Shown: positions 1 to 64,000 of the stretch, piece by piece
Position numbering within the stretch: position 1 is the stretch's first letter
How the letters are laid out: each line of letters opens with the position of its first letter
DNA from: Xylanibacter brevis ATCC 19188
GTDB lineage: Bacteria; Bacteroidota; Bacteroidia; Bacteroidales; Bacteroidaceae
DNA length: 64,000 nucleotides
Assembly (NCBI RefSeq): GCF_000621725.1
Contig: NZ_JHXM01000002.1
Span: forward strand, 1-64,000
Direction: 5' to 3'
Program-made: the position numbers and the translations under genes
The notes under the pieces: generated by a model
The model's input: only the letters and a program-made list of their open reading frames with translations
Told to the model about the DNA's origin: nothing
Databases searched by the model: none

Positions 1-276
1 AGCACCATACTTTAATGAAGCTACATGCAAAGGTAAGTGATTTTCCTCAATATCAAGGACAATTTGGCTCTTTAATGCAAAATCGGCCTTGATAATCTCG
101 CTTTTTCGCAAGCCTGACACACCATAACGCTGATACTTTGCCCATAGAACACGAAGCTGATTGTTATTAATACCATACTCAGTGCAGATAGAATGGATAG
201 ATCTGCCAGACTCCAACAGACGCATATATTTCAAACGGTCTGCATAATCATGTTTCTTTTGTTTCCTTCCAGACAT
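1..276 (-). CDS. IS3-family transposase OrfA (helix-turn-helix), C-terminally cut by window edge
   Basis: Ninety-two codons are visible from the ATG at 276. The protein begins MSGRKQKKHDYADRLKYM and continues with a helix-turn-helix of the InsJ/IS150 OrfA type (LLESGRSIHSICTEYGINN), followed by WAKYQRYGVSGL, the usual second HTH repeat spacing. OrfA proteins of this group bind the IS ends and are usually joined to OrfB, a DDE integrase, by programmed frameshifting; OrfB would lie off the left edge. The reading frame is open to position 1, so nothing indicates a broken copy. The family call rests on the HTH pattern and on the terminal sequence at 298-317. Confidence 0.7.
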   Translation of the reverse strand, partial: MSGRKQKKHDYADRLKYMRLLESGRSIHSICTEYGINNNQLRVLWAKYQRYGVSGLRKSEIIKADFALKSQIVLDIEENHLPLHVASLKYGA

Positions 277-317
277 AATAAAACCCCAAAAGTTTTTTGT
301 CTAACTTTCGGGGTTCA
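1..317 (-). mobile_element. End of an IS3-family (IS150-like) insertion sequence, cut by the window edge
   Basis: On the minus strand the sequence starting at 317 reads TGAACCCCGAAAGTTAGACA, the type of end seen in IS150-group IS3 elements, and leads after about 40 bases into a small helix-turn-helix transposase gene. A second near-match in inverted orientation (282-294 against 303-315, 12 of 13 bases pairing) makes the tip foldable. The other end and the integrase-type second ORF lie beyond position 1. The element lies 55 bp beyond the stop of the GH78 rhamnosidase. Its left boundary and any target-site duplication cannot be seen. Confidence 0.7.
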
Positions 318-360
318 TATCAATGCATGCTCAGTGTACTTTTTTTATATGCTTTCTTTA

Positions 361-421
361 TCTTGTAAGTACTACTCTTGTACTTTTTTAATCTTGTAAG
401 TACCACTCTTGTATTCTTTGG
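361..421. repeat. 31-bp tandem duplication at the 3' end of the GH78 gene
   Basis: The sequence TCTTGTAAGTA begins at 361 and again at 392, and the following 20 bases are also similar (ACTCTTGTA in both). The 31-bp offset is not a multiple of three, so the second copy is read in another frame. The GH78 stop codon TAG at 372-374 lies inside it. Confidence 0.8.
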
Positions 422-2963
422 GCATAGTCTCTCCCGGCAGATAGACGGTGGCGGAAGCACCTTTGGGGATGGTGAACTGCCAGGTCCACTGTCCGTCCTT
501 GTCGTAGTGCCAGTGGCTCTTGATGAGGCCGGCAGCCGACTGGTATTGAGCATCGAGATGACCTAAACGCTTGTCGGGTACGGGGCGCATGATGATATGC
601 TTGAAACCAGGCTGTGTGGGGTCGGCAGCGATGCCGGCTACGGTCTCCCATATCCATTCGCACACGGCACCATAGGCATAGTGATTGAACGAGTTCATAC
701 CGCGAGGTCCCATGCCCTTGTCTTTCATATAGCTGTTCCAGCGCTCCCACATGGTGGTGGCACCATTGTCTATACTGTAAAGCCAGCTGGGGTTCTTGCG
801 CTGGAAAAGCAGGTCGTAGGCGATGTCGGCCATGCCGTTGTCAGTCAGTGTGCCCATGATGATAGAGGTGCCGAGGAAGCCCGTCTGCAGACAGCCGTCA
901 TGGTCCTTGAAGTTCTGACGCAGACGTGCCACCATCTGCTGCTTGGCTTGTCCATCCACCAGGTGGTTCTTCAGGGCAAAAAGAGCGGGCGTCTGCATCG
1001 TGTTCAGTATCTGTGTTTTGAAGGTACCATCGGCATTGAGGAAGTGCTCCTGGGTGTAGGTCTTGGCGCGGATGGCCATCTCTTCGTAGGTCTTATAGTC
1101 GCGACCGGTGGCTTTTGCCATGTCGCGCATCATCTCGGCATCCATCTGCCAGTAGCAAGCACTGAGGTAGTTCCAGTATTCCACCGCCTCGGGCAGCGGA
1201 CCATGGCTGTCGAAGGCCGTTCCGCCACAACTCTCCAGCGGTTCGTAGCTCAGCCAGTCGGCCCACTGGTAGTTGCCGTTCTGACTTACGAGGTCTTGAT
1301 GGCGGTAGCAAGTGGCATTGACGCGATTGATGAAACGCTTCATAGACTCCCAGCTCTGGTTGATGATTTCGGTGTCGGCAAACTGTTTCCAGATGGTCCA
1401 GGGCACGATGATGCCGGCGTCGGTCCATCCCAGACGCATACACTCACCACCATATTGTGCCACGGGAGCCACGCCCGGGTAACCGCCCAGCGCATCCTGC
1501 GAGTCGCTCATGTCGCGCATCCATTTATGGAAGAACGTCTTCGTGTCGGCAAAGAAGGTGCCCGTTTCTGTAAACACCTGTGTGTCGGCCGTCCATCCCA
1601 GTCGTTCGTTGCGCTGCGGACAGTCGGTAGGCACCGACAGATAGTTAGAGCGCAGTCCCCACAGTGTGTTGGAGATAAGTCGGTTCACCAGTTCATGGCC
1701 GGTGCTGATGGTGCCAATCTCCAGATTCTTGTGGATGGAGGTGACGGGAACAGACCTCAGCGACTTGATGCACACGGTGGCTGTGGCCGAGATAGAAACA
1801 TAGCGATAGCCGAAGAAGGTGGCACGAGGCTGATAGGTCTCATACTGACCATTGCCGGCAAAGGTGTAGTCCAATCGGAAACAGTTGTCATGCGCACGCA
1901 GGTTCTCACGATGTACGCTACCCTCGGACCCGTCCATGCCGCGACTGCGTGCACCGTTGCCGTCGTTCAGCAGTTCGCCCGGCAGACAGCTGAGGCGTGT
2001 GCCTGCAGCAGCCTTGAAGACAAAGGAAGGCACGGCGGCACAGTTCTGACCGAAGTCCACGATCAGTGTCTCGCCGGCATGCAGCGTGATGGCTTGGCCA
2101 GGCTCGAACGTCCGGTCGATGACCACCTTTCCATATTCGCCCTCGCGTGCGCCCGTTACCTCTTTCCATACGTAGGCCTGAACGGGACGTAGCGCCAGAT
2201 CCTCGCGGGCATAGACCTCAGCACCGCAAGAGGGCAACACCTCCCCACGAAATTCATTGTTCTCCTCGGGTGCTGAAAACGCCTCGGGCGTGCAGAAGCC
2301 CTGGGCGATACGTGCATCGTAGGCCTCGCCATCATAGATGGCCGCATGCGTCACTGGCCCAGCGATACCCGCGTTCCAGTCCTGCAGGTTGGTGCCGTAA
2401 GTCTGCTTGCTGCCATCGGCATATTCAATCTCCAGGACGCCACGGAAAGCACACTTATGGCCAATCATGCCGTCAGTGCCCCACGGCGTGACAATCTTGT
2501 CGGCCCACCATCCCGGGGTGACCTGTGCCGAGAGCACATTGCGCTGACCCGCCTTCTTGAGAAAGACGTCGGTCACGTCGTAGGTGAACGAACGCTTGGT
2601 CTTCTCGCGATGTGTGAAACCGGGGCGCAGCACCTCCTCACCAATGCGCTTGCCGTTGACAAAGAGTTCCGACACGCCCAGTGATGCCGTCATCCACGTG
2701 GCCTTGCGCACCTTCTGCTCGTTGTCAATGGTGCACATAAACCAGTTGGCACCGTCTGCAGCGCGGCTGCCGTCTCTCACTTCGCCCGTCACAACAGGGG
2801 CGTTCTTCACTGAAATCCACTTCGACTTTTTCCAAGCCGAGGTGCTGAGCGCTTCTACGCGCTTTCCTGAAACATGGTGGCCATTAGCCATACAACTACT
2901 ACTGACAGTCATGCTCATCATGACCATTGCCAAGCACCACACATTAAAGGTGTTCTTTTTCAT
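372..2963 (-). CDS. Alpha-L-rhamnosidase, GH78, lipoprotein-type signal
   Basis: Predicted 863-aa glycoside hydrolase family 78 enzyme that would remove terminal alpha-L-rhamnose from rhamnogalacturonan or other rhamnosides. The start is placed at 2963 because MKKNTFNVWCLAMVMMSM begins a clear signal sequence ending in VSSSC, a plausible lipobox; the open frame upstream lies inside the AraC gene. An N-terminal beta domain is followed by the family hallmark DCPQRNERLGWTADTQVF near residue 430 and a (alpha/alpha)6 barrel rich in Trp. The gene start overlaps the end of the upstream AraC gene by 20 bp, so the two are probably translationally coupled and the enzyme is likely co-expressed with its regulator. 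The last residues (VQE) come from an out-of-frame 31-bp duplication. Family call firm; natural substrate inferred. Confidence 0.9.
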   Translation of the reverse strand: MKKNTFNVWCLAMVMMSMTVSSSCMANGHHVSGKRVEALSTSAWKKSKWISVKNAPVVTGEVRDGSRAADGANWFMCTIDNEQKVRKATWMTASLGVSELFVNGKRIGEEVLRPGFTHREKTKRSFTYDVTDVFLKKAGQRNVLSAQVTPGWWADKIVTPWGTDGMIGHKCAFRGVLEIEYADGSKQTYGTNLQDWNAGIAGPVTHAAIYDGEAYDARIAQGFCTPEAFSAPEENNEFRGEVLPSCGAEVYAREDLALRPVQAYVWKEVTGAREGEYGKVVIDRTFEPGQAITLHAGETLIVDFGQNCAAVPSFVFKAAAGTRLSCLPGELLNDGNGARSRGMDGSEGSVHRENLRAHDNCFRLDYTFAGNGQYETYQPRATFFGYRYVSISATATVCIKSLRSVPVTSIHKNLEIGTISTGHELVNRLISNTLWGLRSNYLSVPTDCPQRNERLGWTADTQVFTETGTFFADTKTFFHKWMRDMSDSQDALGGYPGVAPVAQYGGECMRLGWTDAGIIVPWTIWKQFADTEIINQSWESMKRFINRVNATCYRHQDLVSQNGNYQWADWLSYEPLESCGGTAFDSHGPLPEAVEYWNYLSACYWQMDAEMMRDMAKATGRDYKTYEEMAIRAKTYTQEHFLNADGTFKTQILNTMQTPALFALKNHLVDGQAKQQMVARLRQNFKDHDGCLQTGFLGTSIIMGTLTDNGMADIAYDLLFQRKNPSWLYSIDNGATTMWERWNSYMKDKGMGPRGMNSFNHYAYGAVCEWIWETVAGIAADPTQPGFKHIIMRPVPDKRLGHLDAQYQSAAGLIKSHWHYDKDGQWTWQFTIPKGASATVYLPGETMPKEYKSGTYKIKKVQE

Positions 2964-3867
2964 CTTGGTTGTTTTTAGTTTGGTTTTGTTGATTAGGTTT
3001 GTTTTGTTGACGATATGTCGTGGGAGATACTCCCATGATTTTTGAGAAAAGGCGGGAGAAGTATAGGCTGTCTTCGAACCCCAGCTTGTAGCATATCTGG
3101 TTGACGTGCAGGTCAGTGCCCTCCAGCAGCTGACAGGCATGCCTGATCTTGAGTCTGTTGAAATAGGCCAGCGGACTGACGCCCGTCTTCCTCTTGAACT
3201 GAGCCGAGAAATAGCTCATCGAGAAGCCCACGTAATGCGTGACGTCCTGCAGTGTGATGCGCCGCTCGATGTTCTCTTCCATATAGTGGATGGCAGCCTC
3301 GACGATGTCAACCAGTTGGGGCGCCCGTCGCCACTGTTGCAAGTAGCGCATGGAGGCCAGATAGTAGTGCAACAGGCTGGAGGCATAGCGCAGGTCTTCA
3401 ATCTCGTTGCCCGCCCGCAGCGTGTTGAGAATCTCGTCGAAGATGTTGTTGCGCTCGCTGATGTGCGAGTTGATAGCCACACCGATGGTCTGCGGCTTCT
3501 GTGCTCCCTCGGCATAGATGGCTGCATGCGCCCCTTTGAAGTGCACCCAATAGATGGTCCAGCGCTGTCCTTCGCACGACCCGTAAGAGTGGGGTACACC
3601 GGCCGGGAGAATAAAATACTGATTGCGCTCTACTTGATATTCCTTGTCGCCTACGCGATACCACCCCTTGCCATCGACGCAGTAGATGAGCACATACTGG
3701 TCGATGCCATTCTTGCGGCTGCGATAATGATGCTCAGCCATGGGATAGAAACCGATGTCGGTGATATACAGACTGCTGACCAGCGGGTCGCGTTCCTCTA
3801 TATCTACGATCATAGGTGGTAGTATGATTGATTGTTCCCCAAGGAATCCGTCTTTTAGTTTTGGCAT
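2944..3867 (-). CDS. AraC-family transcriptional regulator
   Basis: Protein of 307 aa with an N-terminal cupin-like sugar-sensing domain (about residues 25-165, with HHYRSRKNGIDQYVLIYCVDG and a PAGVPHSY motif) and a C-terminal double helix-turn-helix (about 190-285; VGFSMSYFSAQFKRKTGVS and LGFEDSLYFSRLFSK). It is a cytoplasmic DNA-binding activator. It overlaps GH78 by 20 bp and is divergent from the MFS permease and DUF5107-TPR genes, which suggests control of both units by a sugar such as rhamnose (inference). A weak promoter match (TACCTTTGT) lies at 3886-3894. The tail after residue 285 is low-complexity (N, Q, K rich), which may reflect the overlap with the signal-peptide codons of GH78. 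Confidence 0.9.
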   Translation of the reverse strand: MPKLKDGFLGEQSIILPPMIVDIEERDPLVSSLYITDIGFYPMAEHHYRSRKNGIDQYVLIYCVDGKGWYRVGDKEYQVERNQYFILPAGVPHSYGSCEGQRWTIYWVHFKGAHAAIYAEGAQKPQTIGVAINSHISERNNIFDEILNTLRAGNEIEDLRYASSLLHYYLASMRYLQQWRRAPQLVDIVEAAIHYMEENIERRITLQDVTHYVGFSMSYFSAQFKRKTGVSPLAYFNRLKIRHACQLLEGTDLHVNQICYKLGFEDSLYFSRLFSKIMGVSPTTYRQQNKPNQQNQTKNNQDEKEHL

Positions 3868-3885
3868 GATATACTATTTAGCGCT

Positions 3886-3894
3886 ACAAAGGTA
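3886..3894 (-). promoter_or_regulatory. Possible -7 element of araC-GH78 promoter
   Basis: Minus-strand TACCTTTGT, one base from the Bacteroidota -7 consensus TAnnTTTGC, 19 bp before the araC start codon. Confidence 0.45.
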
Positions 3895-4047
3895 GGCATT
3901 ATTTCTTTATGTTGACATGCGTGTGCGGCTAATAACCATAAGAATTAGAGAAAAATACTACAATAATTGATAAACGTGTGCGTTATTGAAGTAAAATAGT
4001 CCATATAAAGAAGAGAAAAGTCTATAAACTGGAATGCGGAAAATAGC

Positions 4048-4056
4048 TATCTTTGC
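4048..4056 (+). promoter_or_regulatory. -7 promoter element of the MFS-DUF5107 unit
   Basis: TATCTTTGC matches TAnnTTTGC exactly and lies 43 bp before the ATG at 4100. The divergent spacer 3868-4099 holds both promoters and is AT-rich; no clear operator was recognised in it. Confidence 0.75.
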
Positions 4057-4099
4057 ACCGAAATTATAAACTAAATAACCAATAAACTATAAAAGCCTT

Positions 4100-5392
4100 A
4101 TGCAAAATCACAGTAAAGGTTACATCTATTTCATCTGTATGGTGTCGGCCATGGGCGGTTTGCTCTTTGGCTACGACTGGGTGGTGATAGGTGGAGCCAA
4201 ACCTTTCTACGAATTGTTTTTCTCGATTGCCGACAGTCCGTTGTATCAGGGCGTAGCCATGACATCGGCGCTGGTGGGCTGTCTGATGGGTGCCATGGTG
4301 GCAGGCGTTGCTGCCGACAGGTACGGACGCAAGCCGCTGCTGTTTACCTCAGCCGTGCTGTTCACCGTGTCTGCCGTGGCCACAGGCGCATTCAGTGACT
4401 TTACCTTGTTTAATATAGCCCGCCTCGTAGGAGGCATGGGCATCGGCGTGGCGTCGGCACTGGCTCCCATGTATATCGCGGAAGTCAGTCCGGCACATAT
4501 CCGAGGCCGCATGGTGAGTCTCAACCAGATGACCATCGTGCTGGGCATCCTCGCTGCACAGGTCGTCAACATGTTGTTGGCGCGCGACTCGGCCGTGGCC
4601 GACAATCTGTCATGGAACGTGGAGTGGGGCTGGCGCTGGATGTTCTGGGCCGAGACCATACCTGCAGCCCTGTTCCTGTTGCTGAGCTGCTTCATCCCCG
4701 AAAGCCCTGTGTATTTAGAATTGAAGAGTGGAAGAATGGAAGGATTGAAATCTAAAGGAAAAAACTTCAATCCTTCAATCTTTCAACTTTTCAATTCTCC
4801 ACAATACAGTAAGGTTCTGCTGCTTGGCCTGGTAATAGCTGTGTTCCAACAGTGGTGCGGCACCAACGTGATCTTCAACTATGCACAGGAGATCTTCACC
4901 AGTGCCGGTTTCGATGTAGATGGTATGTTTATCAATATCGTCATTACCGGTGTGGCCAATGTGGTGTTCACCTTCGTAGCCCTCTACACCATCGAGAAGT
5001 GGGGACGTCGCACGCTGATGCTGATGGGCGCCAGCGGACTGGCCCTGATCTACCTCACGCTGGGCACCTGCTACTACTTCGAGGTGAAAGGCCTGGTCAT
5101 GGTGGTGCTGGTAGTGGCAGCCATCTCGGTCTATGCCATGACCCTGGGCCCGGTGACGTGGACGCTGCTGGCCGAGATATTCCCCAATCGCATCCGTGGT
5201 TTGGCCATGTCCATCTGCACGTTTGCCCTGTGGGTGGGCTGTTGCACGCTGACGTTCTCGTTCCCCTCGATGAATGCCGCCCTGGGCAGCAGCGGTTCGT
5301 TCTGGATCTATGCCGTGATCTGTGCCGGCGCACTGGTGTTCCTGTATCGCCGTTGTCCTGAGACCAAGGGAAAGCAGCTGGCAGAAGAGTAA
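4100..5392 (+). CDS. Sugar-porter family MFS transporter
   Basis: Inner-membrane proton-coupled monosaccharide importer of 430 aa with about 12 membrane segments. Signatures of the sugar porter family are present: DRYGRKP after TM2, IRGRMVSLNQ after TM4, PESPVYLE after TM6, QQWCGTNVIFNY in TM7, EKWGRRTLM after TM8 and PETKGKQ at the C-terminus. The central cytoplasmic loop between TM6 and TM7 is only about 30 aa, against roughly 60 in XylE-type members, and consists almost wholly of a foldable repeat sequence (see 4717-4798). The start gives MQNHSKGYIYFICM, entering TM1 directly. It is followed after 41 bp by the DUF5107-TPR gene. Substrate is likely rhamnose or another pectin sugar, by context only. 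Confidence 0.92.
   Translation: MQNHSKGYIYFICMVSAMGGLLFGYDWVVIGGAKPFYELFFSIADSPLYQGVAMTSALVGCLMGAMVAGVAADRYGRKPLLFTSAVLFTVSAVATGAFSDFTLFNIARLVGGMGIGVASALAPMYIAEVSPAHIRGRMVSLNQMTIVLGILAAQVVNMLLARDSAVADNLSWNVEWGWRWMFWAETIPAALFLLLSCFIPESPVYLELKSGRMEGLKSKGKNFNPSIFQLFNSPQYSKVLLLGLVIAVFQQWCGTNVIFNYAQEIFTSAGFDVDGMFINIVITGVANVVFTFVALYTIEKWGRRTLMLMGASGLALIYLTLGTCYYFEVKGLVMVVLVVAAISVYAMTLGPVTWTLLAEIFPNRIRGLAMSICTFALWVGCCTLTFSFPSMNAALGSSGSFWIYAVICAGALVFLYRRCPETKGKQLAEE
4717..4798. repeat. In-frame imperfect hairpin inside the MFS transporter gene
   Basis: Positions 4717-4749 and 4766-4798 are inverted copies matching at 28 of 33 bases, with a 16-base loop. The inner 11 bases (GAAGGATTGAA at 4739 and TTCAATCCTTC at 4766) and the outer 9 bases (AGAATTGAA and TTCAATTCT) pair perfectly. 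The stretch is far more AT-rich than the flanking gene and encodes the TM6-TM7 loop. Confidence 0.8.
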
Positions 5393-5433
5393 TAGAAACA
5401 TTCATAAAAACAACATAGCATAACATAAAAAAA

Positions 5434-8400
5434 ATGGTAAAAGCCTGGAGAGAGATGGTGACGATACCTACCTACGAGGTGGGACGTCCCGACAAGAACC
5501 CCATGTTCCTGGAGAAACGCGTGTATCAGGGGTCCAGTGGTGTGGTCTATCCTTATCCTGTGATAGAGAGCATCAGCAATGAGAAGGTGGACAAGGAATA
5601 TAAGGCCGTCTATCTGGAGAACGAATATATCAAGGTGATGGTGCTGCCCGAGTTGGGCGGCAGGGTGCAGATGGCCTACGACAAGATAGCCCAGCGCCAC
5701 TTTGTGTACTACAACCACGTCATCAAGCCTGCGCTGGTAGGTCTGGTAGGTCCCTGGATTTCGGGCGGTATAGAGTTCAACTGGCCCCAGCACCATCGTC
5801 CCACCACGTTTATGCCGGCCGACTGCACTATCGAGGAGCGCGAAGACGGTTCGGTATGTGTGTGGGTGAGCGAGATGGAGAAGATGTTCCACCAGAAGGG
5901 CATGGCCGGTTTTGTGCTGCGCCCGGGCTGTGCCTACCTGGAGATCCGTGGTGTGCTGTACAACCGCACCGACGTGCCACAGACCTTCCTCTGGTGGGCC
6001 AATCCCGCAGTAGAGGTGAACGACGCCTATCAGTCGGTGTTCCCACCCGACATCAATGCCGTGTTTGACCACGGAAAACGTGCCGTTTCATCGTTCCCCA
6101 TCGCCACCGGCACCTATTATAAGATGGACTATTCGGCAGGTGTGGATATCTCCAACTATAAGAACATCTACGTGCCTACCTCGTATATGGGCGTGAACTC
6201 ACGCTATAACTTCGAGGGTGGCTACGAGAACGACACCCACGCAGGCATGCTGCACGTGGCCAGTCATCACTTCTCGCCCGGAAAGAAACAATGGACCTGG
6301 GGCAATGGCGACTTCGGACGCGCCTGGGACCGCAACCTCACCGACGATATTGCCGACGACAAGGGTGATGCCGCATCTCACCTCTCACCTCTCACCGCCA
6401 ACCTGAAAGAGGGCTTCCGTCCCTATATCGAGTTGATGGCCGGCGTCTATACCGAGAACCAGCCCGACTTCTCGTGGCTCATGCCTTATGAGGAGAAGCA
6501 GTTTGTGCAGTACTTCATGCCCTATCGCGAGTTGGGCGTGGTGAAGGAAGCCTCTAAAGACCTCTTGGTGAATGTAGATCTGACCGAGGATGCCGAGGGC
6601 CAGCAGCGCACCATGATGAAGGTGTTTGCCACCTCGCGTCAGCAGGTGAGACTCGTGCTGGCAACAGACGCTGGCGAGGTGCTCTATGACGAGGAAAAAG
6701 AGCTCACACCCGAGGCCGTGCTGACCGAGACCTTCCCGCTGACCGACCTGCAAACCCTGAACCTCTGCATCTACAAGCGCATGTACAACAACACCGAGCG
6801 CTGCGTGCTGCAATGGCATGCCGAGCCCGATGAGATCCGCCCCATACCCGACAGTGCCGAAGCAGCGTTGCTGCCCGAACAGATCAAGACCAACGAGCAG
6901 TTGTATCTCACAGGTCTGCATCTGGAGCAGTATCGCCACGCCACGTGGAGTCCGCTGGACTACTACGAAGAGGCACTTCGACGCGATCCTAACGACATCC
7001 GCTGTCTCAACGCCATGGGACTGTGGTACATCCGTAAGGGACGCTTCGCACTGGCCGAGACCTATTTGCGCAAGGCCGTGAAACTGTCGCAGAAGCGCAA
7101 TCCTAACCCCTACGACAGTGAGCCCATCTACAACCTGGCGCTGGCGCTGAAGTATCAGCAGCGCTACGATGAGGCCTACGAGCTCTTCTGGAAAGCCACA
7201 TGGAGCAAGGCGTGGGCCGACGCAGGCTTCTTTGAGGCCGCCAAGATCAGTGCCCGACAGGGTCGCTATGATGAGGCCATCGACGAACTGGACCGTTCGC
7301 TGGTGTTCAACGCCCACAACCAGAAAGCGCTGGCACTGAAGGCTGCCGTGCTTCGCCGCATGGGCAAGACCGACTGTGCCGAGCACGTGTGCGAGGCAGC
7401 GCTGAAGACTGATCTCTTCAACTATGGTTGTCGCTACGAGCAGTATCTCATCAGCAATAGTCAGGCTACGCTCGACGAACTGCAAGGACTGATGCAGGGA
7501 CTGGCCAAGAACTACGACGAGCTGGCGCTCGACTATCAGGCTGCCGGTCTCGACGACGAGGCGATGGCCATCTGGCAACTGGCCATCGAGGCTAAGGCCG
7601 TCACACCGATGACCTATTATTATATGGGCTTTATCGCCGAACAGCAGCAGGCCGACGGTACTCCCTACTTCGAACAGGCCGAGAAGGTATGCCCCGACTA
7701 TTGCTTCCCCAACCGACAGGAGGATGTTATCGTGCTGGAAGCGGCTAAGAAGCACGGTTGTGCCTTGGCGCCCTACTACCTGGGTTGCCTCTATTATGCA
7801 GCCCGTCAGTATGACTTGGCAGTGGAAAACTGGGAGATGGCCAGCCAGCGCAATGCCGACTTCCCAACGGTGTGGCGCAACCTGGCGCTGGCTTACTTCA
7901 ACAAGCAGCACCGCGAGGCCTTAGCGCTGGAGTGCATGGAGCGCGCCTTCCATCTCGACGAGAGCGATGCACGCGTGCTGATGGAACTGGATCAACTCTA
8001 TAAGCGCCTGCATCGTCCGCACATGGAGCGCCTGCAGTTCTTGCAGCGCTATCCGCAGCTCATCGCCCAGCGCGACGACCTGGTGCTGGAGGAGATCACC
8101 CTGCTGAACCAGGTGGGCCGCTATGAGGAAGCCATGAAGAAGTTGGATGCCCACATCTTCCACCCATGGGAGGGCGGTGAAGGCAAGGTGCCTGCGCAGT
8201 ATCAGATCTGTCGTGTGGAGCTGGCTAAGCAGTTGCTGAAGGCAGACCCGCAGTCGGCCAAGGCTAAGAGATTGTTGGAGGAATGCTTGGTTTACCCCGC
8301 TCACTTAGGCGAGGGAAAACTCTACGGTGCTCAGGATAATGACTTCCTCTACTTCCTGGGACGCTACGAGGAAGGCACCGCTGGCCCCACCGAGCCCGCT

Positions 8401-8760
8401 GCAGCGATGTATTATAATGATGCCAAGCCCGACAAGATTTTCTATGCAGGGTTGTGTTATCGCAAACTGGGACAGGAAGACAAGGCCCGCGGACTGTTTA
8501 ATAAGTTGATCAACTATGGCAAACAGCACATCTTCGAGCATCAGGTGATGGACTATTTCGCCGTGTCGCTGCCTGACCTCCTGATATGGGAAGACTCGCT
8601 CGACCTGAAAAACCAGATCCACTGTAAGTATATGCTGGCCTTGGGCTATTACGGTCTGGGCGACAAAGCACATGCCTTGCGCTATCTCAGTGAGGTGGAA
8701 GCCCTTGACAACAACCATCAGGGCATCCAGCAGTTTAGGTCATTAATCAACCTATTATAA
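5434..8760 (+). CDS. DUF5107 domain protein with tetratricopeptide repeats
   Basis: Large protein (1108 aa) without signal peptide, therefore probably cytoplasmic. Residues about 20-330 form a DUF5107 beta-sandwich-like domain (LPELGGRVQMAYDK, GIEFNWPQHHR, CAYLEIRGVLYNRT), which resembles carbohydrate-processing mutarotase-type folds. Residues about 480-1100 are TPR-type helical repeats (for example YYEEALRRDPNDIRCLNAMG and YEEAMKKLDAHIF). Its biochemical role is not established, but the family often travels with sugar permeases, as here 41 bp downstream of the MFS gene. A short heptamer microrepeat (CTCTCAC three times, 6377-6395) sits in frame near residue 316. A strong terminator follows at 8774-8820. 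Family call good, function unknown. Confidence 0.85.
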   Translation: MVKAWREMVTIPTYEVGRPDKNPMFLEKRVYQGSSGVVYPYPVIESISNEKVDKEYKAVYLENEYIKVMVLPELGGRVQMAYDKIAQRHFVYYNHVIKPALVGLVGPWISGGIEFNWPQHHRPTTFMPADCTIEEREDGSVCVWVSEMEKMFHQKGMAGFVLRPGCAYLEIRGVLYNRTDVPQTFLWWANPAVEVNDAYQSVFPPDINAVFDHGKRAVSSFPIATGTYYKMDYSAGVDISNYKNIYVPTSYMGVNSRYNFEGGYENDTHAGMLHVASHHFSPGKKQWTWGNGDFGRAWDRNLTDDIADDKGDAASHLSPLTANLKEGFRPYIELMAGVYTENQPDFSWLMPYEEKQFVQYFMPYRELGVVKEASKDLLVNVDLTEDAEGQQRTMMKVFATSRQQVRLVLATDAGEVLYDEEKELTPEAVLTETFPLTDLQTLNLCIYKRMYNNTERCVLQWHAEPDEIRPIPDSAEAALLPEQIKTNEQLYLTGLHLEQYRHATWSPLDYYEEALRRDPNDIRCLNAMGLWYIRKGRFALAETYLRKAVKLSQKRNPNPYDSEPIYNLALALKYQQRYDEAYELFWKATWSKAWADAGFFEAAKISARQGRYDEAIDELDRSLVFNAHNQKALALKAAVLRRMGKTDCAEHVCEAALKTDLFNYGCRYEQYLISNSQATLDELQGLMQGLAKNYDELALDYQAAGLDDEAMAIWQLAIEAKAVTPMTYYYMGFIAEQQQADGTPYFEQAEKVCPDYCFPNRQEDVIVLEAAKKHGCALAPYYLGCLYYAARQYDLAVENWEMASQRNADFPTVWRNLALAYFNKQHREALALECMERAFHLDESDARVLMELDQLYKRLHRPHMERLQFLQRYPQLIAQRDDLVLEEITLLNQVGRYEEAMKKLDAHIFHPWEGGEGKVPAQYQICRVELAKQLLKADPQSAKAKRLLEECLVYPAHLGEGKLYGAQDNDFLYFLGRYEEGTAGPTEPAAAMYYNDAKPDKIFYAGLCYRKLGQEDKARGLFNKLINYGKQHIFEHQVMDYFAVSLPDLLIWEDSLDLKNQIHCKYMLALGYYGLGDKAHALRYLSEVEALDNNHQGIQQFRSLINLL

Positions 8761-8773
8761 TTTCTGTCTTTTG

Positions 8774-8820
8774 AAATAGGCAGCCGCTGTTTGTGTCACC
8801 ACAAAGAGCGCTGCCTATTT
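8774..8820 (+). terminator. Intrinsic terminator after the DUF5107-TPR gene
   Basis: AAATAGGCAGC (8774-8784) pairs with GCTGCCTATTT (8810-8820). The inner part also pairs (CGCT with AGCG, TTGTG with CACAA), and TTTGT follows. Confidence 0.85.
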
Positions 8821-8825
8821 TTGTA

Positions 8826-8856
8826 ACCCCCTCCTCACCTCCCCGAGGGGAGGGAT
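8826..8856. repeat. GC-rich dispersed palindrome, copy 1
   Basis: Sequence of the form CCCCCTCCTCACCTCCCC-GA-GGGGAGG, with a perfect 7-bp stem at 8838-8844 and 8847-8853. Related copies lie near 32875, 37059, 39198 (inside the GH2 gene) and, inverted, 40592. Confidence 0.75.
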
Positions 8857-8895
8857 TGGTTCTTTTATGCTTTTGTTTGGGAAGAATGAAGGGCC

Positions 8896-9174
8896 TGTTC
8901 TTTCTCTTTTGAGAGGTAAGAGAAAGAGTTTAAAACACCAGTAGTTTTACTTTTGATTTTGTTCCAGCCCCTGGAATGGTCTATTCCAGCCCCTGGATGG
9001 GGTGGATCTAGCCCCTAGAATGAGCGCATCCAGCCCCTGGATAGCGAACTTCCAGGGGCTGGATGCGGATCAAAACTTACCGAATTAGAAGTCAATACTG
9101 GCACTATTAGAAGTCAATACTGCCACTCTTAGGAAATGAAACGGCTGCTTTTGCGATGCGAAACCATAGCTTTT
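8896..9174. repeat. Array A: 15-bp dyad modules on a 22-bp period
   Basis: Fifteen-bp modules separated by 7-bp spacers start every 22 bp. The core run is TTCCAGCCCCTGGAA (8962), TTCCAGCCCCTGGAT (8984), ATCTAGCCCCTAGAA (9006), ATCCAGCCCCTGGAT (9028) and TTCCAGGGGCTGGAT (9050). It continues with AAAACTTACCGAATT (9072), AATACTGGCACTATT (9094), AATACTGCCACTCTT (9116), GAAACGGCTGCTTTT (9138) and GAAACCATAGCTTTT (9160). Before the core lie AGTAGTTTTACTTTT (8940) and a hairpin (CTTTCTCTT 8900 with AAGAGAAAG 8918). Spacers include TGGTCTA, GGGGTGG, TGAGCGC and AGCGAAC. It occupies the gap between two convergent genes; 9175-9231 shows nothing further. Confidence 0.85.
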
Positions 9175-9231
9175 ATGGGGTTAGGTAGCGGCGGTTATGC
9201 TCTGAAACCTACGAAACAGGCTACTTGTTGC

Positions 9232-10488
9232 TTATTTGAAACTCTGAAGCTCGTAGAGTGCATCCAAAGCCTTGCCCGTGTTGTTGTCGAAAAGACTAGC
9301 GTTATACCAATCTGTGTTCAGGTTGCCAGTGGCGCCCTTGGCATTGGCCTCGGCCCACCACCACGACAGACCATTCACCTGTGGATGACTCTTCAAAAGA
9401 GAAATCAAATCTGTGGTGTATTTCTTCTGTCCTTCGTTGGAGTAGGGGTAGGTGCTCTGCAAATCAGTTGTAGTGCCCGGTACGACCCATTTCCATGGAT
9501 AGCCGGTTTCCACAATCTGGATGTCTTTGCCATATTTCTTGTTTTCCAGCGTAGTAAGGGTGTTTTCTAAAACAGACAGAGCCCCATGGAAGTAGGGATA
9601 GTAACTCAGACCGATGATGTCGAAGTCAATCTGGGCCTCCTTCATGCGGTCGAAGTAATCTGTCAATACGTTGACCTTTGGCACGCGCTCGCTGTGTAGG
9701 ATGATCTTGGCCTGCGGACAAACCTCGCGACAGGCTTTGCTTGCCTCGCGCAGCAAGTCGAAGAAGCGATTCCAATTGTCAGCAGAACTCGTGGAATAAC
9801 AGCGGTTGGCCGAGGTACCCTTGGCACCCCATAACATGCCATAGCTAATCTCGTTGCCAGTCTGGATGAAGTCGGGTGCAGCACCATTGTCTTTCAGCTG
9901 TTGCAGACAGTCGCGGGTGTATTCATAGAGCTTTGTCTTCAGCTGGTCGTCGTTGAGCGATTGCCAGTCTTGTGGTGTCCACTGCTTGCTAGGGTCGGCA
10001 TAGGTGTCGCTATAGTGGAAGTCGAGCATGAACAGCATGCCGGCATCCTTGATGCGCTTTCCCAGTGTAGTCACGAAGTCGAGATCTTGGACCACCTCTT
10101 TCTTGTTGACATCGTCGGTGATGGCCTGGCCTTTTACCGGGTCAACGAACAGACGCACACGGATGGTGTTCCAACCTTGTTCCCTGACGAAAGACACCAG
10201 GTCGGTAATGGCATTGCCATTCTTGTCTTTGAACTGAGCCCCCTGCTCTTCGTATTTGGGTAGCAGGGATATGTCGCCACCAACGTACTTCAACGCTGGC
10301 ACATGCATGGTGATGCTGTCTATGGTATTAGTCTGGATATTGCCATTCAGCGTGGAGCCATTGTTGGAAAACGTCACCTGACTAGCTGTGCGCGTGTCGC
10401 CTTGAGTGCAGAGATAGAATGATTGTGCGTGCGATAGACCGACACTCGTCATGATAAAAAATAGAAGGGTTAATTTGCGTAGATTCAT
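9232..10488 (-). CDS. Arabinogalactan endo-beta-1,4-galactanase, GH53
   Basis: Secreted 418-aa GH53 enzyme cutting beta-1,4-galactan, the common side chain of rhamnogalacturonan I. A signal peptide (MNLRKLTLLFFIMTSVGLSHA) precedes about 75 residues without recognised domain, then the catalytic TIM barrel. Family motifs are clear: YVGGDISLLPKYEEQGAQF, GWNTIRVRLFVDP, DFHYSDTYADPSKQ, the acid/base Glu in IQTGNEISYGMLW, and the nucleophile Glu in IVETGYPW. Length suits the family. It has its own promoter at 10522-10530 and stands alone, convergent with the DUF5107-TPR gene. Its 3' side is the 22-bp-period array A. Confidence 0.93.
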   Translation of the reverse strand: MNLRKLTLLFFIMTSVGLSHAQSFYLCTQGDTRTASQVTFSNNGSTLNGNIQTNTIDSITMHVPALKYVGGDISLLPKYEEQGAQFKDKNGNAITDLVSFVREQGWNTIRVRLFVDPVKGQAITDDVNKKEVVQDLDFVTTLGKRIKDAGMLFMLDFHYSDTYADPSKQWTPQDWQSLNDDQLKTKLYEYTRDCLQQLKDNGAAPDFIQTGNEISYGMLWGAKGTSANRCYSTSSADNWNRFFDLLREASKACREVCPQAKIILHSERVPKVNVLTDYFDRMKEAQIDFDIIGLSYYPYFHGALSVLENTLTTLENKKYGKDIQIVETGYPWKWVVPGTTTDLQSTYPYSNEGQKKYTTDLISLLKSHPQVNGLSWWWAEANAKGATGNLNTDWYNASLFDNNTGKALDALYELQSFK

Positions 10489-10521
10489 TGTTAGTGTGTT
10501 TTAAGTGATTTTCTTCTGTTG

Positions 10522-10530
10522 GCAAAATTA
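10522..10530 (-). promoter_or_regulatory. -7 promoter element of GH53
   Basis: Minus-strand TAATTTTGC, an exact TAnnTTTGC match, 33 bp before the GH53 start codon. Confidence 0.7.
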
Positions 10531-10615
10531 CTATTTTTTTCAATATTCGAACGTAAAATATTGTTCTATTTTAGTTAAAACTCCTAAAATTTTTGCGGAT
10601 ACTTAATTTTTTTTC

Positions 10616-10624
10616 TACTTTTGC
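10616..10624 (+). promoter_or_regulatory. -7 promoter element of the histidine kinase-comEC unit
   Basis: TACTTTTGC lies only 9 bp before the ATG at 10634. Either the leader is very short or translation starts at the second ATG, 10646. Confidence 0.7.
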
Positions 10625-10633
10625 AATAACCTA

Positions 10634-11467
10634 ATGAGATCAACGATGAACTGGGAACTCATTTTTTACATATCACTCTTTGTTTATATCTTCGTCTATA
10701 TCATGGGACGAAGGAACTTGATGCGCACCATTTGGAAGCGCAATCATCAGTTGCGTATCGCACTCGACCGTGCAGAAGAATCCGACCGCATGAAGTCGGC
10801 CTTCATCCGCTCGATGAGTCATGAGATACGAACACCCCTCAATGCTATTAATGGTTTCTCGCAGGTGCTCTGTCTGAACGGCATGGACCTGAGCGAGCAT
10901 GAGCGTATGGAGCTGGAACAGCGCATATCGACGAATGTGGAGATCATCACCGTGATCATCAACGAACTGCTGGAGCTGGCCCACGGCGAGAGTATCGTGG
11001 TGGAACAGGAGCGCACGCCGATGCGCGTGAACGAGGTGTGCAAGAATGTGTTGAACCTGGCCAAGGCTTCCCAGCGTAAGGATCTGATGTTCTCGTTCGA
11101 GAGCGAGTTGCCCGACGACTACATCATCAATAGTAATCCGAACATCGTGACCGAGATATTGAATAAGGTGCTCAACAATGCCGTGAAGTTTACGGAGGAG
11201 GGTGGCATCACGTTGGGCTGCCGATTGCACGAGTTCAACCTCCAGATCACAGTCACCGACACGGGTATCGGCATACCAGTGGATAAGTTTGACGAGGTGT
11301 TCGAGAACTTTGTCAAGTTGAACGAATATAGCGAGGGCGTAGGACTGGGGCTGCCCATCAGTCGTCGTCTTGCCGAGGCGCTGCACGGTAAGTTGTATAT
11401 CGACCGTACGTATTACGAGGGCACACGCTTTGTCCTGGAGCTGCCCATCAAACCATTGGAAGAGTAA
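10634..11467 (+). CDS. Membrane-anchored sensor histidine kinase, no linked regulator
   Basis: Kinase of 277 aa (273 if the ATG at 10646 is used). One membrane segment (WELIFYISLFVYIFVYIM) leads almost directly into a HisKA domain with the phospho-accepting His63 in SMSHEIRTPLNAINGFSQVL. The HATPase_c domain shows the N box (NKVLNNAVKFTEEGG), the DTGIGIP G1 box and GVGLGLPISRRLAEALHG. There is essentially no sensor domain outside the membrane, no receiver domain, and no response regulator nearby. It shares its architecture and the phrase GFSQVL with the kinase at 23001. It is followed after 6 bp by the ComEC-like gene, apparently as one transcript. Signal and partner are unknown. Confidence 0.9.
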   Translation: MRSTMNWELIFYISLFVYIFVYIMGRRNLMRTIWKRNHQLRIALDRAEESDRMKSAFIRSMSHEIRTPLNAINGFSQVLCLNGMDLSEHERMELEQRISTNVEIITVIINELLELAHGESIVVEQERTPMRVNEVCKNVLNLAKASQRKDLMFSFESELPDDYIINSNPNIVTEILNKVLNNAVKFTEEGGITLGCRLHEFNLQITVTDTGIGIPVDKFDEVFENFVKLNEYSEGVGLGLPISRRLAEALHGKLYIDRTYYEGTRFVLELPIKPLEE

Positions 11468-11473
11468 ACACAC

Positions 11474-12526
11474 GTGAACAGCGGCATGAGGCGATTGCAT
11501 TTCACAGCACTATTGGGACTCACCATTTGTATGATGGTGGGTCTCATTTTGTATAATAGCTTCCACCCGGCCGACGAGCAGGCGCGGCACGCTTCACAGG
11601 CTCCTTCTGCGCACAAAATGATGGATAACTATCGTCACCAGATGGCTGCACGATATGCCACGCTGACCACCGATGAGGCCGACCGCAGTGTGCTGGCGGC
11701 GATGACACTGGGCGAAAAGAAAGGGGTGAGCCGCGAACTGAGGCGAATTTATGCAGTGACGGGAGCTGCTCATGTGCTGGCGCTGAGCGGATTGCATCTC
11801 AGCATCATCTATATGTTGCTGATGAGGCTGACGCTGAACAGACAGCGGAGCATATTGGTGCAGACGCTGATCCTCTCGATGGTGTGGGGCTACACGCTGC
11901 TCACGGGCCTGGCCACGAGCACGGTGCGTTCTGCTATCATGCTGACCGTCTATTCGCTGCTGTCGCTGGGTGGGCGGCGCGGCCAACCGCTCAACGTGTT
12001 GGCACTGACGGCCCTGATCCTGATGCTGGCCGACCGCACGGTGGTGTATGACATCGGTTTCCAGTTGTCGTTTGCAGCGGTATTGTCCATCATCTTCATC
12101 ACGTCTGTGGTCGATGAACTGGTGGATAAGAGCTGGATGATGGCGCATCCGCTTGTCAAATGGATGTGGGATTTGATGGTAGTGTCGGTAGCTGCGCAGA
12201 TAGGCGTGGCGCCGCTGTTGGCCTATCATTTCGGTACGTTCTCCCCCTATTTCCTGTTGACCAACCTCATAGCTATTCCTTCGGTCACCGTCATCCTGTA
12301 TCTGGCATTGATTTTCTGGGTGACACCCTTCGATGTGGTCGGTGAGCTGCTGGTGGGAGTGGTACATATATTAAATAAGGTACTTGCGCTGTTGGCACAA
12401 ATACCTTATTCAGTGATTGACAATCTGCATCCTTCAGTAGTGCAGACCATACTTATCTATGTGGGCTTTGGATGCTGGTATGCAGCCGTCCTAAAGCTCT
12501 TACAGAAGTCTCAAAATATCGTTTAG
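11474..12526 (+). CDS. ComEC/Rec2-type membrane protein, competence domain only
   Basis: Polytopic membrane protein of 350 aa corresponding to the central Competence domain of ComEC, the channel that moves single-stranded DNA across the inner membrane. Conserved signatures are GVSRELRRIYAVTGAAHVLALSGLHLSIIY, TGLATSTVRSAIM and YDIGFQLSFAAV. The N-terminal OB/DUF4131 region and the C-terminal metallo-beta-lactamase domain of full-length ComEC (usually 650-800 aa) are absent. The frame uses GTG at 11474; ATG at 11486 is an alternative giving MRRLHFTALLGL, a start just before TM1. It follows the kinase by 6 bp and its end overlaps the convergent rseP end by 27 bp. Whether it moves DNA is unknown. 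Confidence 0.85.
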   Translation: MNSGMRRLHFTALLGLTICMMVGLILYNSFHPADEQARHASQAPSAHKMMDNYRHQMAARYATLTTDEADRSVLAAMTLGEKKGVSRELRRIYAVTGAAHVLALSGLHLSIIYMLLMRLTLNRQRSILVQTLILSMVWGYTLLTGLATSTVRSAIMLTVYSLLSLGGRRGQPLNVLALTALILMLADRTVVYDIGFQLSFAAVLSIIFITSVVDELVDKSWMMAHPLVKWMWDLMVVSVAAQIGVAPLLAYHFGTFSPYFLLTNLIAIPSVTVILYLALIFWVTPFDVVGELLVGVVHILNKVLALLAQIPYSVIDNLHPSVVQTILIYVGFGCWYAAVLKLLQKSQNIV

Positions 12527-13867
12527 GTTGGCAACGATCATCAGCAGGATGACAATGCCGAAACCTACATACTCTGCGCGTATCATGAAGGCCTCAGAGG
12601 GCTTGCGGTGTGTGATCATCTCGTAGATGAGGAACAGCACGTGACCACCGTCGAGAGCTGGGATAGGCAGGATGTTCATGAAGGCCAGGATGATGCTGAG
12701 GAAAGCCGTCATCAGCCAGAACTGATGCCAGTTCCAAGTGGCAGGGAACAGGTTGCCAATGGTGCCGAAGCCGCCGAGCGACTTGACGCCGTCAGAGGTG
12801 AAGACATACTTCAGGTCGTCCACATACGAGGCAAGCACGTTCCAACCGTACTTTATACCAGCGGGGAAGCTCTCAAAGAAGCTATACTCGGTGGTGACAG
12901 GCTCGTAGATAGCCTTTGGCGAGAAGCCAAGTTTCATCTCGGAATTCAATGTGGTGCTGGCGCGGTACGTGCGGCCCTGCTGACGATAGACGAGGGTGAT
13001 AGCACGGGCAGCCAACTGCTCTTGTGGTGTCTGTGCGGCTTTGAACACATCGCTCATTCTGCCAATCTCATCTACAAACTGATTGTAGGAGTTGATGGCC
13101 TTGCCATTGATGCTCAGCAATACGGCACCTTTCTGAAGACCGGCGGCAGCAGCTGCTGTGTTGGGCAGTACGCTATCGACCACGGCAGGAAGATAGGCAC
13201 GACAGAAGATGGGTGCCGACTGAATCATCTCCAGCAGGTTCAGGTCGCCGGGCAGGGTGACGGTGGCAGGCTGTCCTTGGCGCAGCACGTCCACCTGCTT
13301 TGCTTCTGAGATAGAGCGGAACAGGTCGCTGCCAAACTTCTCGAAGGGTTGGCCGTCTGCAGCCAGCAGGACGTCGCCATCCTTGAAGCCAAGTTCGTGG
13401 GCCTGCTTGTTGAACTCCATGCCTTGTGTCATCTCGCTGACGGGTACATACGACTCGCCCCAAGTGTAGAGCACCATAGAATAGATGAACAGCGCCAGGA
13501 TGAAGTTGACCAGCACACCGCCAATCATGATGAACAGGCGCTGCCATGCTGGCTTAGCGCGAAACTCCCAGGGCTGCACGGGCTGCTTCATCTGCTCGGT
13601 GTCGAAACTCTCGTCGATCATACCGGCAATCTTGCAGTAGCCTCCCAGGGGAAGCCAACCGATGCCGTACTCGGTGTCGCTCTTCTTAGGCTTAAACTTG
13701 AGAAGGGCGCCTTTCCATTTGGCGATGCTGACGTCGAAAAAGAGGTAGAACTTCTCTACGCGTACGCCAAAGAGCTTAGAGAAGAAAAAGTGGCCTCCTT
13801 CGTGAAGGAGCACAAGCAGTCCGATGGCAAGCATGAACTGCAGGAGTTTTATGAGAAATACTTCCAT
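12500..13867 (-). CDS. rseP: Site-2 intramembrane zinc protease RseP
   Basis: Inner-membrane metalloprotease of 455 aa that cuts anti-sigma factors and signal-peptide remnants within the membrane. The zinc motif HEGGH lies at residues 22-26 inside TM1 and the second metal site is in NILPIPALDGGHVLF near the C-terminus. Two PDZ-like regions lie between, one around GMEFNKQAHELGFKDGDVLLAADGQ and one around AAAAAGLQKGAVLLSINGK. It is the last gene of the tsaB-DUF4290-murA-rimM-dxr-rseP run, 28 bp after dxr, an order found in Bacteroidota where dxr and rseP are neighbours. Its 3' end overlaps the convergent ComEC-like gene. Confidence 0.95.
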   Translation of the reverse strand: MEVFLIKLLQFMLAIGLLVLLHEGGHFFFSKLFGVRVEKFYLFFDVSIAKWKGALLKFKPKKSDTEYGIGWLPLGGYCKIAGMIDESFDTEQMKQPVQPWEFRAKPAWQRLFIMIGGVLVNFILALFIYSMVLYTWGESYVPVSEMTQGMEFNKQAHELGFKDGDVLLAADGQPFEKFGSDLFRSISEAKQVDVLRQGQPATVTLPGDLNLLEMIQSAPIFCRAYLPAVVDSVLPNTAAAAAGLQKGAVLLSINGKAINSYNQFVDEIGRMSDVFKAAQTPQEQLAARAITLVYRQQGRTYRASTTLNSEMKLGFSPKAIYEPVTTEYSFFESFPAGIKYGWNVLASYVDDLKYVFTSDGVKSLGGFGTIGNLFPATWNWHQFWLMTAFLSIILAFMNILPIPALDGGHVLFLIYEMITHRKPSEAFMIRAEYVGFGIVILLMIVANLNDILRLL

Positions 13868-13895
13868 GTTGTTCTTGTTGGGTGTTTGTGGTTAA

Positions 13896-15041
13896 TTATA
13901 AGAGCTCCGTGGCGATGCGACGTGCCTCGGCATCGGAGTTGAGATAGTCTTCGTAGGTGGGGGCCTTCACAAAGGTGGCGCGCTGCATGGTCTGGGCAAT
14001 GATGTCGCCCATCTGCAGGAATCCGCAACGGTCCTCGAGGAAGGCGCGGTTCACGATCTCGTTGGCTGCATTGACAATACAGGGCATGTTGCCTCCCTGA
14101 CGAATGGCTTCGTAGGCCATGGCCAGACAGCGGAACTTGTTGAGGTCGGGCTCGAAGAACTCGAGGGGCTGCTTGAACAAGTCCAGGCGCTGACCGCTGA
14201 GGGGCAGACGCTGTGGGAAGGAGAAGGCATATTGGATGGGTAAGCGCATGTCGGGCACGCCGAGCTGTGCTTTCACCGAACCGTCCTGGAACTGTACGGC
14301 TGAGTGTACGATGCTCTGGGGGTGTACCAATACCTGTATCTGCGAAGCCTCGACGCCAAAGAGCCATTTGGCTTCAATCACCTCGAAGCCCTTGTTCATC
14401 ATCGAAGCAGAGTCGATAGTGATCTTGGCGCCCATATCCCAGGTGGGATGACGCAGTGCATCAGCCTTGGTGACGTGTGCAATCTCTTCCATGCTCTTCA
14501 AGCGGAAAGGACCGCCCGAGGCTGTCAGCAGAATCTTGTCGATGGGGTTGTTGTCCTCGCCCACCAGGCTCTGGAAGATGGCAGAATGCTCACTGTCAAC
14601 AGGCAGGATGGAGGCGCGGTTCTCAAGGGCCAGCTTGCAGATCAGTTCACCGGCCACCACCAGTGTCTCTTTGTTGGCCAGACAGATGGTCTTATGAGCC
14701 TTGATGGCATGGATGGTGGGAGAAAGGCCGGCAAAACCAACCATGGCGGTCAGAACCATGTCGATAGGACCTGCTTCCACAATCTCGTCGAGCGCACGCG
14801 CACCGGCATAGACCTTCACGTCGGGCATGTCGCTCATCAGCTGTTTGAGTTCTTCGTAGCGAGCTTCGTTGGCAATGACAACGGCAGCAGGCTTGAATTT
14901 ATGGGCCTGCTGAGCCAGGAGCTCCACTTTATTGTTGGCCGTCAGGCAATACACCTCGTAGAGGTCGGCATGCTCCTCGATGACTTCAAGGGCTTGTGTG
15001 CCGATAGAGCCTGTAGAACCAAGAATTGCTATTTGTTTCAT
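13896..15041 (-). CDS. dxr: 1-deoxy-D-xylulose 5-phosphate reductoisomerase
   Basis: Cytoplasmic enzyme of 381 aa that makes 2-C-methyl-D-erythritol 4-phosphate, the committed step of the MEP isoprenoid pathway and the target of fosmidomycin. The NADPH-binding N-terminus is ILGSTGSIGTQALEVI. Active-site motifs include ANKETLVVAGELI, PVDSEHSAIFQSL and LLTASGGPFR, and the metal and substrate loop is MNKGFEVIEAKWLFG. The length is normal. The start codon overlaps the rimM stop by 4 bp (ATGA), so translation is coupled within the operon. Confidence 0.97.
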   Translation of the reverse strand: MKQIAILGSTGSIGTQALEVIEEHADLYEVYCLTANNKVELLAQQAHKFKPAAVVIANEARYEELKQLMSDMPDVKVYAGARALDEIVEAGPIDMVLTAMVGFAGLSPTIHAIKAHKTICLANKETLVVAGELICKLALENRASILPVDSEHSAIFQSLVGEDNNPIDKILLTASGGPFRLKSMEEIAHVTKADALRHPTWDMGAKITIDSASMMNKGFEVIEAKWLFGVEASQIQVLVHPQSIVHSAVQFQDGSVKAQLGVPDMRLPIQYAFSFPQRLPLSGQRLDLFKQPLEFFEPDLNKFRCLAMAYEAIRQGGNMPCIVNAANEIVNRAFLEDRCGFLQMGDIIAQTMQRATFVKAPTYEDYLNSDAEARRIATELL

Positions 15042-15544
15042 ATGTCAAAGATGCCCTGAGGCAGGGCCATTGTTATTGTTTTCTTGTTTTGATCAATTGC
15101 TGTGATAAGATCCTCGGAGGCGGGGATGAGTTGTCCGTCTTCCAGACAAAACAGGATATTGATGGTGGAATCGTCGATGCTGGCAATGCGTCCCACCGTC
15201 TTCTGACTGTCGTGGTCGATGATAGAAAAGCCAACAAGGAAGGTCCAGGTGATGTCCTCCTGATCTTCGTTCATGTCGCGTGGCAGGAACACATCGCAGT
15301 TGGTCAGTTCCTTTGCGCGCTCAAGTGTGTCGATGTCGCAGAACTTCACCAGCGCGGTGGAGTCGGAACGGAAACGGTATTCTTCCATGAAGAACGGCAC
15401 CAGGATGCCATCGACCTCCAGGATGAGGTAGTCGGCATCGGCACGGTCGAAGATGTCGTCATCGAACATGAAGCTGATTTCGCCCTTCACGCCGTGCGCC
15501 TTTCCCAGTTTTCCTATCTTATAGACGTCTTCTTTGCGTATCAT
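15038..15544 (-). CDS. rimM: Ribosome maturation factor RimM
   Basis: Protein of 168 aa that assists maturation of the head of the 30S subunit through S19 and 16S rRNA. The N-terminal beta-barrel begins VYKIGKLGKAHGVKGEISF, the family hallmark, and the C-terminal PRC-barrel spans about residues 98-165 (TFLVGFSIIDHDSQKTVGRI). Four-base overlaps at both ends link it to murA upstream and dxr downstream. In Proteobacteria rimM usually lies with rpsP and trmD; the murA-rimM-dxr arrangement seen here is a Bacteroidota pattern. Confidence 0.94.
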   Translation of the reverse strand: MIRKEDVYKIGKLGKAHGVKGEISFMFDDDIFDRADADYLILEVDGILVPFFMEEYRFRSDSTALVKFCDIDTLERAKELTNCDVFLPRDMNEDQEDITWTFLVGFSIIDHDSQKTVGRIASIDDSTINILFCLEDGQLIPASEDLITAIDQNKKTITMALPQGIFDI

Positions 15545-16845
15545 ATGCGTTGAATCTTTGCGCCAAGGGCATTCAGGCGTCCTTCAATATTCTCGTAACC
15601 GCGGTCTATCTGCTCAATATTATCGATGCGGCTCACGCCTTTGGCGCTCATGGCAGCGATGAGCAGGGCGATACCTGCACGGATGTCGGGACTCGACATG
15701 CGGCCACCACGAAGCTGAAGCTTGCGGTCGTGACCCACGATCACCGCGCGATGGGGGTCGCAAAGAATGATCTGTGCGCCCATGTCGATGAGCTTATCGA
15801 CAAAGAACAGACGACTCTCAAACATCTTCTGGTGCACCAGCACAGAACCGCGTGCCTGTGTGGCCACGGTGATCAGCACCGAAAGGAGGTCGGGCGTCAG
15901 GCCAGGCCAGGGTGCATCGGCAAGTGTGAGGATGGTGCCGTCAATAAAAGACTGTATCTCGTAGTGACGCATGCGGGGGATGAAGAGGTCGTCGCCCTCT
16001 TCCTTCACCTTGATACCCATGCGACGGAACGTGTCGGGGATGATACCAAGGTCTTTGATAGAGACGTCCTTGATGCGTATGCCATCGCCAACCATGGCTG
16101 CCATACCAATGAATGAGCCTACCTCAATCATGTCGGGCAGGATGCGGTGGGTGGTGCCATGAAGGTGGTCAACGCCCTCGATGGTGAGCAGGTTGGATGC
16201 AATGCCGCTGATGCGTGCGCCCATGCTGTTCAGCATCTTGCAGAGCTGCTGCAGGTAGGGTTCGCATGCTGCGTTATAAATCGTTGTAGTACCTTTGGCC
16301 AGAACGGCAGCCATGACAATGTTGGCCGTACCGGTGACCGAAGCTTCGTCGAGCAACATATAGGTGCCTTTCAAGCGTGTGGCAGCTATCTCGTAAACGT
16401 TGCGTTCGGCTACGTGGTTGAACTGTGCTCCCAAGCGCTGGAAGCCCAGGAAGTGGGTGTCCAGACGGCGGCGGCCAATCTTGTCACCACCGGGTTTGGC
16501 GATGATGGCCTTACCCATACGTGCCAGCAGTGGTCCAATCATCATGACTGAGCCACGCAGTTGGGCACATTTCTGTACGAACTCGTCGCTCTCCAGGTAC
16601 TTCAGGTCCAGGTCGTCTGCCGTGAACGTATAGGTGGAGGGTTGGTCTTCCACAACCTTCACGCCGATATCCTTCAGCAACTGTATGAGATTCATCACGT
16701 CACGGATGTGAGGGATGTTGCTGATTGTGACAGGCTCGCTGGTGAGCAGAGACGCACAGATGACTTGCAGGGCCTCGTTCTTGGCACCTTGAGGAATAAT
16801 GGTTCCGCTGAGCAGATGACCTCCTTCTATTTGAAATGCTGACAT
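15541..16845 (-). CDS. murA: UDP-GlcNAc 1-carboxyvinyltransferase with Asp at the fosfomycin-target position
   Basis: Cytoplasmic enzyme of 434 aa that transfers enolpyruvate to UDP-GlcNAc, the first committed step of peptidoglycan synthesis. The N-terminus carries GGHLLSGTIIPQGAKNEAL (Lys and Asn of the active site). The flexible active-site loop reads KPGGDKIGRRRLDTHF, with Asp121 where E. coli MurA has Cys115, the residue alkylated by fosfomycin. Cys-to-Asp forms (mycobacteria, chlamydiae) are active and resistant. RGGRMSSPDIRAGIALLIAA lies near the C-terminus. It overlaps rimM by 4 bp and follows the DUF4290 gene by 14 bp. Confidence 0.96.
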   Translation of the reverse strand: MSAFQIEGGHLLSGTIIPQGAKNEALQVICASLLTSEPVTISNIPHIRDVMNLIQLLKDIGVKVVEDQPSTYTFTADDLDLKYLESDEFVQKCAQLRGSVMMIGPLLARMGKAIIAKPGGDKIGRRRLDTHFLGFQRLGAQFNHVAERNVYEIAATRLKGTYMLLDEASVTGTANIVMAAVLAKGTTTIYNAACEPYLQQLCKMLNSMGARISGIASNLLTIEGVDHLHGTTHRILPDMIEVGSFIGMAAMVGDGIRIKDVSIKDLGIIPDTFRRMGIKVKEEGDDLFIPRMRHYEIQSFIDGTILTLADAPWPGLTPDLLSVLITVATQARGSVLVHQKMFESRLFFVDKLIDMGAQIILCDPHRAVIVGHDRKLQLRGGRMSSPDIRAGIALLIAAMSAKGVSRIDNIEQIDRGYENIEGRLNALGAKIQRI

Positions 16846-16859
16846 GGGCAGGGGGCTGT

Positions 16860-17459
16860 TTACTTCTTTCTCTTGTTATTACGTTTGGGCTCCTCGTTCA
16901 TCTTCACGGGGGTGAAGGTGAAGTTTGCAAGGTCGAGCTGAATGACGCCATCGGTGAAACGGGCCAGATCATCGGCCACTTTCTCGTTGTCCATCGAACC
17001 GCGTCCCCACAAGGCGAGGTCGCGCTTCATCTGGTTGGCGGTCAGGCGGGTCAGCTCGTCGCGCTCTTCGCCGGGCTCCATGGTCTTCAACTTCTGGAAG
17101 AGCTCCTCCACCAGGTGGCCATAGTGGCGCAGGTGGGTGTGCTCTTGTGGAATGGCCATGGGCTTTGGCTTGGCATTGATGACGTCAGCATTGCTGATGT
17201 CAAAGGGCCAGTCGATGTCCAGCTGTTTGTGACTCATCAGATAGAGGTGGTCCCAGAGAGCTTGTTCATAGTCGGCATTGTCGCGTATGTGGGGAATCTT
17301 GGTCTCCATCAGGCGAACGATGGTCTTAGCACAGCGCAGACGCTCCTCTCGTGTGGGGAGTGTTACGGCGTGGTCCACCATCTTCTGAATCTCCCTGCCG
17401 TATTCCGGAAGCAGCAATGCTTCGCGTTGGGTGTTATAATCTAATCCTTTTATTTCCAT
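16860..17459 (-). CDS. DUF4290 family protein
   Basis: Protein of 199 aa without signal peptide or membrane segment, matching the Bacteroidota family DUF4290 (GLDYNTQREALLLPEYGREI and YEQALWDHLYLMSHKQLDID). Predicted mostly helical, with a lysine-rich tail (NNKRKK). It sits between tsaB (3 bp gap) and murA (14 bp gap) in an operon of cell-wall, ribosome and isoprenoid genes, which suggests a growth-related housekeeping role. No biochemical function is known to me. Confidence 0.85.
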   Translation of the reverse strand: MEIKGLDYNTQREALLLPEYGREIQKMVDHAVTLPTREERLRCAKTIVRLMETKIPHIRDNADYEQALWDHLYLMSHKQLDIDWPFDISNADVINAKPKPMAIPQEHTHLRHYGHLVEELFQKLKTMEPGEERDELTRLTANQMKRDLALWGRGSMDNEKVADDLARFTDGVIQLDLANFTFTPVKMNEEPKRNNKRKK

Positions 17460-17462
17460 ATT

Positions 17463-18152
17463 CTAAATCAGCTTTGATGGCATCTTGGCTACGTAGTCTT
17501 TCAGATAGAAAGGCACAAAGTAGGCCACGTCTTCTACCTGCTCGCTCAGCAGTCGGCGCTCGGCCAGGGGCTGCATCCATTTGGCGAGTGGCTCGATGCT
17601 ATCGATGTAATGTGCGTTGGGGTGCTGTATGATGTCCATGCATTTCTTGGCACCATTGCCAAAGAAATAGACGGGCTGCTTGTCTAAGTACTCACGATAG
17701 GTGTCGGCATCTACCACGTCGGCACGCACTTCGCGCACGGGCTTCAGTGCACGGTCGTAGAGGCCGGCATAGACCTCCATGCGGCGTGCGTCGAGCATGG
17801 GGCAGAGGAGAGCGCCCTCGGGAACCAGCTCTCTCAGCAGTACGGGTACGCACAGCAGTTCCAGGGTGGGGACGGCAATCAGCTTCAGGTTGCGGCCATA
17901 GCAGATGCCTTTAGCCATCGAGACACCGATGCGAAGACCGGTATAGGAACCAGGACCGCAGCTCACGGCTACGGCATCGAAGGGGATGGCATGATTATCG
18001 GTGAACGAGAGGGCCTCGTCAACCATGGTGCCCAGTCGCTCAGCATGGTTAGGACCGGAATGGTCGTCCTGCTGGAAAATGACATGGGAGTCTTCGCTCA
18101 CAGCTACAGAGCAAACGTCCGTGCTTGTTTCAATATGCAGTATGCATGACAT
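17463..18152 (-). CDS. tsaB: tRNA t6A biosynthesis protein TsaB
   Basis: Protein of 229 aa of the ASKHA fold, the non-catalytic partner of TsaD in making N6-threonylcarbamoyl-adenosine at position 37 of tRNAs reading ANN codons. Typical features are ILHIETSTDVCSVAV, HAERLGTMVDEAL and VAVSCGPGSYTGLRIGVSMAKG. It leads the six-gene minus-strand run ending in rseP. It lies 34 bp after the GH43 gene on the same strand, and I saw no TAnnTTTGC in that short gap, so its promoter is unclear. Confidence 0.94.
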   Translation of the reverse strand: MSCILHIETSTDVCSVAVSEDSHVIFQQDDHSGPNHAERLGTMVDEALSFTDNHAIPFDAVAVSCGPGSYTGLRIGVSMAKGICYGRNLKLIAVPTLELLCVPVLLRELVPEGALLCPMLDARRMEVYAGLYDRALKPVREVRADVVDADTYREYLDKQPVYFFGNGAKKCMDIIQHPNAHYIDSIEPLAKWMQPLAERRLLSEQVEDVAYFVPFYLKDYVAKMPSKLI

Positions 18153-18186
18153 AATATTCTTGTTGTCTTGCTTTTTATAGGGTTTG

Positions 18187-19257
18187 TTATTTCTTGTTTT
18201 GTTGGTCAGACCACTTCTTCAGGCGCTTATACTCCTTCTTGGTCAGACGCATGAATGAACCATGCTGAGGCGCCGTGACGCCCTCAATATCTACAGGGTC
18301 GCGGAAGTTGCGCAGGTTCTCGTCGGCCTGGCAGATGCGGTAGTGCTTGGGGCGGTCGCTATACTGGATATAAGCTACGCGCCAGGTCTTGTCGCCTATC
18401 AGTTGGAAAGCACTTGAGCCTTCGCACTTCTTCTTTCCTTCAAACGATACATAGTCGTTTTCTACCGGTTCGCCCCAGCCGTGGGTGAGGTGCTTCGACG
18501 TGGCGGTATAGATGCCAGGCTTGCCACCTTCTTTCTTGATCAGCATGTGATAGAGTCCGTCGGGCAGCAGGTTGATGTCGGCATCGATGGTGGCATAGCC
18601 CCAGTCGAACAGCAGTCGGGGCTGGGTCAGCTTCGTAAACGACTTGTCGGCATAGCTGTAGTACATGCGGTCGTAGGCCTCTTCGGCGCGGTTCCACATA
18701 GAGTAGTAGATGAAGTAGCCGCCTTTCTCGCCATTCTCCCAGGTATAGTTGGGATCCCAGAAAATCTGTGGTGCCCATACGCGGTTGATGGTGCTCCAGT
18801 TCTTATAGACGCTGGTGGCATTGGCATCCGAGAAGATGCTGGTGCCCTGGCGATAGTCGAAGGTGACGCTGGTCCAGTGGATCAGGTCGTCGCTTTTCAG
18901 CAGGTCGATGCCGTAGTTGTCCCACACATGACTCTTGGCCACACACATGTCGGTGGTCACCATCACAAAGCCTTTGCCATCGTAGCTGCGTGTGATGTAG
19001 GCATCACGCTGGCCGCCCTCTATGCGGGCATGCTCTTTAGGGTCCATGATGGCCTTGCCGTCCAGCACATCCTCGTAGTGGTAGCCATCTCGGCTCAGGG
19101 CGTATGCCGTGTACTCACCTTGGTCACTCATGTGACAATACAGGTAACCGTAGTTACCTTTCTGGATGTTTTGGGCATTGGCTGACGGTGTGGCTATAAT
19201 CAGTATAGCGATAATACTTAGTATGTTGCAGAATCTATTCCAGTTTCTTACATCCAT
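18187..19257 (-). CDS. Secreted GH43-like glycosidase
   Basis: Predicted five-bladed beta-propeller enzyme of 356 aa. The start is set at 19257 because MDVRNWNRFCNILSIIAILI begins a signal sequence ending ATPSANA; codons upstream lie in the promoter. Candidate GH43 catalytic residues are present: Asp in GGQRDAYITRS, Asp in ATIDADINLLPDG, Glu in KKCEGSSAFQ. WAPQIFWDPNYTW is a usual GH43 substrate-cleft phrase. It is closely related to the N-terminal domain of the divergent 651-aa GH43 protein (compare DRMYYSYADKSFTKL with DKIYYQYANKDFTDL), so the two arose by duplication. Likely acts on arabinose- or galactose-containing pectin side chains; subfamily not assigned. Confidence 0.82.
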   Translation of the reverse strand: MDVRNWNRFCNILSIIAILIIATPSANAQNIQKGNYGYLYCHMSDQGEYTAYALSRDGYHYEDVLDGKAIMDPKEHARIEGGQRDAYITRSYDGKGFVMVTTDMCVAKSHVWDNYGIDLLKSDDLIHWTSVTFDYRQGTSIFSDANATSVYKNWSTINRVWAPQIFWDPNYTWENGEKGGYFIYYSMWNRAEEAYDRMYYSYADKSFTKLTQPRLLFDWGYATIDADINLLPDGLYHMLIKKEGGKPGIYTATSKHLTHGWGEPVENDYVSFEGKKKCEGSSAFQLIGDKTWRVAYIQYSDRPKHYRICQADENLRNFRDPVDIEGVTAPQHGSFMRLTKKEYKRLKKWSDQQNKK

Positions 19258-19297
19258 TTTAAGCAGTCTTTTAATAATGTTCTTCTGTAACTTTGCT

Positions 19298-19306
19298 GCA
19301 AAAATA
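19298..19306 (-). promoter_or_regulatory. -7 promoter element of GH43 (18187-19257)
   Basis: Minus-strand TATTTTTGC, 40 bp before the chosen start. Its position supports the start at 19257 over the longer frame. Confidence 0.7.
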
Positions 19307-19370
19307 CACATTTTCTATTGAATAGCCAAAGAATAGTCCGAAAACCTTTTGCTATCTCATCCTTTTTCAG

Positions 19371-19379
19371 TACCTTTGC
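19371..19379 (+). promoter_or_regulatory. -7 promoter element of the two-domain GH43 gene
   Basis: TACCTTTGC, exact consensus, 58 bp before the ATG at 19438. The divergent spacer also carries the promoter at 19298-19306. Confidence 0.75.
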
Positions 19380-19437
19380 CTACTGAATGATAAACAAGTT
19401 CACTAAAACGAATTCAAACTAACTATCATAAACAATT

Positions 19438-21393
19438 ATGTGTACTACAAAATCTCTATTGATGGCCCTTTTTATGGTCGCATCAGTATGTCCAGCGTCT
19501 GCGCAGAAAACCAAGCAGCCCGTGGCGTTGGAGCAGCAGGACCCCAATGAGATGGTGTCCTACCTTTTCACCTACTTCAACAGTAATGACCCCAAGGACG
19601 AGCAGATCTGCTATGCCTTGAGTGACGATGGCTACAACTACACACCGCTGAACGATGGTATGCCTGTGATTGAGAGCGACACCATTGCACTGACACAGTG
19701 TGTGCGCGATCCTCACATCCTTCGTGGCGAAGATGGCAAGACGTTCTACATGGTGGTCACCGACATGCGCTCATCGTTGGGATGGAGCAGTAATCGCGGT
19801 ATGGTATTGTTGAAGTCAACAGACCTCGTCAACTGGCAGCACTCCACCATCAACTTTCCCACACGTTATACCAAGAAGTGGAAGAACGTGATTCGTGTGT
19901 GGGCACCAGAGACCATCTACGACCGTAAGGCTGGCAAGTATATGGTGTTCTATTCACTACGTACCAGCGACCACGGCTCTTACGATAAGATCTATTATCA
20001 GTATGCCAACAAGGACTTCACCGATCTGGAGGGCGAACCTCAGTGGTTGTTTGACGCCGGCAATGCCACCATCGATGGAGACATCGTCTATAACGATGCC
20101 GACCAGATGTATCATCTCTTCTACAAGCAGGAGTCGGGTAGGGGCATCTATCAGGCTGTGGCCAAGAACCTCACCGACAAGTGGCAGATGATTGGCGGCA
20201 ACGTGGAGCAGACCAAAGAGGCCGTTGAGGGCGTCGGCGTCTGCAAGGCGATCGACGGCAAGTCGTGGATCATCATGTACGACTGCTATGGCAATGGTCA
20301 CTATCAGTTCTGCAAGTCGGAGGACCTGAAGACCTTCAAGTTTGTGCAGAACACCGAGATGCGCGGCAAGTTCACCCCTCGTCATGGAACCATCATCCCT
20401 ATCACCCGTGCTGAGAAAGAACGTCTTTTGAAGGCGTTCCCTAATCATAAGCAGCCCATCCTCAGCGGCTTCCATGCCGACCCCGAGGTGCTCTATTCCA
20501 GCAAGACTAAGAAATACTATATCTACAGCACCACCGACGGCACTCCCGGATGGGGTGGTCACGACTTCAGTGTGTTCTCTTCAGAGAATCTGGTTGACTG
20601 GAAGGACGAGGGCAAGATGCTCGACGTCAAGGGCGACCAGGTGAAATGGGCCACAGGCAATGCCTGGGCTCCCTGCATCATCGAGAAGAAGGGCAAGTAC
20701 TATTTCTATTTCTCGGCCCACAACCCCAAGACCAACCGCAAGGAGATTGGCGTAGCCGTGAGCGATAGCCCCACAGGTCCCTTCGTGGATAGCGGTGCAC
20801 CTATCATCACCGACAACGATCGTCCTAAGGAGGCTCGTGGCGGACAGGCCATCGATGTGGATGTATTCAAAGATCCCAAGAGCGGCAAGTGCTACCTGTA
20901 CTGGGGCAATGGCTTTATGGCAGGCGCCGAGCTGAACGACGATATGCTCTCTGTAAAGAAGGAGACCATCACCCACATGACGCCCAAGGGCGGCAACCTG
21001 CAGACATGGGCATTCCGCGAGGGCGCCTATGTGTTCTATCGCAAGGGCACCTATTACTTCATGTGGAGTGTTGACGACACAGGTTCACCCAACTATCACG
21101 TATGCTATGGCACCGCGAAGTCACCTCTTGGTCCTATCATCATTGACGAACAGAACTATCTGGTGATCAAGCAGAAGCCCGAGGACAAGATCTATGGCAC
21201 CGCTCACAACTCCGTGCTGCAGATTCCCGGTAAGGACGAGTGGTACATCGTTTACCACCGCATCAACAAGAACTACGTGAACCACGAGCCGGGCATTCAC
21301 CGCGAGGTGTGCATCGACCGCATGACATTCGATAAGAAAGGTCGCATCATCCCCGTCACCCCGACACTGGATGGTCCTGCACCTCTGAAATAA
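19438..21393 (+). CDS. Two-domain GH43 glycosidase, secreted
   Basis: Protein of 651 aa with signal peptide (ALFMVASVCPASA) and two tandem GH43-type propellers. Domain 1 (about 35-335) has Asp in CVRDPHILRGED, Asp in ATIDGDIVYND and Glu in AVEGVGVCKAI, and is a paralogue of the neighbouring 18187-19257 protein. Domain 2 (about 340-651) has Asp in SGFHADPEVLY, Asp in AIDVDVFKDPKSGKCYLYWG and Glu in FREGAYVFYRKGTYYFMWS, plus GTAHNSV. Both sites look complete, so this may be a bifunctional exo-enzyme for arabinan or arabinogalactan branches (inference). It is transcribed from its own promoter, divergent from the single-domain gene, and closed by a terminator at 21400-21433. Confidence 0.88.
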   Translation: MCTTKSLLMALFMVASVCPASAQKTKQPVALEQQDPNEMVSYLFTYFNSNDPKDEQICYALSDDGYNYTPLNDGMPVIESDTIALTQCVRDPHILRGEDGKTFYMVVTDMRSSLGWSSNRGMVLLKSTDLVNWQHSTINFPTRYTKKWKNVIRVWAPETIYDRKAGKYMVFYSLRTSDHGSYDKIYYQYANKDFTDLEGEPQWLFDAGNATIDGDIVYNDADQMYHLFYKQESGRGIYQAVAKNLTDKWQMIGGNVEQTKEAVEGVGVCKAIDGKSWIIMYDCYGNGHYQFCKSEDLKTFKFVQNTEMRGKFTPRHGTIIPITRAEKERLLKAFPNHKQPILSGFHADPEVLYSSKTKKYYIYSTTDGTPGWGGHDFSVFSSENLVDWKDEGKMLDVKGDQVKWATGNAWAPCIIEKKGKYYFYFSAHNPKTNRKEIGVAVSDSPTGPFVDSGAPIITDNDRPKEARGGQAIDVDVFKDPKSGKCYLYWGNGFMAGAELNDDMLSVKKETITHMTPKGGNLQTWAFREGAYVFYRKGTYYFMWSVDDTGSPNYHVCYGTAKSPLGPIIIDEQNYLVIKQKPEDKIYGTAHNSVLQIPGKDEWYIVYHRINKNYVNHEPGIHREVCIDRMTFDKKGRIIPVTPTLDGPAPLK

Positions 21394-21399
21394 ACAACA

Positions 21400-21433
21400 A
21401 AAAAAGGATTCTGCCTCGACAGAATCCTTTTTT
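21400..21433 (+). terminator. Intrinsic terminator after the two-domain GH43 gene
   Basis: Perfect 14-bp stem AAAAAAGGATTCTG (21400) with CAGAATCCTTTTTT (21420) and a 6-base loop. The A- and T-rich ends make it usable in both directions. Confidence 0.92.
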
Positions 21434-21485
21434 CTTTATAGCACCTTAGCCCTTCAAGCTATTAAAGCCATAGGTCTTGCCTCGC

Positions 21486-21720
21486 CATAGTGGCAGTTTC
21501 AAATGGTAAAACTGCCACTATTGTTTTCCAATACTTCCCCTATTGCTTTCTAAAACTGCCAGTTTTGCCTTCCAATACTGCCAGTTTTGCCTCGATTCTA
21601 GAGTCTAGAATGGCGTAGTCTAGAGTTTAGAAGTCAGTCGTCTAGTATCTAGAATCCCCTTTTCCAGACTCTAGCACAAAATCAAAACCAAAACTATTGC
21701 TCGATAAAAGTCCTTCTCTT
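21486..21720. repeat. Array C: 15-bp dyad modules on a 22-bp period
   Basis: Modules start every 22 bp with 7-bp spacers: CATAGTGGCAGTTTC (21486), AAAACTGCCACTATT (21508), AATACTTCCCCTATT (21530), AAAACTGCCAGTTTT (21552), AATACTGCCAGTTTT (21574), TTCTAGAGTCTAGAA (21596), GTCTAGAGTTTAGAA (21618), GTCTAGTATCTAGAA (21640), TTCCAGACTCTAGCA (21662), AAAACCAAAACTATT (21684) and AAAAGTCCTTCTCTT (21706). Modules 21552 and 21596 are perfect 7+1+7 palindromes. Spacers include GTTTTCC, GCCTTCC, TGGCGTA and GTCAGTC. It lies between two convergent GH43 genes; 21434-21485 shows nothing clear. Confidence 0.88.
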
Positions 21721-21749
21721 ATCCTGTAAAACGGTAAGAAAAGGACTTT
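21707..21749 (-). terminator. Hairpin, probable terminator of GH43 (21789-22790)
   Basis: AAAGTCCTTCTCTTA (21707-21721) pairs with TAAGAAAAGGACTTT (21735-21749) with one mismatch. On the minus strand a TTTTA tract follows. Its left arm coincides with the last module of array C. Confidence 0.6.
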
Positions 21750-21788
21750 AATTCAGCTCAAATAAAGCTCCAAGAGGCTGACAGTTCC

Positions 21789-22790
21789 TTACTTTTCCAA
21801 GTATGGCCACCCCTCTTTATTCCACTTGATAGGTCGCTGTATTAGGATGGCGCCACCGTTGAATTTCGTGGCGTAGCCATGACACACAAACCAGCTCTCG
21901 CCGTTCCAGTCGTAGGCTGAGCAGTGGCCGGCGGCCTCAAACTCCTTCTTATCGCCTTCAAAGAACAGGTTGCCTCCGCCTTCCAGCATCTTGCGGCCTT
22001 GACTGTCGAGGTAGGGGCCTGCCACGTTTTTCGAGCGTCCCACCGCCACGCGGTAGTTACTCTTCGAACCGCGACAGCAGTAGTCCCACGACACGAACAG
22101 GTAGTAGTAGCCACCATGTTTCAGGATGAAAGGCGCCTCGATGGCATTGCGACCGGCAAACTTCGACGTGGGGTTCTCAGCCGCACGAGGGTCGTTGGGC
22201 AGATGGCGGCGGGCGATGGTCACAGGTTTTGAAGCCAGATGCATGGTGGTGTCGAGTCGGGCTATCTGGATGCCGTCCCAGAACGAGCCCCATGTCATCC
22301 AGGGCTGGTCGTCATCGTCGATGACAAAGTTAGGGTCAATGGCGTTCCATTGGTCTCTTTTCTCTTTCGAGGCCACGATGCATCCACGGTCTTCCCATCT
22401 TCCGTTCAGTGCCTTTGCCGACATCAGACCGATGGCTGAGGTGTTCTTTCCAAACGTCGAACAGCTATAGGCCAGCCACCATTGTCCGTGCCATTTGATG
22501 ACGTCGGGCGCCCAGACATGGTTCTTGAACCCTGGCACCGAGTCGTGGGTCCAGGCGGGCAGGTCTTCGATGTAGGGAGTTGCCTGTACGGTCCAGGTCT
22601 TACGGTCGCGAGAGGTGGCCCATTGCACGCCGATGCCCGTAGAGAGCAGGTAGTAAGTGCCGTTTTCATAAGCCATGACAGGGTCGTGTGCCATGATGGT
22701 GTCACTCGAAAAAGCCATGCGGCGTGGGCGTTGTGCTTCGGCCGTAGCGCAACAGGCTGCAATGCAGAGTAGTGCTAGTAATTTTTTCAT
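21789..22790 (-). CDS. Arabinan endo-1,5-alpha-L-arabinosidase, GH43
   Basis: Secreted 333-aa enzyme with signal peptide MKKLLALLCIAACCATAEA. The GH43 catalytic set is clear: base Asp in IMAHDPVMAYENGTYYLLSTG, pKa-tuning Asp in WNAIDPNFVIDDDDQPWMTW, acid Glu in NAIEAPFILKHGGYYYLF, followed by SWDYCCRG, a hallmark of arabinanase-type GH43. WAPDVIKWHGQWWLAYS lines the cleft. Likely hydrolyses alpha-1,5-arabinan side chains of pectin. It has its own promoter at 22849-22857 and is convergent with the two-domain GH43 gene. Endo or exo action cannot be told from sequence alone. Confidence 0.9.
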   Translation of the reverse strand: MKKLLALLCIAACCATAEAQRPRRMAFSSDTIMAHDPVMAYENGTYYLLSTGIGVQWATSRDRKTWTVQATPYIEDLPAWTHDSVPGFKNHVWAPDVIKWHGQWWLAYSCSTFGKNTSAIGLMSAKALNGRWEDRGCIVASKEKRDQWNAIDPNFVIDDDDQPWMTWGSFWDGIQIARLDTTMHLASKPVTIARRHLPNDPRAAENPTSKFAGRNAIEAPFILKHGGYYYLFVSWDYCCRGSKSNYRVAVGRSKNVAGPYLDSQGRKMLEGGGNLFFEGDKKEFEAAGHCSAYDWNGESWFVCHGYATKFNGGAILIQRPIKWNKEGWPYLEK

Positions 22791-22848
22791 TTGCTTTCGT
22801 AGCTTGTATTTTAATGATTGTTTTGATAGTTAATTGTCATATTTCCTT

Positions 22849-22857
22849 GCAAATATA
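22849..22857 (-). promoter_or_regulatory. -7 promoter element of arabinanase GH43
   Basis: Minus-strand TATATTTGC, exact TAnnTTTGC match, 58 bp before the start codon. Confidence 0.7.
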
Positions 22858-22963
22858 CGACGTTTAGTGCGGAAAACTGGCAAAAATGCGTCTTTATTAT
22901 TGTAATTTAACCACTTTATGTTCATTTTGCTTTCATTTTCTTTGTTTGAGTCTTGTTTTTTCG

Positions 22964-22972
22964 TATCTTTGC
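22964..22972 (+). promoter_or_regulatory. -7 promoter element of the kinase-permease unit
   Basis: TATCTTTGC with TTTG at 22941-22944 as the likely -33 element; 28 bp before the ATG at 23001. Confidence 0.75.
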
Positions 22973-23000
22973 CACAAAATAAAACTAAATTAATTGAAGC

Positions 23001-24014
23001 ATGAAATTATTAAAGGTGTCGGCTCCTGTATTTTTGCTCCTGAGTTTACTTCTTATCTCGATGCCCGTTTGGGCCGATGCAGTGCAGGTCGATTCGTTGG
23101 CCACACTCGAAGAACTAAGAGCACAGAACGAGTTGCTTCAACAGCGTTCGCGATTCACAACGGGTGGTTTAGCCATGATCCTGACAATCACTGCCATGCT
23201 GGTTTTCTTAGTTATCAACAACCGTTGGAACCATCGTCTGGAAATCAAAAACCGACAGTTGGAGCGCGAGCGCAACGTGGTAGTGGCGCAGAACAAGCAG
23301 TTGGCCATCGAGCGCGACCGTGCTAAGCAGGCTTTGAGTGTCAAGACCTCTTTCATCCAGAGCATGACGCATGAGATTCGTACGCCTTTGAATGCAATCA
23401 GTGGTTTCAGTCAGGTGCTGGCCACTCCAGGTATCGACATCCCGCAGGAGGAGAGACTGGACCTGAGCACGCGCATCCAGGAGAACACCCGACAGCTCAC
23501 CACCATCCTCGACGACCTTATCATGATTTCCGACTTGGAGAGCAACTGCATGGTACCCCCTCTCGAGGATTGTCCTGCTGCGGCTATCGTAGGTTTTGCG
23601 GCAGATGCTTTCCGTCCGTTATTCCCTGCCACGTTGACTTTCAATATAGAGAATAATGTGAGTGAAGACTTGATTGTGAAGACGAATCCGCACATGATTA
23701 ATACCATCCTTCAGAAATTGTTGAGCAACGCGGTGAAGTTTACCAGTCAGGGCAGTGTCACACTTCGTCTTAACAGTACTGACGATCAGCTGTGTATCTC
23801 CGTTGTGGATACCGGTCCTGGTATTCCGGCCGATAAGAAAGACTTCGTGTTTGAGCGCTTCTCTAAGCTCGACAATTTTGTGCCTGGCACAGGTCTTGGC
23901 CTCTCTATTGCACGCATGATAGCCGAGCGCATCCATGGCACCTTGGATCTTGATACCAGTTATGTAGGCGGAGCAAAGTTAGATCTAGTTATTCCCATTC
24001 ATTTCGACGTATGA
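23001..24014 (+). CDS. Sensor histidine kinase, no linked regulator
   Basis: Protein of 337 aa. A signal-type segment (FLLLSLLLISMPVWADA) is followed by a short periplasmic stretch, one membrane helix (LAMILTITAMLVFLVINN, about 57-74), and a coiled coil (75-115). The HisKA domain has His124 in SMTHEIRTPLNAISGFSQVL. HATPase_c motifs are LQKLLSNAVKFTSQG, VVDTGPGIPADKKDFVFERF and GTGLGLSIARMIAERIHG. No receiver domain or response regulator is nearby. The stop overlaps the purine permease start by 4 bp (ATGA), so the two are co-translated. It resembles the kinase at 10634. The sensed signal is unknown; coupling to a purine permease is the only clue. Confidence 0.92.
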   Translation: MKLLKVSAPVFLLLSLLLISMPVWADAVQVDSLATLEELRAQNELLQQRSRFTTGGLAMILTITAMLVFLVINNRWNHRLEIKNRQLERERNVVVAQNKQLAIERDRAKQALSVKTSFIQSMTHEIRTPLNAISGFSQVLATPGIDIPQEERLDLSTRIQENTRQLTTILDDLIMISDLESNCMVPPLEDCPAAAIVGFAADAFRPLFPATLTFNIENNVSEDLIVKTNPHMINTILQKLLSNAVKFTSQGSVTLRLNSTDDQLCISVVDTGPGIPADKKDFVFERFSKLDNFVPGTGLGLSIARMIAERIHGTLDLDTSYVGGAKLDLVIPIHFDV

Positions 24015-25297
24015 AAGAAAAATTCCTCGCTTTGATGGGCTTCTCCGTTCATCGCCATAGCCTTAAGACGGAGATCGTCTCCGGTCTGACCACTTTCACC
24101 ACCATGGTTTATATCCTGGCCTTGTTGCCAGCCATGTTCGAGTCGTTGCGAGGTGTGGGCTTCCCCGTTGACACCATGTTCACAGCCTCTATCCTGGCCA
24201 CCATCGTTGGCACGCTGCTCATGGCTTTTCTTGCCAAGCGTCCTTTTGGTCAGGCGCCAGGTCTCACGCTCAACATCTTTTTTATTCAAACGGTCTGCTT
24301 GTCGCTGGGTTATCCCTGGCAGTTTGCACTGACGGCCGTGCTGATTGAAGGAATCCTGTTTGTGCTGCTTTGCATTGGAAACCTCCGTCAGCTAGTATTC
24401 GAACTTGTGCCTTCTTCTCTGAAGTATGCCATTGCTGCAGGTATTGGCTTCTTCATCGCCATGTTGGGCTTCAAGAGCAGTGGCATGCTGGCCGATGGCA
24501 CCGTCTTCAACCATCTGGAGACGTTAGGCACGCCCACTTCCATTCTTTTCCTGATAGGACTTATTCTGACGGGCTTGTTTGCCATTCTGCATATTAAGGG
24601 CGGTCTGCTGCTCAGCATCGTCTTTGTGACACTGATTGGTATTCCCATGGGTGTGACCACGGTACCTGGCGAGGTGTTCTCAATGCCGGTATCGCCAGCC
24701 CCCCTTTTCTGTCAGTTTTCGTTGGATTACCTCTTCCAGCCCGATCTCTGGGTCTGTGTGCTTATCATGCTGTTCTTTGATGTTTTCGATAGTTTAGGTA
24801 CTATCGTAGGTATCATGGCATGCACCGGACTGATACGTAAGAGTGGTCGTATTCCACATCTGCGTTCGCTCATGCTGAGTGATGCCCTTGCCACGGTGAC
24901 GGGTGCATGTCTGGGATGTAGCACCGTGACGACCTATGCTGAGAGTGCCACTGGATTTGCTGAGGGCGGCCGTACGGGCGTTTCTGCTTTTGTTGTGGCC
25001 TTGTGCTTCACCGCCAGCTTGTTCCTGGCTCCCATCTTCCTGGCCATCCCTGCAGCGGCTACAGCACCTGTAATGGTCATGGCAGGTCTTTATCTCTTTG
25101 GTTCTGTGCGCCATATCTCGCTGACCAATACCAAAGAGATGATGCCAGCATTCCTCACCATCCTGCTGATGCCCGTCACGGGTAGCATCACCGACGGTAT
25201 CATCGCAGGCCTTTTCTCCTATATCATTTTTGCTTTTATGGGTGGATTAGTCCATCGCGTGTTCCATCGTCGAGATACAACGACAGAGGATCAATAA
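24011..25297 (+). CDS. NCS2-family purine permease (AzgA-like)
   Basis: Inner-membrane proton symporter of 428 aa for guanine, hypoxanthine or adenine, by similarity to the AzgA/GhxP branch. Features are HSLKTEIVSGLTTFTTMVYIL at the N-terminus, GQAPGLTLNIFF (the family has APGMGLNAFF at this site), DVFDSLGTIVGI in TM8, and TTYAESATGFAEGGRTGVSA in TM10, the substrate-site region. The APGLTLN variant may affect specificity. It overlaps the upstream kinase gene by 4 bp. Its 3' end overlaps the convergent chromate transporter gene by 7 bp. Confidence 0.9.
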   Translation: MKEKFLALMGFSVHRHSLKTEIVSGLTTFTTMVYILALLPAMFESLRGVGFPVDTMFTASILATIVGTLLMAFLAKRPFGQAPGLTLNIFFIQTVCLSLGYPWQFALTAVLIEGILFVLLCIGNLRQLVFELVPSSLKYAIAAGIGFFIAMLGFKSSGMLADGTVFNHLETLGTPTSILFLIGLILTGLFAILHIKGGLLLSIVFVTLIGIPMGVTTVPGEVFSMPVSPAPLFCQFSLDYLFQPDLWVCVLIMLFFDVFDSLGTIVGIMACTGLIRKSGRIPHLRSLMLSDALATVTGACLGCSTVTTYAESATGFAEGGRTGVSAFVVALCFTASLFLAPIFLAIPAAATAPVMVMAGLYLFGSVRHISLTNTKEMMPAFLTILLMPVTGSITDGIIAGLFSYIIFAFMGGLVHRVFHRRDTTTEDQ

Positions 25298-25866
25298 AGG
25301 AGAAGGAGCCCGGCAAATCCGCTCATCACAATCATTTTGATGGGGTTCACCTTGAAGAACATGGTGCCCACAAAGGTGGCTACAAACAGCATCACGCTGA
25401 TCACAAACTGCCACATGTTCTCGTCGGGTGTAGAGAAGTTTTCCTTGGTGCACAGCAACAAAGTGGCTGCGGCCAAGAGGCCTACCACGGCAGGGCGCAG
25501 TCCGATGAAGATAGACTGCACGCTGTTGGTCTTCATGTATTTCATGAACATCTTGCTGATCAGTATCATCAAGATGAACGAAGGTAGCATCAGCGCAAAG
25601 GTTGCTACGGCCGAGCCCAGTACAGACATACCCACACCAAATCCCGCATTATGACAGGCCGTGTAGCCGCAATAGGTAGCTGAGTTGATGCCTATTGGAC
25701 CAGGTGTCATCTGACTGATGGCCACGATGTCTGTGAACTGCGAGGTTGTCATCCATCCCCAGTGATGCACCACTTCGCCCTGAATCAGCGACAACATACC
25801 GTAACCGCCGCCAAAGCCGAAGAGGCCTATTTCAAAGAATGTAATAAATAGATATAGGTATATCAT
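25291..25866 (-). CDS. Chromate transporter family protein, short form, second half
   Basis: Membrane protein of 191 aa with a single CHR domain. The start is chosen at 25866 (MIYLYLFITFFEIGLFGFGG) because the longer frame lies in the upstream partner gene. CHR signatures are FGFGGGYGMLSLIQGEVV, ISQMTPGPIGINSATYCGY and GLRPAVVGLLAAATLLL. It lies 2 bp after another CHR gene; such pairs together replace one long ChrA. The family exports chromate or carries sulfate-like anions; the true substrate in gut anaerobes is not established. Confidence 0.88.
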   Translation of the reverse strand: MIYLYLFITFFEIGLFGFGGGYGMLSLIQGEVVHHWGWMTTSQFTDIVAISQMTPGPIGINSATYCGYTACHNAGFGVGMSVLGSAVATFALMLPSFILMILISKMFMKYMKTNSVQSIFIGLRPAVVGLLAAATLLLCTKENFSTPDENMWQFVISVMLFVATFVGTMFFKVNPIKMIVMSGFAGLLLLY

Positions 25867-25868
25867 TA

Positions 25869-26411
25869 TTAAATGGTAGGTTTGATATATTTCCCGTAGC
25901 ACCATCCGCAGATGGCTGCTGCCAGGATGATAAAGATAGGCGATACGCCCAGCAACCAGATGAGCAGCGCTCCTCCGATGGGTATCCAGCAGTTGGCCCA
26001 TGACACGTGGGCGCTTTTTGCCAGATTGAAGGTAGGCACGGCGATGAGCGCCACTACGGCAGGACGGATGCCGCGGAAGATCGATGCTACGATGGGATTA
26101 TCCTGAAACTCGTGGAAAAACATAGCGATGCCCAGGATAATCAGAAACGAGGGTAGGGCTGTGCCTAAGGCCGTGGCGATGGCACCACGCAGTTTGCTCA
26201 GCTTGTAACCAATAAAGATACTGGTGTTGATAGCAAACACGCCAGGACAACTCTGCGCAATGGCAATGATGTCAAGAAACTCCTCCTTGCTCACCCATTG
26301 CTTCTTGTTCACCACCTCTTCCTCTATTAAAGGTATCATGGCATATCCACCCCCGAGGGTGAATATGCCAATCTTAAAGAAGGTTTTAAATGATTCTAAA
26401 TAGATGTTCAT
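25869..26411 (-). CDS. Chromate transporter family protein, short form, first half
   Basis: Single-CHR-domain protein of 180 aa. The start at 26411 (MNIYLESFKTFFKIGIFTLGG) is favoured because its ATG shares one base with the purL stop (TAATG), implying coupled translation. Motifs are FTLGGGYAMIPLIEEEVV, AQSCPGVFAINTSIFIGY and GIRPAVVALIAVPTFNL. It pairs with the next gene (2 bp apart) as the two halves of a dimeric transporter. Linkage to purine synthesis is unexplained. Confidence 0.88.
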   Translation of the reverse strand: MNIYLESFKTFFKIGIFTLGGGYAMIPLIEEEVVNKKQWVSKEEFLDIIAIAQSCPGVFAINTSIFIGYKLSKLRGAIATALGTALPSFLIILGIAMFFHEFQDNPIVASIFRGIRPAVVALIAVPTFNLAKSAHVSWANCWIPIGGALLIWLLGVSPIFIILAAAICGWCYGKYIKPTI

Positions 26412-29400
26412 TACTTGTGCGCCTCCACCCACTTACGTGCATTCACGAAGGCCTCAATCCAAGGCGTTACCTCATCATTGCGACGGTCGGCAGGATACCA
26501 AGCGTTCTGCCAGGGGAACACGGCACGCTCCAGGTGTGGCATCATGCACAGATGGCGACCATCCTCAGAGCAGATACCTGCCACGTTGTAGTCAGAACCG
26601 TTGGGGTTAGCGGGATAGCCAGCGTAGTTGTACTTAGCAATCACGTTGTAGGCGCTCTCTGCCTCGGGCAACTGGAACTTACCCTCTCCGTGGGCTACCC
26701 ACAGACCGAGCTTGTTGCCGCTCAGCGAACCGAACATCACTGAGTTGTTCTGAGGAATGCTCAGGCTGATGAACTCACTCTCGAACTTGTGAGAGTCGTT
26801 GTGCAGCATCTTAGCACCCTTAGCACCTGTGAGACCCAGCTCAACCATCAGCTGACAACCGTTACAGATACCCAGTGACAGGGTGTCCTTGCGGGCATAG
26901 AACTTATCCAGGGCCTCCTTAGCCTTGGGGTTGAAGAGGAAGGCACCAGCCCATCCCTTAGCCGAACCAAGTACGTCGGAGTTAGAGAAGCCACCGCAGA
27001 ACACGATCATGTTGATATCCTCCAATGTCTCACGACCACTGATCAGGTCGGTCATCATCACGTCTTTCACGTCGAAGCCAGCCAGATACAGGCAGTAGGC
27101 CATCTCACGCTCACCATTGGTACCCTTCTCACGGATGATGGCTGCCTTGATGCCTGAAGGCTGACGGCGGTCGGCAGAGATGCCGTACTGAGCCAGCTTA
27201 CCAGTAAAGTCCTTGTTGAACTGCATCTCGATGGGCTGCTTCTTGTAGTTCTCAAAGCGCTCCTTGGCCTTACCGTTGAAGCTCTGCTTGCGGTCGAGCA
27301 GATAAGAGGTCTTATACCAGGTGTCGCGCAGGGCATCGATGTCGAAGGTCAGCTCCTTGTCGCCAGCCTTTACAACGATGTTGCAGCTCTCGGGTACCGA
27401 GTAACCAATCTTAGCAAAGCCTACGCCCTGCTCTTCCATGAAGTCGGCAAACTCCTGCTTGTGCTCATCGCTCACCTCGATCACTACGCCGGGGTTCTCA
27501 GCGAAGAGGGCCTTCACTACATCGCCGTTCTTGCAGATGTCGTGCAGGTTGATGTGCAGACCGCCCTTCTGGTTGGCGAAGCACATCTCCAGCAGCGTGG
27601 TGATCAGACCACCGGCAGAGATGTCGTGACCTGCCATGATCCAACCCTTCTCAATCAACTGCTGAACAGCCATGAAGGCATCGGCGAAGTACTCGGCGTT
27701 CTTCACTGTGGGCACGTCGTCGCCCACCTTGCCAAGGCTCTGAGCAAAGGCCGAACCACCGAGGTGCTGCTCGTCGAACGAGAAGTCGATATGATAGAGT
27801 GATGCGTTCTTATCGTTTACCAATACGGGAGATACCACCTTCTTGATGTCTGACACCTCACCACCGGCAGATACGATCACGGTTCCCGGAGAGATAATCT
27901 TCTCACCGTTAGGATACTGCTGACTCAAAGACAGCGAGTCCTTACCTGTTGGTACGTTGATGTGCAGGTCGCAGCAGAAATCAGAGAGTGCCTTCACACC
28001 AGCATACAGACGGGCATCCTCACCCTCCTGTGAGCGACAAGGCCACATCCAGTTGGCTGAGAGACTCAGTGAATCCATGCCGTCGGCCAGAGGAGCCCAA
28101 ACGATGTTGGTCAGTGCCTCGGCAACAGACAGTACAGAACCGGCAGCTGGGTTAGCCAGACCGGCCTGAGGTGCATGACCCAGAGCGGTGGCGATACCCT
28201 TCACGCCACGATAGTCGAGTGCTACTACACCACAGTCGCTCAGAGGCAACTGGATCTCACCCTGACACTGCTGGCGGGCAATCTTACCTGTCACAGAGCG
28301 GTCCACCTTGTTGGTCAACCAGTCCTTACAAGCCACAGCCTCCAGCTGGAGTACACGGTCGAGGTATTCATTAATCTTATCCTGACTGTAGGCCACGTCC
28401 TCATAGTGACGCTCTACAGTATTATCTTTCATGATGGTCTTGGGAGAGTGACCAAACATCTGAGCTACGTCGAGGTCGAAGGGCTTCACGCCGTCGCCCT
28501 GCTTGAACGAGAAGTGAGCATCGCCTGTGGTCTCACCAACCACATACAGCGGAGCACGCTCGCGCTCAGCAATCTTGCGCACGTGTTCGATGTGCTTCTC
28601 GTCGATGAGCAAGCCCATACGCTCCTGACTCTCGTTGGCGATGATCTCCTTAGAGCTCAAGGTCTTGTCGCCAATAGGCAGTTTGGTCATGTCAATCTCA
28701 CCACCGCACTCCTCAACAAGCTCTGACAAGCAGTTCAGGTGACCGGCAGAACCGTGGTCGTGGATAGAGACAACGGGGTTCACATCCTCTTCGCAGAGTG
28801 CACGCACCAGGTTGTAGGCACGCTTCTGCATCTCGGGGTTAGCACGCTGAACGGCGTTCAGCTCGATACCGTTGCTGTAGCGACCTGTATCTACTGATGA
28901 TACAGAACCGCCACCCAAACCGATGCGGTAGTTATCACCACCTACAACGACTACCTTGTTGCCTGGCTGAGGCTCCTTCTTCAGGCAGTCGCGCTTGGTG
29001 CCATAACCCACACCACCGGCCAGCATGATCACCTTGTCGTAAGCATACTTGGTGTCGTTGGGCTCCTGATGCTCGAAGGTAAGCACCGAACCGCAGATCA
29101 GTGGCTGACCGAACTTGTTACCGAAGTCAGAAGCACCGTTCGAAGCCTTGATCAGGATCTGCTCTGGTGTCTGATACAGCCACTGGCGCACGGGCAGGAT
29201 GTTCTCCCAGTCGCGAGTCAGCTTGTCATCATCGGTCAAACGGGGATAGGCTGTCATATATACAGCCGTACCAGCGATAGGCCATGAACCTACGCCACCG
29301 CCCATACGGTCGCGGATCTCACCACCGGTACCTGTGGCAGCGCCGTTGAATGGCTCTACGGTAGTGGGGAAGTTGTGGGTCTCGGCCTTCAGTGAAATCA

Positions 29401-30121
29401 CGCTCTCGATGTCCTTCACCTGGAAGTAGTCGCTGGTGCTCTGGTCTTTTGGAGCAAACTGCTCTACCACGGGACCCTGTGCGAAAGCGACGTTGTCTTT
29501 ATAGGCAGAGAGAATCTTGTTGGGGTTCTCCTGTGTGGTCTTCTTAATCATGGCGAAGAGGCTAGACTCCATCTCCTTGCCGTCGATGATAAACGTACCA
29601 CCGAAGATCTTGTGGCGGCAGTGCTCAGAGTTGATCTGGGCAAAACCGAAGATCTCTGAGTCGGTCAGAGGACGACCGTTCTGCTTCTCCAGTCCGTGGA
29701 GGTATTCAATCTCCTCGGGAGAGAGTGCCAGGCCCTCTTTTTCGTTGTATTCCTCCAGATTGTCCACATACTTGATGGGCTCTGGCTGGATGTTAATCGT
29801 AAAGATATCCTGATTCAGTCCTTCATACATGCGCTGCAGCATCTCGTCGTGCTCAGCATCTTTTGAATCAACTGCGAAGTACTCTTCTATACGAGAAATG
29901 CCGCTGAGTCCCATATTCTGAGTAATCTCAACAGCATTCGTTGACCAAGGGGTCACCATTTCGCGACGTGGACCGACGAAGAAACCTTCCATCGTCTGGG
30001 CATCAACAAGCTCGGCATTGCCGTAGAGCCAACAAAGTTCCTGAACTTCTGCTTGTGTGAGCTGATGATCCACCTCGGTGGCTATCACGCTCTTAGCGGG
30101 GGTTTTGAAGAAAAGAATCAT
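26411..30121 (-). CDS. purL: Phosphoribosylformylglycinamidine synthase (single-chain)
   Basis: Large cytoplasmic enzyme of 1236 aa for step four of purine synthesis, using glutamine and ATP to make FGAM. The gammaproteobacterial-type long form carries N-terminal, linker, ATP-binding and glutaminase domains in one chain. Visible motifs include KAETHNFPTTVEPFNGAATGTGGEIRD (split here as KAETHNFPTTVEPF and GAATGTGGEIRD), MLAGGVGYG and IHDHGSAGHLNCL. The glutaminase nucleophile Cys is in LGICNGCQLMVELGL, and HGEGKFQLPE lies near the C-terminus. The promoter is at 30165-30173. It is followed by the chromate transporter pair with a one-base stop-start overlap. Confidence 0.97.
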   Translation of the reverse strand: MILFFKTPAKSVIATEVDHQLTQAEVQELCWLYGNAELVDAQTMEGFFVGPRREMVTPWSTNAVEITQNMGLSGISRIEEYFAVDSKDAEHDEMLQRMYEGLNQDIFTINIQPEPIKYVDNLEEYNEKEGLALSPEEIEYLHGLEKQNGRPLTDSEIFGFAQINSEHCRHKIFGGTFIIDGKEMESSLFAMIKKTTQENPNKILSAYKDNVAFAQGPVVEQFAPKDQSTSDYFQVKDIESVISLKAETHNFPTTVEPFNGAATGTGGEIRDRMGGGVGSWPIAGTAVYMTAYPRLTDDDKLTRDWENILPVRQWLYQTPEQILIKASNGASDFGNKFGQPLICGSVLTFEHQEPNDTKYAYDKVIMLAGGVGYGTKRDCLKKEPQPGNKVVVVGGDNYRIGLGGGSVSSVDTGRYSNGIELNAVQRANPEMQKRAYNLVRALCEEDVNPVVSIHDHGSAGHLNCLSELVEECGGEIDMTKLPIGDKTLSSKEIIANESQERMGLLIDEKHIEHVRKIAERERAPLYVVGETTGDAHFSFKQGDGVKPFDLDVAQMFGHSPKTIMKDNTVERHYEDVAYSQDKINEYLDRVLQLEAVACKDWLTNKVDRSVTGKIARQQCQGEIQLPLSDCGVVALDYRGVKGIATALGHAPQAGLANPAAGSVLSVAEALTNIVWAPLADGMDSLSLSANWMWPCRSQEGEDARLYAGVKALSDFCCDLHINVPTGKDSLSLSQQYPNGEKIISPGTVIVSAGGEVSDIKKVVSPVLVNDKNASLYHIDFSFDEQHLGGSAFAQSLGKVGDDVPTVKNAEYFADAFMAVQQLIEKGWIMAGHDISAGGLITTLLEMCFANQKGGLHINLHDICKNGDVVKALFAENPGVVIEVSDEHKQEFADFMEEQGVGFAKIGYSVPESCNIVVKAGDKELTFDIDALRDTWYKTSYLLDRKQSFNGKAKERFENYKKQPIEMQFNKDFTGKLAQYGISADRRQPSGIKAAIIREKGTNGEREMAYCLYLAGFDVKDVMMTDLISGRETLEDINMIVFCGGFSNSDVLGSAKGWAGAFLFNPKAKEALDKFYARKDTLSLGICNGCQLMVELGLTGAKGAKMLHNDSHKFESEFISLSIPQNNSVMFGSLSGNKLGLWVAHGEGKFQLPEAESAYNVIAKYNYAGYPANPNGSDYNVAGICSEDGRHLCMMPHLERAVFPWQNAWYPADRRNDEVTPWIEAFVNARKWVEAHK

Positions 30122-30164
30122 AATTCCTTAATAACCTTATTAATATAGATGTTTTAATTTTGCT

Positions 30165-30173
30165 GCAAAGGTA
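30165..30173 (-). promoter_or_regulatory. -7 promoter element of purL
   Basis: Minus-strand TACCTTTGC, exact consensus, 43 bp before the purL start. Confidence 0.75.
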
Positions 30174-30308
30174 CAAAAAAACGTGTGAAGTACCAAAAAG
30201 AACTCCTTTGTTTTTTATCCTGTTATCTATTATTAAGGCGAATTTAATCTGTAAGACTCGGCATGCTCCAGGGACACCGGTGGCGATATGTAGCTGCTTG
30301 TGCAAATA

Positions 30309-30345
30309 AATTATAGCTGTCATCACATCAATTATAGCTATAATT
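30309..30345. promoter_or_regulatory. Possible operator: repeated palindrome upstream of murF-alr
   Basis: AATTATAGCTATAATT at 30330-30345 is a perfect 16-bp palindrome. AATTATAGCTGT at 30309 repeats its left half 21 bp upstream, two helical turns away. The pair lies 25 bp before the -7 element at 30370. Confidence 0.5.
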
Positions 30346-30369
30346 TTTTGCGATTATATGAAAACTTAG

Positions 30370-30378
30370 TATCTTTGC
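30370..30378 (+). promoter_or_regulatory. -7 promoter element of murF-alr
   Basis: TATCTTTGC, exact consensus, 28 bp before the ATG at 30407. Confidence 0.75.
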
Positions 30379-30406
30379 AGCCAAAATAAGACGTAAATAG
30401 AATACG

Positions 30407-32866
30407 ATGACTTACACAATAGAGAAGGTAGCGACGCTCATAGGAGCACGTCGTTACGGAGAGAGCGATACCACCATTGGGTGGCTTTTGACAGACAGCC
30501 GTTCACTTTGTTTTCCTGAACAGACTCTATTCTTCGCCTTGCGCACCAAGCGCAATGACGGACATAAGTATATTGACGAGCTTTACCGCCGCGGTGTTCG
30601 ATCGTTTGTTGTCGAACAGGTGCCGGCCGACCGTGAAGCCCTTTATCCCGACGCCAACTTTCTGAAAGTGCCTTCGCCACTGGCAGCCTTGCAGCGCCTG
30701 GCCGAGCGCCATCGCGACGAGTTCGACATCCCCGTGGTGGGCATCACGGGCTCTAACGGTAAGACATGGGTCAAGGAGTGGCTCTACCAGTTGTTGATGC
30801 CGTCGATGAAGGTGACACGCTCACCGCGCAGTTTCAACTCGCAGATTGGCGTGCCCCTGTCGGTGTGGTTGCTCAACGAGCAGACCAAGGTAGCTCTGTT
30901 TGAGGCTGGCATCAGCGAACCCGGCGAGATGCTGTCGCTCCACGACATCATCCAGCCCACCATCGGTGTGCTCACCTCTTTAGGTTCTGCACACCAGGAA
31001 AACTTCCGCTCTATGGACGAGAAATGCATGGAGAAACTGCAGCTCTTCCGCAACACGCAGGCGGTGGTCTATCCTTCTGACGATGACACCGTGAGCCGAT
31101 GTGTGCGCCGTTCGCAGTATCAGGGCGAGCGCATCGGCTGGTCGCGCTACAGCGAGAAGGCTCCCATGTATGTCAAGGTCGATGACCATCATATCTCCTA
31201 TATATATAAAGGTGTAGAGGGCTCGTTCGATATTCCTTTCACCGATGAGGCCAGCATCGAGAACTCTATCACCTGTGCCACGGTGGCGCTTTATCTGGGA
31301 CTTACGCCCGAGGAGATTGCCGAGCGTATGTCGCAGTTGGAACCCATCGCCATGCGTCTGGAGGTGAAAGAGGGCCAGCGCGGACTCACGCTGATCAACG
31401 ACTCCTACAACAGCGACATCAACTCGCTCGACATCGCACTCGACTTCATGAACCGTCGTCCTGAGTTGAAAGAGAAAGCCAAGACGCTCATCCTGAGCGA
31501 TATCTATCAGAGTGGTGAGTCGCCAGCCGAGCTCTATGGCGAGGTGTCCGACTTGCTCGTGAAGCGTGGCATCGACCGTTTCATCGGCATCGGTCCTGAG
31601 ATTACGTCGCAGGCCAACCGCATCGCCGTGGAGAAAAAATGGTTCTTCACCACCGTCGATGAGTTCCTGCAGAGCGCACTGTTCCATTCGTTGCACGACC
31701 AGATACTTCTGTTGAAGGGCGCCCGCTCGTTTGGTTTCGAGCACATCAGCGAGCTCCTGGAACAGAAGGTTCACGAGACCATCCTCGAGGTGGACCTCAA
31801 TGCAGTAGTCGATAACCTGAACCACTACCGCTCGTTCATGAAACCTGGCACCAAGATGGTGTGCATGATCAAGGCAGATGCCTATGGTGCCGGTGCCGTG
31901 GAGATTGCCAAAACACTGCAAGACCACCGTGTGGACTACCTGGCTGTGGCCGTGGCCGACGAGGGTGTGACTCTGCGTAAGGCTGGCATCACCCAGAACA
32001 TCATCGTGATGAACCCCGAGATGTCGTCCTTCCAGACGCTCTTCGACTACGACCTCGAGCCCGAGGTCTATTCGTTCCGCCTGATGGAGGCCCTCATCAA
32101 TGCAGCCAGTAAGCAGGGCATCACCGGATGGCCCGTCCATATGAAGCTCGACACGGGCATGCACCGCCTGGGCTTCGACCCCGAGCACGACATGGAACGT
32201 CTTATCGACTGCCTCAAGCATCAGCAGGCCATCATCCCCCGTTCGGTGTTCTCGCACTTCGTGGGTTCCGACAGCGATGACTTCGACGCCTTCTCGGCCC
32301 ATCAGTTCCAACTGTTCGACAAGGCCAGTCGCCAGTTGCAAGACGCCTTCCAGCACAAGATACTACGCCACATGGACAACTCAGCCGGTATCGAGCACTT
32401 CCCCGAGCGACAGATGGACATGTGTCGTCTGGGCATTGGTCTTTATGGTGTGGATCCTCGCACCAACCAGATGCTCTCTACCGTCTCTACGCTGAAGACC
32501 ACCATTCTGCAGATGCGACCTGTCAAGGCCGGCGACAGCGTGGGCTATAGTCGCAAGACCATCCTAGAGCGCGACAGCATGATTGCCGCCATACCTATCG
32601 GTTATGCCGACGGCCTGAACCGCCACCTGGGCAATCGCCACGGCTACTGCCTGGTGAACGGCCAGAAGGCTCCCTACGTAGGCAACATCTGCATGGACGT
32701 AGCCATGATCGATGTCACCGACATCGACTGCCACGAGGGCGACAGCGTCGAGATCTTTGGTAAGAACCTGCCCGTCACTGTGCTCAGTGACACCATCGAC
32801 ACCATCCCCTACGAGGTGCTCACCGGTGTTTCAAACCGTGTGAAGAGAATTTATTTTCAGGATTAA
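30407..32866 (+). CDS. Bifunctional MurF ligase and alanine racemase
   Basis: Fusion of 819 aa. Residues about 1-455 are UDP-MurNAc-tripeptide:D-Ala-D-Ala ligase (MurF), with the ATP loop GITGSNGKTWVKEWL and NDSYNSDINSLDIAL. Residues about 456-819 are alanine racemase, with the PLP-binding Lys in MVCMIKADAYGAGAVEIA, MKLDTGMHRLGF, and the C-terminal IGYADGLNRHLGN and VGNICMDVAMIDVTD. The enzyme would both make D-Ala and attach D-Ala-D-Ala to the peptidoglycan precursor in the cytoplasm. The fusion is characteristic of Bacteroidota. The transcript ends at the strong terminator 32922-32958. Confidence 0.96.
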   Translation: MTYTIEKVATLIGARRYGESDTTIGWLLTDSRSLCFPEQTLFFALRTKRNDGHKYIDELYRRGVRSFVVEQVPADREALYPDANFLKVPSPLAALQRLAERHRDEFDIPVVGITGSNGKTWVKEWLYQLLMPSMKVTRSPRSFNSQIGVPLSVWLLNEQTKVALFEAGISEPGEMLSLHDIIQPTIGVLTSLGSAHQENFRSMDEKCMEKLQLFRNTQAVVYPSDDDTVSRCVRRSQYQGERIGWSRYSEKAPMYVKVDDHHISYIYKGVEGSFDIPFTDEASIENSITCATVALYLGLTPEEIAERMSQLEPIAMRLEVKEGQRGLTLINDSYNSDINSLDIALDFMNRRPELKEKAKTLILSDIYQSGESPAELYGEVSDLLVKRGIDRFIGIGPEITSQANRIAVEKKWFFTTVDEFLQSALFHSLHDQILLLKGARSFGFEHISELLEQKVHETILEVDLNAVVDNLNHYRSFMKPGTKMVCMIKADAYGAGAVEIAKTLQDHRVDYLAVAVADEGVTLRKAGITQNIIVMNPEMSSFQTLFDYDLEPEVYSFRLMEALINAASKQGITGWPVHMKLDTGMHRLGFDPEHDMERLIDCLKHQQAIIPRSVFSHFVGSDSDDFDAFSAHQFQLFDKASRQLQDAFQHKILRHMDNSAGIEHFPERQMDMCRLGIGLYGVDPRTNQMLSTVSTLKTTILQMRPVKAGDSVGYSRKTILERDSMIAAIPIGYADGLNRHLGNRHGYCLVNGQKAPYVGNICMDVAMIDVTDIDCHEGDSVEIFGKNLPVTVLSDTIDTIPYEVLTGVSNRVKRIYFQD

Positions 32867-32875
32867 GAAAGACCT

Positions 32876-32910
32876 CACCCCCGGTCCCTCTCCGAGGGGA
32901 GAGGGGAGTC
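32876..32910. repeat. GC-rich dispersed palindrome, copy 2
   Basis: CCCTCTCC (32886-32893) pairs with GGAGAGGG (32898-32905), preceded by CCTCACCCCCGGT. Same family as 8826, 37059, 39198 and 40592. Confidence 0.65.
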
Positions 32911-32921
32911 ATAGGATATGG

Positions 32922-32967
32922 GCGCGCCGACCTTTTCTTCTAATAAAGGTCGGCGCGCTTCTTTTTT
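32922..32967 (+). terminator. Intrinsic terminator after murF-alr
   Basis: Perfect 14-bp stem GCGCGCCGACCTTT (32922) with AAAGGTCGGCGCGC (32945), a 9-base loop, then TTCTTTTTT. Confidence 0.92.
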
Positions 32968-33076
32968 GCTAGCTTTTGGCCCTCAGGCTCTCCGCTCTTT
33001 GCTCCCTTCTCCGTAGGCCTCGGCTTGGCCTCGGCATTAAAGTTGCAAAAAATTTTCGTGTTTACGATTATTGTTG

Positions 33077-33085
33077 TATCTTTGC
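33077..33085 (+). promoter_or_regulatory. -7 promoter element of the EIIC-kduI-exuT unit
   Basis: TATCTTTGC, exact consensus, 60 bp before the ATG at 33146. Confidence 0.75.
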
Positions 33086-33145
33086 ACAGGCTAAGAGAAA
33101 ACCTGGCCAAACAACTACACTAAAACAAATAATTTTTAAGATAAG

Positions 33146-34582
33146 ATGGAACAAGTCTTTAGTTACATTATTCAGTTGGGAGCGTCGGTCATGATGCCGA
33201 TTCTCTTCACAATCATCGGCTTATGCATCGGCATGAAGTTCGGCAAGTCGCTCAAGAGTGGTCTTTATGTGGGTGTCGGTTTCGTAGGACTGGGCATCGT
33301 GACGGCTCTGCTGACCACCAATTTCAACACCCCGCTGGATGCCGTTTCTAAGATTTTCAACCTCGACCTGAAAGTGTTTGACATGGGATGGCCTGCAGCA
33401 GCAGCTGTGGCCTACAATACGGCAGTGGGTGCGCTGATTATCCCCATTTGCTTGGGCATCAACTTCCTGCTGCTCATCACCAAGTGCACACGCACGGTGA
33501 ATATCGACTTGTGGAACTACTGGCATTTCGCTTTCATTGGCGCTGTGGCCTACTTCGTGATGGACGAGAGTCTGCTGTGGGGCTATTTCGCTGCCATCAG
33601 TTGCTATATCGTCACGCTGGTCATGGCCGACCTGACGGCCGACCGCTTCCAGGGCTACTATGAGAATATGGAAGGTATCTCAATCCCTCAGCCTTTCTGT
33701 CAGAGCTTTACACCGTTTGCCATCGCCATCAACTGGCTGCTCGATCGCATTCCAGGTTTCTCTAAACTGGATATCGATGCCGAGGGTCTGAAGAAGAAGT
33801 TTGGCGTGCTGGGCGAACCGCTGGTGCTCGGTGTCATCGTGGGTGCCCTGATTGGTGCTGCCGCACACTATGATCACTTCATCCATTTTGAGGCGTATGC
33901 CGCCGGCTTCGCTTCTACGTCGGATGCCGTGATGAGCATCGTGAAGTCTGTGCTCTTCCTGGGTGTGACGATGGGTGCCGTGATGGAGCTGATTCCCCGC
34001 ATCACCCGTCTGTTTATCGATGGCCTGATGCCTATCTCCGAGAAGACTCAGGAGGTGGTGAAGCGTAAGTTCAAGGGCAAGAAAGTGTATATCGGCATGT
34101 CGCCTGCACTGGTGATTGGCCATCCCACCACGCTCGTTGTGTCGCTGTTGCTGATTCCCGTCACGCTGATTCTGGCCATCGCCCTGTCGAAGGCAGGCAA
34201 CCAGTTCCTGCCATTGGCATCGCTGGCCGGCATGTTCTATGTCTTTGTGATGGTGCTGCCCTTCACCAAGGGTAATGTGGTGAAGACCTTTATCGTGGGC
34301 TTGGTGGCCGTGACCATCGGTCTTTATTTTGTCACCGACATGGCGCCTGCCTTCACCAATGCTGCCAACACGGTATTCGCTGCTACGCAAGACAAGGCCG
34401 CCCAGATCCCCGAGGGCTTCCAGGCCGGTGCCTTGGACTTCGCCTCTTCGCTCTTTGGCTATGTGGTCTATGCCTGTGTGAAATACCTGCAGTGGATAGG
34501 CATGGGCGTTCTGACATTGCTGACAGCAGCGATGGTGGTATGGAACCGCCTGCGCATCGTTCGAGAGGAAAAGAAATCATAA
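33146..34582 (+). CDS. Galactitol-type PTS EIIC-like permease, without EIIA/EIIB nearby
   Basis: Membrane protein of 478 aa with about 11 hydrophobic segments, matching the galactitol-family EIIC (GatC type): MMPILFTIIGLCIGMKFGKS, MGWPAAAAVAYNTAVGA, TRTVNIDLWNYWHFAF and GHPTTLVVSLLLIPV. Normal members work with soluble EIIA and EIIB and the EI/HPr phosphorelay; none of these is encoded here and such systems are rare in Bacteroidota. It may therefore work as a secondary transporter. It starts the uronate operon, 27 bp before kduI and then an ExuT-like permease, so a sugar acid or keto-uronate substrate is a reasonable inference. Confidence 0.85.
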   Translation: MEQVFSYIIQLGASVMMPILFTIIGLCIGMKFGKSLKSGLYVGVGFVGLGIVTALLTTNFNTPLDAVSKIFNLDLKVFDMGWPAAAAVAYNTAVGALIIPICLGINFLLLITKCTRTVNIDLWNYWHFAFIGAVAYFVMDESLLWGYFAAISCYIVTLVMADLTADRFQGYYENMEGISIPQPFCQSFTPFAIAINWLLDRIPGFSKLDIDAEGLKKKFGVLGEPLVLGVIVGALIGAAAHYDHFIHFEAYAAGFASTSDAVMSIVKSVLFLGVTMGAVMELIPRITRLFIDGLMPISEKTQEVVKRKFKGKKVYIGMSPALVIGHPTTLVVSLLLIPVTLILAIALSKAGNQFLPLASLAGMFYVFVMVLPFTKGNVVKTFIVGLVAVTIGLYFVTDMAPAFTNAANTVFAATQDKAAQIPEGFQAGALDFASSLFGYVVYACVKYLQWIGMGVLTLLTAAMVVWNRLRIVREEKKS

Positions 34583-34609
34583 TAGACAAATCCTAAAACA
34601 GTTTGAGAT

Positions 34610-35584
34610 ATGAAAAAAGCAATCATGAGTTTCGCCCTGTTGATGGGCGCGCTGGGTGCCAATGCCCAACAGACCGTGAACTTCCAGACGGCTTGCCATC
34701 CTGAGGATGTGAAGCACTACGACACGAAGACACTGCGCGAGCGCTTCGTGATGGAGAAGGTGATGGAAGCCGACAAGATCAACCTGACTTATTCGCATTA
34801 CGACCGCTTCATCTTTGGCGGTGCAATGCCCGTGGCCAAGACGCTGAAGCTGGAGAACTTCCAGGAACTGGGACTTGACGTGGATCCCACCATCAAGGAT
34901 AAGTATTTCCTCTACAACCGCGAGCTCGGCGTGGTGAACTGCGGCGAGGGCGACGGCGTGGTCATCGTCGATGGCAAGGAGTATGCACTGGCTCCCAAAG
35001 AGGCTCTCTATATCGGTCGTGGACATATTGCCAAGGGCAAGGATGTGAACAAAGAGGTGCTCTTCCGCTCAAAGGATGCCAAGAAGCCTGCCAAGTTCTA
35101 CCTGAACTCGGCCACCGCCCACCAGCACTACAAGACGCAGTGGATCACTCTCGACGGTCGTAAGGGCTCGTTGAAGGCTGCCGTCTGGGGCCCCGTGGGC
35201 TCGCTGGAGGAGTGCAACAACCGTACTGTGTATAAGCTCATCGTCAACGACGTGCTCGAGGAAGGTCCCTGTCAGTTGCAGTTGGGTCTGACCCAGCTGA
35301 ACCCCGGTGCTGCCTGGAACACCATGCCTCCTCACACCCATGGTCGTCGCATCGAGGCCTACTACTATTTTAACCTGCCTCAGGACCAGACCATCGCCCA
35401 CATCATGGGGCAGCCCGATGAAAGCCGCGTGGTATGGTTGCACAACGAGCAGGCCATCATGAGTCCTGAATGGAGCATCCATGCTGCTGCCGGTACCTAT
35501 TACTATACCTTTATCTGGGGTATGGCAGGCGAGAACCTCTACTATAACGACAAAGACAACATTCCCGTAATTGATATCCGTTAA
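34610..35584 (+). CDS. kduI: 5-keto-4-deoxyuronate isomerase with an apparent signal peptide
   Basis: KduI converts 4-deoxy-L-threo-5-hexosulose uronate, formed by pectin lyases, to 3-deoxy-D-glycero-2,5-hexodiulosonate. The bicupin fold is clear: [25 protein letters not shown], and metal ligands His242, His244 and Glu249 in [16 protein letters not shown], with a later His in [17 protein letters not shown]. coli KduI is 278 aa and cytoplasmic; this protein is 324 aa and begins [21 protein letters not shown], a typical signal peptide, so it probably acts in the periplasm. It lies between the EIIC-like gene (27 bp) and the ExuT-like permease (6 bp), consistent with import of the isomerised product. 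Confidence 0.93.
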
Positions 35585-35590
35585 CGCATC

Positions 35591-37048
35591 ATGACACCTG
35601 TTGAAACCTCAAAGATGACGAACTTCCGTTGGGTGATTTGTGGCATGCTGTTCATGGCCACCACAATCAACTATATGGACCGTCAGGTGTTGTCATTGCT
35701 CAACACCAACTATATCTCTACCGAGTTCCACTGGGACAACGACGACTATGGCACCATCACCGCCATCTTCTCGCTCTTCTATGCCTTTATATCGCTCTTT
35801 GCCGGTCGCTTCATCGACTGGATGGGCACTAAGAAAGGCTATATCTGGGCCATCGTGGTGTGGAGCATCGGTGCCTGTCTGCATGCAGGCTGTGGCGTGG
35901 CCACCTGCTGGTTGAACGATATTGATAGCATCGAGACCCTGCGCACCGTGGAGAAAGCCTCGCAGGTAGGTCTCTTCGGGCTCACCGCCAGTGTGTGGCT
36001 GTTCATCGCCTGTCGTATGATACTGGCCATGGGTGAGTCGGGCAACTTCCCCGCAGCCATCAAGGTCACAGCCGAGTATTTCCCTAAGAAAGACCGTGCC
36101 CTGGCCACCTCTATCTTCAATGCCGGTGCCTCTATCGGTGCCCTCATTGCGCCGCTCACCATTCCCGCTCTGGCCGATGCCTTCGGTTGGGAGATGGCCT
36201 TCATCATCATCGGTGCCATCGGCTTTGTATGGGCTGGCCTCTGGGTGTTTGTCTATACGTCGCCCGTCAAGAGCCGCTTTGTCAATAAGTCCGAACTCAT
36301 CTATATCGAGTCTGACAGAGAAGTCGAGGCCATCGATGCTGCTACTGCCGACGAGGCCGATAACGGCCCGAAGTTCTCGCTTCTGGACTGCTTCAAGTAT
36401 CGCCAGACGTGGGCTTTCATCGTGGGCAAGCTGTTTACCGACGGTGTGTGGTGGTTCTTCCTCTTCTGGGCGCCCGACTATTTCAACCAGCTGGGCTATC
36501 CCGTCACCACGATGACCGGCAAGATGTTGCTCTTCGTGCTCTATCTCATCGTCACCGTGGTCAGCATCTATGGCGGCTACCTGCCCAAACTGTTTGTAGA
36601 GAAGCGCGGCATGAATCCCTATATTGGTCGCATGCGTGCCATGCTGATCTTCGCCTTCTTCCCCATCTTCGCCATGTTTGCTCAGCCCCTGTCGGGCATC
36701 TCGCCCTGGATACCTGCTGTCATCATCGGTTTGGCGGGTGCTGGTCATCAGGCATGGTCGGCCAACCTCTATTCCACTATTGGCGACATGTTTCCCAAGT
36801 CGGCCGTAGCCACTATCACTGGCATCGGCACCATGTTTGGCGGACTGTGCAGCTTTGCTATCAACAAGACCTCGGGTGTGCTCTTCGACTATGCCGAGGC
36901 TCAGGGCGAGGCTTTCACCTTCTTTGGCCAGACGGGCAAGCCTGCTGGCTACATGATCGTGTTCTGCTACTGTGCCGTGGCCTACCTCATCGGTTGGGTC
37001 ATCATGAAGGCTCTGGTGCCTAAGTACAAGCCTGTGGTCGTAGAATAA
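35591..37048 (+). CDS. MFS hexuronate transporter (ExuT-like, ACS family)
   Basis: Inner-membrane importer of 485 aa with 12 predicted helices. The N-terminus has TTINYMDRQVLSLLN, the anion:cation symporter signature; GRFIDWMGTKKGY follows TM2 and RMILAMGESGNFPAAIKVTAEYFP follows TM4. ExuT, DgoT and related proteins carry hexuronates or aldonates with protons. The position 6 bp after kduI argues for galacturonate, glucuronate or deoxy-keto uronate. ATG at 35591 is used; ATG at 35615 (MTNFRWVICG) is an alternative. A GC-rich palindrome follows the stop. Confidence 0.92.
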   Translation: MTPVETSKMTNFRWVICGMLFMATTINYMDRQVLSLLNTNYISTEFHWDNDDYGTITAIFSLFYAFISLFAGRFIDWMGTKKGYIWAIVVWSIGACLHAGCGVATCWLNDIDSIETLRTVEKASQVGLFGLTASVWLFIACRMILAMGESGNFPAAIKVTAEYFPKKDRALATSIFNAGASIGALIAPLTIPALADAFGWEMAFIIIGAIGFVWAGLWVFVYTSPVKSRFVNKSELIYIESDREVEAIDAATADEADNGPKFSLLDCFKYRQTWAFIVGKLFTDGVWWFFLFWAPDYFNQLGYPVTTMTGKMLLFVLYLIVTVVSIYGGYLPKLFVEKRGMNPYIGRMRAMLIFAFFPIFAMFAQPLSGISPWIPAVIIGLAGAGHQAWSANLYSTIGDMFPKSAVATITGIGTMFGGLCSFAINKTSGVLFDYAEAQGEAFTFFGQTGKPAGYMIVFCYCAVAYLIGWVIMKALVPKYKPVVVE

Positions 37049-37057
37049 ATAAAAAAG

Positions 37058-37095
37058 ACCCCCTCCTAACCTCCCCCTGTGAGGGGGAGGAATAG
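37058..37095. repeat. GC-rich dispersed palindrome, copy 3
   Basis: CCCCCTCCTAACCTCCCCC followed by TGTGA and GGGGGAGG; stem 37070-37077 with 37083-37090. It lies 10 bp after the ExuT-like stop codon and could help end transcription. The rest of the gap to 37156 holds nothing clear. Confidence 0.7.
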
Positions 37096-37156
37096 GTTGA
37101 AAACCAATTGAGAGGTCTGAGTTTCTTTATATCTCGAAGGACATCATAAAAAACAA

Positions 37157-39538
37157 TTACTGAATCTTTATTTCAGCAGACTGCAGGAAAGGTGCGGTGG
37201 CCGTGATGACGGTCTCTGCACCTTTTGCTTTGTGGAAGTAGCCCACCAGGCGGCCGTTGAGCACGCGCAGACGGTTCTTCTGCTGACGCGCGTTCACGGT
37301 GGGATCCATCATGTCGCCATTCTCCAGTCCCAGCAGTTGCGCTCCGTGCAGGTGGATGGTCACCTCGTTGTCGGCCTGGCGCACCACGTTGCCTTGCTCA
37401 TCGACCACCTCCACGAAGAGGTGAGCCACCGAGTCGGTGCTGAGACGCAGCGCATAGGGCGCCTTCGTCTCGGGCAGTTCGTAGCTAGCACCGTTTGAAG
37501 CCTCGCAGCGCAGTGTGCCGCCCTTGTAGTTGATCTCCCAGAAAGGCATGCCGGTCTGCTCGTCGCGCTGCATCTGGCAGTCGGCGGGCTTGCCGTCTAT
37601 CAGCAGTTGGGCGGTGGCAGCATTGGTGAAGCACACCACGCGCTGCTTGCCTCGATTGCGATTGCCGCGGTGCAGCGGGTACATCTGGATGAAGCAGACG
37701 GGCTTGTCGCTCCACAGCGCAGCTCGATACCAGCCGCCGGGCTTGCGCTGACCAGCCAGGTCGAGCAGTCCGGCCGACGAGCCGCGGGCGGGCCAGGGAC
37801 CGCTCTCGCCCAGATAGTCGATGCCCGTCCACAGGAACTGTCCGAAGATGTGGTCGTTGTCGCGCACTGCACGCCATGCATCCATGTCGTGACGGTTCTC
37901 CGAACCATAGATCACGCGCTGCGGATAGCGCTGGTGGTCCACGTCGTAGCGACTCTCGGTGTAGTTGTAGCCCACCACGTCGATGGCGCTGGGGTAGGCC
38001 GTCTCGTTAGACATCACCACACCGGCCAGTGCACCTGTGGTGGGGCGTGAGCGGTCAATGTCTTTCACCACCTTGGCCAGTCGCTGGGCGATGCAGCCAA
38101 TGCGCTCGGCGTTGGGCTGCTCGGGCTTATAGCCACCATAGGCCGGCTGCGTGAAGTCAGTGCCGTTGCCGTTGAGCACCGGGTGAGAGTAGGGGTCGTT
38201 GGGGTAGTCCACCTCGTTGCCTATAGACCACATGAACACCGAGGGGTGACAGCGGTCGCGGCGCACCATGTCGGCCACGTCGCGCTCTATCCACTCCTCG
38301 AAGTAGGTGTAGGTGCCCTGGAAACCGGGCACGCCCTTGTTCCAGCCCTTCAGCCACTTGCGCTTGGGGAACTCCCATTCGTCGCTGGCCTCGTCCATCA
38401 CCAGCATGCCCAGCTCGTCGCACAGGTCGTAGAGCTCGGGAGCGTGCGGGTTATGGCTCATGCGGATGGCGTTCACGCCGATGGCCTTCAGCTCCACGAT
38501 GCGGCGGTGCCACACCTCCTTAGGCACGGCGGTGCCCAGCACGCCGGCATCGTCGTGCAGGCAGACGCCCTTCACCTTCATCCACTGGCCATTCAGGGCA
38601 AAGCCCTTGTTGGGTGAGAAGTCCAGCGTGCGCATTCCAGCCTTCACGGTGGAGGCGTCCAGCTGTTCTAAGTTGGAGGATAGGGTGGTGGTGAGTGTGT
38701 AGAGATAGGGGTCGTCCAGGTTCCAGCGGTGTGGATTGTTGACGTTCAGTCTGACGGTCTTTTTCTCTTTGGTCTGTATGGCGGTAGAGGTCTGTGCCAC
38801 CACCTTGCCGCTGGCGTCCAGCAGTCTTACGTCGGCCTTTAGCGGCAGCTTGGCCGACTGGTCGGCACGTTCATCGGTGGTCTCCACATCCACCTCTACC
38901 ACAGCCTTGCGCTTGTTGATAGACACCAGTCGGTAGGCCGTGCCCCACTGTGCCAGATGCACCTCGGGGGCTTCGATGAGCCACACGTTGCGGTTGATGC
39001 CCGAGCCCGTGTACCAGCGCGAGTCGTTCTCCTGGTCGTGGCTCACGCGCACGGCAATCATGTTCTGTCCGTCTGCGCGCAGATAGGGCGTCAGGTCATA
39101 CATAAACGAGGCGAAGCCCGACGGACGGCTGCCCAGCAAGTGTCCGTTCAGGTACACCTCCGAGTAGTTGTAGGCTCCTTCGAAGTAGATAAAAAGCCTC
39201 CCCCTTGTCCCCTCCGAGGGGAGAGTGAGTGCTTTCCTATACCAGCCGATGCCGCCGGGCAGATAGCCCTGGCACGAACCCTTGTCGGGCGACATGGGCT
39301 GTTCGATGCTCCAGTCGTGGGGCAGTGACAGGCGGCGCCATGCGGTGTCGTCGAAGCTGGCCTCCTTCATGGAGGGTTGTTCATAGATGTGCTGAGTGCT
39401 GTCTATGCGCAGAAAGCGCCAGTCGTCGTTCAGCAGACGGGCATTGCCAAACGACACCTGTGCCCACAGGGCGAGTGGCGACAGCAGGCATGCTGCCATC
39501 AGCGACAGCAGCTTGTTGCAGAGAGTAGTTTGTTTCAT
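37157..39538 (-). CDS. GH2 beta-galactosidase-type enzyme, secreted
   Basis: Enzyme of 793 aa with signal peptide (LLSLMAACLLSPLALWAQ). An N-terminal sugar-binding domain (LLNDDWRFLR, RLSLPHDWSIEQPM), an immunoglobulin-like domain, and the TIM barrel follow in the usual GH2 order. The acid/base Glu is in FMWSIGNEVDYPND and the nucleophile Glu in VIYGSENRHDMDAW; GQFLWTGIDYLGE is typical of Bacteroidota GH2 beta-galactosidases. Beta-glucuronidase activity is not excluded. Residues around LTLPSEGTRGRLF are encoded by a GC-rich dispersed repeat (39198-39229). The gene follows the nitroreductase by 34 bp on the same strand, perhaps as one transcript. Confidence 0.9.
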   Translation of the reverse strand: MKQTTLCNKLLSLMAACLLSPLALWAQVSFGNARLLNDDWRFLRIDSTQHIYEQPSMKEASFDDTAWRRLSLPHDWSIEQPMSPDKGSCQGYLPGGIGWYRKALTLPSEGTRGRLFIYFEGAYNYSEVYLNGHLLGSRPSGFASFMYDLTPYLRADGQNMIAVRVSHDQENDSRWYTGSGINRNVWLIEAPEVHLAQWGTAYRLVSINKRKAVVEVDVETTDERADQSAKLPLKADVRLLDASGKVVAQTSTAIQTKEKKTVRLNVNNPHRWNLDDPYLYTLTTTLSSNLEQLDASTVKAGMRTLDFSPNKGFALNGQWMKVKGVCLHDDAGVLGTAVPKEVWHRRIVELKAIGVNAIRMSHNPHAPELYDLCDELGMLVMDEASDEWEFPKRKWLKGWNKGVPGFQGTYTYFEEWIERDVADMVRRDRCHPSVFMWSIGNEVDYPNDPYSHPVLNGNGTDFTQPAYGGYKPEQPNAERIGCIAQRLAKVVKDIDRSRPTTGALAGVVMSNETAYPSAIDVVGYNYTESRYDVDHQRYPQRVIYGSENRHDMDAWRAVRDNDHIFGQFLWTGIDYLGESGPWPARGSSAGLLDLAGQRKPGGWYRAALWSDKPVCFIQMYPLHRGNRNRGKQRVVCFTNAATAQLLIDGKPADCQMQRDEQTGMPFWEINYKGGTLRCEASNGASYELPETKAPYALRLSTDSVAHLFVEVVDEQGNVVRQADNEVTIHLHGAQLLGLENGDMMDPTVNARQQKNRLRVLNGRLVGYFHKAKGAETVITATAPFLQSAEIKIQ
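39198..39229. repeat. GC-rich dispersed palindrome, copy 4, within the GH2 coding region
   Basis: CTCCCCCTTGTCCCCTCC followed by GAGGGGAGAGTGAG. It resembles the intergenic copies at 8826, 32876, 37058 and 40592, but here it is translated in frame as part of the N-terminal domain. Confidence 0.65.
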
Positions 39539-39572
39539 GATGATGATAAAATGAAGTGTTTATGGTTTGTTC

Positions 39573-40310
39573 TTACAGAAATCCCTGATGCTTCAAGGCC
39601 TCCATGAGTCCGGCCGACATAGCCTCGTTGTCCTTGCGGGTGTAGCGGATGTCTGTGAAGATCTGTGCCAGCGTCTCCTTGTGGTTCAGCTCCACAAAGT
39701 GCTGGTTCTCGGGCAGCGCCTCTTTCTCGCGGTAGTAGGCATCGATGGCGGCAGGCGTATAGTCGCTGTAGGTCTCCTGGTGTACAAAGCTCTCCAGTGG
39801 CAGGCGGTCGCTCAGCGCTGGCTCTTCGGCGGGCCAGCCCACGGTCAGCGTGGCCACGGGCATCACCAGCTGGGGCAGTTGCAGCGTGTCGATGATCATC
39901 TGCGGCATATAGACGGTGGTGCCCAGATAGCAGTAGCCCAGTCCCTCTTCGTCCATGAGGTTGCAGAGCGTCTGCGTGTAGAGCAGGGCGTCGATGGCCG
40001 CATTCTGAAACGACAGGAAGTTGTTGTAGCCCGGTTCAGCCTTTCGGCAGCGTGCCCACTGGCTGGTGCGGTTGAAGTCGGCGCAGATGGTCAGCACCAC
40101 GGGTGCCGCCGTCACCATGGGCTGGTTGAAGTGGGCGGGTGCCAGTTTGGCTTTCATCTCGTCAGATCGTGTCACGACGACGCTATACAGTTGCAGGTTG
40201 CCCATGGTCTGTGTGCGGGCGGCCTCGGTCATCAGTCTGTTCAGCAGCATCTCGTCCACGGGACGGTCGGCATACTTCCTGATGCTACGGCGTGATAATA
40301 AATTCTTCAT
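39573..40310 (-). CDS. Nitroreductase family protein
   Basis: FMN-dependent oxidoreductase fold of 245 aa. The N-terminus LSRRSIRKYADRPVDEMLLNRL is the family signature (R-S-x-R-x-Y/F), followed by EAARTQTMGNLQLYSVVV and a later FQNAAIDALLYTQTLCNLMDEEGLG. ATLTVGWPAEEP near 160-170 is the usual G-x-P region. It resembles the NfsA branch, which reduces quinones and nitro compounds with NAD(P)H, but the physiological substrate is unknown. It has its own promoter at 40337-40345 and lies just upstream of GH2 on the same strand. Confidence 0.87.
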   Translation of the reverse strand: MKNLLSRRSIRKYADRPVDEMLLNRLMTEAARTQTMGNLQLYSVVVTRSDEMKAKLAPAHFNQPMVTAAPVVLTICADFNRTSQWARCRKAEPGYNNFLSFQNAAIDALLYTQTLCNLMDEEGLGYCYLGTTVYMPQMIIDTLQLPQLVMPVATLTVGWPAEEPALSDRLPLESFVHQETYSDYTPAAIDAYYREKEALPENQHFVELNHKETLAQIFTDIRYTRKDNEAMSAGLMEALKHQGFL

Positions 40311-40336
40311 CTTGCTTTATATTTTCTTTTCCAGTG

Positions 40337-40345
40337 GCAAAGTTA
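40337..40345 (-). promoter_or_regulatory. -7 promoter element of the nitroreductase
   Basis: Minus-strand TAACTTTGC, exact consensus, 26 bp before the start codon at 40310. Confidence 0.75.
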
Positions 40346-40429
40346 GTGAAAGTCGAGAGAAGAACAAAATTAATTAATTTTTTTTATGTTAGGTCATTCC
40401 CTTGTGGGTAAACAAAAACCGTTAAAACC

Positions 40430-40473
40430 CGCTGCTGTTGTTGTCGATGAGCTCATCGACAACAACAGCAGCG
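40430..40473. repeat. 44-bp perfect palindrome without loop
   Basis: The left half is C followed by GCTGCTGTTGTTG and TCGATGAG; the right half is its exact complement, with the centre between 40451 and 40452. All 22 base pairs match. Confidence 0.95.
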
Positions 40474-40591
40474 AAAAACCCCAAAAAACAGGCTACGCCT
40501 TCGTTTATAAGTTTAAAAAACAATAACTATTAAATTTTGTTCATAGCCTTTCCCTTATTTGCGTCCCTTTGGCAGCAAGCATCCCGTGGTC

Positions 40592-40630
40592 GAGAGGGGA
40601 AGGTTAGGAGGGTGCATGAGGTTAGGAGGA
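40592..40630. repeat. GC-rich dispersed repeat, copy 5, inverted and doubled
   Basis: GAGAGGGGAAGGTTAGGAGG is followed after 6 bases by GAGGTTAGGAGG. These are complements of the CCTCCTAACCT core seen at 37058. Confidence 0.6.
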
Positions 40631-40672
40631 AATCTGTTTTTTTAGGACCGAAGGTCCGAGGTTTTTCCTTTT

Positions 40673-40785
40673 TGAGCCAGAGACCCTGAAAGGGTAACGT
40701 TGTTAGTGGAAGACGAGCTGTGAGCTTGCTCACAAGTAAGTCTTCCACTAACAGCATTAAAGCCTCGGTAGAGGCTTCTGGCTCA
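40673..40785. other. Cloverleaf-like foldable segment (possible structured RNA or recombination site)
   Basis: The outer stem TGAGCCAGA (40673-40681) pairs with TCTGGCTCA (40777-40785). Inside are three arms. Arm 1 is ACCCT-GAA-AGGGT (40683-40695). Arm 2 is TGTTAGTGGAAGAC (40701-40714) with GTCTTCCACTAACA (40740-40753), itself enclosing TGTGAGC-TT-GCTCACA (40719-40734). Arm 3 is AGCCTC-GGTA-GAGGCT (40761-40776). All listed pairs are perfect. No known RNA family was recognised. Confidence 0.75.
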
Positions 40786-40815
40786 GAAAGGGGTTTTTAA
40801 AGGTTTTTGTTATTA

Positions 40816-41050
40816 AACAAGGGCAGTTTTCACGTGCAGAAGTGGCAGTTTTATGGCGCAGAAGTGGCGGCTTTAGATTGTAGTACTAAAACTATTGTTT
40901 CGGGGCTAGCCCCTGGAAAGGAGAAATCCAGGGGCTGGATGAGCCGCATCTAGGGGCTGCATCTGGCGCATCCAGGGGCTAGATGAGGAGCAAAAGTTAC
41001 TGTTTTGCATGATAAAAGTAACTGTTTTAGGAGACAATAGCGTAACTATT
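40816..41050. repeat. Array B: 15-bp modules on a 22-bp period
   Basis: Modules with 7-bp spacers: AACAAGGGCAGTTTT (40816), AGAAGTGGCAGTTTT (40838), AGAAGTGGCGGCTTT (40860), AGTACTAAAACTATT (40882), GGCTAGCCCCTGGAA (40904), ATCCAGGGGCTGGAT (40926), ATCTAGGGGCTGCAT (40948), ATCCAGGGGCTAGAT (40970), AAAAGTTACTGTTTT (40992), AAAAGTAACTGTTTT (41014) and AATAGCGTAACTATT (41036). Spacers include CACGTGC, ATGGCGC, AGGAGAA, GAGCCGC and CTGGCGC. The first module overlaps the right end of the inverted-repeat element. Unlike arrays A and C it lies upstream of a gene. Confidence 0.88.
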
Positions 41051-41078
41051 GCGAGGGAAAACAAAAGAAAAACAAACA

Positions 41079-41201
41079 AGTTTGCCTTGTTCTTCTCTCG
41101 TTTTTTCGTAACTTTGCGACAAAAGTCGCGAAGTTACTGCGCCTCGGAAGAAAAAACAAATGAGTTTGTTTTGTTCTTCTCTCGACTTTTCGTAACTTTG
41201 C
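41079..41201 (+). promoter_or_regulatory. Tandemly duplicated promoter before the RNR-like gene
   Basis: A 39-base block at 41079-41117 recurs at 41163-41201 with 35 identical bases. Each block ends in TAACTTTGC (41109-41117 and 41193-41201) and has TTG 19 bases upstream (41087 and 41171), the spacing of a -33/-7 Bacteroidota promoter. The second copy is 13 bp before the start codon. Confidence 0.75.
41108..41137. promoter_or_regulatory. Inverted repeat overlapping the first promoter copy
   Basis: GTAACTTTGCGAC (41108-41120) and GTCGCGAAGTTAC (41125-41137) form a 13-bp inverted repeat with one mismatch and a 4-base loop. The left arm contains the -7 element of promoter copy 1, so it could be an operator or a leader hairpin. 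Confidence 0.6.
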
Positions 41202-41214
41202 ACCATAATTAAAG

Positions 41215-41916
41215 ATGTGTAACAGAATGGAGAATCAGAAGACCTTATCGAACGATGAGCTGCTGCAAGTTCTGTTTGCTGAAGAAGGCGGCGAACAGCA
41301 GTGGATGGGCAACATCCTGAAGCAGGAAAAGAACCAGAAAGATGCCTTGAACGAGGCACAGCTGAAACGCGTGCTGGGCTATCTGCATGCTTGTTCGCAG
41401 AAGGCAGACCTCTCGCAACTGCACCCACAGGTGACCGAAGTGCGCCCGCAGGTGTTGGAGTGCGACGTGGTGCGCTTTCAAAACAACAAGGAGAAATGGG
41501 TGGCGCTGGTTGGACTGCTGAACGGCTATCCCTACGAGATATTCACAGGTCTGCAAGACGACGATGAGGGCATCATGCTGCCAAAGTCGGTGACCAAAGG
41601 ACGCATCGTGAAACAGGTGAACGCCGACGGTACCAAGCGCTATGACTTCCAGTTCACCAACACGCGCGGCTATAAGATCACCGTGGAGGGACTGTCGGAG
41701 CGCTTCAACCCCGAATACTGGAACTATGCCAAGCTGATCTCGGGCGTTCTGCGCTATCGCATGCCTATCGAACACGTCATCAAACTGGTGGGCTCGCTGC
41801 AGCTGCAGTCGGAGAGCATCAACACGTGGAAGAACGGTGTGGAGCGCGCTCTGAAGAAATATGCTCCCGGCAGTGCTGATAGCGACGAACAGACCGCTGA
41901 CGAGGCTGCCCTATGA
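41215..41916 (+). CDS. Stand-alone protein like the C-terminal part of class II ribonucleotide reductase
   Basis: Protein of 233 aa (229 if ATG 41227 is used), without signal peptide. Residues about 85-225 (EKWVALVGLLNGYPYEIFTG, GRIVKQVNADGTKRYDFQFT, FNPEYWNYAKLISGVLRYRM, ESINTWKNGVERALKKY) look like the C-terminal region of B12-dependent ribonucleotide reductase NrdJ (TSCPD-type region). The catalytic barrel with its radical and thiol cysteines is absent; only two or three cysteines occur in the whole protein. It may be a detached domain or a regulator. It heads a run with folB (4-bp overlap), amidase and MCE genes and has a duplicated promoter. The homology call is from memory of the family pattern. 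Confidence 0.7.
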   Translation: MCNRMENQKTLSNDELLQVLFAEEGGEQQWMGNILKQEKNQKDALNEAQLKRVLGYLHACSQKADLSQLHPQVTEVRPQVLECDVVRFQNNKEKWVALVGLLNGYPYEIFTGLQDDDEGIMLPKSVTKGRIVKQVNADGTKRYDFQFTNTRGYKITVEGLSERFNPEYWNYAKLISGVLRYRMPIEHVIKLVGSLQLQSESINTWKNGVERALKKYAPGSADSDEQTADEAAL

Positions 41917-42302
41917 TGACCATCACGCGCAGCGAGGTGCTGCTGAAGGAGGCTCGCTTCTATGCCTTCCATGGCGTGATGTCACAGGAACGCAAGGTGG
42001 GCGCGGAATATACCGTCAGCGTGACGGTGGGCTATGACTATGCCAAGGCGGCCGAGAGCGACACCGTGGACGACACGCTGAACTATGCCGAGCTCTATGA
42101 GCTGGTGAAGTCCGAGATGATGCAGCCATCGCAACTGCTGGAACATGTGGCGCTGCGCATCGGCAAGGCCATCTTCCAGAAGTGGACTGAGACCGCCTAT
42201 GCCGACATACAGCTGATCAAGAACAACCCGCCGATGGGCGCTGCCTGCGCAGGAGCGGGCGTCAATCTGCATCTGACAAACGACAAAACAAAGCAATGCT
42301 AA
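41913..42302 (+). CDS. folB: Dihydroneopterin aldolase
   Basis: Cytoplasmic enzyme of 129 aa in folate synthesis, converting 7,8-dihydroneopterin to 6-hydroxymethyl-dihydropterin and glycolaldehyde. The pattern ARFYAFHGVMSQERKVGAEY carries the Tyr/His and Glu of the active site; DTLNYAELYELVK and LLEHVALRIGKAI (with the pterin-anchoring Glu) follow. The conserved Lys is in QLIKNNPPMGA. The start overlaps the upstream stop by 4 bp and the end overlaps the amidase start by 7 bp. Confidence 0.92.
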   Translation: MMTITRSEVLLKEARFYAFHGVMSQERKVGAEYTVSVTVGYDYAKAAESDTVDDTLNYAELYELVKSEMMQPSQLLEHVALRIGKAIFQKWTETAYADIQLIKNNPPMGAACAGAGVNLHLTNDKTKQC

Positions 42303-43564
42303 GAAAACTATTATACACCTTATTTATATTATTAGGCGTGGCCTGCACCATGACGGCAGCTGGCAAGCACCGCTATACGCTGGTGATCGATGCCGGACAC
42401 GGCGGAAAGGACGCCGGCGCACTGGGCAAACGCTCGAAAGAGAAGAATATCAACCTGAGTGTGGCACTGGCCTTTGGCCGCTATGTGGAGCAGAACTGTC
42501 CCGACGTGAGGGTGATCTATACGCGCAAGACCGACGTGTTTATCCCCCTGCACGAGCGTGCCAGCATCGCCAACAGAAACAAGGCCGACGTGTTTATCTC
42601 GATACATACCAACGCGGTGGCCAGCAAGAAGCCGGTGTCGGGACTGGAGACCTACACCATGGGTATGCGACGCAGCGACGAGAAACTGAGTGCCGCCATG
42701 CGCGAGAACGACGTGGTGCTGATAGAGCAAGACTACCAGCAGCACTATGCGGGCTTTGACCCTCGCTCGCCCGAGAGCTATATCATCTTCGAGATGATCA
42801 ACGACGACAACATGCTGGAGAGCGTGGAGCTGGCCAAACTGATACAGAAGCGCGTCTGCGCCACAGCCGGACGCCCCAACAAGGGCGTGAAGCAGGATGC
42901 TTTCCTCGTGCTGCGCGAGACGTCAATGCCTGCCTGCCTGATTGAGCTGGGCTATATCACCACGGCTTCGGAAGAGGCCTACCTCACCAACCCCACCAAT
43001 GTCGATGCCATGGGACGAGGCATCTATCAGGCTTTCTTGGAGTTTAAGAACAAGAGTCAGGGCATCACACCTGCCTTGCCCACAAAAACACCGGCCAAGG
43101 TGAGCCAGCCCGTGGAGACACCAAAGGTGGAGGAGACACCAGCACCAGCCGAGACCGCAGGGCAGACGGAGCAGGAGAAGCCTGCGGAGGTTGTGGAAGC
43201 CGCTGCCACCGTCAAGGTGGAAGAGCCAGTGGTGGTGAAGGAAAAGAAACCCGCAGTCAGAACAGAGACGACTGCACCCGCAGTCAACACGTCGGCTCCG
43301 GTGTTCAAAGTGCAGTTCTTGGCCAGCGATCGGCAATTGCGTGTGGGCAACGAGCGCTTCAAGGGGTTGAAAGACGTGGAGAGCTATAAGGATGGTGGCC
43401 TGTGGAAATACACCGTGGGCGCATCTACCGACTATGCACAGATCAGCGAGAAGCGCCGCGAGGTGGCTAAGAAATTCCCCGAGGCGTTTATCGTGGCCTT
43501 CAAGGATGGCGTGCGCATCAGTGTGCAGGATGCCATTCGCGAGTATAAAACAAATAAGAAATAA
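42296..43564 (+). CDS. N-acetylmuramoyl-L-alanine amidase with C-terminal SPOR-like domain
   Basis: Exported cell-wall hydrolase of 422 aa that cuts between MurNAc and L-Ala, as in daughter-cell separation. After a signal peptide (LLYTLFILLGVACTMTAAG) the Amidase_3 domain has zinc ligands in IDAGHGGKDAGA, in VFISIHTNAV, and the catalytic Glu in CLIELGYITT. A Pro/Glu/Val/Thr-rich linker (about 255-335) leads to a C-terminal domain (VFKVQFLASDRQL to FIVAFKDGVRIS) typical of SPOR septal peptidoglycan binding. It overlaps folB by 7 bp and precedes the MCE gene by 15 bp; amidase-MCE pairs are common in Bacteroidota. Confidence 0.92.
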   Translation: MLRKLLYTLFILLGVACTMTAAGKHRYTLVIDAGHGGKDAGALGKRSKEKNINLSVALAFGRYVEQNCPDVRVIYTRKTDVFIPLHERASIANRNKADVFISIHTNAVASKKPVSGLETYTMGMRRSDEKLSAAMRENDVVLIEQDYQQHYAGFDPRSPESYIIFEMINDDNMLESVELAKLIQKRVCATAGRPNKGVKQDAFLVLRETSMPACLIELGYITTASEEAYLTNPTNVDAMGRGIYQAFLEFKNKSQGITPALPTKTPAKVSQPVETPKVEETPAPAETAGQTEQEKPAEVVEAAATVKVEEPVVVKEKKPAVRTETTAPAVNTSAPVFKVQFLASDRQLRVGNERFKGLKDVESYKDGGLWKYTVGASTDYAQISEKRREVAKKFPEAFIVAFKDGVRISVQDAIREYKTNKK

Positions 43565-43579
43565 AAATAAGAGGAAACC

Positions 43580-44482
43580 ATGAAGTATCTAACAAAGGAA
43601 GTAAAAATAGGCTTGATGGCCGTGGTGAGCATCATCGTGCTGTTTGCTGGCATGCAGTTTCTGAAAGGTTTGAACCTGTTTAACAAAGGCAATGAGTACT
43701 ATGCCAAGTTCGACAACGTCAGCGGCTTGTCGGCATCGAGTCCTATCTATGCCAATGGCTTCAAGGTGGGTGTGGTGAAGAAGATCATCTACGACTACAA
43801 CAATCCGAAGAACATCCTGGCCCTGGTGGAACTGAACAAGAAGCTGCAGTTGCCCGTGGGCACCACAGCAGCCATCTCCAGCGACCTGCTGGGCAACGTG
43901 AAGATGGAGCTGAGGTTCGGTAAGAACCCGGTGGAACTGATGGAGATCGGTGACACTATCAGAGGCGAGATAGCACGTGGCTCGATGGATAAGGCTGCCG
44001 ACATGTTGCCACAGCTGGAGGCCATGATTCCAAAGGTGGACTCTATCTTGACGAGTTTGAACAAGCTGTTGGCCGACCCCGCGCTGGCCAGCATCCTGCA
44101 TAACGTGGATGGCGTGACGGCCAACCTCACCACAACCACCAGCGAACTGAACACATTGACGGCATCGCTGAACAAGCAGATGCCCCAGATGCTGAAAAAG
44201 GCTGATGGTGTGCTGGCTAATACCGAGGGCTTCACCCGTCAACTGAACGAGATGGACCTGGCGGCCACGATGAATAAGGTCAACGCCACGATGGACAACC
44301 TGCAGCAGACCACCGACAAGATGAACAGCAAAGAGGGCACGCTGGGCCTGCTGCTCAACGACCGTGCGCTCTACAACAACCTCAACGCGACGATGTATCA
44401 CGCCGATTCGCTGATGATGGACCTGCGTCTGCATCCCAAACGCTATGTCCACTTCTCTGTATTCGGTAGGAAAGGCAATTAA
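43580..44482 (+). CDS. MlaD/MCE family lipid-transport protein
   Basis: Protein of 300 aa with one N-terminal membrane anchor (KIGLMAVVSIIVLFAGMQFL) and a periplasmic MCE domain (about 38-115; YAKFDNVSGLSASSPIYANG, GTTAAISSDLLGNVKMELRFG). A long helical region (about 140-265, heptads of Leu and Asn) follows. MCE proteins form hexameric lipid-shuttling rings between the inner and outer membranes, fed by MlaE/MlaF-type ABC parts, which are not in this window. Co-transcription with the amidase (15 bp) links it to envelope upkeep. The gap to dnaA (44483-44768) shows no recognisable DnaA boxes. Confidence 0.9.
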   Translation: MKYLTKEVKIGLMAVVSIIVLFAGMQFLKGLNLFNKGNEYYAKFDNVSGLSASSPIYANGFKVGVVKKIIYDYNNPKNILALVELNKKLQLPVGTTAAISSDLLGNVKMELRFGKNPVELMEIGDTIRGEIARGSMDKAADMLPQLEAMIPKVDSILTSLNKLLADPALASILHNVDGVTANLTTTTSELNTLTASLNKQMPQMLKKADGVLANTEGFTRQLNEMDLAATMNKVNATMDNLQQTTDKMNSKEGTLGLLLNDRALYNNLNATMYHADSLMMDLRLHPKRYVHFSVFGRKGN

Positions 44483-44688
44483 ATTTTATTTTGTCTAAAT
44501 AACAATTTGCTCGCTTTTCTTTCAAAAAACAAGCTAAATGCTTGAATAACAGCGCTTTCGAATTACACAAGTGGTGGTTGTGTAGCATTTGTTGTGAAAC
44601 ATCATAAACCACCTATTTATAGGAAGTTACGAGATTTGTAAACACAAAAAGTAATTTGGGCAGATTTTGTTAAGTGGAAAAAAAATAC

Positions 44689-44697
44689 GAACTTTGC
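44689..44697 (+). promoter_or_regulatory. Probable -7 promoter element of dnaA
   Basis: GAACTTTGC, which keeps the TTTGC core but not the leading TA, with TTTG at 44666-44669 as candidate -33 element. The leader to the ATG at 44769 is about 70 bases. Confidence 0.5.
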
Positions 44698-44768
44698 ACT
44701 CACAAGTTCAGCCATAGGGAATAACCTATCTTGTAACATAATAAAAAATAAAAGTATTAACGCCTAAG

Positions 44769-46178
44769 ATGCAAAAAGATCATTTGGCGCTTTGGGACAC
44801 GTGTCTGCACCTTATCAAACAGAACGTCTCGGAGCAAATATATAAAACGTGGTTCGAGCCAATCGTTTTCGAGTCGTATGACTCTGAGAAAAGAACGCTA
44901 TTGGTTCAGGTTCCAAGTCCGTACATCTACGAGTACTTGGAGCAGTACTACGTGCGTCTTATCGCTTGGGCGCTAAACAACAGCTTCAAAGAGAACGTGA
45001 AGCTGACTTATCGCGTTGTTACAGATAAGGTGAACAAGAAGGTTCAGGGCTGGGAGAGCGAGGGTGACTCTACGCTTGACACCGTGCCACCAAGGGCACG
45101 TGCCAACAAGGCTCCCACCACCATCGAGGCAGCTGTGCCTCAGGACCTGAACCCCATGCTCGACACCAAGAAGACGTTCGATAACTATATCGAGGGCGCT
45201 TCTAACAAATTGCCCCGCACGGTGGGCCTTTCTATCGCCGAGCATCCGGGCAAGTCAACCTTCAACCCCTTCTTCGTGTTTGGTCCTTCAGGCTGCGGTA
45301 AGACCCACCTGATCAACGCCATCGGTCTGCAGTGCAAGCGCATGTATCCCAAGAAGCGCGTGCTCTACATCTCTGCTCGCCTGTTCCAGGTGCAGTTCAC
45401 CGACTCGGTGCGCCAGAATACGACCAATGACTTCATCAACTTCTACCAGAGTCTGGATGTGCTCATCGTCGATGATATCCAGGAGTGGGCCAGTGCCAAG
45501 GAAACGCTGAACACGTTCTTCCACATCTTTGACCACCTGTTCCGTCTGGGCAAGCAGATCATTCTGGCCAGCGATCGTCCTCCTGTGGACCTCACCTGGG
45601 TGAAAGACCGTCTGCTGACGCGTTTCTCTTGCGGACTGATTGCCGAGTTGGAGAAGCCCAACGTTCAGCTCTGTGTGGATATTCTGGAGTCGAAGTGCCG
45701 TCGCGATGGACTGAAGATCTCGAAGGAAGTGCTGCAGTACGTGGCACAGACGGCCAATGGCAGCGTGCGTGACCTCGAGGGCGTGCTGAACTCGCTGTTG
45801 GCCTATAGCATCGTCTATAACTCAAACATCGACTTGCACTTGGCCGAGCGCGTGATCAAGCGTGCCGTGAAGATAGACAATCATCCGCTTACCATCGACG
45901 ACATCCTGGAGACGGTGTGCAAGCACTACGGTGTGAACCAGCAGCAGGTGTATAGCAAGAGCCGCAAGCGCGAGTTTGTGCAGGCTCGTCAGATATCAAT
46001 GTATCTGGCACAGAAATACACCAAGATGCCTGCGTCGCGCATTGGACAGCTGATTGGTGGCCGCGACCACTCTACGGTGCTCTACAGCTGTTCTAGCGTA
46101 GAGAAGCTGTTAAAGGTGGATCAAGCCTTCCGCGAAGAGATGAACAGCATTGAACATTCGTTTAAGTTGAAACAATAG
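44769..46178 (+). CDS. dnaA: Chromosomal replication initiator DnaA
   Basis: Protein of 469 aa that binds origin DnaA boxes and melts DNA with ATP. Domain I (ALWDTCLHLIKQNVSEQIYKTWFEP) is at the start. A linker about 95-140 follows, then AAA+ domain III with Walker A FGPSGCGKTHLIN and Walker B DVLIVDDIQ, then sensor motifs (ILASDRPPVDL). Domain IV ends with ARQISMYLAQKYTKMPASRIGQLIGGRDHSTVLYSC, here seen as the dnaA signature IGGRDHSTV. A terminator follows at 46201-46227. No canonical DnaA boxes were seen beside the gene, so oriC is probably elsewhere. Confidence 0.97.
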   Translation: MQKDHLALWDTCLHLIKQNVSEQIYKTWFEPIVFESYDSEKRTLLVQVPSPYIYEYLEQYYVRLIAWALNNSFKENVKLTYRVVTDKVNKKVQGWESEGDSTLDTVPPRARANKAPTTIEAAVPQDLNPMLDTKKTFDNYIEGASNKLPRTVGLSIAEHPGKSTFNPFFVFGPSGCGKTHLINAIGLQCKRMYPKKRVLYISARLFQVQFTDSVRQNTTNDFINFYQSLDVLIVDDIQEWASAKETLNTFFHIFDHLFRLGKQIILASDRPPVDLTWVKDRLLTRFSCGLIAELEKPNVQLCVDILESKCRRDGLKISKEVLQYVAQTANGSVRDLEGVLNSLLAYSIVYNSNIDLHLAERVIKRAVKIDNHPLTIDDILETVCKHYGVNQQQVYSKSRKREFVQARQISMYLAQKYTKMPASRIGQLIGGRDHSTVLYSCSSVEKLLKVDQAFREEMNSIEHSFKLKQ

Positions 46179-46200
46179 ATTTTAGATAGCATATAATGAA

Positions 46201-46227
46201 AACGCCCGTTCAGTTCGAACGGGCGTT
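46201..46227 (+). terminator. Intrinsic terminator after dnaA
   Basis: AACGCCCGTTC (46201-46211) pairs with GAACGGGCGTT (46217-46227), 5-base loop, then TTTGTTTTTT. A second hairpin GCAGCGGC-TGA-GCCGCTGC lies at 46249-46267, between dnaA and the convergent PL11 gene. Confidence 0.9.
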
Positions 46228-46287
46228 TTTGTTTTTTCCTTTTGGGGGGCAGCGGCTGAGCCGCTGCTTGCGGAGAAGCGTGGGGCT

Positions 46288-48414
46288 TTATTTTGCCAGG
46301 TATTTCTTGCCGTTGTGGATGTAGATGCCGTGCTGAGGCTTCTCGATGCGCTGGCCCTGCAGGTTGTAGTACCTTGGGGCCTGGGTGGTTGGTGCGCTCT
46401 GCACTTCCTGGATGCCTGTAGCATCTACGCCTTGGAACGACTCGATGTAGTCGGGCAGGTAGTAGCCCAGATGCGGTGGCTGGTTGTAGGCCACGTTCTG
46501 CCAGCAGATGCCCATACGATACACATGGTCGTGCATCAGGGTAGGTACGCGGTACTGGGTGGGATAAGCAGACGTGTAGATGTTCAGCGTAGCACTGTCG
46601 GTCTTGCTCCACAGAATCAGCTCTTCGCGCCAGTCGCCAAAGATATCGGCGGTGAGGCAGGGCGTAGCCTTCGTGCTGTTGCATGAGGCGGGGCTGCCAT
46701 AGGCCGCCACGGCGTTTCTGTTGAAGCCTAGGCCCAGCGGTGTTGCAGCACCATTGTTCCACTTATTGATGGTCACATCGTCGAGCATCTCCTCGTACAT
46801 GTCGCCATCCCAGTAGATTCGGAAGTTCATACCGGGATTAGCTGAGGCGATTGAGGTGCCTTTGATGGTATAAGAGTCCAACTGGGTGGCATAGGTAAAC
46901 TCGCAGCCACGGTGGTTGGCATCGAAATCGGCTGCGATGCCACGACCGGTGTCGCGGTCGCGGGTGCGGCGAATGATGACCTCACCCGTCAGTGCGTCGT
47001 GCAGGTCGGCACCATAGCTTGCTACCGACTCTTCGTGAACGTCAAACACCTCGTAGCCCGGACGGTCTGGGTCAAGGTCGGCCAGATGGATGGCATCGCC
47101 ATGGCCGAAGCCAACGGCATAAAGCAACTTACCATCATTGTCCACAGCACCGCTTCCCCAGATGATCTCGTCCTTGCCGTCTCCATCGACATCGCCCACG
47201 CTGAGGTTGTGGTTGCCATTGCCGAACATGGTGTAGTAAGAACCTACGCCACTGGTGTTCGTGCTGTATGTTTTAGTGGTCTTGTTCCAGTTGGCATCAT
47301 AGAGTTCTACGGTGGTCTTGCTTACACTGGCGTGCAACCACTTGTGCTTCAGTTGGCTGCCATCGAAGTCCACAGCCCATAGGTAGGCACGGGTATAGTA
47401 GCCGCGACACATCACAGCGCTGGGATTCTTGTCGGGGCCGTCTAGGTAGGCCACGCAAGCCAGATGGCGGTCGGCACGATTGCCGTAGGCATCGTTCCAG
47501 AAGTTCTTGGCAGGGTGCTTGTCGCTGCGGTTGAAGTTGCCTGCACGGTTGGGGTTATACCAAATGGTGTGGATAGCCTTGCCTGTAAGTCCTTCGAAGA
47601 CGGTCAGGTATTCAGGGCCGCTCAGGATGTGGCCTGTTCCCTTGTCCACAGTGCCATTGTCACGATAGTCAGCAGTATTGTCTGCCGTTGAGATCTGCGT
47701 GTCTGTAGCTGCTTTGTTGACATAGTTGCCAAGTCCATCCTTTGAACCGGGCGCTGTCTTGCAGATCATCTCTGCCTTGCCGTCGCCATCGAAGTCATAG
47801 ACCATGAACTGGGTGTAGTGGGCGCCAGCTCGGCAGTTGATGCCCAAGTTGATTCGCCACAACTTGGTGCCGTCTAGTTTGTAGCAGTCGAAGATGACTG
47901 GGTTTGAGTTTCCAGAGTTAGAATTGTCCTTAGAGTTCTCAGGGTCCCATTTCAGGATGATCTCATACTCGCCGTCGCCATCCACATCGCCCACCGAACA
48001 GTCGTTGGGGAAGTAGGCATAGCCACCAACTTCCGCCGGGCGGTCAAGATGAAGGCTCAGGTACGAGCTCTTCCAAGGCTTCACTTCCTTGGTGGTATCC
48101 ACGGCCACACCTTTTTGATAGGTCACCACCTGAAAGGCATCGTTGGTTGTGCCACTGACACTCAGCGAGGTGGCCGTGAGAATATTCTTCTTGTAGGATT
48201 TTCCGTTTTTTAGCAATTCGAAACTGGTTTGCTGTGTGTCGGTGCCCAGCAGACGCCAGCTGACAAACACCTTGCCAGACGTGGTGGGCAGGACAACGAG
48301 TCCACGGTCTAACTTCTCCATCTGTGTGGTGGCTGTGTCAGACGGCTTCTGTGCATGGCCTGCTGTCATTGCCAGCAGACCGCACATCAAAGTGAGGATG
48401 TTCTTTTTATTCAT
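46288..48414 (-). CDS. Rhamnogalacturonan lyase, PL11
   Basis: Secreted 708-aa polysaccharide lyase family 11 enzyme that cuts rhamnogalacturonan-I backbone by beta-elimination. The signal peptide is NILTLMCGLLAMTAGHA. The eight-bladed propeller carries many calcium-binding D-x-D-x-D-G turns, for example CSVGDVDGDGEYEIILKWDP, VYDFDGDGKAEMICK and LSVGDVDGDGKDEIIWG. The C-terminus ends YNLQGQRIEKPQHGIYIHNG followed by KKYLAK, a short motif shared with two neighbouring secreted proteins. The start overlaps the larger PL11 gene upstream by 4 bp (ATGA), so both lyases are co-translated from the promoter near 52560. Confidence 0.93.
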   Translation of the reverse strand: MNKKNILTLMCGLLAMTAGHAQKPSDTATTQMEKLDRGLVVLPTTSGKVFVSWRLLGTDTQQTSFELLKNGKSYKKNILTATSLSVSGTTNDAFQVVTYQKGVAVDTTKEVKPWKSSYLSLHLDRPAEVGGYAYFPNDCSVGDVDGDGEYEIILKWDPENSKDNSNSGNSNPVIFDCYKLDGTKLWRINLGINCRAGAHYTQFMVYDFDGDGKAEMICKTAPGSKDGLGNYVNKAATDTQISTADNTADYRDNGTVDKGTGHILSGPEYLTVFEGLTGKAIHTIWYNPNRAGNFNRSDKHPAKNFWNDAYGNRADRHLACVAYLDGPDKNPSAVMCRGYYTRAYLWAVDFDGSQLKHKWLHASVSKTTVELYDANWNKTTKTYSTNTSGVGSYYTMFGNGNHNLSVGDVDGDGKDEIIWGSGAVDNDGKLLYAVGFGHGDAIHLADLDPDRPGYEVFDVHEESVASYGADLHDALTGEVIIRRTRDRDTGRGIAADFDANHRGCEFTYATQLDSYTIKGTSIASANPGMNFRIYWDGDMYEEMLDDVTINKWNNGAATPLGLGFNRNAVAAYGSPASCNSTKATPCLTADIFGDWREELILWSKTDSATLNIYTSAYPTQYRVPTLMHDHVYRMGICWQNVAYNQPPHLGYYLPDYIESFQGVDATGIQEVQSAPTTQAPRYYNLQGQRIEKPQHGIYIHNGKKYLAK

Positions 48415-51400
48415 TTAATGATAATTTTCTTTCCGTTTCTGATGTATATGCCCTTCTTTGTGGGCTTGTCAATAGGCATGCCGCCCAGGTTGAATAGTTG
48501 GCCATGGGCATCGTTTTGCTGCAGGGTCTTGACAGCAGTGGCTTCTATGACGCGCAGCTTACCCTCCTTTTTCAGCAGCTCTGACGTTTCCCATTCAAGA
48601 CCGCTAGGCAGGGTGGGCAGGTTAATGATGACAGACGACGAGGTGGCCAGTCGGCCCACTTTCCAGAGTATGACCTCTTCACCAGCTTTAGGACTGACAC
48701 CGCTCCACGTCACATTGATCTCTTCTGTAATAGAGAGCGTGCCCACGGCTTCAATCTTGGTGTTTGTGCTGTTGCCGCGCGCTCTGGTCACCTTCATGTT
48801 GACCTTCTTCACCGAGTAGACGCCGGCACCAGAGAGTGTCGCATTATCGTCGATAGCACCGATGGTGATGTTTTTGCCATTGTTGTTGAAGACACCGTGA
48901 ATGGTGGCCTTGGCCAGACCATAGCTGTTGTCCCACATGATGGAAGGATCGTAAGAGCCCGTTTTCAGATTTTGGAAGTTGATGGTGCCTTCAAACTGGC
49001 TCCAGTCGCCTTGCATCTGTGAACGTGTGTTGGTGACATTGACCGTCAGCTTGCCCTTACCCGTCAGTTTGCCTTTGTAGTAGCAGCGAGAGTCGAGTGT
49101 CCATGTGGCAGTCTTACCCTCGGGCACGTTGACGTTGGCCCTGTTGGTGGAGTAGCTATACATGTTGTCGGGGTCTTTCAGTGTGCCTCCGTTCAGTGTG
49201 ATGTTGGTGGGGTAGGTGTGTACGTCGCCAATCTCGCCACCATGAACAGTGCCCTGGTTCACCACGAGTTCTTCATACTGAGCGTTTCCATGAACCTGCA
49301 GCGTGCCATTACCAGTCTTGACCAACTGCTTGCCAGAACCGCTGATGGCGCCATTGTGTGTCAGTGTTATGCCGTTGTCCACGTTGATCGTTCCAACAGA
49401 AGTAATGGCGAAGGGGTGCGATGTTGACATGGTCTTTAGGATGTTCAATGTACCATTGTTAAACGTCAGCTTGTTCTTGGCGCTGCCCAGCGCAGCATAG
49501 TCCACACCGTCGTTGTTGGCCAGCGAAGCTACTGAAAGCCTTCCACCGTTCAGGTAGATAGCGCCCGTGAATTTGTTGGTGTTGGTGATGTTCACCTGAC
49601 CCTCGCCCTGAAGGGTTATCGAGGTGTTGTCGATGATGCTGCCTTCACCACTCAGCGTGAAGTTCTTGCTGTTGTTGGCAAAGACGATGCTGGCTGGTGC
49701 AACGACACCTTGGATGGTGATGTCTGACTTGCTAGCCTGGTCGTTGAAGGTCACCTCATCGCCAGTTACAAACATGATACTCTCGTTGTCGCGCTTGAAG
49801 TTTTCAGTCTCTCCGAAGTCCCATATGCCGTCTTCACCGCCGTCCCAGATGATGCTGGTAGCATCGCGAAGTTTGATGATGACTAGATAGAGCTTACCTT
49901 CTTCATAAGCCAAAGCTACCTTTTTCTTTTCAAATCCCTCCAAGACGATATCGTTGATGTTGCCTTCGATGGTTGTGATGTCGCCCAACAGATAGTTGCC
50001 GGCAGGTAGAGCGTCGATATCGGCGTTGTTGAATTGGAACACTGGTGCTGCATACTCTGGGCCATATTGCCAGTCTTTCTTCTCAATGACGAGTTTCTGG
50101 GCATTGACCTTGTCTGCAGTTCCCGTCTTGGCAATGTCGAAGACCACGCGCGAACCGAAGCCCAGAGCCAGTGTGGTGGTGGTGAGGTTGCCCGTGGCGT
50201 TCTTGCCGCCAGGATAGATGGTGGCATTATAGTCGGCCTTGATGCCGCCATTGAACGTGCCGCCATTACTGATCAGGTTGGTGTGGCGGTTCAGCCATAC
50301 GCTACTTGACTGCATGGTACCGTCAAACTGCAGTGTGCCGGCCCATACATCGGTGTTGCCGGTGTAGGTCTCGGTGACGTTGGGCAGCACCAGTGTGCCG
50401 TCGCCCTGCTTCACCAGGCGCATACTGCCTGTGAAGGCACCGCCAGTCAGCGTGTGGGTAAAGTAGCTGCGGGTGATATTATTATTGTTGTCGTGCCCCT
50501 GCACCCAGCTTGGCGCATTGTCAAAGAAGATGTAGGGCGATGCACCATCGGCCACGCTGACGGTCATGTCGTTGGTCTCGGCCATCATCACCTGCTGGTC
50601 GTTCTGAGCCGTACCGATGCTACCGCCATTCTGAATCTCAGTGCGGTTGGTGTTGGTCAGAGCGGGTGGGGCAGCGGTGATGCCTTCCAGTTCGCCCAGG
50701 AAGTAGCTGACGTGGGGTGGCTGGTTGTAACCGTTCATCTGCCACACCATGGCGTTGCGGTACTGCATGTCGTGCCACAGCGTGTAGTTGCGCCACGTGG
50801 TGGGAATGGTGGTGGTGTAGATACGGATCTTATTGTCGGCCGTGCGGGCAATCACCTCCTCGCGCCAGTCGCCAAACAGGTCGCCCTGATAGCAGGGGGT
50901 GCCCTTGGTGTCGTTGTTGGTCAGCGAGCCGGCTAGCGTCTCCAGCACGCCCTTGTTATACTTATAGATAGCGATGGCCGTGTTCTTACCGTTCGAGTAG
51001 TTCAGTCCCTCGTCGCAGAGGTCGCCATCCCAGTAGATGCGGAAGTTGTCGGGTATGCCCCCTTTGTTCATGCCACTGATGTAGTCGGCGGTGACACAGC
51101 TGATGGGATTGTCGTAGCCCGAGAAGCCCATAGCACCGGGATAGTCGTTAGAGAAGTTGCCGGCTATGCAGCGACCGTCGTCCTTGCTGCTGACAAAGCG
51201 GTGGTATATTTTCGCTGTGGTGGCGTCGCGGTAGTTGTTGCCGGGGTTGTCTTCCAGGCAGGCAAAGATTTCATGACCATGCTTGTAGGGGTTGAAGTCG
51301 CTGTGATGCTGAGCATCGCCATGCCCCAGCCCCGTTGTCGACAGGCCCTTGCCGTTGTCGTCGATCACCATCGAGCCGAAGCATATCTCGTCGCGTCCGT

Positions 51401-52523
51401 CCCAGTCAACATCGGCAATGGCGTAGTTGTGGTAGCCGTTGCCATACCAGGGCGAGCTGCTGTCGTTGCAGTTCCAGCGCCAGCGTACAGAGAGCTCGTG
51501 AGTGGCAGGATTAACGTCCAGTGCAATCATCTTATGACGGGTGTAGATGCCTCGCGCCAGGAAGATGCTGGGCTTGCGACCGTCCAGATAGGGCGCACCG
51601 AAAAAGTGCTTTGACGAGCGGTGGCCGTAGCCGTCGCCCCACGCCTTCTCCAGGTCGGTCTCGCCATCCTCCAGTCGTTTCAGGGGGTATTCCATGATTT
51701 GATAGGGCACACCGGTCTCACCGTTCAGATAGACCAGATACTCGGCACCGTCGTGCATAAACCAGTTGGTACCGCCGCCCGTAGCTGCGCGGTAGTTCTT
51801 GGTCTGGTCGCCAACAACGTGGGGAGTACCGTACACATCGTAGATGGTGGTGCCGTCGGCAGCACGCATGATGACCTCCGCCTTGCCGTCGCCGTCCCAG
51901 TCGTAGGCAGCAATGTTCTGCTCGTTGTTTTGGAAGTCGCCCATATTAGGACCGCAGTTGATGTACCACAGACGGGTGCCGTCCATTTTCAGACACTCAA
52001 AGAGGCTATACTCCTTGGTGTCCACGCCGTCAATCTTCGGACCGTTCTTGGGGTACGACTGCGAGATCTCGCTCTGGTTGTCGAATTTCATCAGCATCTC
52101 CACCTGTCCGTCGCCATCAACGTCGGCGCAGCATACATCGTTGGGCACATACACAGACTTCAGACCGCTGTGTGTGGGAGTAATCTCCTTGTAGTTGCTG
52201 GCCCATACGTCGGCCACCTTGCTGCCCGTGGCTTCTTCTACGCCGCGAACCACCGCCTTGACCGTATATTTACTGTCGGTGGTTCCGGCAGCATCCTTAA
52301 AGTTTGAAACCTCCAGGTTCGAGGCCACCTGTGTGCCGTTGCGATAGAGGTTGTACTTCACATCGTAGTACTCCTCGCCGAGAATACGCCAGGAGCAGAA
52401 CACACCGTCGGCCGTCTTGATAGCGGTCAGTCCACGATCCAGCGCATCGGTGCGGCGCTGTGCAAAGCCGTTGGTAGCCGTTGTTAGCAACAGTGCTGAT
52501 AGGAATAAGAGTTTTTTCTTCAT
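48411..52523 (-). CDS. PL11 rhamnogalacturonan lyase fused to autotransporter-type beta repeats
   Basis: Exported 1370-aa protein, about twice the usual PL11 length. Signal peptide LLFLSALLLTTATNGFA. Residues about 22-625 are a PL11 propeller (ALDRGLTAIKTADGVFCSWR, CCADVDGDGQVEMLMKFDNQ, AAYDWDGDGKAEVIMRAADG, FGDWREEVIART). Residues about 640-1300 are repeats of the passenger-associated beta-helix type (GSMRLVKQGDGTLVLPNVTE, SGSGKQLVKTGNGTLQVHGN). The C-terminus is FNLGGMPIDKPTKKGIYIRN then GKKIIIK, matching the motif in neighbouring proteins. The beta-helix may hold the enzyme off the cell surface or bind substrate (inference). Its own promoter is at 52559-52567. It overlaps the smaller PL11 gene. 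Confidence 0.88.
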   Translation of the reverse strand: MKKKLLFLSALLLTTATNGFAQRRTDALDRGLTAIKTADGVFCSWRILGEEYYDVKYNLYRNGTQVASNLEVSNFKDAAGTTDSKYTVKAVVRGVEEATGSKVADVWASNYKEITPTHSGLKSVYVPNDVCCADVDGDGQVEMLMKFDNQSEISQSYPKNGPKIDGVDTKEYSLFECLKMDGTRLWYINCGPNMGDFQNNEQNIAAYDWDGDGKAEVIMRAADGTTIYDVYGTPHVVGDQTKNYRAATGGGTNWFMHDGAEYLVYLNGETGVPYQIMEYPLKRLEDGETDLEKAWGDGYGHRSSKHFFGAPYLDGRKPSIFLARGIYTRHKMIALDVNPATHELSVRWRWNCNDSSSPWYGNGYHNYAIADVDWDGRDEICFGSMVIDDNGKGLSTTGLGHGDAQHHSDFNPYKHGHEIFACLEDNPGNNYRDATTAKIYHRFVSSKDDGRCIAGNFSNDYPGAMGFSGYDNPISCVTADYISGMNKGGIPDNFRIYWDGDLCDEGLNYSNGKNTAIAIYKYNKGVLETLAGSLTNNDTKGTPCYQGDLFGDWREEVIARTADNKIRIYTTTIPTTWRNYTLWHDMQYRNAMVWQMNGYNQPPHVSYFLGELEGITAAPPALTNTNRTEIQNGGSIGTAQNDQQVMMAETNDMTVSVADGASPYIFFDNAPSWVQGHDNNNNITRSYFTHTLTGGAFTGSMRLVKQGDGTLVLPNVTETYTGNTDVWAGTLQFDGTMQSSSVWLNRHTNLISNGGTFNGGIKADYNATIYPGGKNATGNLTTTTLALGFGSRVVFDIAKTGTADKVNAQKLVIEKKDWQYGPEYAAPVFQFNNADIDALPAGNYLLGDITTIEGNINDIVLEGFEKKKVALAYEEGKLYLVIIKLRDATSIIWDGGEDGIWDFGETENFKRDNESIMFVTGDEVTFNDQASKSDITIQGVVAPASIVFANNSKNFTLSGEGSIIDNTSITLQGEGQVNITNTNKFTGAIYLNGGRLSVASLANNDGVDYAALGSAKNKLTFNNGTLNILKTMSTSHPFAITSVGTINVDNGITLTHNGAISGSGKQLVKTGNGTLQVHGNAQYEELVVNQGTVHGGEIGDVHTYPTNITLNGGTLKDPDNMYSYSTNRANVNVPEGKTATWTLDSRCYYKGKLTGKGKLTVNVTNTRSQMQGDWSQFEGTINFQNLKTGSYDPSIMWDNSYGLAKATIHGVFNNNGKNITIGAIDDNATLSGAGVYSVKKVNMKVTRARGNSTNTKIEAVGTLSITEEINVTWSGVSPKAGEEVILWKVGRLATSSSVIINLPTLPSGLEWETSELLKKEGKLRVIEATAVKTLQQNDAHGQLFNLGGMPIDKPTKKGIYIRNGKKIIIK

Positions 52524-52558
52524 ATTGTTTTAGTATTGTTATCGTTATTAGTTCGTGG

Positions 52559-52567
52559 GCAAAGATA
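52559..52567 (-). promoter_or_regulatory. -7 promoter element of the PL11 pair
   Basis: Minus-strand TATCTTTGC, exact consensus, 35 bp before the larger PL11 start, so the lyases can be expressed apart from the susCD genes. Confidence 0.75.
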
Positions 52568-52666
52568 TGAAAATTCTGTTAAACACAACAGAAATAATTG
52601 GTTTTTAACTTGTGGAATTTGAGAGAAAAGAGGTTTAACCGTAGTAAACCACATGTGCGATTTTGG

Positions 52667-52747
52667 TACCACCACTTGGTAGCGTGATTACCGACGCTTG
52701 GTAGCCTCAGTACCAACGCCTGGTACGACCAGTACCAAAACGTGGTA
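52667..52747. repeat. Array D: 15-bp TACC-GGTA modules on a 22-bp period
   Basis: Four modules with 7-bp spacers: TACCACCACTTGGTA (52667), TACCGACGCTTGGTA (52689), TACCAACGCCTGGTA (52711) and TACCAAAACGTGGTA (52733). Spacers are GCGTGAT, GCCTCAG and CGACCAG. Arms TACC and GGTA are constant and the centre varies. A partial TGGTACTGAG follows at 52755. The array lies between the terminator of the 706-aa gene and the PL11 promoter; the rest of 52524-52854 holds only those signals. Confidence 0.85.
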
Positions 52748-52774
52748 CTGATTTTGGTACTGAGAGAATACAAA

Positions 52775-52804
52775 AATCCCCACAACCTGTTGGCTGTGGG
52801 GATT
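52775..52804 (-). terminator. Intrinsic terminator of the susCD operon
   Basis: AATCCCCACA (52775-52784) pairs perfectly with TGTGGGGATT (52795-52804) around a 10-base loop. On the minus strand it is followed by TTTTTG, 51 bp after the 706-aa gene. Confidence 0.9.
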
Positions 52805-52854
52805 GGTATTGTTTGTTCACGTTCGGAAGAATACAAACGTGTTTGATTCTTCGC

Positions 52855-54975
52855 TTACTTAATCACAAACTTTTTACCCTGCTTAACGTAAACACCCTTG
52901 TTCAGGCTGTTCATGTTCATACGAACACCGTTCATGTTGTAAACAGGAGCGTTGTGGTCAGAAACCACCTTGTTGTAGTTCATCTCGTTGATGCCTGCAG
53001 GATTGTTGTCGGGAGTCAGAACGAGGACGCGGCTCAGGGCTGTATCAACACGATAGAGCTGGAAGGTCTCCAGACCAGTGTGCACCTCGTTTACACCACC
53101 CAGGTGAGCAGCCTTGTAAGCAGCAATAGCTGTTTCAGGTTCGGTACCAATGGGGAACTGTGGGTGGATAGAGCCACCACCATAGTTGTCAATCTTAGAA
53201 ACAATGATGAAGTCCTCATCGGTCAGACCGTCAACACCCATAGTAACGTTGTTGATAACGATAGCGGCATAAGTCATGCTCTCGTTGATATAGAAGTCAC
53301 CACCATCACCCAGGTTACCAGAGAAGCATAGACCGATACCTTCGTACATCTTCACGTTGGTGCTACCGCCTACATGTCCCAGATGGTCCGTCTTAGGCTG
53401 TCCTTCTTCATAGTACTTTGTAATAGAAGGTGATACGTTAACAGAGTCGTGCCAGAGATACATAGGAGCAAACAGAGAAGCAGCAGTTTCTTCGTTCAGT
53501 TTAGACTGCAGATACTGATAGCGCTTGATAGCCTCATAGTTCTGAGTTGTAGGACCGTAAACGGGAACATTAGTCCAGATAGTGTTCTGATCATTATCTT
53601 TCTCGCCAGAGTCAACCTGATAGTACATACGCATACGGCCAGTCCAGTTGCTCTCACCAGAGGTTGTTTCAGAATCAAGGTCCTCCATGGCATCGAAGCC
53701 CTTCTCTGTCAGTTCTGCACCAGTCATGTGCTGGAAGTCGATATCGTTCTTGATGGCGAAAGCCTGATTGTTTTCAACGTTGACGGTTGTTGTTCCGAAT
53801 CCAGGAGCAATAGTCTGGATAGTCAGGATACCCTTATCCTCAACATTAACTTTTACACCATTCAGCTGATCCTCTGCTTTCTGGATAACTTTGTCGCCAG
53901 ACTTGAACTCGTAAGCAATGAAAATCTGGGGCTTGGTGGGAACCTCACTATTGTCAACTGTGATGGTGTACTCCTTAGCATATCCCTTTGAAGCATTGGT
54001 GATTGTGGCTACAGCAGCGGGAAGTTGGAACAGAACGCATTCTACTTCTGCAGTTACCTTTTCAGATGTAGCTTCGCCAGAAGTTGTCCAAACCTCGATT
54101 GTACCAGAGGTTGAAGTGGTGTACTGATAAGAACCATCGCAGTCTGAATACTCAATTTCCTGTTCTTGGCCATCGGTACCCTTTACGTGCAGAGTCTCTC
54201 CCTCGAGGAAGGCAATGGTGTAGGTACGCTCTGTACCGTTCACACCAGTCAGGGCTACAGAAGGAACGTTCGCAAAGTCTTGTTCGGTGATAACCTGAAC
54301 CTTGAGGTTGTCCATCTGAAGTACACTGTACCAACGGGCAGCATAGATGTTCAAACCAGAAATCAGCATGTTGGTGCCAGCGTCAAAACTACGTTTACCT
54401 TCTGCCTTAACATCTGATGAATTGATCTGTGACGTAATCTGATAAGATAGTTCATGTGCTAAGGTGTCGACATCAATAAAGATAGAATACCACGCACCGG
54501 CTTCAACAGCAAATGTGTTCTCAGTGTCGCCATTGATGAAAAACAGATTGTGATTGTCTGCTGACTCCGTGATTGAGAACAAGGTGTGCTCTTTAGCATT
54601 GATGACACCATTGTTTGCATCGGGCTTTGTGCCAGAGAACAGTGCGAATTCTGTACCAAACTGGTTGTTAGCCAAAGTAGCATAGCTCCACTCGAACTCA
54701 ATGTGGTACTTGCCTTCTTTCAGCTTGTCTGCAAAAACGTCTTCACCCCATACTGTATAACAGTTACGTCCGTTGTTACTGCCTAGACTGAACTGGAAAA
54801 ATTTACCGAAATCGTCGCCAGCGATTGCCATACCGCCAGCCAAATTCGGAGATGTCCAATTCCAAGAGGCAACATCACCTGACTCATAGTCTTGGCTAAC
54901 CAGGTTGATAATACCTGCATTAGCACCTGTTACCATAGCCACAAAGGCCGTTAGTAAAAGATAGAATTTCTTCAT
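52855..54975 (-). CDS. Unknown secreted protein with C-terminal sorting-like motif
   Basis: Protein of 706 aa that I cannot assign to a family. Signal peptide MKKFYLLLTAFVAMVTGANA. Residues about 25-215 look like a jelly-roll module (VSQDYESGDVASWNW, LKEGKYHIEFEWSYATL, WYSVLQMDNLKVQVI), plausible for glycan binding. The middle (about 220-420) contains short Thr/Val-rich beta segments suggesting Ig-like domains. The end, VYNMNGVRMNMNSLNKGVYV followed by KQGKKFVIK, matches the terminal motif of both PL11 proteins. It lies 57 bp after susD, in the place where a surface glycan-binding protein (SusE/F-like) usually sits, and is followed by a strong terminator. A role in substrate capture is inference. 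Confidence 0.75.
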   Translation of the reverse strand: MKKFYLLLTAFVAMVTGANAGIINLVSQDYESGDVASWNWTSPNLAGGMAIAGDDFGKFFQFSLGSNNGRNCYTVWGEDVFADKLKEGKYHIEFEWSYATLANNQFGTEFALFSGTKPDANNGVINAKEHTLFSITESADNHNLFFINGDTENTFAVEAGAWYSIFIDVDTLAHELSYQITSQINSSDVKAEGKRSFDAGTNMLISGLNIYAARWYSVLQMDNLKVQVITEQDFANVPSVALTGVNGTERTYTIAFLEGETLHVKGTDGQEQEIEYSDCDGSYQYTTSTSGTIEVWTTSGEATSEKVTAEVECVLFQLPAAVATITNASKGYAKEYTITVDNSEVPTKPQIFIAYEFKSGDKVIQKAEDQLNGVKVNVEDKGILTIQTIAPGFGTTTVNVENNQAFAIKNDIDFQHMTGAELTEKGFDAMEDLDSETTSGESNWTGRMRMYYQVDSGEKDNDQNTIWTNVPVYGPTTQNYEAIKRYQYLQSKLNEETAASLFAPMYLWHDSVNVSPSITKYYEEGQPKTDHLGHVGGSTNVKMYEGIGLCFSGNLGDGGDFYINESMTYAAIVINNVTMGVDGLTDEDFIIVSKIDNYGGGSIHPQFPIGTEPETAIAAYKAAHLGGVNEVHTGLETFQLYRVDTALSRVLVLTPDNNPAGINEMNYNKVVSDHNAPVYNMNGVRMNMNSLNKGVYVKQGKKFVIK

Positions 54976-55032
54976 AATTAAAGAGATTAAATTAGTAAAT
55001 TAATGTTGTTAGTTATAATAATAGTTATTCTA

Positions 55033-56784
55033 TTACCAACCAGGGTTCTGTTTCAAAGCACCGCCCGACTTCTGAATCTCGCTCTGTGGGATGGGGAAGA
55101 AGTACATCTTGTCATTCCATGTGTTGCGAGTCTTGTTGTTCACCTGCGGGGTGTAGGTGTAGTCATATTGAACAGAAGTGGTGCCGTCGCCATTGTCAAT
55201 CACTTGCTCGGTGCGGGTAATCTTCATTGTCTTGATGGTGGTGAAGTACTCTGGTGCCTTCTTCCATCGACGAACGTCAAAGAAACGGTGTCCCTCGAAG
55301 GCCAGTTCCACAAAGCGCTCGTTCTCATACTTCTTGGTGAAGTCGGCCAGGCTCAAACCAGTTGCCAGGTCAGGCTGTCCGGCACGGGCACGAACAATGT
55401 TGATGGCTGCAGCTGCCGACATGCTGAACTCTGAGTCGGTGGTATAGCCATCGCCTTTCCAGTTGAGCAGTGCTTCGGCATAGTCCAGATAGAGCTCGCC
55501 AAGACGGAAAATTACATAGTTGTGATAGAACGCATTGGCACCCTTAGCACCAATGATGGTGGTGGGGTTGCAGTACTTCTTCAGATAGTAGCCAGTGGGT
55601 GTGCCATTGGTTAGCTGAGGACCATTAGCGCCACCTTCGAACGTCTCCAGCAGGGTGGGGTTAGAGTTTGGCCACTGTTCGCCGTTGACTGCTACAATCC
55701 ATCCCAGACGCTTGTCGCGGTTGGCATAAGGATTCTGTGGGTCGTAGCCGCTGCCTTCTTCGTCGATGGCCTTACCATTGGTCATTTCGAAAGCGTCAAC
55801 CAGATTCTGAGTGGGGCAGTTTCCACCACCGCCATTCTCCATACCTACAGGGAAGTTGTACTTCTCGTAGTTGTTGTTGGCAGAGGTTGAGTTCTGACGA
55901 CGAATGAAGATCTGCTCCTTGGTGTCCTTATAGTTGTCCGACTGGAACAGTGATGCATAGTCGCTGGTAAGGCCCATGCCGCGCAGTTTGCATGCGTCGA
56001 TAGCCTCCTTGCAGCGCAGTGCTGCCTGGTGCCAGCGCTCCTTGTCGTTCTCGGGGTTGAACAATGGACTTGCATAGTAGAGAGCAGCACGCGCACGCAG
56101 TGCCAGCACGGCGAGGTCGTTGGCGCGACCAGTCTCGGCAACGCCCAGGCCCAGTGTGCCATAGTCCTTCATGATGTTGTCTTTGATAGCAGCGCACTCA
56201 TCGTCGATAAACTGGAAAATCTCGTCAGACGAAGTGCGGGGCAGACTGTTGGCCTTTGTAGCATCCATGTTCTCCACCTTCAAGGGCACATCGCCATACT
56301 GGCGCACCAGCAGGAAGTAGAAGTAGGCACGAGCCCAGCGGGCTTCCCACTGGTAGTTCTCGTACTGCTGCATCTCTTTCTTGTATTCAATATCCAGCTG
56401 ATAGTCGGGGAAGGTGAGTCCCTGGAACTCGTCGAGCAACAGGTTGCAATAGCTGATGCCTTTGTAGCAAGAGCTCCAGATAGAACTCTTGGCATTGGTG
56501 GGACTCCATGCACCATTGTAGAAGTCCTCAATCTGATTGCCAGGATGTGAGTAAACAGACTCGTCGGTGGCTGAGCTCAGCATTGCACCGCTATAGTTAC
56601 CGAAGTCCTGGTCCAACTGCTGATAGATTGTGGTAGTGAAACCACCAACGCGGCTGAACATCTCCTTGATATAGTCAGCACCATCTACCTTGTACTCGTG
56701 GTAGTCCATCTGGTCGCTGCAAGAAGCCAGTGCCAGTAGTGCAGAAGCACTGATGATATATGATTTGATTTTCATAATAGTCAT
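55033..56784 (-). CDS. SusD/RagB-family outer-membrane lipoprotein
   Basis: Surface glycan-binding lipoprotein of 583 aa that works as lid of the SusC channel. ATG at 56775 (MKIKSYIISASALLALASC) gives the best lipoprotein signal with lipobox LASC; the longer start adds three residues. The helical TPR-like SusD fold is evident (RWARAYFYFLLVRQYGDVPL, DYAEALLNWKGDGYT, AAAAINIVRARAGQPDL, ELAFEGHRFFDVRRWKKAPE). The C-terminus ends in FPIPQSEIQKSGGALKQNPG then W, the standard SusD ending. It lies 13 bp after susC. Confidence 0.95.
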   Translation of the reverse strand: MTIMKIKSYIISASALLALASCSDQMDYHEYKVDGADYIKEMFSRVGGFTTTIYQQLDQDFGNYSGAMLSSATDESVYSHPGNQIEDFYNGAWSPTNAKSSIWSSCYKGISYCNLLLDEFQGLTFPDYQLDIEYKKEMQQYENYQWEARWARAYFYFLLVRQYGDVPLKVENMDATKANSLPRTSSDEIFQFIDDECAAIKDNIMKDYGTLGLGVAETGRANDLAVLALRARAALYYASPLFNPENDKERWHQAALRCKEAIDACKLRGMGLTSDYASLFQSDNYKDTKEQIFIRRQNSTSANNNYEKYNFPVGMENGGGGNCPTQNLVDAFEMTNGKAIDEEGSGYDPQNPYANRDKRLGWIVAVNGEQWPNSNPTLLETFEGGANGPQLTNGTPTGYYLKKYCNPTTIIGAKGANAFYHNYVIFRLGELYLDYAEALLNWKGDGYTTDSEFSMSAAAAINIVRARAGQPDLATGLSLADFTKKYENERFVELAFEGHRFFDVRRWKKAPEYFTTIKTMKITRTEQVIDNGDGTTSVQYDYTYTPQVNNKTRNTWNDKMYFFPIPQSEIQKSGGALKQNPGW

Positions 56785-56797
56785 TGTTTTTTGTGGG

Positions 56798-59632
56798 TTA
56801 GAAAGTTACTGACAGTCCGAATACAACACTGCGGTTCAGGGGTGCTGTAACGCCGTAAGAGGCTGCATCAACCTCGTCGATGTGGTCGAAGGTGAGCAGG
56901 TCGTTGCCACGCAGGTAAACTTTGGCAGCATTGACAATCTTAGTGCTGGTCAGCAGCGATTTGGGCAAGTGGTAGTAGAGCTCTACGTTGCGCAGCTTCA
57001 TGTAAGAACGATCGCGCAGCCAGAAGGTGCTGTTCTGTGTGTTGTTGGCATTGCTGGCAGAGCTGAGGCGTGGGAACTTGGCGTTGGCCACGTTGTTAGT
57101 TTCCTTGTTCCAACGGTTGTCATAGACATACTGTGAAAGTGCATTGTTATTTACAATGGTGCTGAAGTATGCAGATGAGTTGATGTTGGCAGAATAGCGA
57201 CCTACGCCCTGGAACATGGCATCAAAACCGAAGCCCTTGTACTCGGCACCCAGATGGAAGCTATAGAACAGTTCAGGGCAGTTGGCGCTGTATCCAATCT
57301 TGCAAACGTCGTTGTTATCAATCACGTTGTCGTTGTTCACATCCTTGTACTTGATGTCACCAACGGTGACTGTAGAGAAGGTCTGTGTGGGGCTGGCAGC
57401 AATTTCGGCTTCGCTGGTAAAGATGCCTTCTGCAATCAGTCCGTAAGATGAGCTCAGAGGATTGCCAGTCTGAACAAGGTTAGAATAGAGGCGTGGCTCT
57501 TCGGCCATGTCCTTGATCTCGTTGCTGTAGGTCATCAGGTTAGCACCTACGTTCAGGGTAACCTCACCCAGCTTCTTGGTGTAGTCGGCTGCAACCTCGA
57601 AGCCATGCTGCTTAACCTTACCCTGGTTCAGATATGGAGCATCGAAACCAATCAGTGAGGTGTAGAAGCCAGCACCCGATACCCAAATGTCGTGGCGGTT
57701 TTGCATGAAGTAGTCAACTTCGATGTTCAGACCGTCGAACAAAGTTGCATCCAAACCAACATTGAACTTGGTAGCCTTCTCATGTGAGGGATTAGGTGTG
57801 GCCATCTGACCGATGGTTACAGGGCCATACATGGCTGAGTCGTAACCACTACCGAATGCATAGCCACCACCAGCTTGTGAGTAAGACTGGGTGTAGTAGG
57901 TCCATACGTTATCGCCTGGCAGATAGTCGGCATTGATCAGACCGAGGCTGGCGCGAAGTTTCAGGAAGTTGACAAATTTAACGTCCTTCATGAAGTTCTC
58001 CTTGCTCAGCACCCAACCGGCTGACAGGGTGGGAGAGAACGACCACTTTGTGTCGGGAGCCAAGCGGCTGCTGCCTGAGTAAACCAAAGCGAGGTCTGCC
58101 AAGTAGCGGTTCTTGTGAGCGTAGTGTGCCCACAATGCGTAGTTCATGCGTGTGATGGCTGTGTTTACACCTGTGGTGTTCTGATAGTCGTAGTCATATT
58201 TCACCTGTCCGTAAACATAGTCGTTGTCAGTCAGCTGTTTGTCGTAGTTAAGACTAGCCTGGAAGGTCATGCGACGCTGGTAGTTGTTGGTGTTGGCATC
58301 CTTGCTCATGGTGCCGTCTTTACCACCAGTGAAGTATGAACCCAGAACGGGAGCACCGCCTGCCCATCCAGATACGGGATAGCTGCCGTAGATATACTCA
58401 CGGCTGTGGTTCTCGAAAAGTGTTGAGTACATGTCGTAACCCATGCGAGCAGTGAAGCTCAGACCTTCGAGCCAGTACTTCAAATCCTGCTGCAAAGTCA
58501 TATCGGCAAACAGAGCACGTTCGTGAATCTTGTAGTAGGCGGCTGCCGTTGACTGTGCCACGGGGTTCAGTGTTCCAGCATAGGTGGCATTACCACCCCA
58601 GTCGCCAGTCTCACTCTTGATGGGGAATGCATTGGCGGGCAGTGAATATACGTTTTTCCACAGGTCAGTCTCGTTGCCGGGACGTGACATCTCGCTCAAC
58701 ACACCCAACAGGTTCACTTTCAAATCGGTGGTTGGGGTCAGGTCAATATCCAAGTTGGTACGCATGTTACCACGAACGTATTTGTCTTGTGTTGAGTAAC
58801 CCTCGTTGGCATCGAAGTTCTTGATGAAACCCTTGTCTGAAAGCAGGTTCACCATGGTGAAGTAGCGGAAACGCTCGCCACCGCCTTTAAACTCAATGGC
58901 ATACTTGTTAGTGACGCCATGATGACGGAAGGTCTCGTCCACCCAGTTCACGTTAGGTGCCTGGAAAGGATAGGTGCCGTTCTGATAGGCATTCAGCTCG
59001 TCGGTGCCATAGCGTGGTTCTGCACCTTCGTTAGCCAGTGCCTCGTTCATGGCGTTGGCATAAGTATAGGCATTGACGAACTTAGGACGATTAATCTGAT
59101 AGTTAATCAGGTGGTCGTAGTTCACACGGATGCTGTTGCTATTATACTGACCACGCTTCGTGGTAATCTGGATGGCACCGTTGGCACCCTTATAACCATA
59201 GAGTGCAACAGCGGCAGCATCTTTAAGAATGGCTACGTGGTCCACTTCTTCGGGGCTCAGCAGTGTGATGTCGCGCTCGATACCATCAACCAAGATCAGT
59301 GGGGCGCTGGTGCTGAGACTCTGCAGGCCACGTACGTAGAACGTGGGATTGGCAGCATAATAGATGCCAGCGCCATCGAGTGAGATCAGACCATTGCCTT
59401 GACCCAGGATAGAGTTGCCGATATTCTTAGAAGAACGCTTGTCAACGTCCTGACTCTTAATCACAGAAACAGCGGCTGTTGACTGGGCGCGGGTGAAATT
59501 CTTACTTGCACCCACCTCGATGACTTGATCAATGAAGTCATTGCCAGTCAGCGTAGTTGAGTCTTTCTGCGCTGCTGCTGGCAGGCTGAGGCCTGCAAGC
59601 AGTGAAAGCACGTATATATTTTTCTTGTTCAT
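56798..59632 (-). CDS. SusC-family TonB-dependent outer-membrane transporter, short form
   Basis: Outer-membrane oligosaccharide importer of 944 aa. Signal peptide SLLAGLSLPAAAQ. The plug begins soon after (ARAQSTAAVSVIKSQDV-like region, NPTFYVRGLQSLSTSAPLIL, VDGIERDITLLSPEEVDHV, ILKDAAAVALYGYKGANGAI), and the 22-strand barrel ends in LNRSVVFGLSVTF. The N-terminal carboxypeptidase-regulatory-like domain that precedes the plug in most SusC proteins (about 1000-1100 aa) is not visible: only about 20 residues separate the signal peptide from the plug. It is the second susC of the locus, 50 bp after susD2 and 13 bp before susD1. Confidence 0.94.
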   Translation of the reverse strand: MNKKNIYVLSLLAGLSLPAAAQKDSTTLTGNDFIDQVIEVGASKNFTRAQSTAAVSVIKSQDVDKRSSKNIGNSILGQGNGLISLDGAGIYYAANPTFYVRGLQSLSTSAPLILVDGIERDITLLSPEEVDHVAILKDAAAVALYGYKGANGAIQITTKRGQYNSNSIRVNYDHLINYQINRPKFVNAYTYANAMNEALANEGAEPRYGTDELNAYQNGTYPFQAPNVNWVDETFRHHGVTNKYAIEFKGGGERFRYFTMVNLLSDKGFIKNFDANEGYSTQDKYVRGNMRTNLDIDLTPTTDLKVNLLGVLSEMSRPGNETDLWKNVYSLPANAFPIKSETGDWGGNATYAGTLNPVAQSTAAAYYKIHERALFADMTLQQDLKYWLEGLSFTARMGYDMYSTLFENHSREYIYGSYPVSGWAGGAPVLGSYFTGGKDGTMSKDANTNNYQRRMTFQASLNYDKQLTDNDYVYGQVKYDYDYQNTTGVNTAITRMNYALWAHYAHKNRYLADLALVYSGSSRLAPDTKWSFSPTLSAGWVLSKENFMKDVKFVNFLKLRASLGLINADYLPGDNVWTYYTQSYSQAGGGYAFGSGYDSAMYGPVTIGQMATPNPSHEKATKFNVGLDATLFDGLNIEVDYFMQNRHDIWVSGAGFYTSLIGFDAPYLNQGKVKQHGFEVAADYTKKLGEVTLNVGANLMTYSNEIKDMAEEPRLYSNLVQTGNPLSSSYGLIAEGIFTSEAEIAASPTQTFSTVTVGDIKYKDVNNDNVIDNNDVCKIGYSANCPELFYSFHLGAEYKGFGFDAMFQGVGRYSANINSSAYFSTIVNNNALSQYVYDNRWNKETNNVANAKFPRLSSASNANNTQNSTFWLRDRSYMKLRNVELYYHLPKSLLTSTKIVNAAKVYLRGNDLLTFDHIDEVDAASYGVTAPLNRSVVFGLSVTF

Positions 59633-59682
59633 ATCTTCTATTATTCTTAAATTATTAATTCTTACCCATTAACTCAAGAATA

Positions 59683-61758
59683 TTACCAGCCGGGGTTCTG
59701 GATTAGACCATAGCCCTTGTTGACCTCTGTAACGGGGAATGGGAACAACAGCCATTTCTTGATCTCGGGAGAGTTGGGATCCTTGCCCCACTGCTGACGC
59801 TCGCGGTTCATCAACTGGAAGGTTTCGTATTCGAAACGGTAGGGTTCTGCGATACCATTGTCCTTGTGGGTACCCATCCATGGTTCATAGTTGCGAACCC
59901 ATTCGCCCTTACTGTTCTGCATCAAACGATAAGTGATCAGTCCGTGTAGGGGTTTCACAATCCAGTCAGTACGCTTGTAGCGTATCATGTCATAATAGTG
60001 GTTGTTGCTCATACCCAACTCGCAAGCACGCTCACGCAGAATCTCGTTGATGAGGTTGTCCTTGTTGCTGGTCAGGTTCAAGGCTGCGTTCTTTGCAGCC
60101 AGGCCAGGAAGACCTACACGAGCACGAACAATATCTACTTGTGCGATGGCACCAGCCAGGTCGCCAGTTTGTGCCAAAGCCTCGGCATACATCAGGTACA
60201 TCTCGTCCAGGCTCAGGTAAACCCAATGCATAAATTTGCGGTGGTATTCCTCACCCAGGTAGTACTTGATGACACCCATACCCGTAGAATACTTAGAGAA
60301 GAGCTTCTCTTGAAGAATATACTCTGTAAGGCCGGTCTCTGCATTCTTCTGAGGACCAAGAACGTCCCAGTTCTCATGATAACCGCCAACCCATAGCTCG
60401 TAGGCATTGCCAGAGGGCACACCTTTGTTCCAGTCAAACTGTTCGGTGGTTCCGTTCACAAGAATGTTTTCATATAGACGTGGGTCGCGTGAAGGCGTCT
60501 TTGATACGGCACCGCCACGGCCTACCTTGTTTTGATAGAACAGACGGCCCTTATCACCATTGATGCGGCCTGCAGCAGCGTCCTTCTCCCAGTTGAATGG
60601 AGCACCATCGCTCCAGGGGAACATCTCCATGTATTCCAATGTGGGCAGGTATGAATGGCGGCCATTGCCGACCCAGTTCCACCAAGCGTAGGTACCCTGT
60701 GTACCATAGACTGTGGCTACGCGGGTAGAGTGGAGCACTTCCTTGCTGCCCTGACGGATGTAGCCATAGCGGTAGGCCTGACGGTAGCCGTTAGCATCAT
60801 TCTTGCAGTTCACCTCAGGGTCTGTAGGTTCCATCAGCTTGTAGAAACCATCCGTGGATAGGCGATTGAAGAAGTCTTTGCAAGCCTGAAGTGCTTTCTG
60901 CCAACGTTGTGCATCATAGTTACCGTGCCATACCAAGTGCTGCTTTTCTGCTTCAGTAGTACCATCATAGTAACCTTGATCTGCATTGTAAAGAGGCGAT
61001 GCAGAGAATAACAGGATCTTGGCTTTAAGAGCCATGGCGCCTGCGGCAGTCCAACGACCAGTGTTAGTGTCGTCAGTGTCAGAGGTGTTGCCATTGTAGG
61101 CCCATCGCAAATCAGGGATGGCCTCGTCGAGCAGGTTAACCATGAAATTGACAGTCTCTTCAACTGTTGCGCGTGGGAAAGAATAGCTGCTCTCTGTGCC
61201 GCTGAAGGCGTGATCAACGATGGGCAGTCCGCCATATACGCTGAACAAATCGAAGTAGCGAGCTGCTATCAAACACTTGGCCTGAGCAATCATGTTGTTC
61301 TTCTCGGCTGCTGAAATACCTTCAACCTTCTCGATGTTCTCAATGAAGATCCAAGCCTGACGCACGGCCTCCCAGACATAGTCGTTGCTATAGCTGATGA
61401 GTGGCTGCTCGTTGGCATTCAGTGTGCCAGAATAGAAACTGTTATAGACGGTGTTGCTATTCCAGTGCAACTGATAGGCGTCTGTCAGGGCGTCGAGCTT
61501 ACCAACGTATGGGCTTGCACTGTGGTTGACACTTTGGTTGTAGGGAAGTCCGTAGTATTGTAAAGCATAGATACCTGTCAAGAACTGCTTGGCATATTCT
61601 GGGTTGTTAAACACCGTGTCGATGGTTACTGTACCACCAGGTGACTTCTCGATGAAGGCGTCGCCAAACTTAATTTCGTCTGTACAGCCTGAGATGAGTA
61701 GTGCTCCTCCCATAGCCATTGTGATGACGCCGCTTGTGATATGCTGATATATTTTCAT
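59683..61758 (-). CDS. SusD/RagB-family outer-membrane lipoprotein
   Basis: Lipoprotein of 691 aa, longer than the usual 500-600. The signal ends MAMGGALLISGC, with the lipidated Cys in ISGC. SusD motifs are YAKQFLTGIYALQYYG, AQAKCLIAARYFDLFSVYGG, LDEMYLMYAEALAQTGDLAG, VDIVRARVGLPGL and a C-terminal FPFPVTEVNKGYGLIQNPG then W. Loops around 330-470 carry the extra length (WVGNGRHSYLPTLEYMEMFP), likely at the glycan site. It lies 39 bp after the partial susC and 50 bp before the second susC. Confidence 0.95.
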   Translation of the reverse strand: MKIYQHITSGVITMAMGGALLISGCTDEIKFGDAFIEKSPGGTVTIDTVFNNPEYAKQFLTGIYALQYYGLPYNQSVNHSASPYVGKLDALTDAYQLHWNSNTVYNSFYSGTLNANEQPLISYSNDYVWEAVRQAWIFIENIEKVEGISAAEKNNMIAQAKCLIAARYFDLFSVYGGLPIVDHAFSGTESSYSFPRATVEETVNFMVNLLDEAIPDLRWAYNGNTSDTDDTNTGRWTAAGAMALKAKILLFSASPLYNADQGYYDGTTEAEKQHLVWHGNYDAQRWQKALQACKDFFNRLSTDGFYKLMEPTDPEVNCKNDANGYRQAYRYGYIRQGSKEVLHSTRVATVYGTQGTYAWWNWVGNGRHSYLPTLEYMEMFPWSDGAPFNWEKDAAAGRINGDKGRLFYQNKVGRGGAVSKTPSRDPRLYENILVNGTTEQFDWNKGVPSGNAYELWVGGYHENWDVLGPQKNAETGLTEYILQEKLFSKYSTGMGVIKYYLGEEYHRKFMHWVYLSLDEMYLMYAEALAQTGDLAGAIAQVDIVRARVGLPGLAAKNAALNLTSNKDNLINEILRERACELGMSNNHYYDMIRYKRTDWIVKPLHGLITYRLMQNSKGEWVRNYEPWMGTHKDNGIAEPYRFEYETFQLMNRERQQWGKDPNSPEIKKWLLFPFPVTEVNKGYGLIQNPGW

Positions 61759-61797
61759 ATTGGGATATCCTTATTTAATTAGATAAGTTAGCTGAAG

Positions 61798-64000
61798 TTA
61801 GAATCCCAGTTTAAGACTGGCCGTATAAGTGCGCTGCAAAGGGTAAGAGGGATTACCACTGGCAGTTGTTTCAGGATCACCCCAAATGTATGGAGTGAAT
61901 GTAAGCAGGTTGTAACCACTGATGGCCAACTGCATCTGGTTCAGACCCAGTACCTTCATGAATGGGAGGTGGAAGTCGTAAGCCAACTGAATGGTCTTCA
62001 GACGCAGGTACTTGGCATCCTTCTCATAGAGTGTTGAAGGTGCATAGTTCTGGTTGGCGTTCTTCCATGTGGCACGGGGATACTCTGCGCCTTGGCTTGG
62101 ATTCTCGGCTGTCCATGAATGATCCACATGGTACTTGAGCAGTCCACCGCCCTGTGTGCTCTGACCAGCTGACGCTGTAAATGGAGTGCGGAAGGCACCT
62201 TCAATAAGGCGAGAAACATTCCATGCTGCAGTGAGTTGAGCATTGAAAGTGAAGTTCTTCCATGAGCAACCCATCTGTAAACCAGTGATATATTCAGGAT
62301 CGTTGGTGTGACCAAGGCCTACGGCATAGTCGTTACCATCAATCTTGCCACTCTTGTCTAAGTCCACATAGATAGCATCACCAGGCTGAAGGTTGGCTAC
62401 CAACTGAGTTGGGAATGACTCAACACCAAACTCCTTCATATAGTCTTCTTCGGCACCTTCATAGTAATACTTCCAGAACTTCAGCAGTGAACGAGAATTA
62501 ATACGATGTCCTTTGGTGTACATGTAATCGTTGGTCTGAGGAGCTTGTCCGTCAATCTGAATTTCATTCTGGTTGTAAGAAAGGTTTAACTTTGCCCAGT
62601 AACGGAACTCCTTACCAATCTTATCCTGCCAGTTGACAGAAACTTCCCAACCCCAGCTATCAACTTCACCAAAGTTGGTGTATGGGATAGAGAAACCACG
62701 CAGCGAAGGTGAGTTGTTGTTCTGCCACAGAATATCTTTACGATGCTCCTTGTAGTAGTCGAAGTTGGTGCGCAGGCGATCGTTGAGGAAATACATGTCG
62801 AAACCGTAGTCCTGCTTGAAAGCCTTCTCCCAAGTTACGTCGGCAGAGTTCTTGGCTGATTCAACAGCACCCATTGCTGTGGTACCATTCTCCACACCGA
62901 AGTTATAACCGAATGCACCAGTATCCTTACCGGTACGCTCCAGCAAAGCATTCTGGTTTACGTTGTATGGGTCGGGGATATACATGAAACGCTTTGCACT
63001 CACCTTGTCGTTACCAACAAGACCCCATGATGCACGCAGTTTCAAGAAAGAAACAACGTTCTTGACGGGCTTGAAGAATGGCTCGTCGCTGACTACCCAT
63101 CCGATTGATCCTGCTGGGAAGGTACCAAAGCGCTTGCCGGGAGCGAAGTTCTCAGAACCGTTATAACCAATGTTGAACTCGGCCATATAGCGGTTGTTCC
63201 AGTCGTAGGTTACACGACCTACCAAACCTACATACGTACGTGGAATGTCGGTATAGGCATTGTCTGCGTCTTTTACATAGTAGTTTTTGCTTTGGTTATA
63301 GAGTGCCAAAGCGGTGATGGTGTGCATACCGAAAGAGCGATTGTAGGTGAATGAACCTTCTACATACCAGTCGCGTCCTTTTCCGTAGCCGTAAGCATAG
63401 GTTGGGTCAACATCCGAACCATTCTTACGGAAGAGCATAGGCTGCGTCATCACGTTGCCATTTTCATAGATGATATCATTGTTTTCATCGCGTTGTGCCA
63501 ATACGACAGGAGTGTAGTTGGCAACACTGGCAGTGAGGGTCTTTGTTACATTAAAGTCACTGTTGTAAGAACCCTTCGCTTTGAATGTCAGTCCTTTAGT
63601 GATGAAATCAAGTTTCTGCTCTAAAATCAGGTCCATAGACAACTTGTTGTTGTTGGTCTGAATGGCACCAGGCTGGTAAGCATAGTATGTCATTGGGGTG
63701 TCGCCAACAAAAGGCAGCATGATGCCGTCCTCATTGTCGGCATTAGAGTTAGAGTTCACGATATAGCGTCCGTCAACAATACCAGGGCTTGAGAAAGGTG
63801 TGGCATTGTAGATGGCCTTAATCATAGCAGCTGCACCGCCACCAGTTCTTGGACGTGCGGCATCATCTACCTTACCGGCAATGTTGAAGCTTAACTTAGT
63901 GGTCTTTGTGACGTCCATGTCGAGGTTGGCACGATAGTTGAAACGCTGGTATTCGTAGCCATAGTCCCAAGACTTGCCAAACTCTTTGAACATACCGTCT
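61798..64000 (-). CDS. SusC-family TonB-dependent transporter, 5' part outside the window
   Basis: About 734 C-terminal codons are visible; the frame continues past 64000 without a start (the bases before the Met at 63993 read Asp-Gly). Barrel strands with the usual aromatic girdles are clear, for example FPAGSIGWVVSDEPFFKPVK and ASWGLVGNDKVSAKRFMYIP, and the end is QRTYTASLKLGF. GDAIYVDLDKSGKIDGNDYA and TGLQMGCSWKNFTFNAQLTA are SusC landmarks. It leads the minus-strand locus as visible here and would import rhamnogalacturonan fragments with the SusD at 59683. Confidence 0.95.
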   Translation of the reverse strand, partial: DGMFKEFGKSWDYGYEYQRFNYRANLDMDVTKTTKLSFNIAGKVDDAARPRTGGGAAAMIKAIYNATPFSSPGIVDGRYIVNSNSNADNEDGIMLPFVGDTPMTYYAYQPGAIQTNNNKLSMDLILEQKLDFITKGLTFKAKGSYNSDFNVTKTLTASVANYTPVVLAQRDENNDIIYENGNVMTQPMLFRKNGSDVDPTYAYGYGKGRDWYVEGSFTYNRSFGMHTITALALYNQSKNYYVKDADNAYTDIPRTYVGLVGRVTYDWNNRYMAEFNIGYNGSENFAPGKRFGTFPAGSIGWVVSDEPFFKPVKNVVSFLKLRASWGLVGNDKVSAKRFMYIPDPYNVNQNALLERTGKDTGAFGYNFGVENGTTAMGAVESAKNSADVTWEKAFKQDYGFDMYFLNDRLRTNFDYYKEHRKDILWQNNNSPSLRGFSIPYTNFGEVDSWGWEVSVNWQDKIGKEFRYWAKLNLSYNQNEIQIDGQAPQTNDYMYTKGHRINSRSLLKFWKYYYEGAEEDYMKEFGVESFPTQLVANLQPGDAIYVDLDKSGKIDGNDYAVGLGHTNDPEYITGLQMGCSWKNFTFNAQLTAAWNVSRLIEGAFRTPFTASAGQSTQGGGLLKYHVDHSWTAENPSQGAEYPRATWKNANQNYAPSTLYEKDAKYLRLKTIQLAYDFHLPFMKVLGLNQMQLAISGYNLLTFTPYIWGDPETTASGNPSYPLQRTYTASLKLGF

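What the first reader, a model, noticed from the sequence alone, without database searches (positions are those of the whole stretch)
8896..52747. A family of 22-bp-period palindromic arrays as a possible undescribed genome element
Four arrays in 64 kb share module length (15), spacer length (7), odd-length dyads and class order, yet differ in sequence. I do not recognise a named system with this plan; REP/BIME elements, CRISPR arrays and simple VNTRs all differ in unit size or in what is conserved. Possible roles are nucleoid-protein docking, transcription-end buffering, or an unknown expanding repeat maintained by a dedicated protein. No obvious dedicated gene lies next to all four arrays.
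Basis: partly seen in the sequence, partly recalled or inferred. Interest (0 to 1): 0.93.

Follow-up and report, generated by a model that had tools for sequence, protein, structure and literature searches.

The report
Evenly spaced palindrome arrays in Prevotella
In this Prevotella-type genome, short arrays of mirror-image DNA sites, exactly 22 letters apart and usually five of the main kind in a row, sit mostly between genes about every 28,000 letters, and likely serve as docking platforms for a still unknown DNA-binding protein that would help organise the chromosome.

Summary
In 845 kb of the window's genome (24%) I count 30 arrays; at the strict threshold only periods 22 and 33 (22+11, same arrays) occur. 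The main class (TCYAGnnnCTRGA) comes in blocks of exactly five in 41 of 51 cases; the eight arrays called as 5+5 are all offset by 33 bp and pair one CCC/GGG-centred with one ACT/AGT-centred block. Left and right arms vary independently, so they behave as half-sites for a protein dimer, not as hairpins. Spacing along the chromosome is regular (mean 27.8 kb, CV 0.49; random intergenic placement 0.91-0.97, 0 of 4,000 draws as regular). Other species of the genus have arrays of the same 22-bp grammar with unrelated letters; none was found in 294 kb from other families. One described repeat, PINSR of P. intermedia (188 bp, about 180 copies), is very probably a member, published as a sequence and not as a grammar. 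Best reading: docking arrays for a cooperatively binding dimer with a chromosome-organising role (inferred; partner unknown). Strongest rival: a non-autonomous mobile element that avoids its own copies; one relative carries at least 19 similar dispersed copies.

The parts
8940..9130 (.). Array 1: A block of five modules at 8962, 8984, 9006, 9028, 9050 (centres CCC x4, GGG), then B modules at 9072, 9094, 9116; weak module at 8940
   Evidence: Register listing; tandem repeats; orthologous array in Prevotella sp. RUI122 with the same CCCCG order and one 22-bp module fewer
21486..21698 (.). Array 2: B modules at 21486, 21508, 21530, 21552, 21574, then A modules at 21596, 21618, 21640, 21662 (centres AGT, AGT, TAT, ACT), B-like module at 21684
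   Evidence: Register listing; convergent intergenic gap
40816..41050 (.). Array 3: B modules at 40816, 40838, 40860, 40882, A modules at 40904, 40926, 40948, 40970 (CCC, GGG x3), B modules at 40992, 41014, 41036
   Evidence: Register listing; as query it gives 63 matching pieces at E up to 1 in the own genome, itself included
52667..52747 (.). Array 4: four class C modules (TACCnnnnnnnGGTA) at 52667, 52689, 52711, 52733
   Evidence: Register listing; second class C array at C3:5632 of the same genome

Best explanation
Each array is a set of 15-bp dyads at exact 22-bp spacing, most often five of the main class, that likely works as a docking platform for a cooperatively binding dimeric DNA-binding protein, which would tie down or organise the chromosome at roughly 28-kb intervals. 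Shown: the register, the five-module blocks, the independence of the two arms in the columns tested, the mostly intergenic position without preference for gene orientation, and the even spacing in two species with unrelated arm letters. Inferred: that a dimer binds each dyad; that neighbouring dimers touch because 22 bp, and the 11- and 33-bp offsets, put all half-sites on about the same face of the helix; and that the purpose is chromosome organisation. The centre triplets (CCC/GGG or ACT/AGT) would mark two flavours of site, used alone (5) or together (5+5, 4+4). The protein is not identified. The arms differ between species, so protein and sites would have to co-evolve. Copies also spread: a subfamily has dispersed in one close relative, so the elements are probably mobile and then kept where spacing suits.
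For: At the strict threshold 20 arrays at period 22 in 845 kb of the own genome, 7 at 33, 0 at the 21 other periods; at a looser threshold 12 and 6 arrays at period 22 in two contig stretches against 0-1 at most other periods, and 0 in 10 shuffles of C2. Block size 5 in 41 of 51 A blocks (4 in 6, 8 in 4; three 3-module runs that overlap octets dropped); all 8 arrays called 5+5 are offset by 33 bp with one block of each centre type (a ninth, L031, was called 4+5 at 55 bp); the 4 octets are 4+4 of the two types. Arms independent within arrays: A positions 4/12 paired 187 of 268 against 192+-5 by permutation; B positions 3/13 65 of 139 against 64+-4; B positions 5/11 94 of 139 against 90+-3, P 0.16 (another set, A 132 of 186 against 130.8+-4.3). 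Even spacing: CV 0.49 over 26 intervals against 0.91-0.97+-0.14-0.15 for random intergenic gaps, 0 of 4,000 at each of three gap cut-offs; contigs C1, C2 and C3 each regular, P 0.003, 0.011, 0.025. G026, with other arms: CV 0.46 or 0.39 against 0.84, P 0.015 or 0.003 by threshold. Arms change less than spacers between orthologous arrays: 133 of 779 against 207 of 546.
Against: No partner gene found. Arms are not clearly more conserved than the 150-bp flanks (0.171 against 0.186). Contig C4 (two intervals) is not regular, CV 1.09. The truncated lists of G157 (40 places) and G124 (38 places on C1) do not show regular spacing (CV 0.89 and 1.15), and G124 has nine neighbouring pairs 3.4-7 kb apart. 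In G026 at least five different arm sequences occur in one genome, which would need several proteins. Even spacing alone fits an element that avoids its own copies as well.
Confidence: 0.4

Rival explanations
1. The arrays are non-autonomous mobile elements whose dyads bind a transposase or integrase acting in trans; the even spacing would come from target immunity (avoidance of insertion near an existing copy), not from a host function.
For: Nineteen fetched G157 loci share a scattered copy (blast pieces of 277-388 bp, 87-96% identical to one copy), and 22 places share its query signature; one related copy in the own genome. Four G157 arrays map with both flanks to own sequence without an array call. 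By eye, arrays in G026 share flanks with exchanged cores. Multi-copy spread of the PINSR-like repeat in G124. Target immunity of Mu and Tn7 is recalled, not tested.
Against: The copies have ragged ends (20 aligned). Of three filled sites aligned with the own genome only one (L124) gave a clear contrast, and it showed a partly duplicated flank of some 85 bp, not a short target duplication. No transposase family recurs beside arrays. Seven of 21 distinct G157 arrays examined have an own array between both matching flanks (own sequence only partly held), with module exchange inside. The usual count of five is not explained.
Confidence: 0.3
2. Local regulation: each array is a multi-site operator or transcription-end element for its neighbouring genes.
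For: Nearly all lie between genes (28 of 30; congeners 20 of 22). BrickBuilt segments, in another genus, are reported to have promoter activity (PMC4596501, abstract).
Against: No clear preference for convergent, divergent or tandem gaps (4, 3, 10 of 17 arrays, against 23, 33, 78 of 134 gaps of 50 bp or more); neighbours are unrelated; local operators would not be expected to be evenly spaced.
Confidence: 0.12
3. RNA hairpins or DNA cruciforms: the palindromes act by folding on themselves.
For: The typical module is a dyad with 5-7 pairs of 7; array 1 and its RUI122 ortholog show changes on both arms in 3 of 5 A modules.
Against: Pairing is no better than chance pairing of arms within arrays in the three column pairs tested; T-G and C-A mismatches are about equally common (37 and 44; 28 and 26), so no G-U preference on either strand; no Rfam family at gathering scores in the window.
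Confidence: 0.05
4. Neutral minisatellites made by replication slippage.
For: Whole 22-bp modules are gained and lost between relatives (8 against 4-5 A modules in three pairs; one module in array 1); some G026 arrays have conserved spacers.
Against: Block size five in 41 of 51; spacers differ between modules while arms stay; the same period in unrelated sequences; even spacing.
Confidence: 0.05

Closest known systems
[quoted passage not shown] 2015, PMC4755523)
   Same: Intergenic, non-coding, 177-184 copies per genome, about three quarters of places shared between two strains, one copy reported downstream of tnaA. In the two-replicon genome G124 I find a repeat 170 bp downstream of tnaA whose conserved part runs 186 bp from TGTAAA to TTTACA, at 40 places scored of 288 first-look candidates, and which is itself a 22-bp dyad array.
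   Different: Described as one 188-bp sequence of one clade; no internal 22-bp grammar in the parts that I read. The window's arrays share the plan, not that sequence.
BrickBuilt MITE of Porphyromonas gingivalis (Klein et al. 2015, PMC4596501)
   Same: Intergenic, multi-copy, tandem short units in a bacterium of the same phylum.
   Different: 23-nt direct repeats with no spacers, leader and tail with inverted-repeat ends (abstract); no word beginning with palindrom in the text held.
REP/BIME elements (recalled)
   Same: Many small intergenic palindromic units, possible nucleoid or gyrase binding.
   Different: Units of other size, one sequence family per genome, no fixed 22-bp register.
parC/ParR centromere arrays and plasmid iterons of 22 bp (recalled)
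   Same: Small fixed number of protein sites phased with the helix.
   Different: One or two per replicon and next to their own gene; here about one per 28 kb with no shared gene beside.

Membership tests
PINSR | 188-bp consensus sequence | not testable with these tools
   Consensus is in a figure and primers in a supplement that I could not read; the G124 repeat is conserved over 186 bp
PINSR | Intergenic, about 180 copies, copy downstream of tnaA, two-chromosome host | tested here: inconclusive
   For G124: copy 170 bp downstream of tnaA, 40 places scored of 288 candidates, two contigs of 1.97 and 0.71 Mb; organism unnamed. The window genome has no tnaA match at E up to 1e-60, so its arrays are not tested by this feature
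PINSR | No terminal inverted repeats | tested here: inconclusive
   G124 copies begin TGTAAA and end TTTACA in consensus, a weak inverted end
BrickBuilt / MITE | Direct 23-nt units without spacer, terminal inverted repeats | tested here: not met
   Period 22 with variable spacers; no constant ends in 20 aligned copies of the G157 subfamily
CRISPR array | Near-identical repeats of over 20 nt with spacers of similar length, next to cas genes (recalled definition) | tested here: not met
   15-nt modules with variable centres and 7-nt spacers; no neighbour family shared by more than 4 of 45 arrays; no search with cas models was made
Hairpin (RNA or cruciform) element | Compensatory pairing of arms | tested here: not met
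   Arms independent in three column pairs
Target-immune transposon | Constant ends and target-site duplication | tested here: inconclusive
   Ragged ends in 20 copies aligned (19 of G157, 1 own); three filled sites aligned with own sequence, one clear, no short duplication seen
Nucleoid-protein docking array | Specific binding protein | not testable with these tools
   No wet assay; no shared gene beside the arrays

The most novel reading that the evidence does not exclude
A genus-wide class of chromosome-spacing elements whose grammar is conserved (22-bp helical phase, blocks of five dimer sites in the studied lineage, even spacing along the chromosome) while the letters are exchanged from species to species and even inside one genome, served by a fast-evolving family of array-binding proteins: a chromosome-organising system with no described counterpart.
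Probability: 0.3. Interest if true: 0.92.

Novelty: new variant of a known kind. Interest (0 to 1): 0.74.

Why it matters
Prevotella dominates many gut and rumen communities (recalled), yet little is known of how its chromosome is folded (recalled). A dispersed element with a strict helical phase, a usual site number of five and regular spacing is a concrete handle: one affinity pull-down with one array could name the protein. It would also turn an orphan repeat of an oral species (PINSR) into one case of a general plan. If the mobile reading is right, it would be a natural record of target avoidance written along chromosomes.

Tried and rejected
A covariance model of module trimers was planned and dropped because MAFFT gapped the windows. 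Rfam at gathering scores: nothing in the window. A shared neighbour gene: none in more than 4 of 45 arrays. Clean insertion ends in G157: not found; the L114 and L117 alignments were not informative. Regularity of the partial G157 and G124 lists: CV 0.89 and 1.15; both lists are cut at 40 scored candidates (of 94 and 288), so I count them as against or uninformative. The tnaA route found one PINSR-like case; 22-bp calls in 4 of the 30 fetched loci, with other periods giving up to 3 at that loose threshold. Congener calls in G045 and G059 overlap open reading frames and are doubtful; six of 13 sampled congeners gave none, five of them with 20 kb read and G024 with 120 kb. Other genera of the same family could not be read. 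The 21-kb locus of the 70%-identical relative L035 has no array call. One ortholog pair (L020/L040) aligns poorly in part and was kept in the counts. Two scripts stopped with an error: rerun; after its results were printed; saving failed. Papers: PMC4596501 abstract, outline and passages; PMC4755523 passages and section 3.4 in full; PMC5771137 passages only; the rest as search listings. REP/BIME, CRISPR features, iterons, ParR/parC, Mu and Tn7 immunity are recalled.

Full report
Observation. The four arrays are real. In exact 22-bp register the window holds modules of 15 bp with 7-bp spacers at 8940-9130, 21486-21698, 40816-41050 and 52667-52747. Four-module dyad scores of 19-22 of 24 compare with a maximum of 18 in 100 block-wise shuffles of the window. 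By my reading of the register, arrays 1 to 3 use the same two classes: A (WTCYAG-nnn-CTRGAW) and B (AAWAGTGSCACTWTT and relatives), run together without loss of register; array 4 is class C (TACC...GGTA).

Genome scale. A DNA search with array 3 gives 63 matching pieces at E up to 1 in the own genome, itself included; all 28 loci examined from it (24 distinct places) contain a four-module 22-bp dyad run scoring at least 18 of 24. In 845 kb of the own genome (contigs C1 and C2 complete, C3 to 200 kb, C4 to 80 kb) a sequence-free detector plus an A-motif detector find 30 arrays. At the strict threshold the count per period is 20 at 22 bp, 7 at 33 bp (22+11, the same arrays) and 0 at the 21 other periods from 18 to 40. 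By extrapolation the genome would hold about 120. A simple ORF caller puts 28 of 30 in gaps between genes. Among 17 arrays with two neighbours 4 are in convergent, 3 in divergent and 10 in tandem gaps, against 23, 33 and 78 of 134 gaps of at least 50 bp. No neighbour family recurs beside more than 4 of 45 arrays.

Anatomy. In 45 own arrays (30 from the contigs and 15 further loci found by similarity to other arrays, so biased to class A), A modules come in blocks of five in 41 of 51 blocks, four in 6 and eight in 4; three 3-module runs in L014 and L020 that overlap octets in another phase were dropped; 3 of the 45 arrays have no A block. Eight arrays were called as two five-module blocks, all with 33 bp from the last module of one to the first of the next; one block has CCC/GGG centres and the other ACT/AGT. 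A ninth (L031) was called 4+5 with 55 bp, as if one module had decayed. The four octets are four of each kind. Both orientations of the centre are equally common (CCC 67, GGG 65, ACT 60, AGT 59).

Half-sites, not hairpins. If the palindromes worked by pairing, the two arms of a module should co-vary. In the columns tested they do not: within arrays A positions 4 and 12 pair in 187 of 268 modules against 192+-5 by permutation; B positions 3/13 in 65 of 139 against 64+-4; B positions 5/11 in 94 of 139 against 90+-3, P 0.16 (132 of 186 against 130.8+-4.3). T-G and C-A mismatches are about equal (37 and 44). This is what independent half-sites of a dimer would give. I infer a dimeric DNA-binding protein; the 22-bp period, and the 11- and 33-bp offsets, would set half-sites on about the same helical face.

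Evolution. The closest named record, Prevotella sp. RUI122 (98% identical protein; 88% identical DNA over 20 kb), has array 1 at the same place with the same order of centres, one 22-bp module fewer, and changes on both arms in 3 of 5 A modules. In G157, a complete congener, 7 of 21 distinct arrays examined have an own array between both matching flanks, and 4 map with both flanks to own sequence without an array call; the own genome was only partly held. Over eight ortholog pairs, substitutions are 133 of 779 in arms, 207 of 546 in spacers, 70 of 234 in centres and 422 of 2,273 in 150-bp flanks; arms thus change less than spacers and centres but hardly less than flanks. Block types are exchanged, and three or four modules are lost or gained as a unit.

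Mobility. Nineteen fetched G157 loci carry a scattered copy of one subfamily (blast pieces of 277-388 bp, 87-96% identical to one copy), and 22 places share its query signature. Twenty copies (19 of G157, one own) were aligned and their ends are ragged. Three filled places were aligned with the own genome; only one gave a clear contrast, with a partly duplicated flank and no short target duplication. So copies spread, by a route that I could not identify.

Even spacing. The 26 intervals on own contigs have mean 27.8 kb and CV 0.49. Random choice among intergenic gaps of at least 150, 250 or 300 bp gives 0.91-0.97 with SD about 0.15; 0 of 4,000 draws were as regular at each cut-off. C1, C2 and C3 are each regular (P 0.003, 0.011, 0.025); C4, with two intervals, is not. 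Congener G026, with unrelated arms, shows CV 0.46 (11 arrays, P 0.015) or 0.39 (12 arrays, P 0.003) over 190 kb. The partial lists for G157 and G124 do not show it (CV 0.89 and 1.15), and G124 has nine neighbouring pairs 3.4-7 kb apart; those lists are truncated.

Genus-wide grammar. In 790 kb from 13 other genomes of the genus, strict calls per period are 17 at 22 bp, 10 at 33, 2 at 21, 1 at 20 and 0 elsewhere; 13 of the 17 come from G026. Seven of 13 genomes have at least one call at the looser threshold, two of them (G045, G059) doubtful because they overlap reading frames; six have none. Arms are unrelated: AAAAG..CTTTT (G010), CAGAAA..TTTCTG (G038), AAAGTT..AACTTT (G028), TATACA..TGTATA, TATCAT..GTGATA and others (G026). 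In 294 kb from other families of the order there are 0 at 22 bp (1 at 23); in 50 kb of E. coli 0. Other genera of the same family were not read. The sequence itself is narrow: with array 3 as query only the own genome of 100 matches at E up to 0.001, and with the L014 array 3 of 398 genus members, own included; both searches scored few candidates per genome.

Prior description. Naito et al. 2015 describe PINSR, a 188-bp intergenic repeat with 177 and 184 copies in two P. intermedia strains, also present downstream of tnaA and in three related species (section 3.4 read). I searched tnaA in the genus (65 of 398 genomes at E up to 1e-60). Genome G124 (two contigs, 1.97 and 0.71 Mb) has a 22-bp array 170 bp downstream of tnaA that recurs at 40 places scored of 288 first-look candidates. 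In 30 copies aligned the conserved part runs 186 bp from TGTAAA to TTTACA and has a 22-bp dyad register. I found no print description of the 22-bp grammar in searches of the open-access library.

Verdict. The finding is real and larger than stated. I commit to docking arrays for a cooperatively binding dimer with a chromosome-organising role (0.4); a mobile element with avoidance of its own copies is the main rival (0.3). The two may both hold.

Noticed in passing
G157 loci L070, L072, L076-L080, L082, L084-L094; own L031 (C13:106837): A subfamily of at least 19 similar copies scattered in one relative, with ragged ends; by eye, eight aligned right ends lie at or near CTGAGCC, and many left sides carry a CCCTCCC..GGGAGGG stretch.
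   Followed up: partly
window 40430-40473 and 15783-15803: A perfect 44-bp palindrome around TGTCGATGAGCTCATCGACAA upstream of array 3 (checked), with a 95% similar 21-bp core at 15783.
   Followed up: no
window 8829-8854, 32878-32903, 39200-39225: A dispersed G+C-rich repeat of the CCTCYCCGAGGGGAG type (73-81% alike); similar stretches adjoin many of the G157 copies.
   Followed up: no
window 41068-41124 and 41152-41208: A 57-bp stretch repeated 84 bp apart (84% identical) just before the gene at 41215; it may hold twin promoters.
   Followed up: no
window 352-413: Two 31-bp direct repeats overlapping the end of the minus-strand reading frame 372-3140.
   Followed up: no
G026 C1, about 136356 and 207871 (L191, L144): By eye, arrays with different arms (TTGGAC and TATACA types) share flanking sequence such as CTTATAGGA, as if the core had been exchanged inside one element.
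   Followed up: partly
G124 copies L225-L254: The PINSR-like repeat starts with TGTAAA and ends with TTTACA, a weak inverted end, although the paper states that PINSR has none.
   Followed up: no
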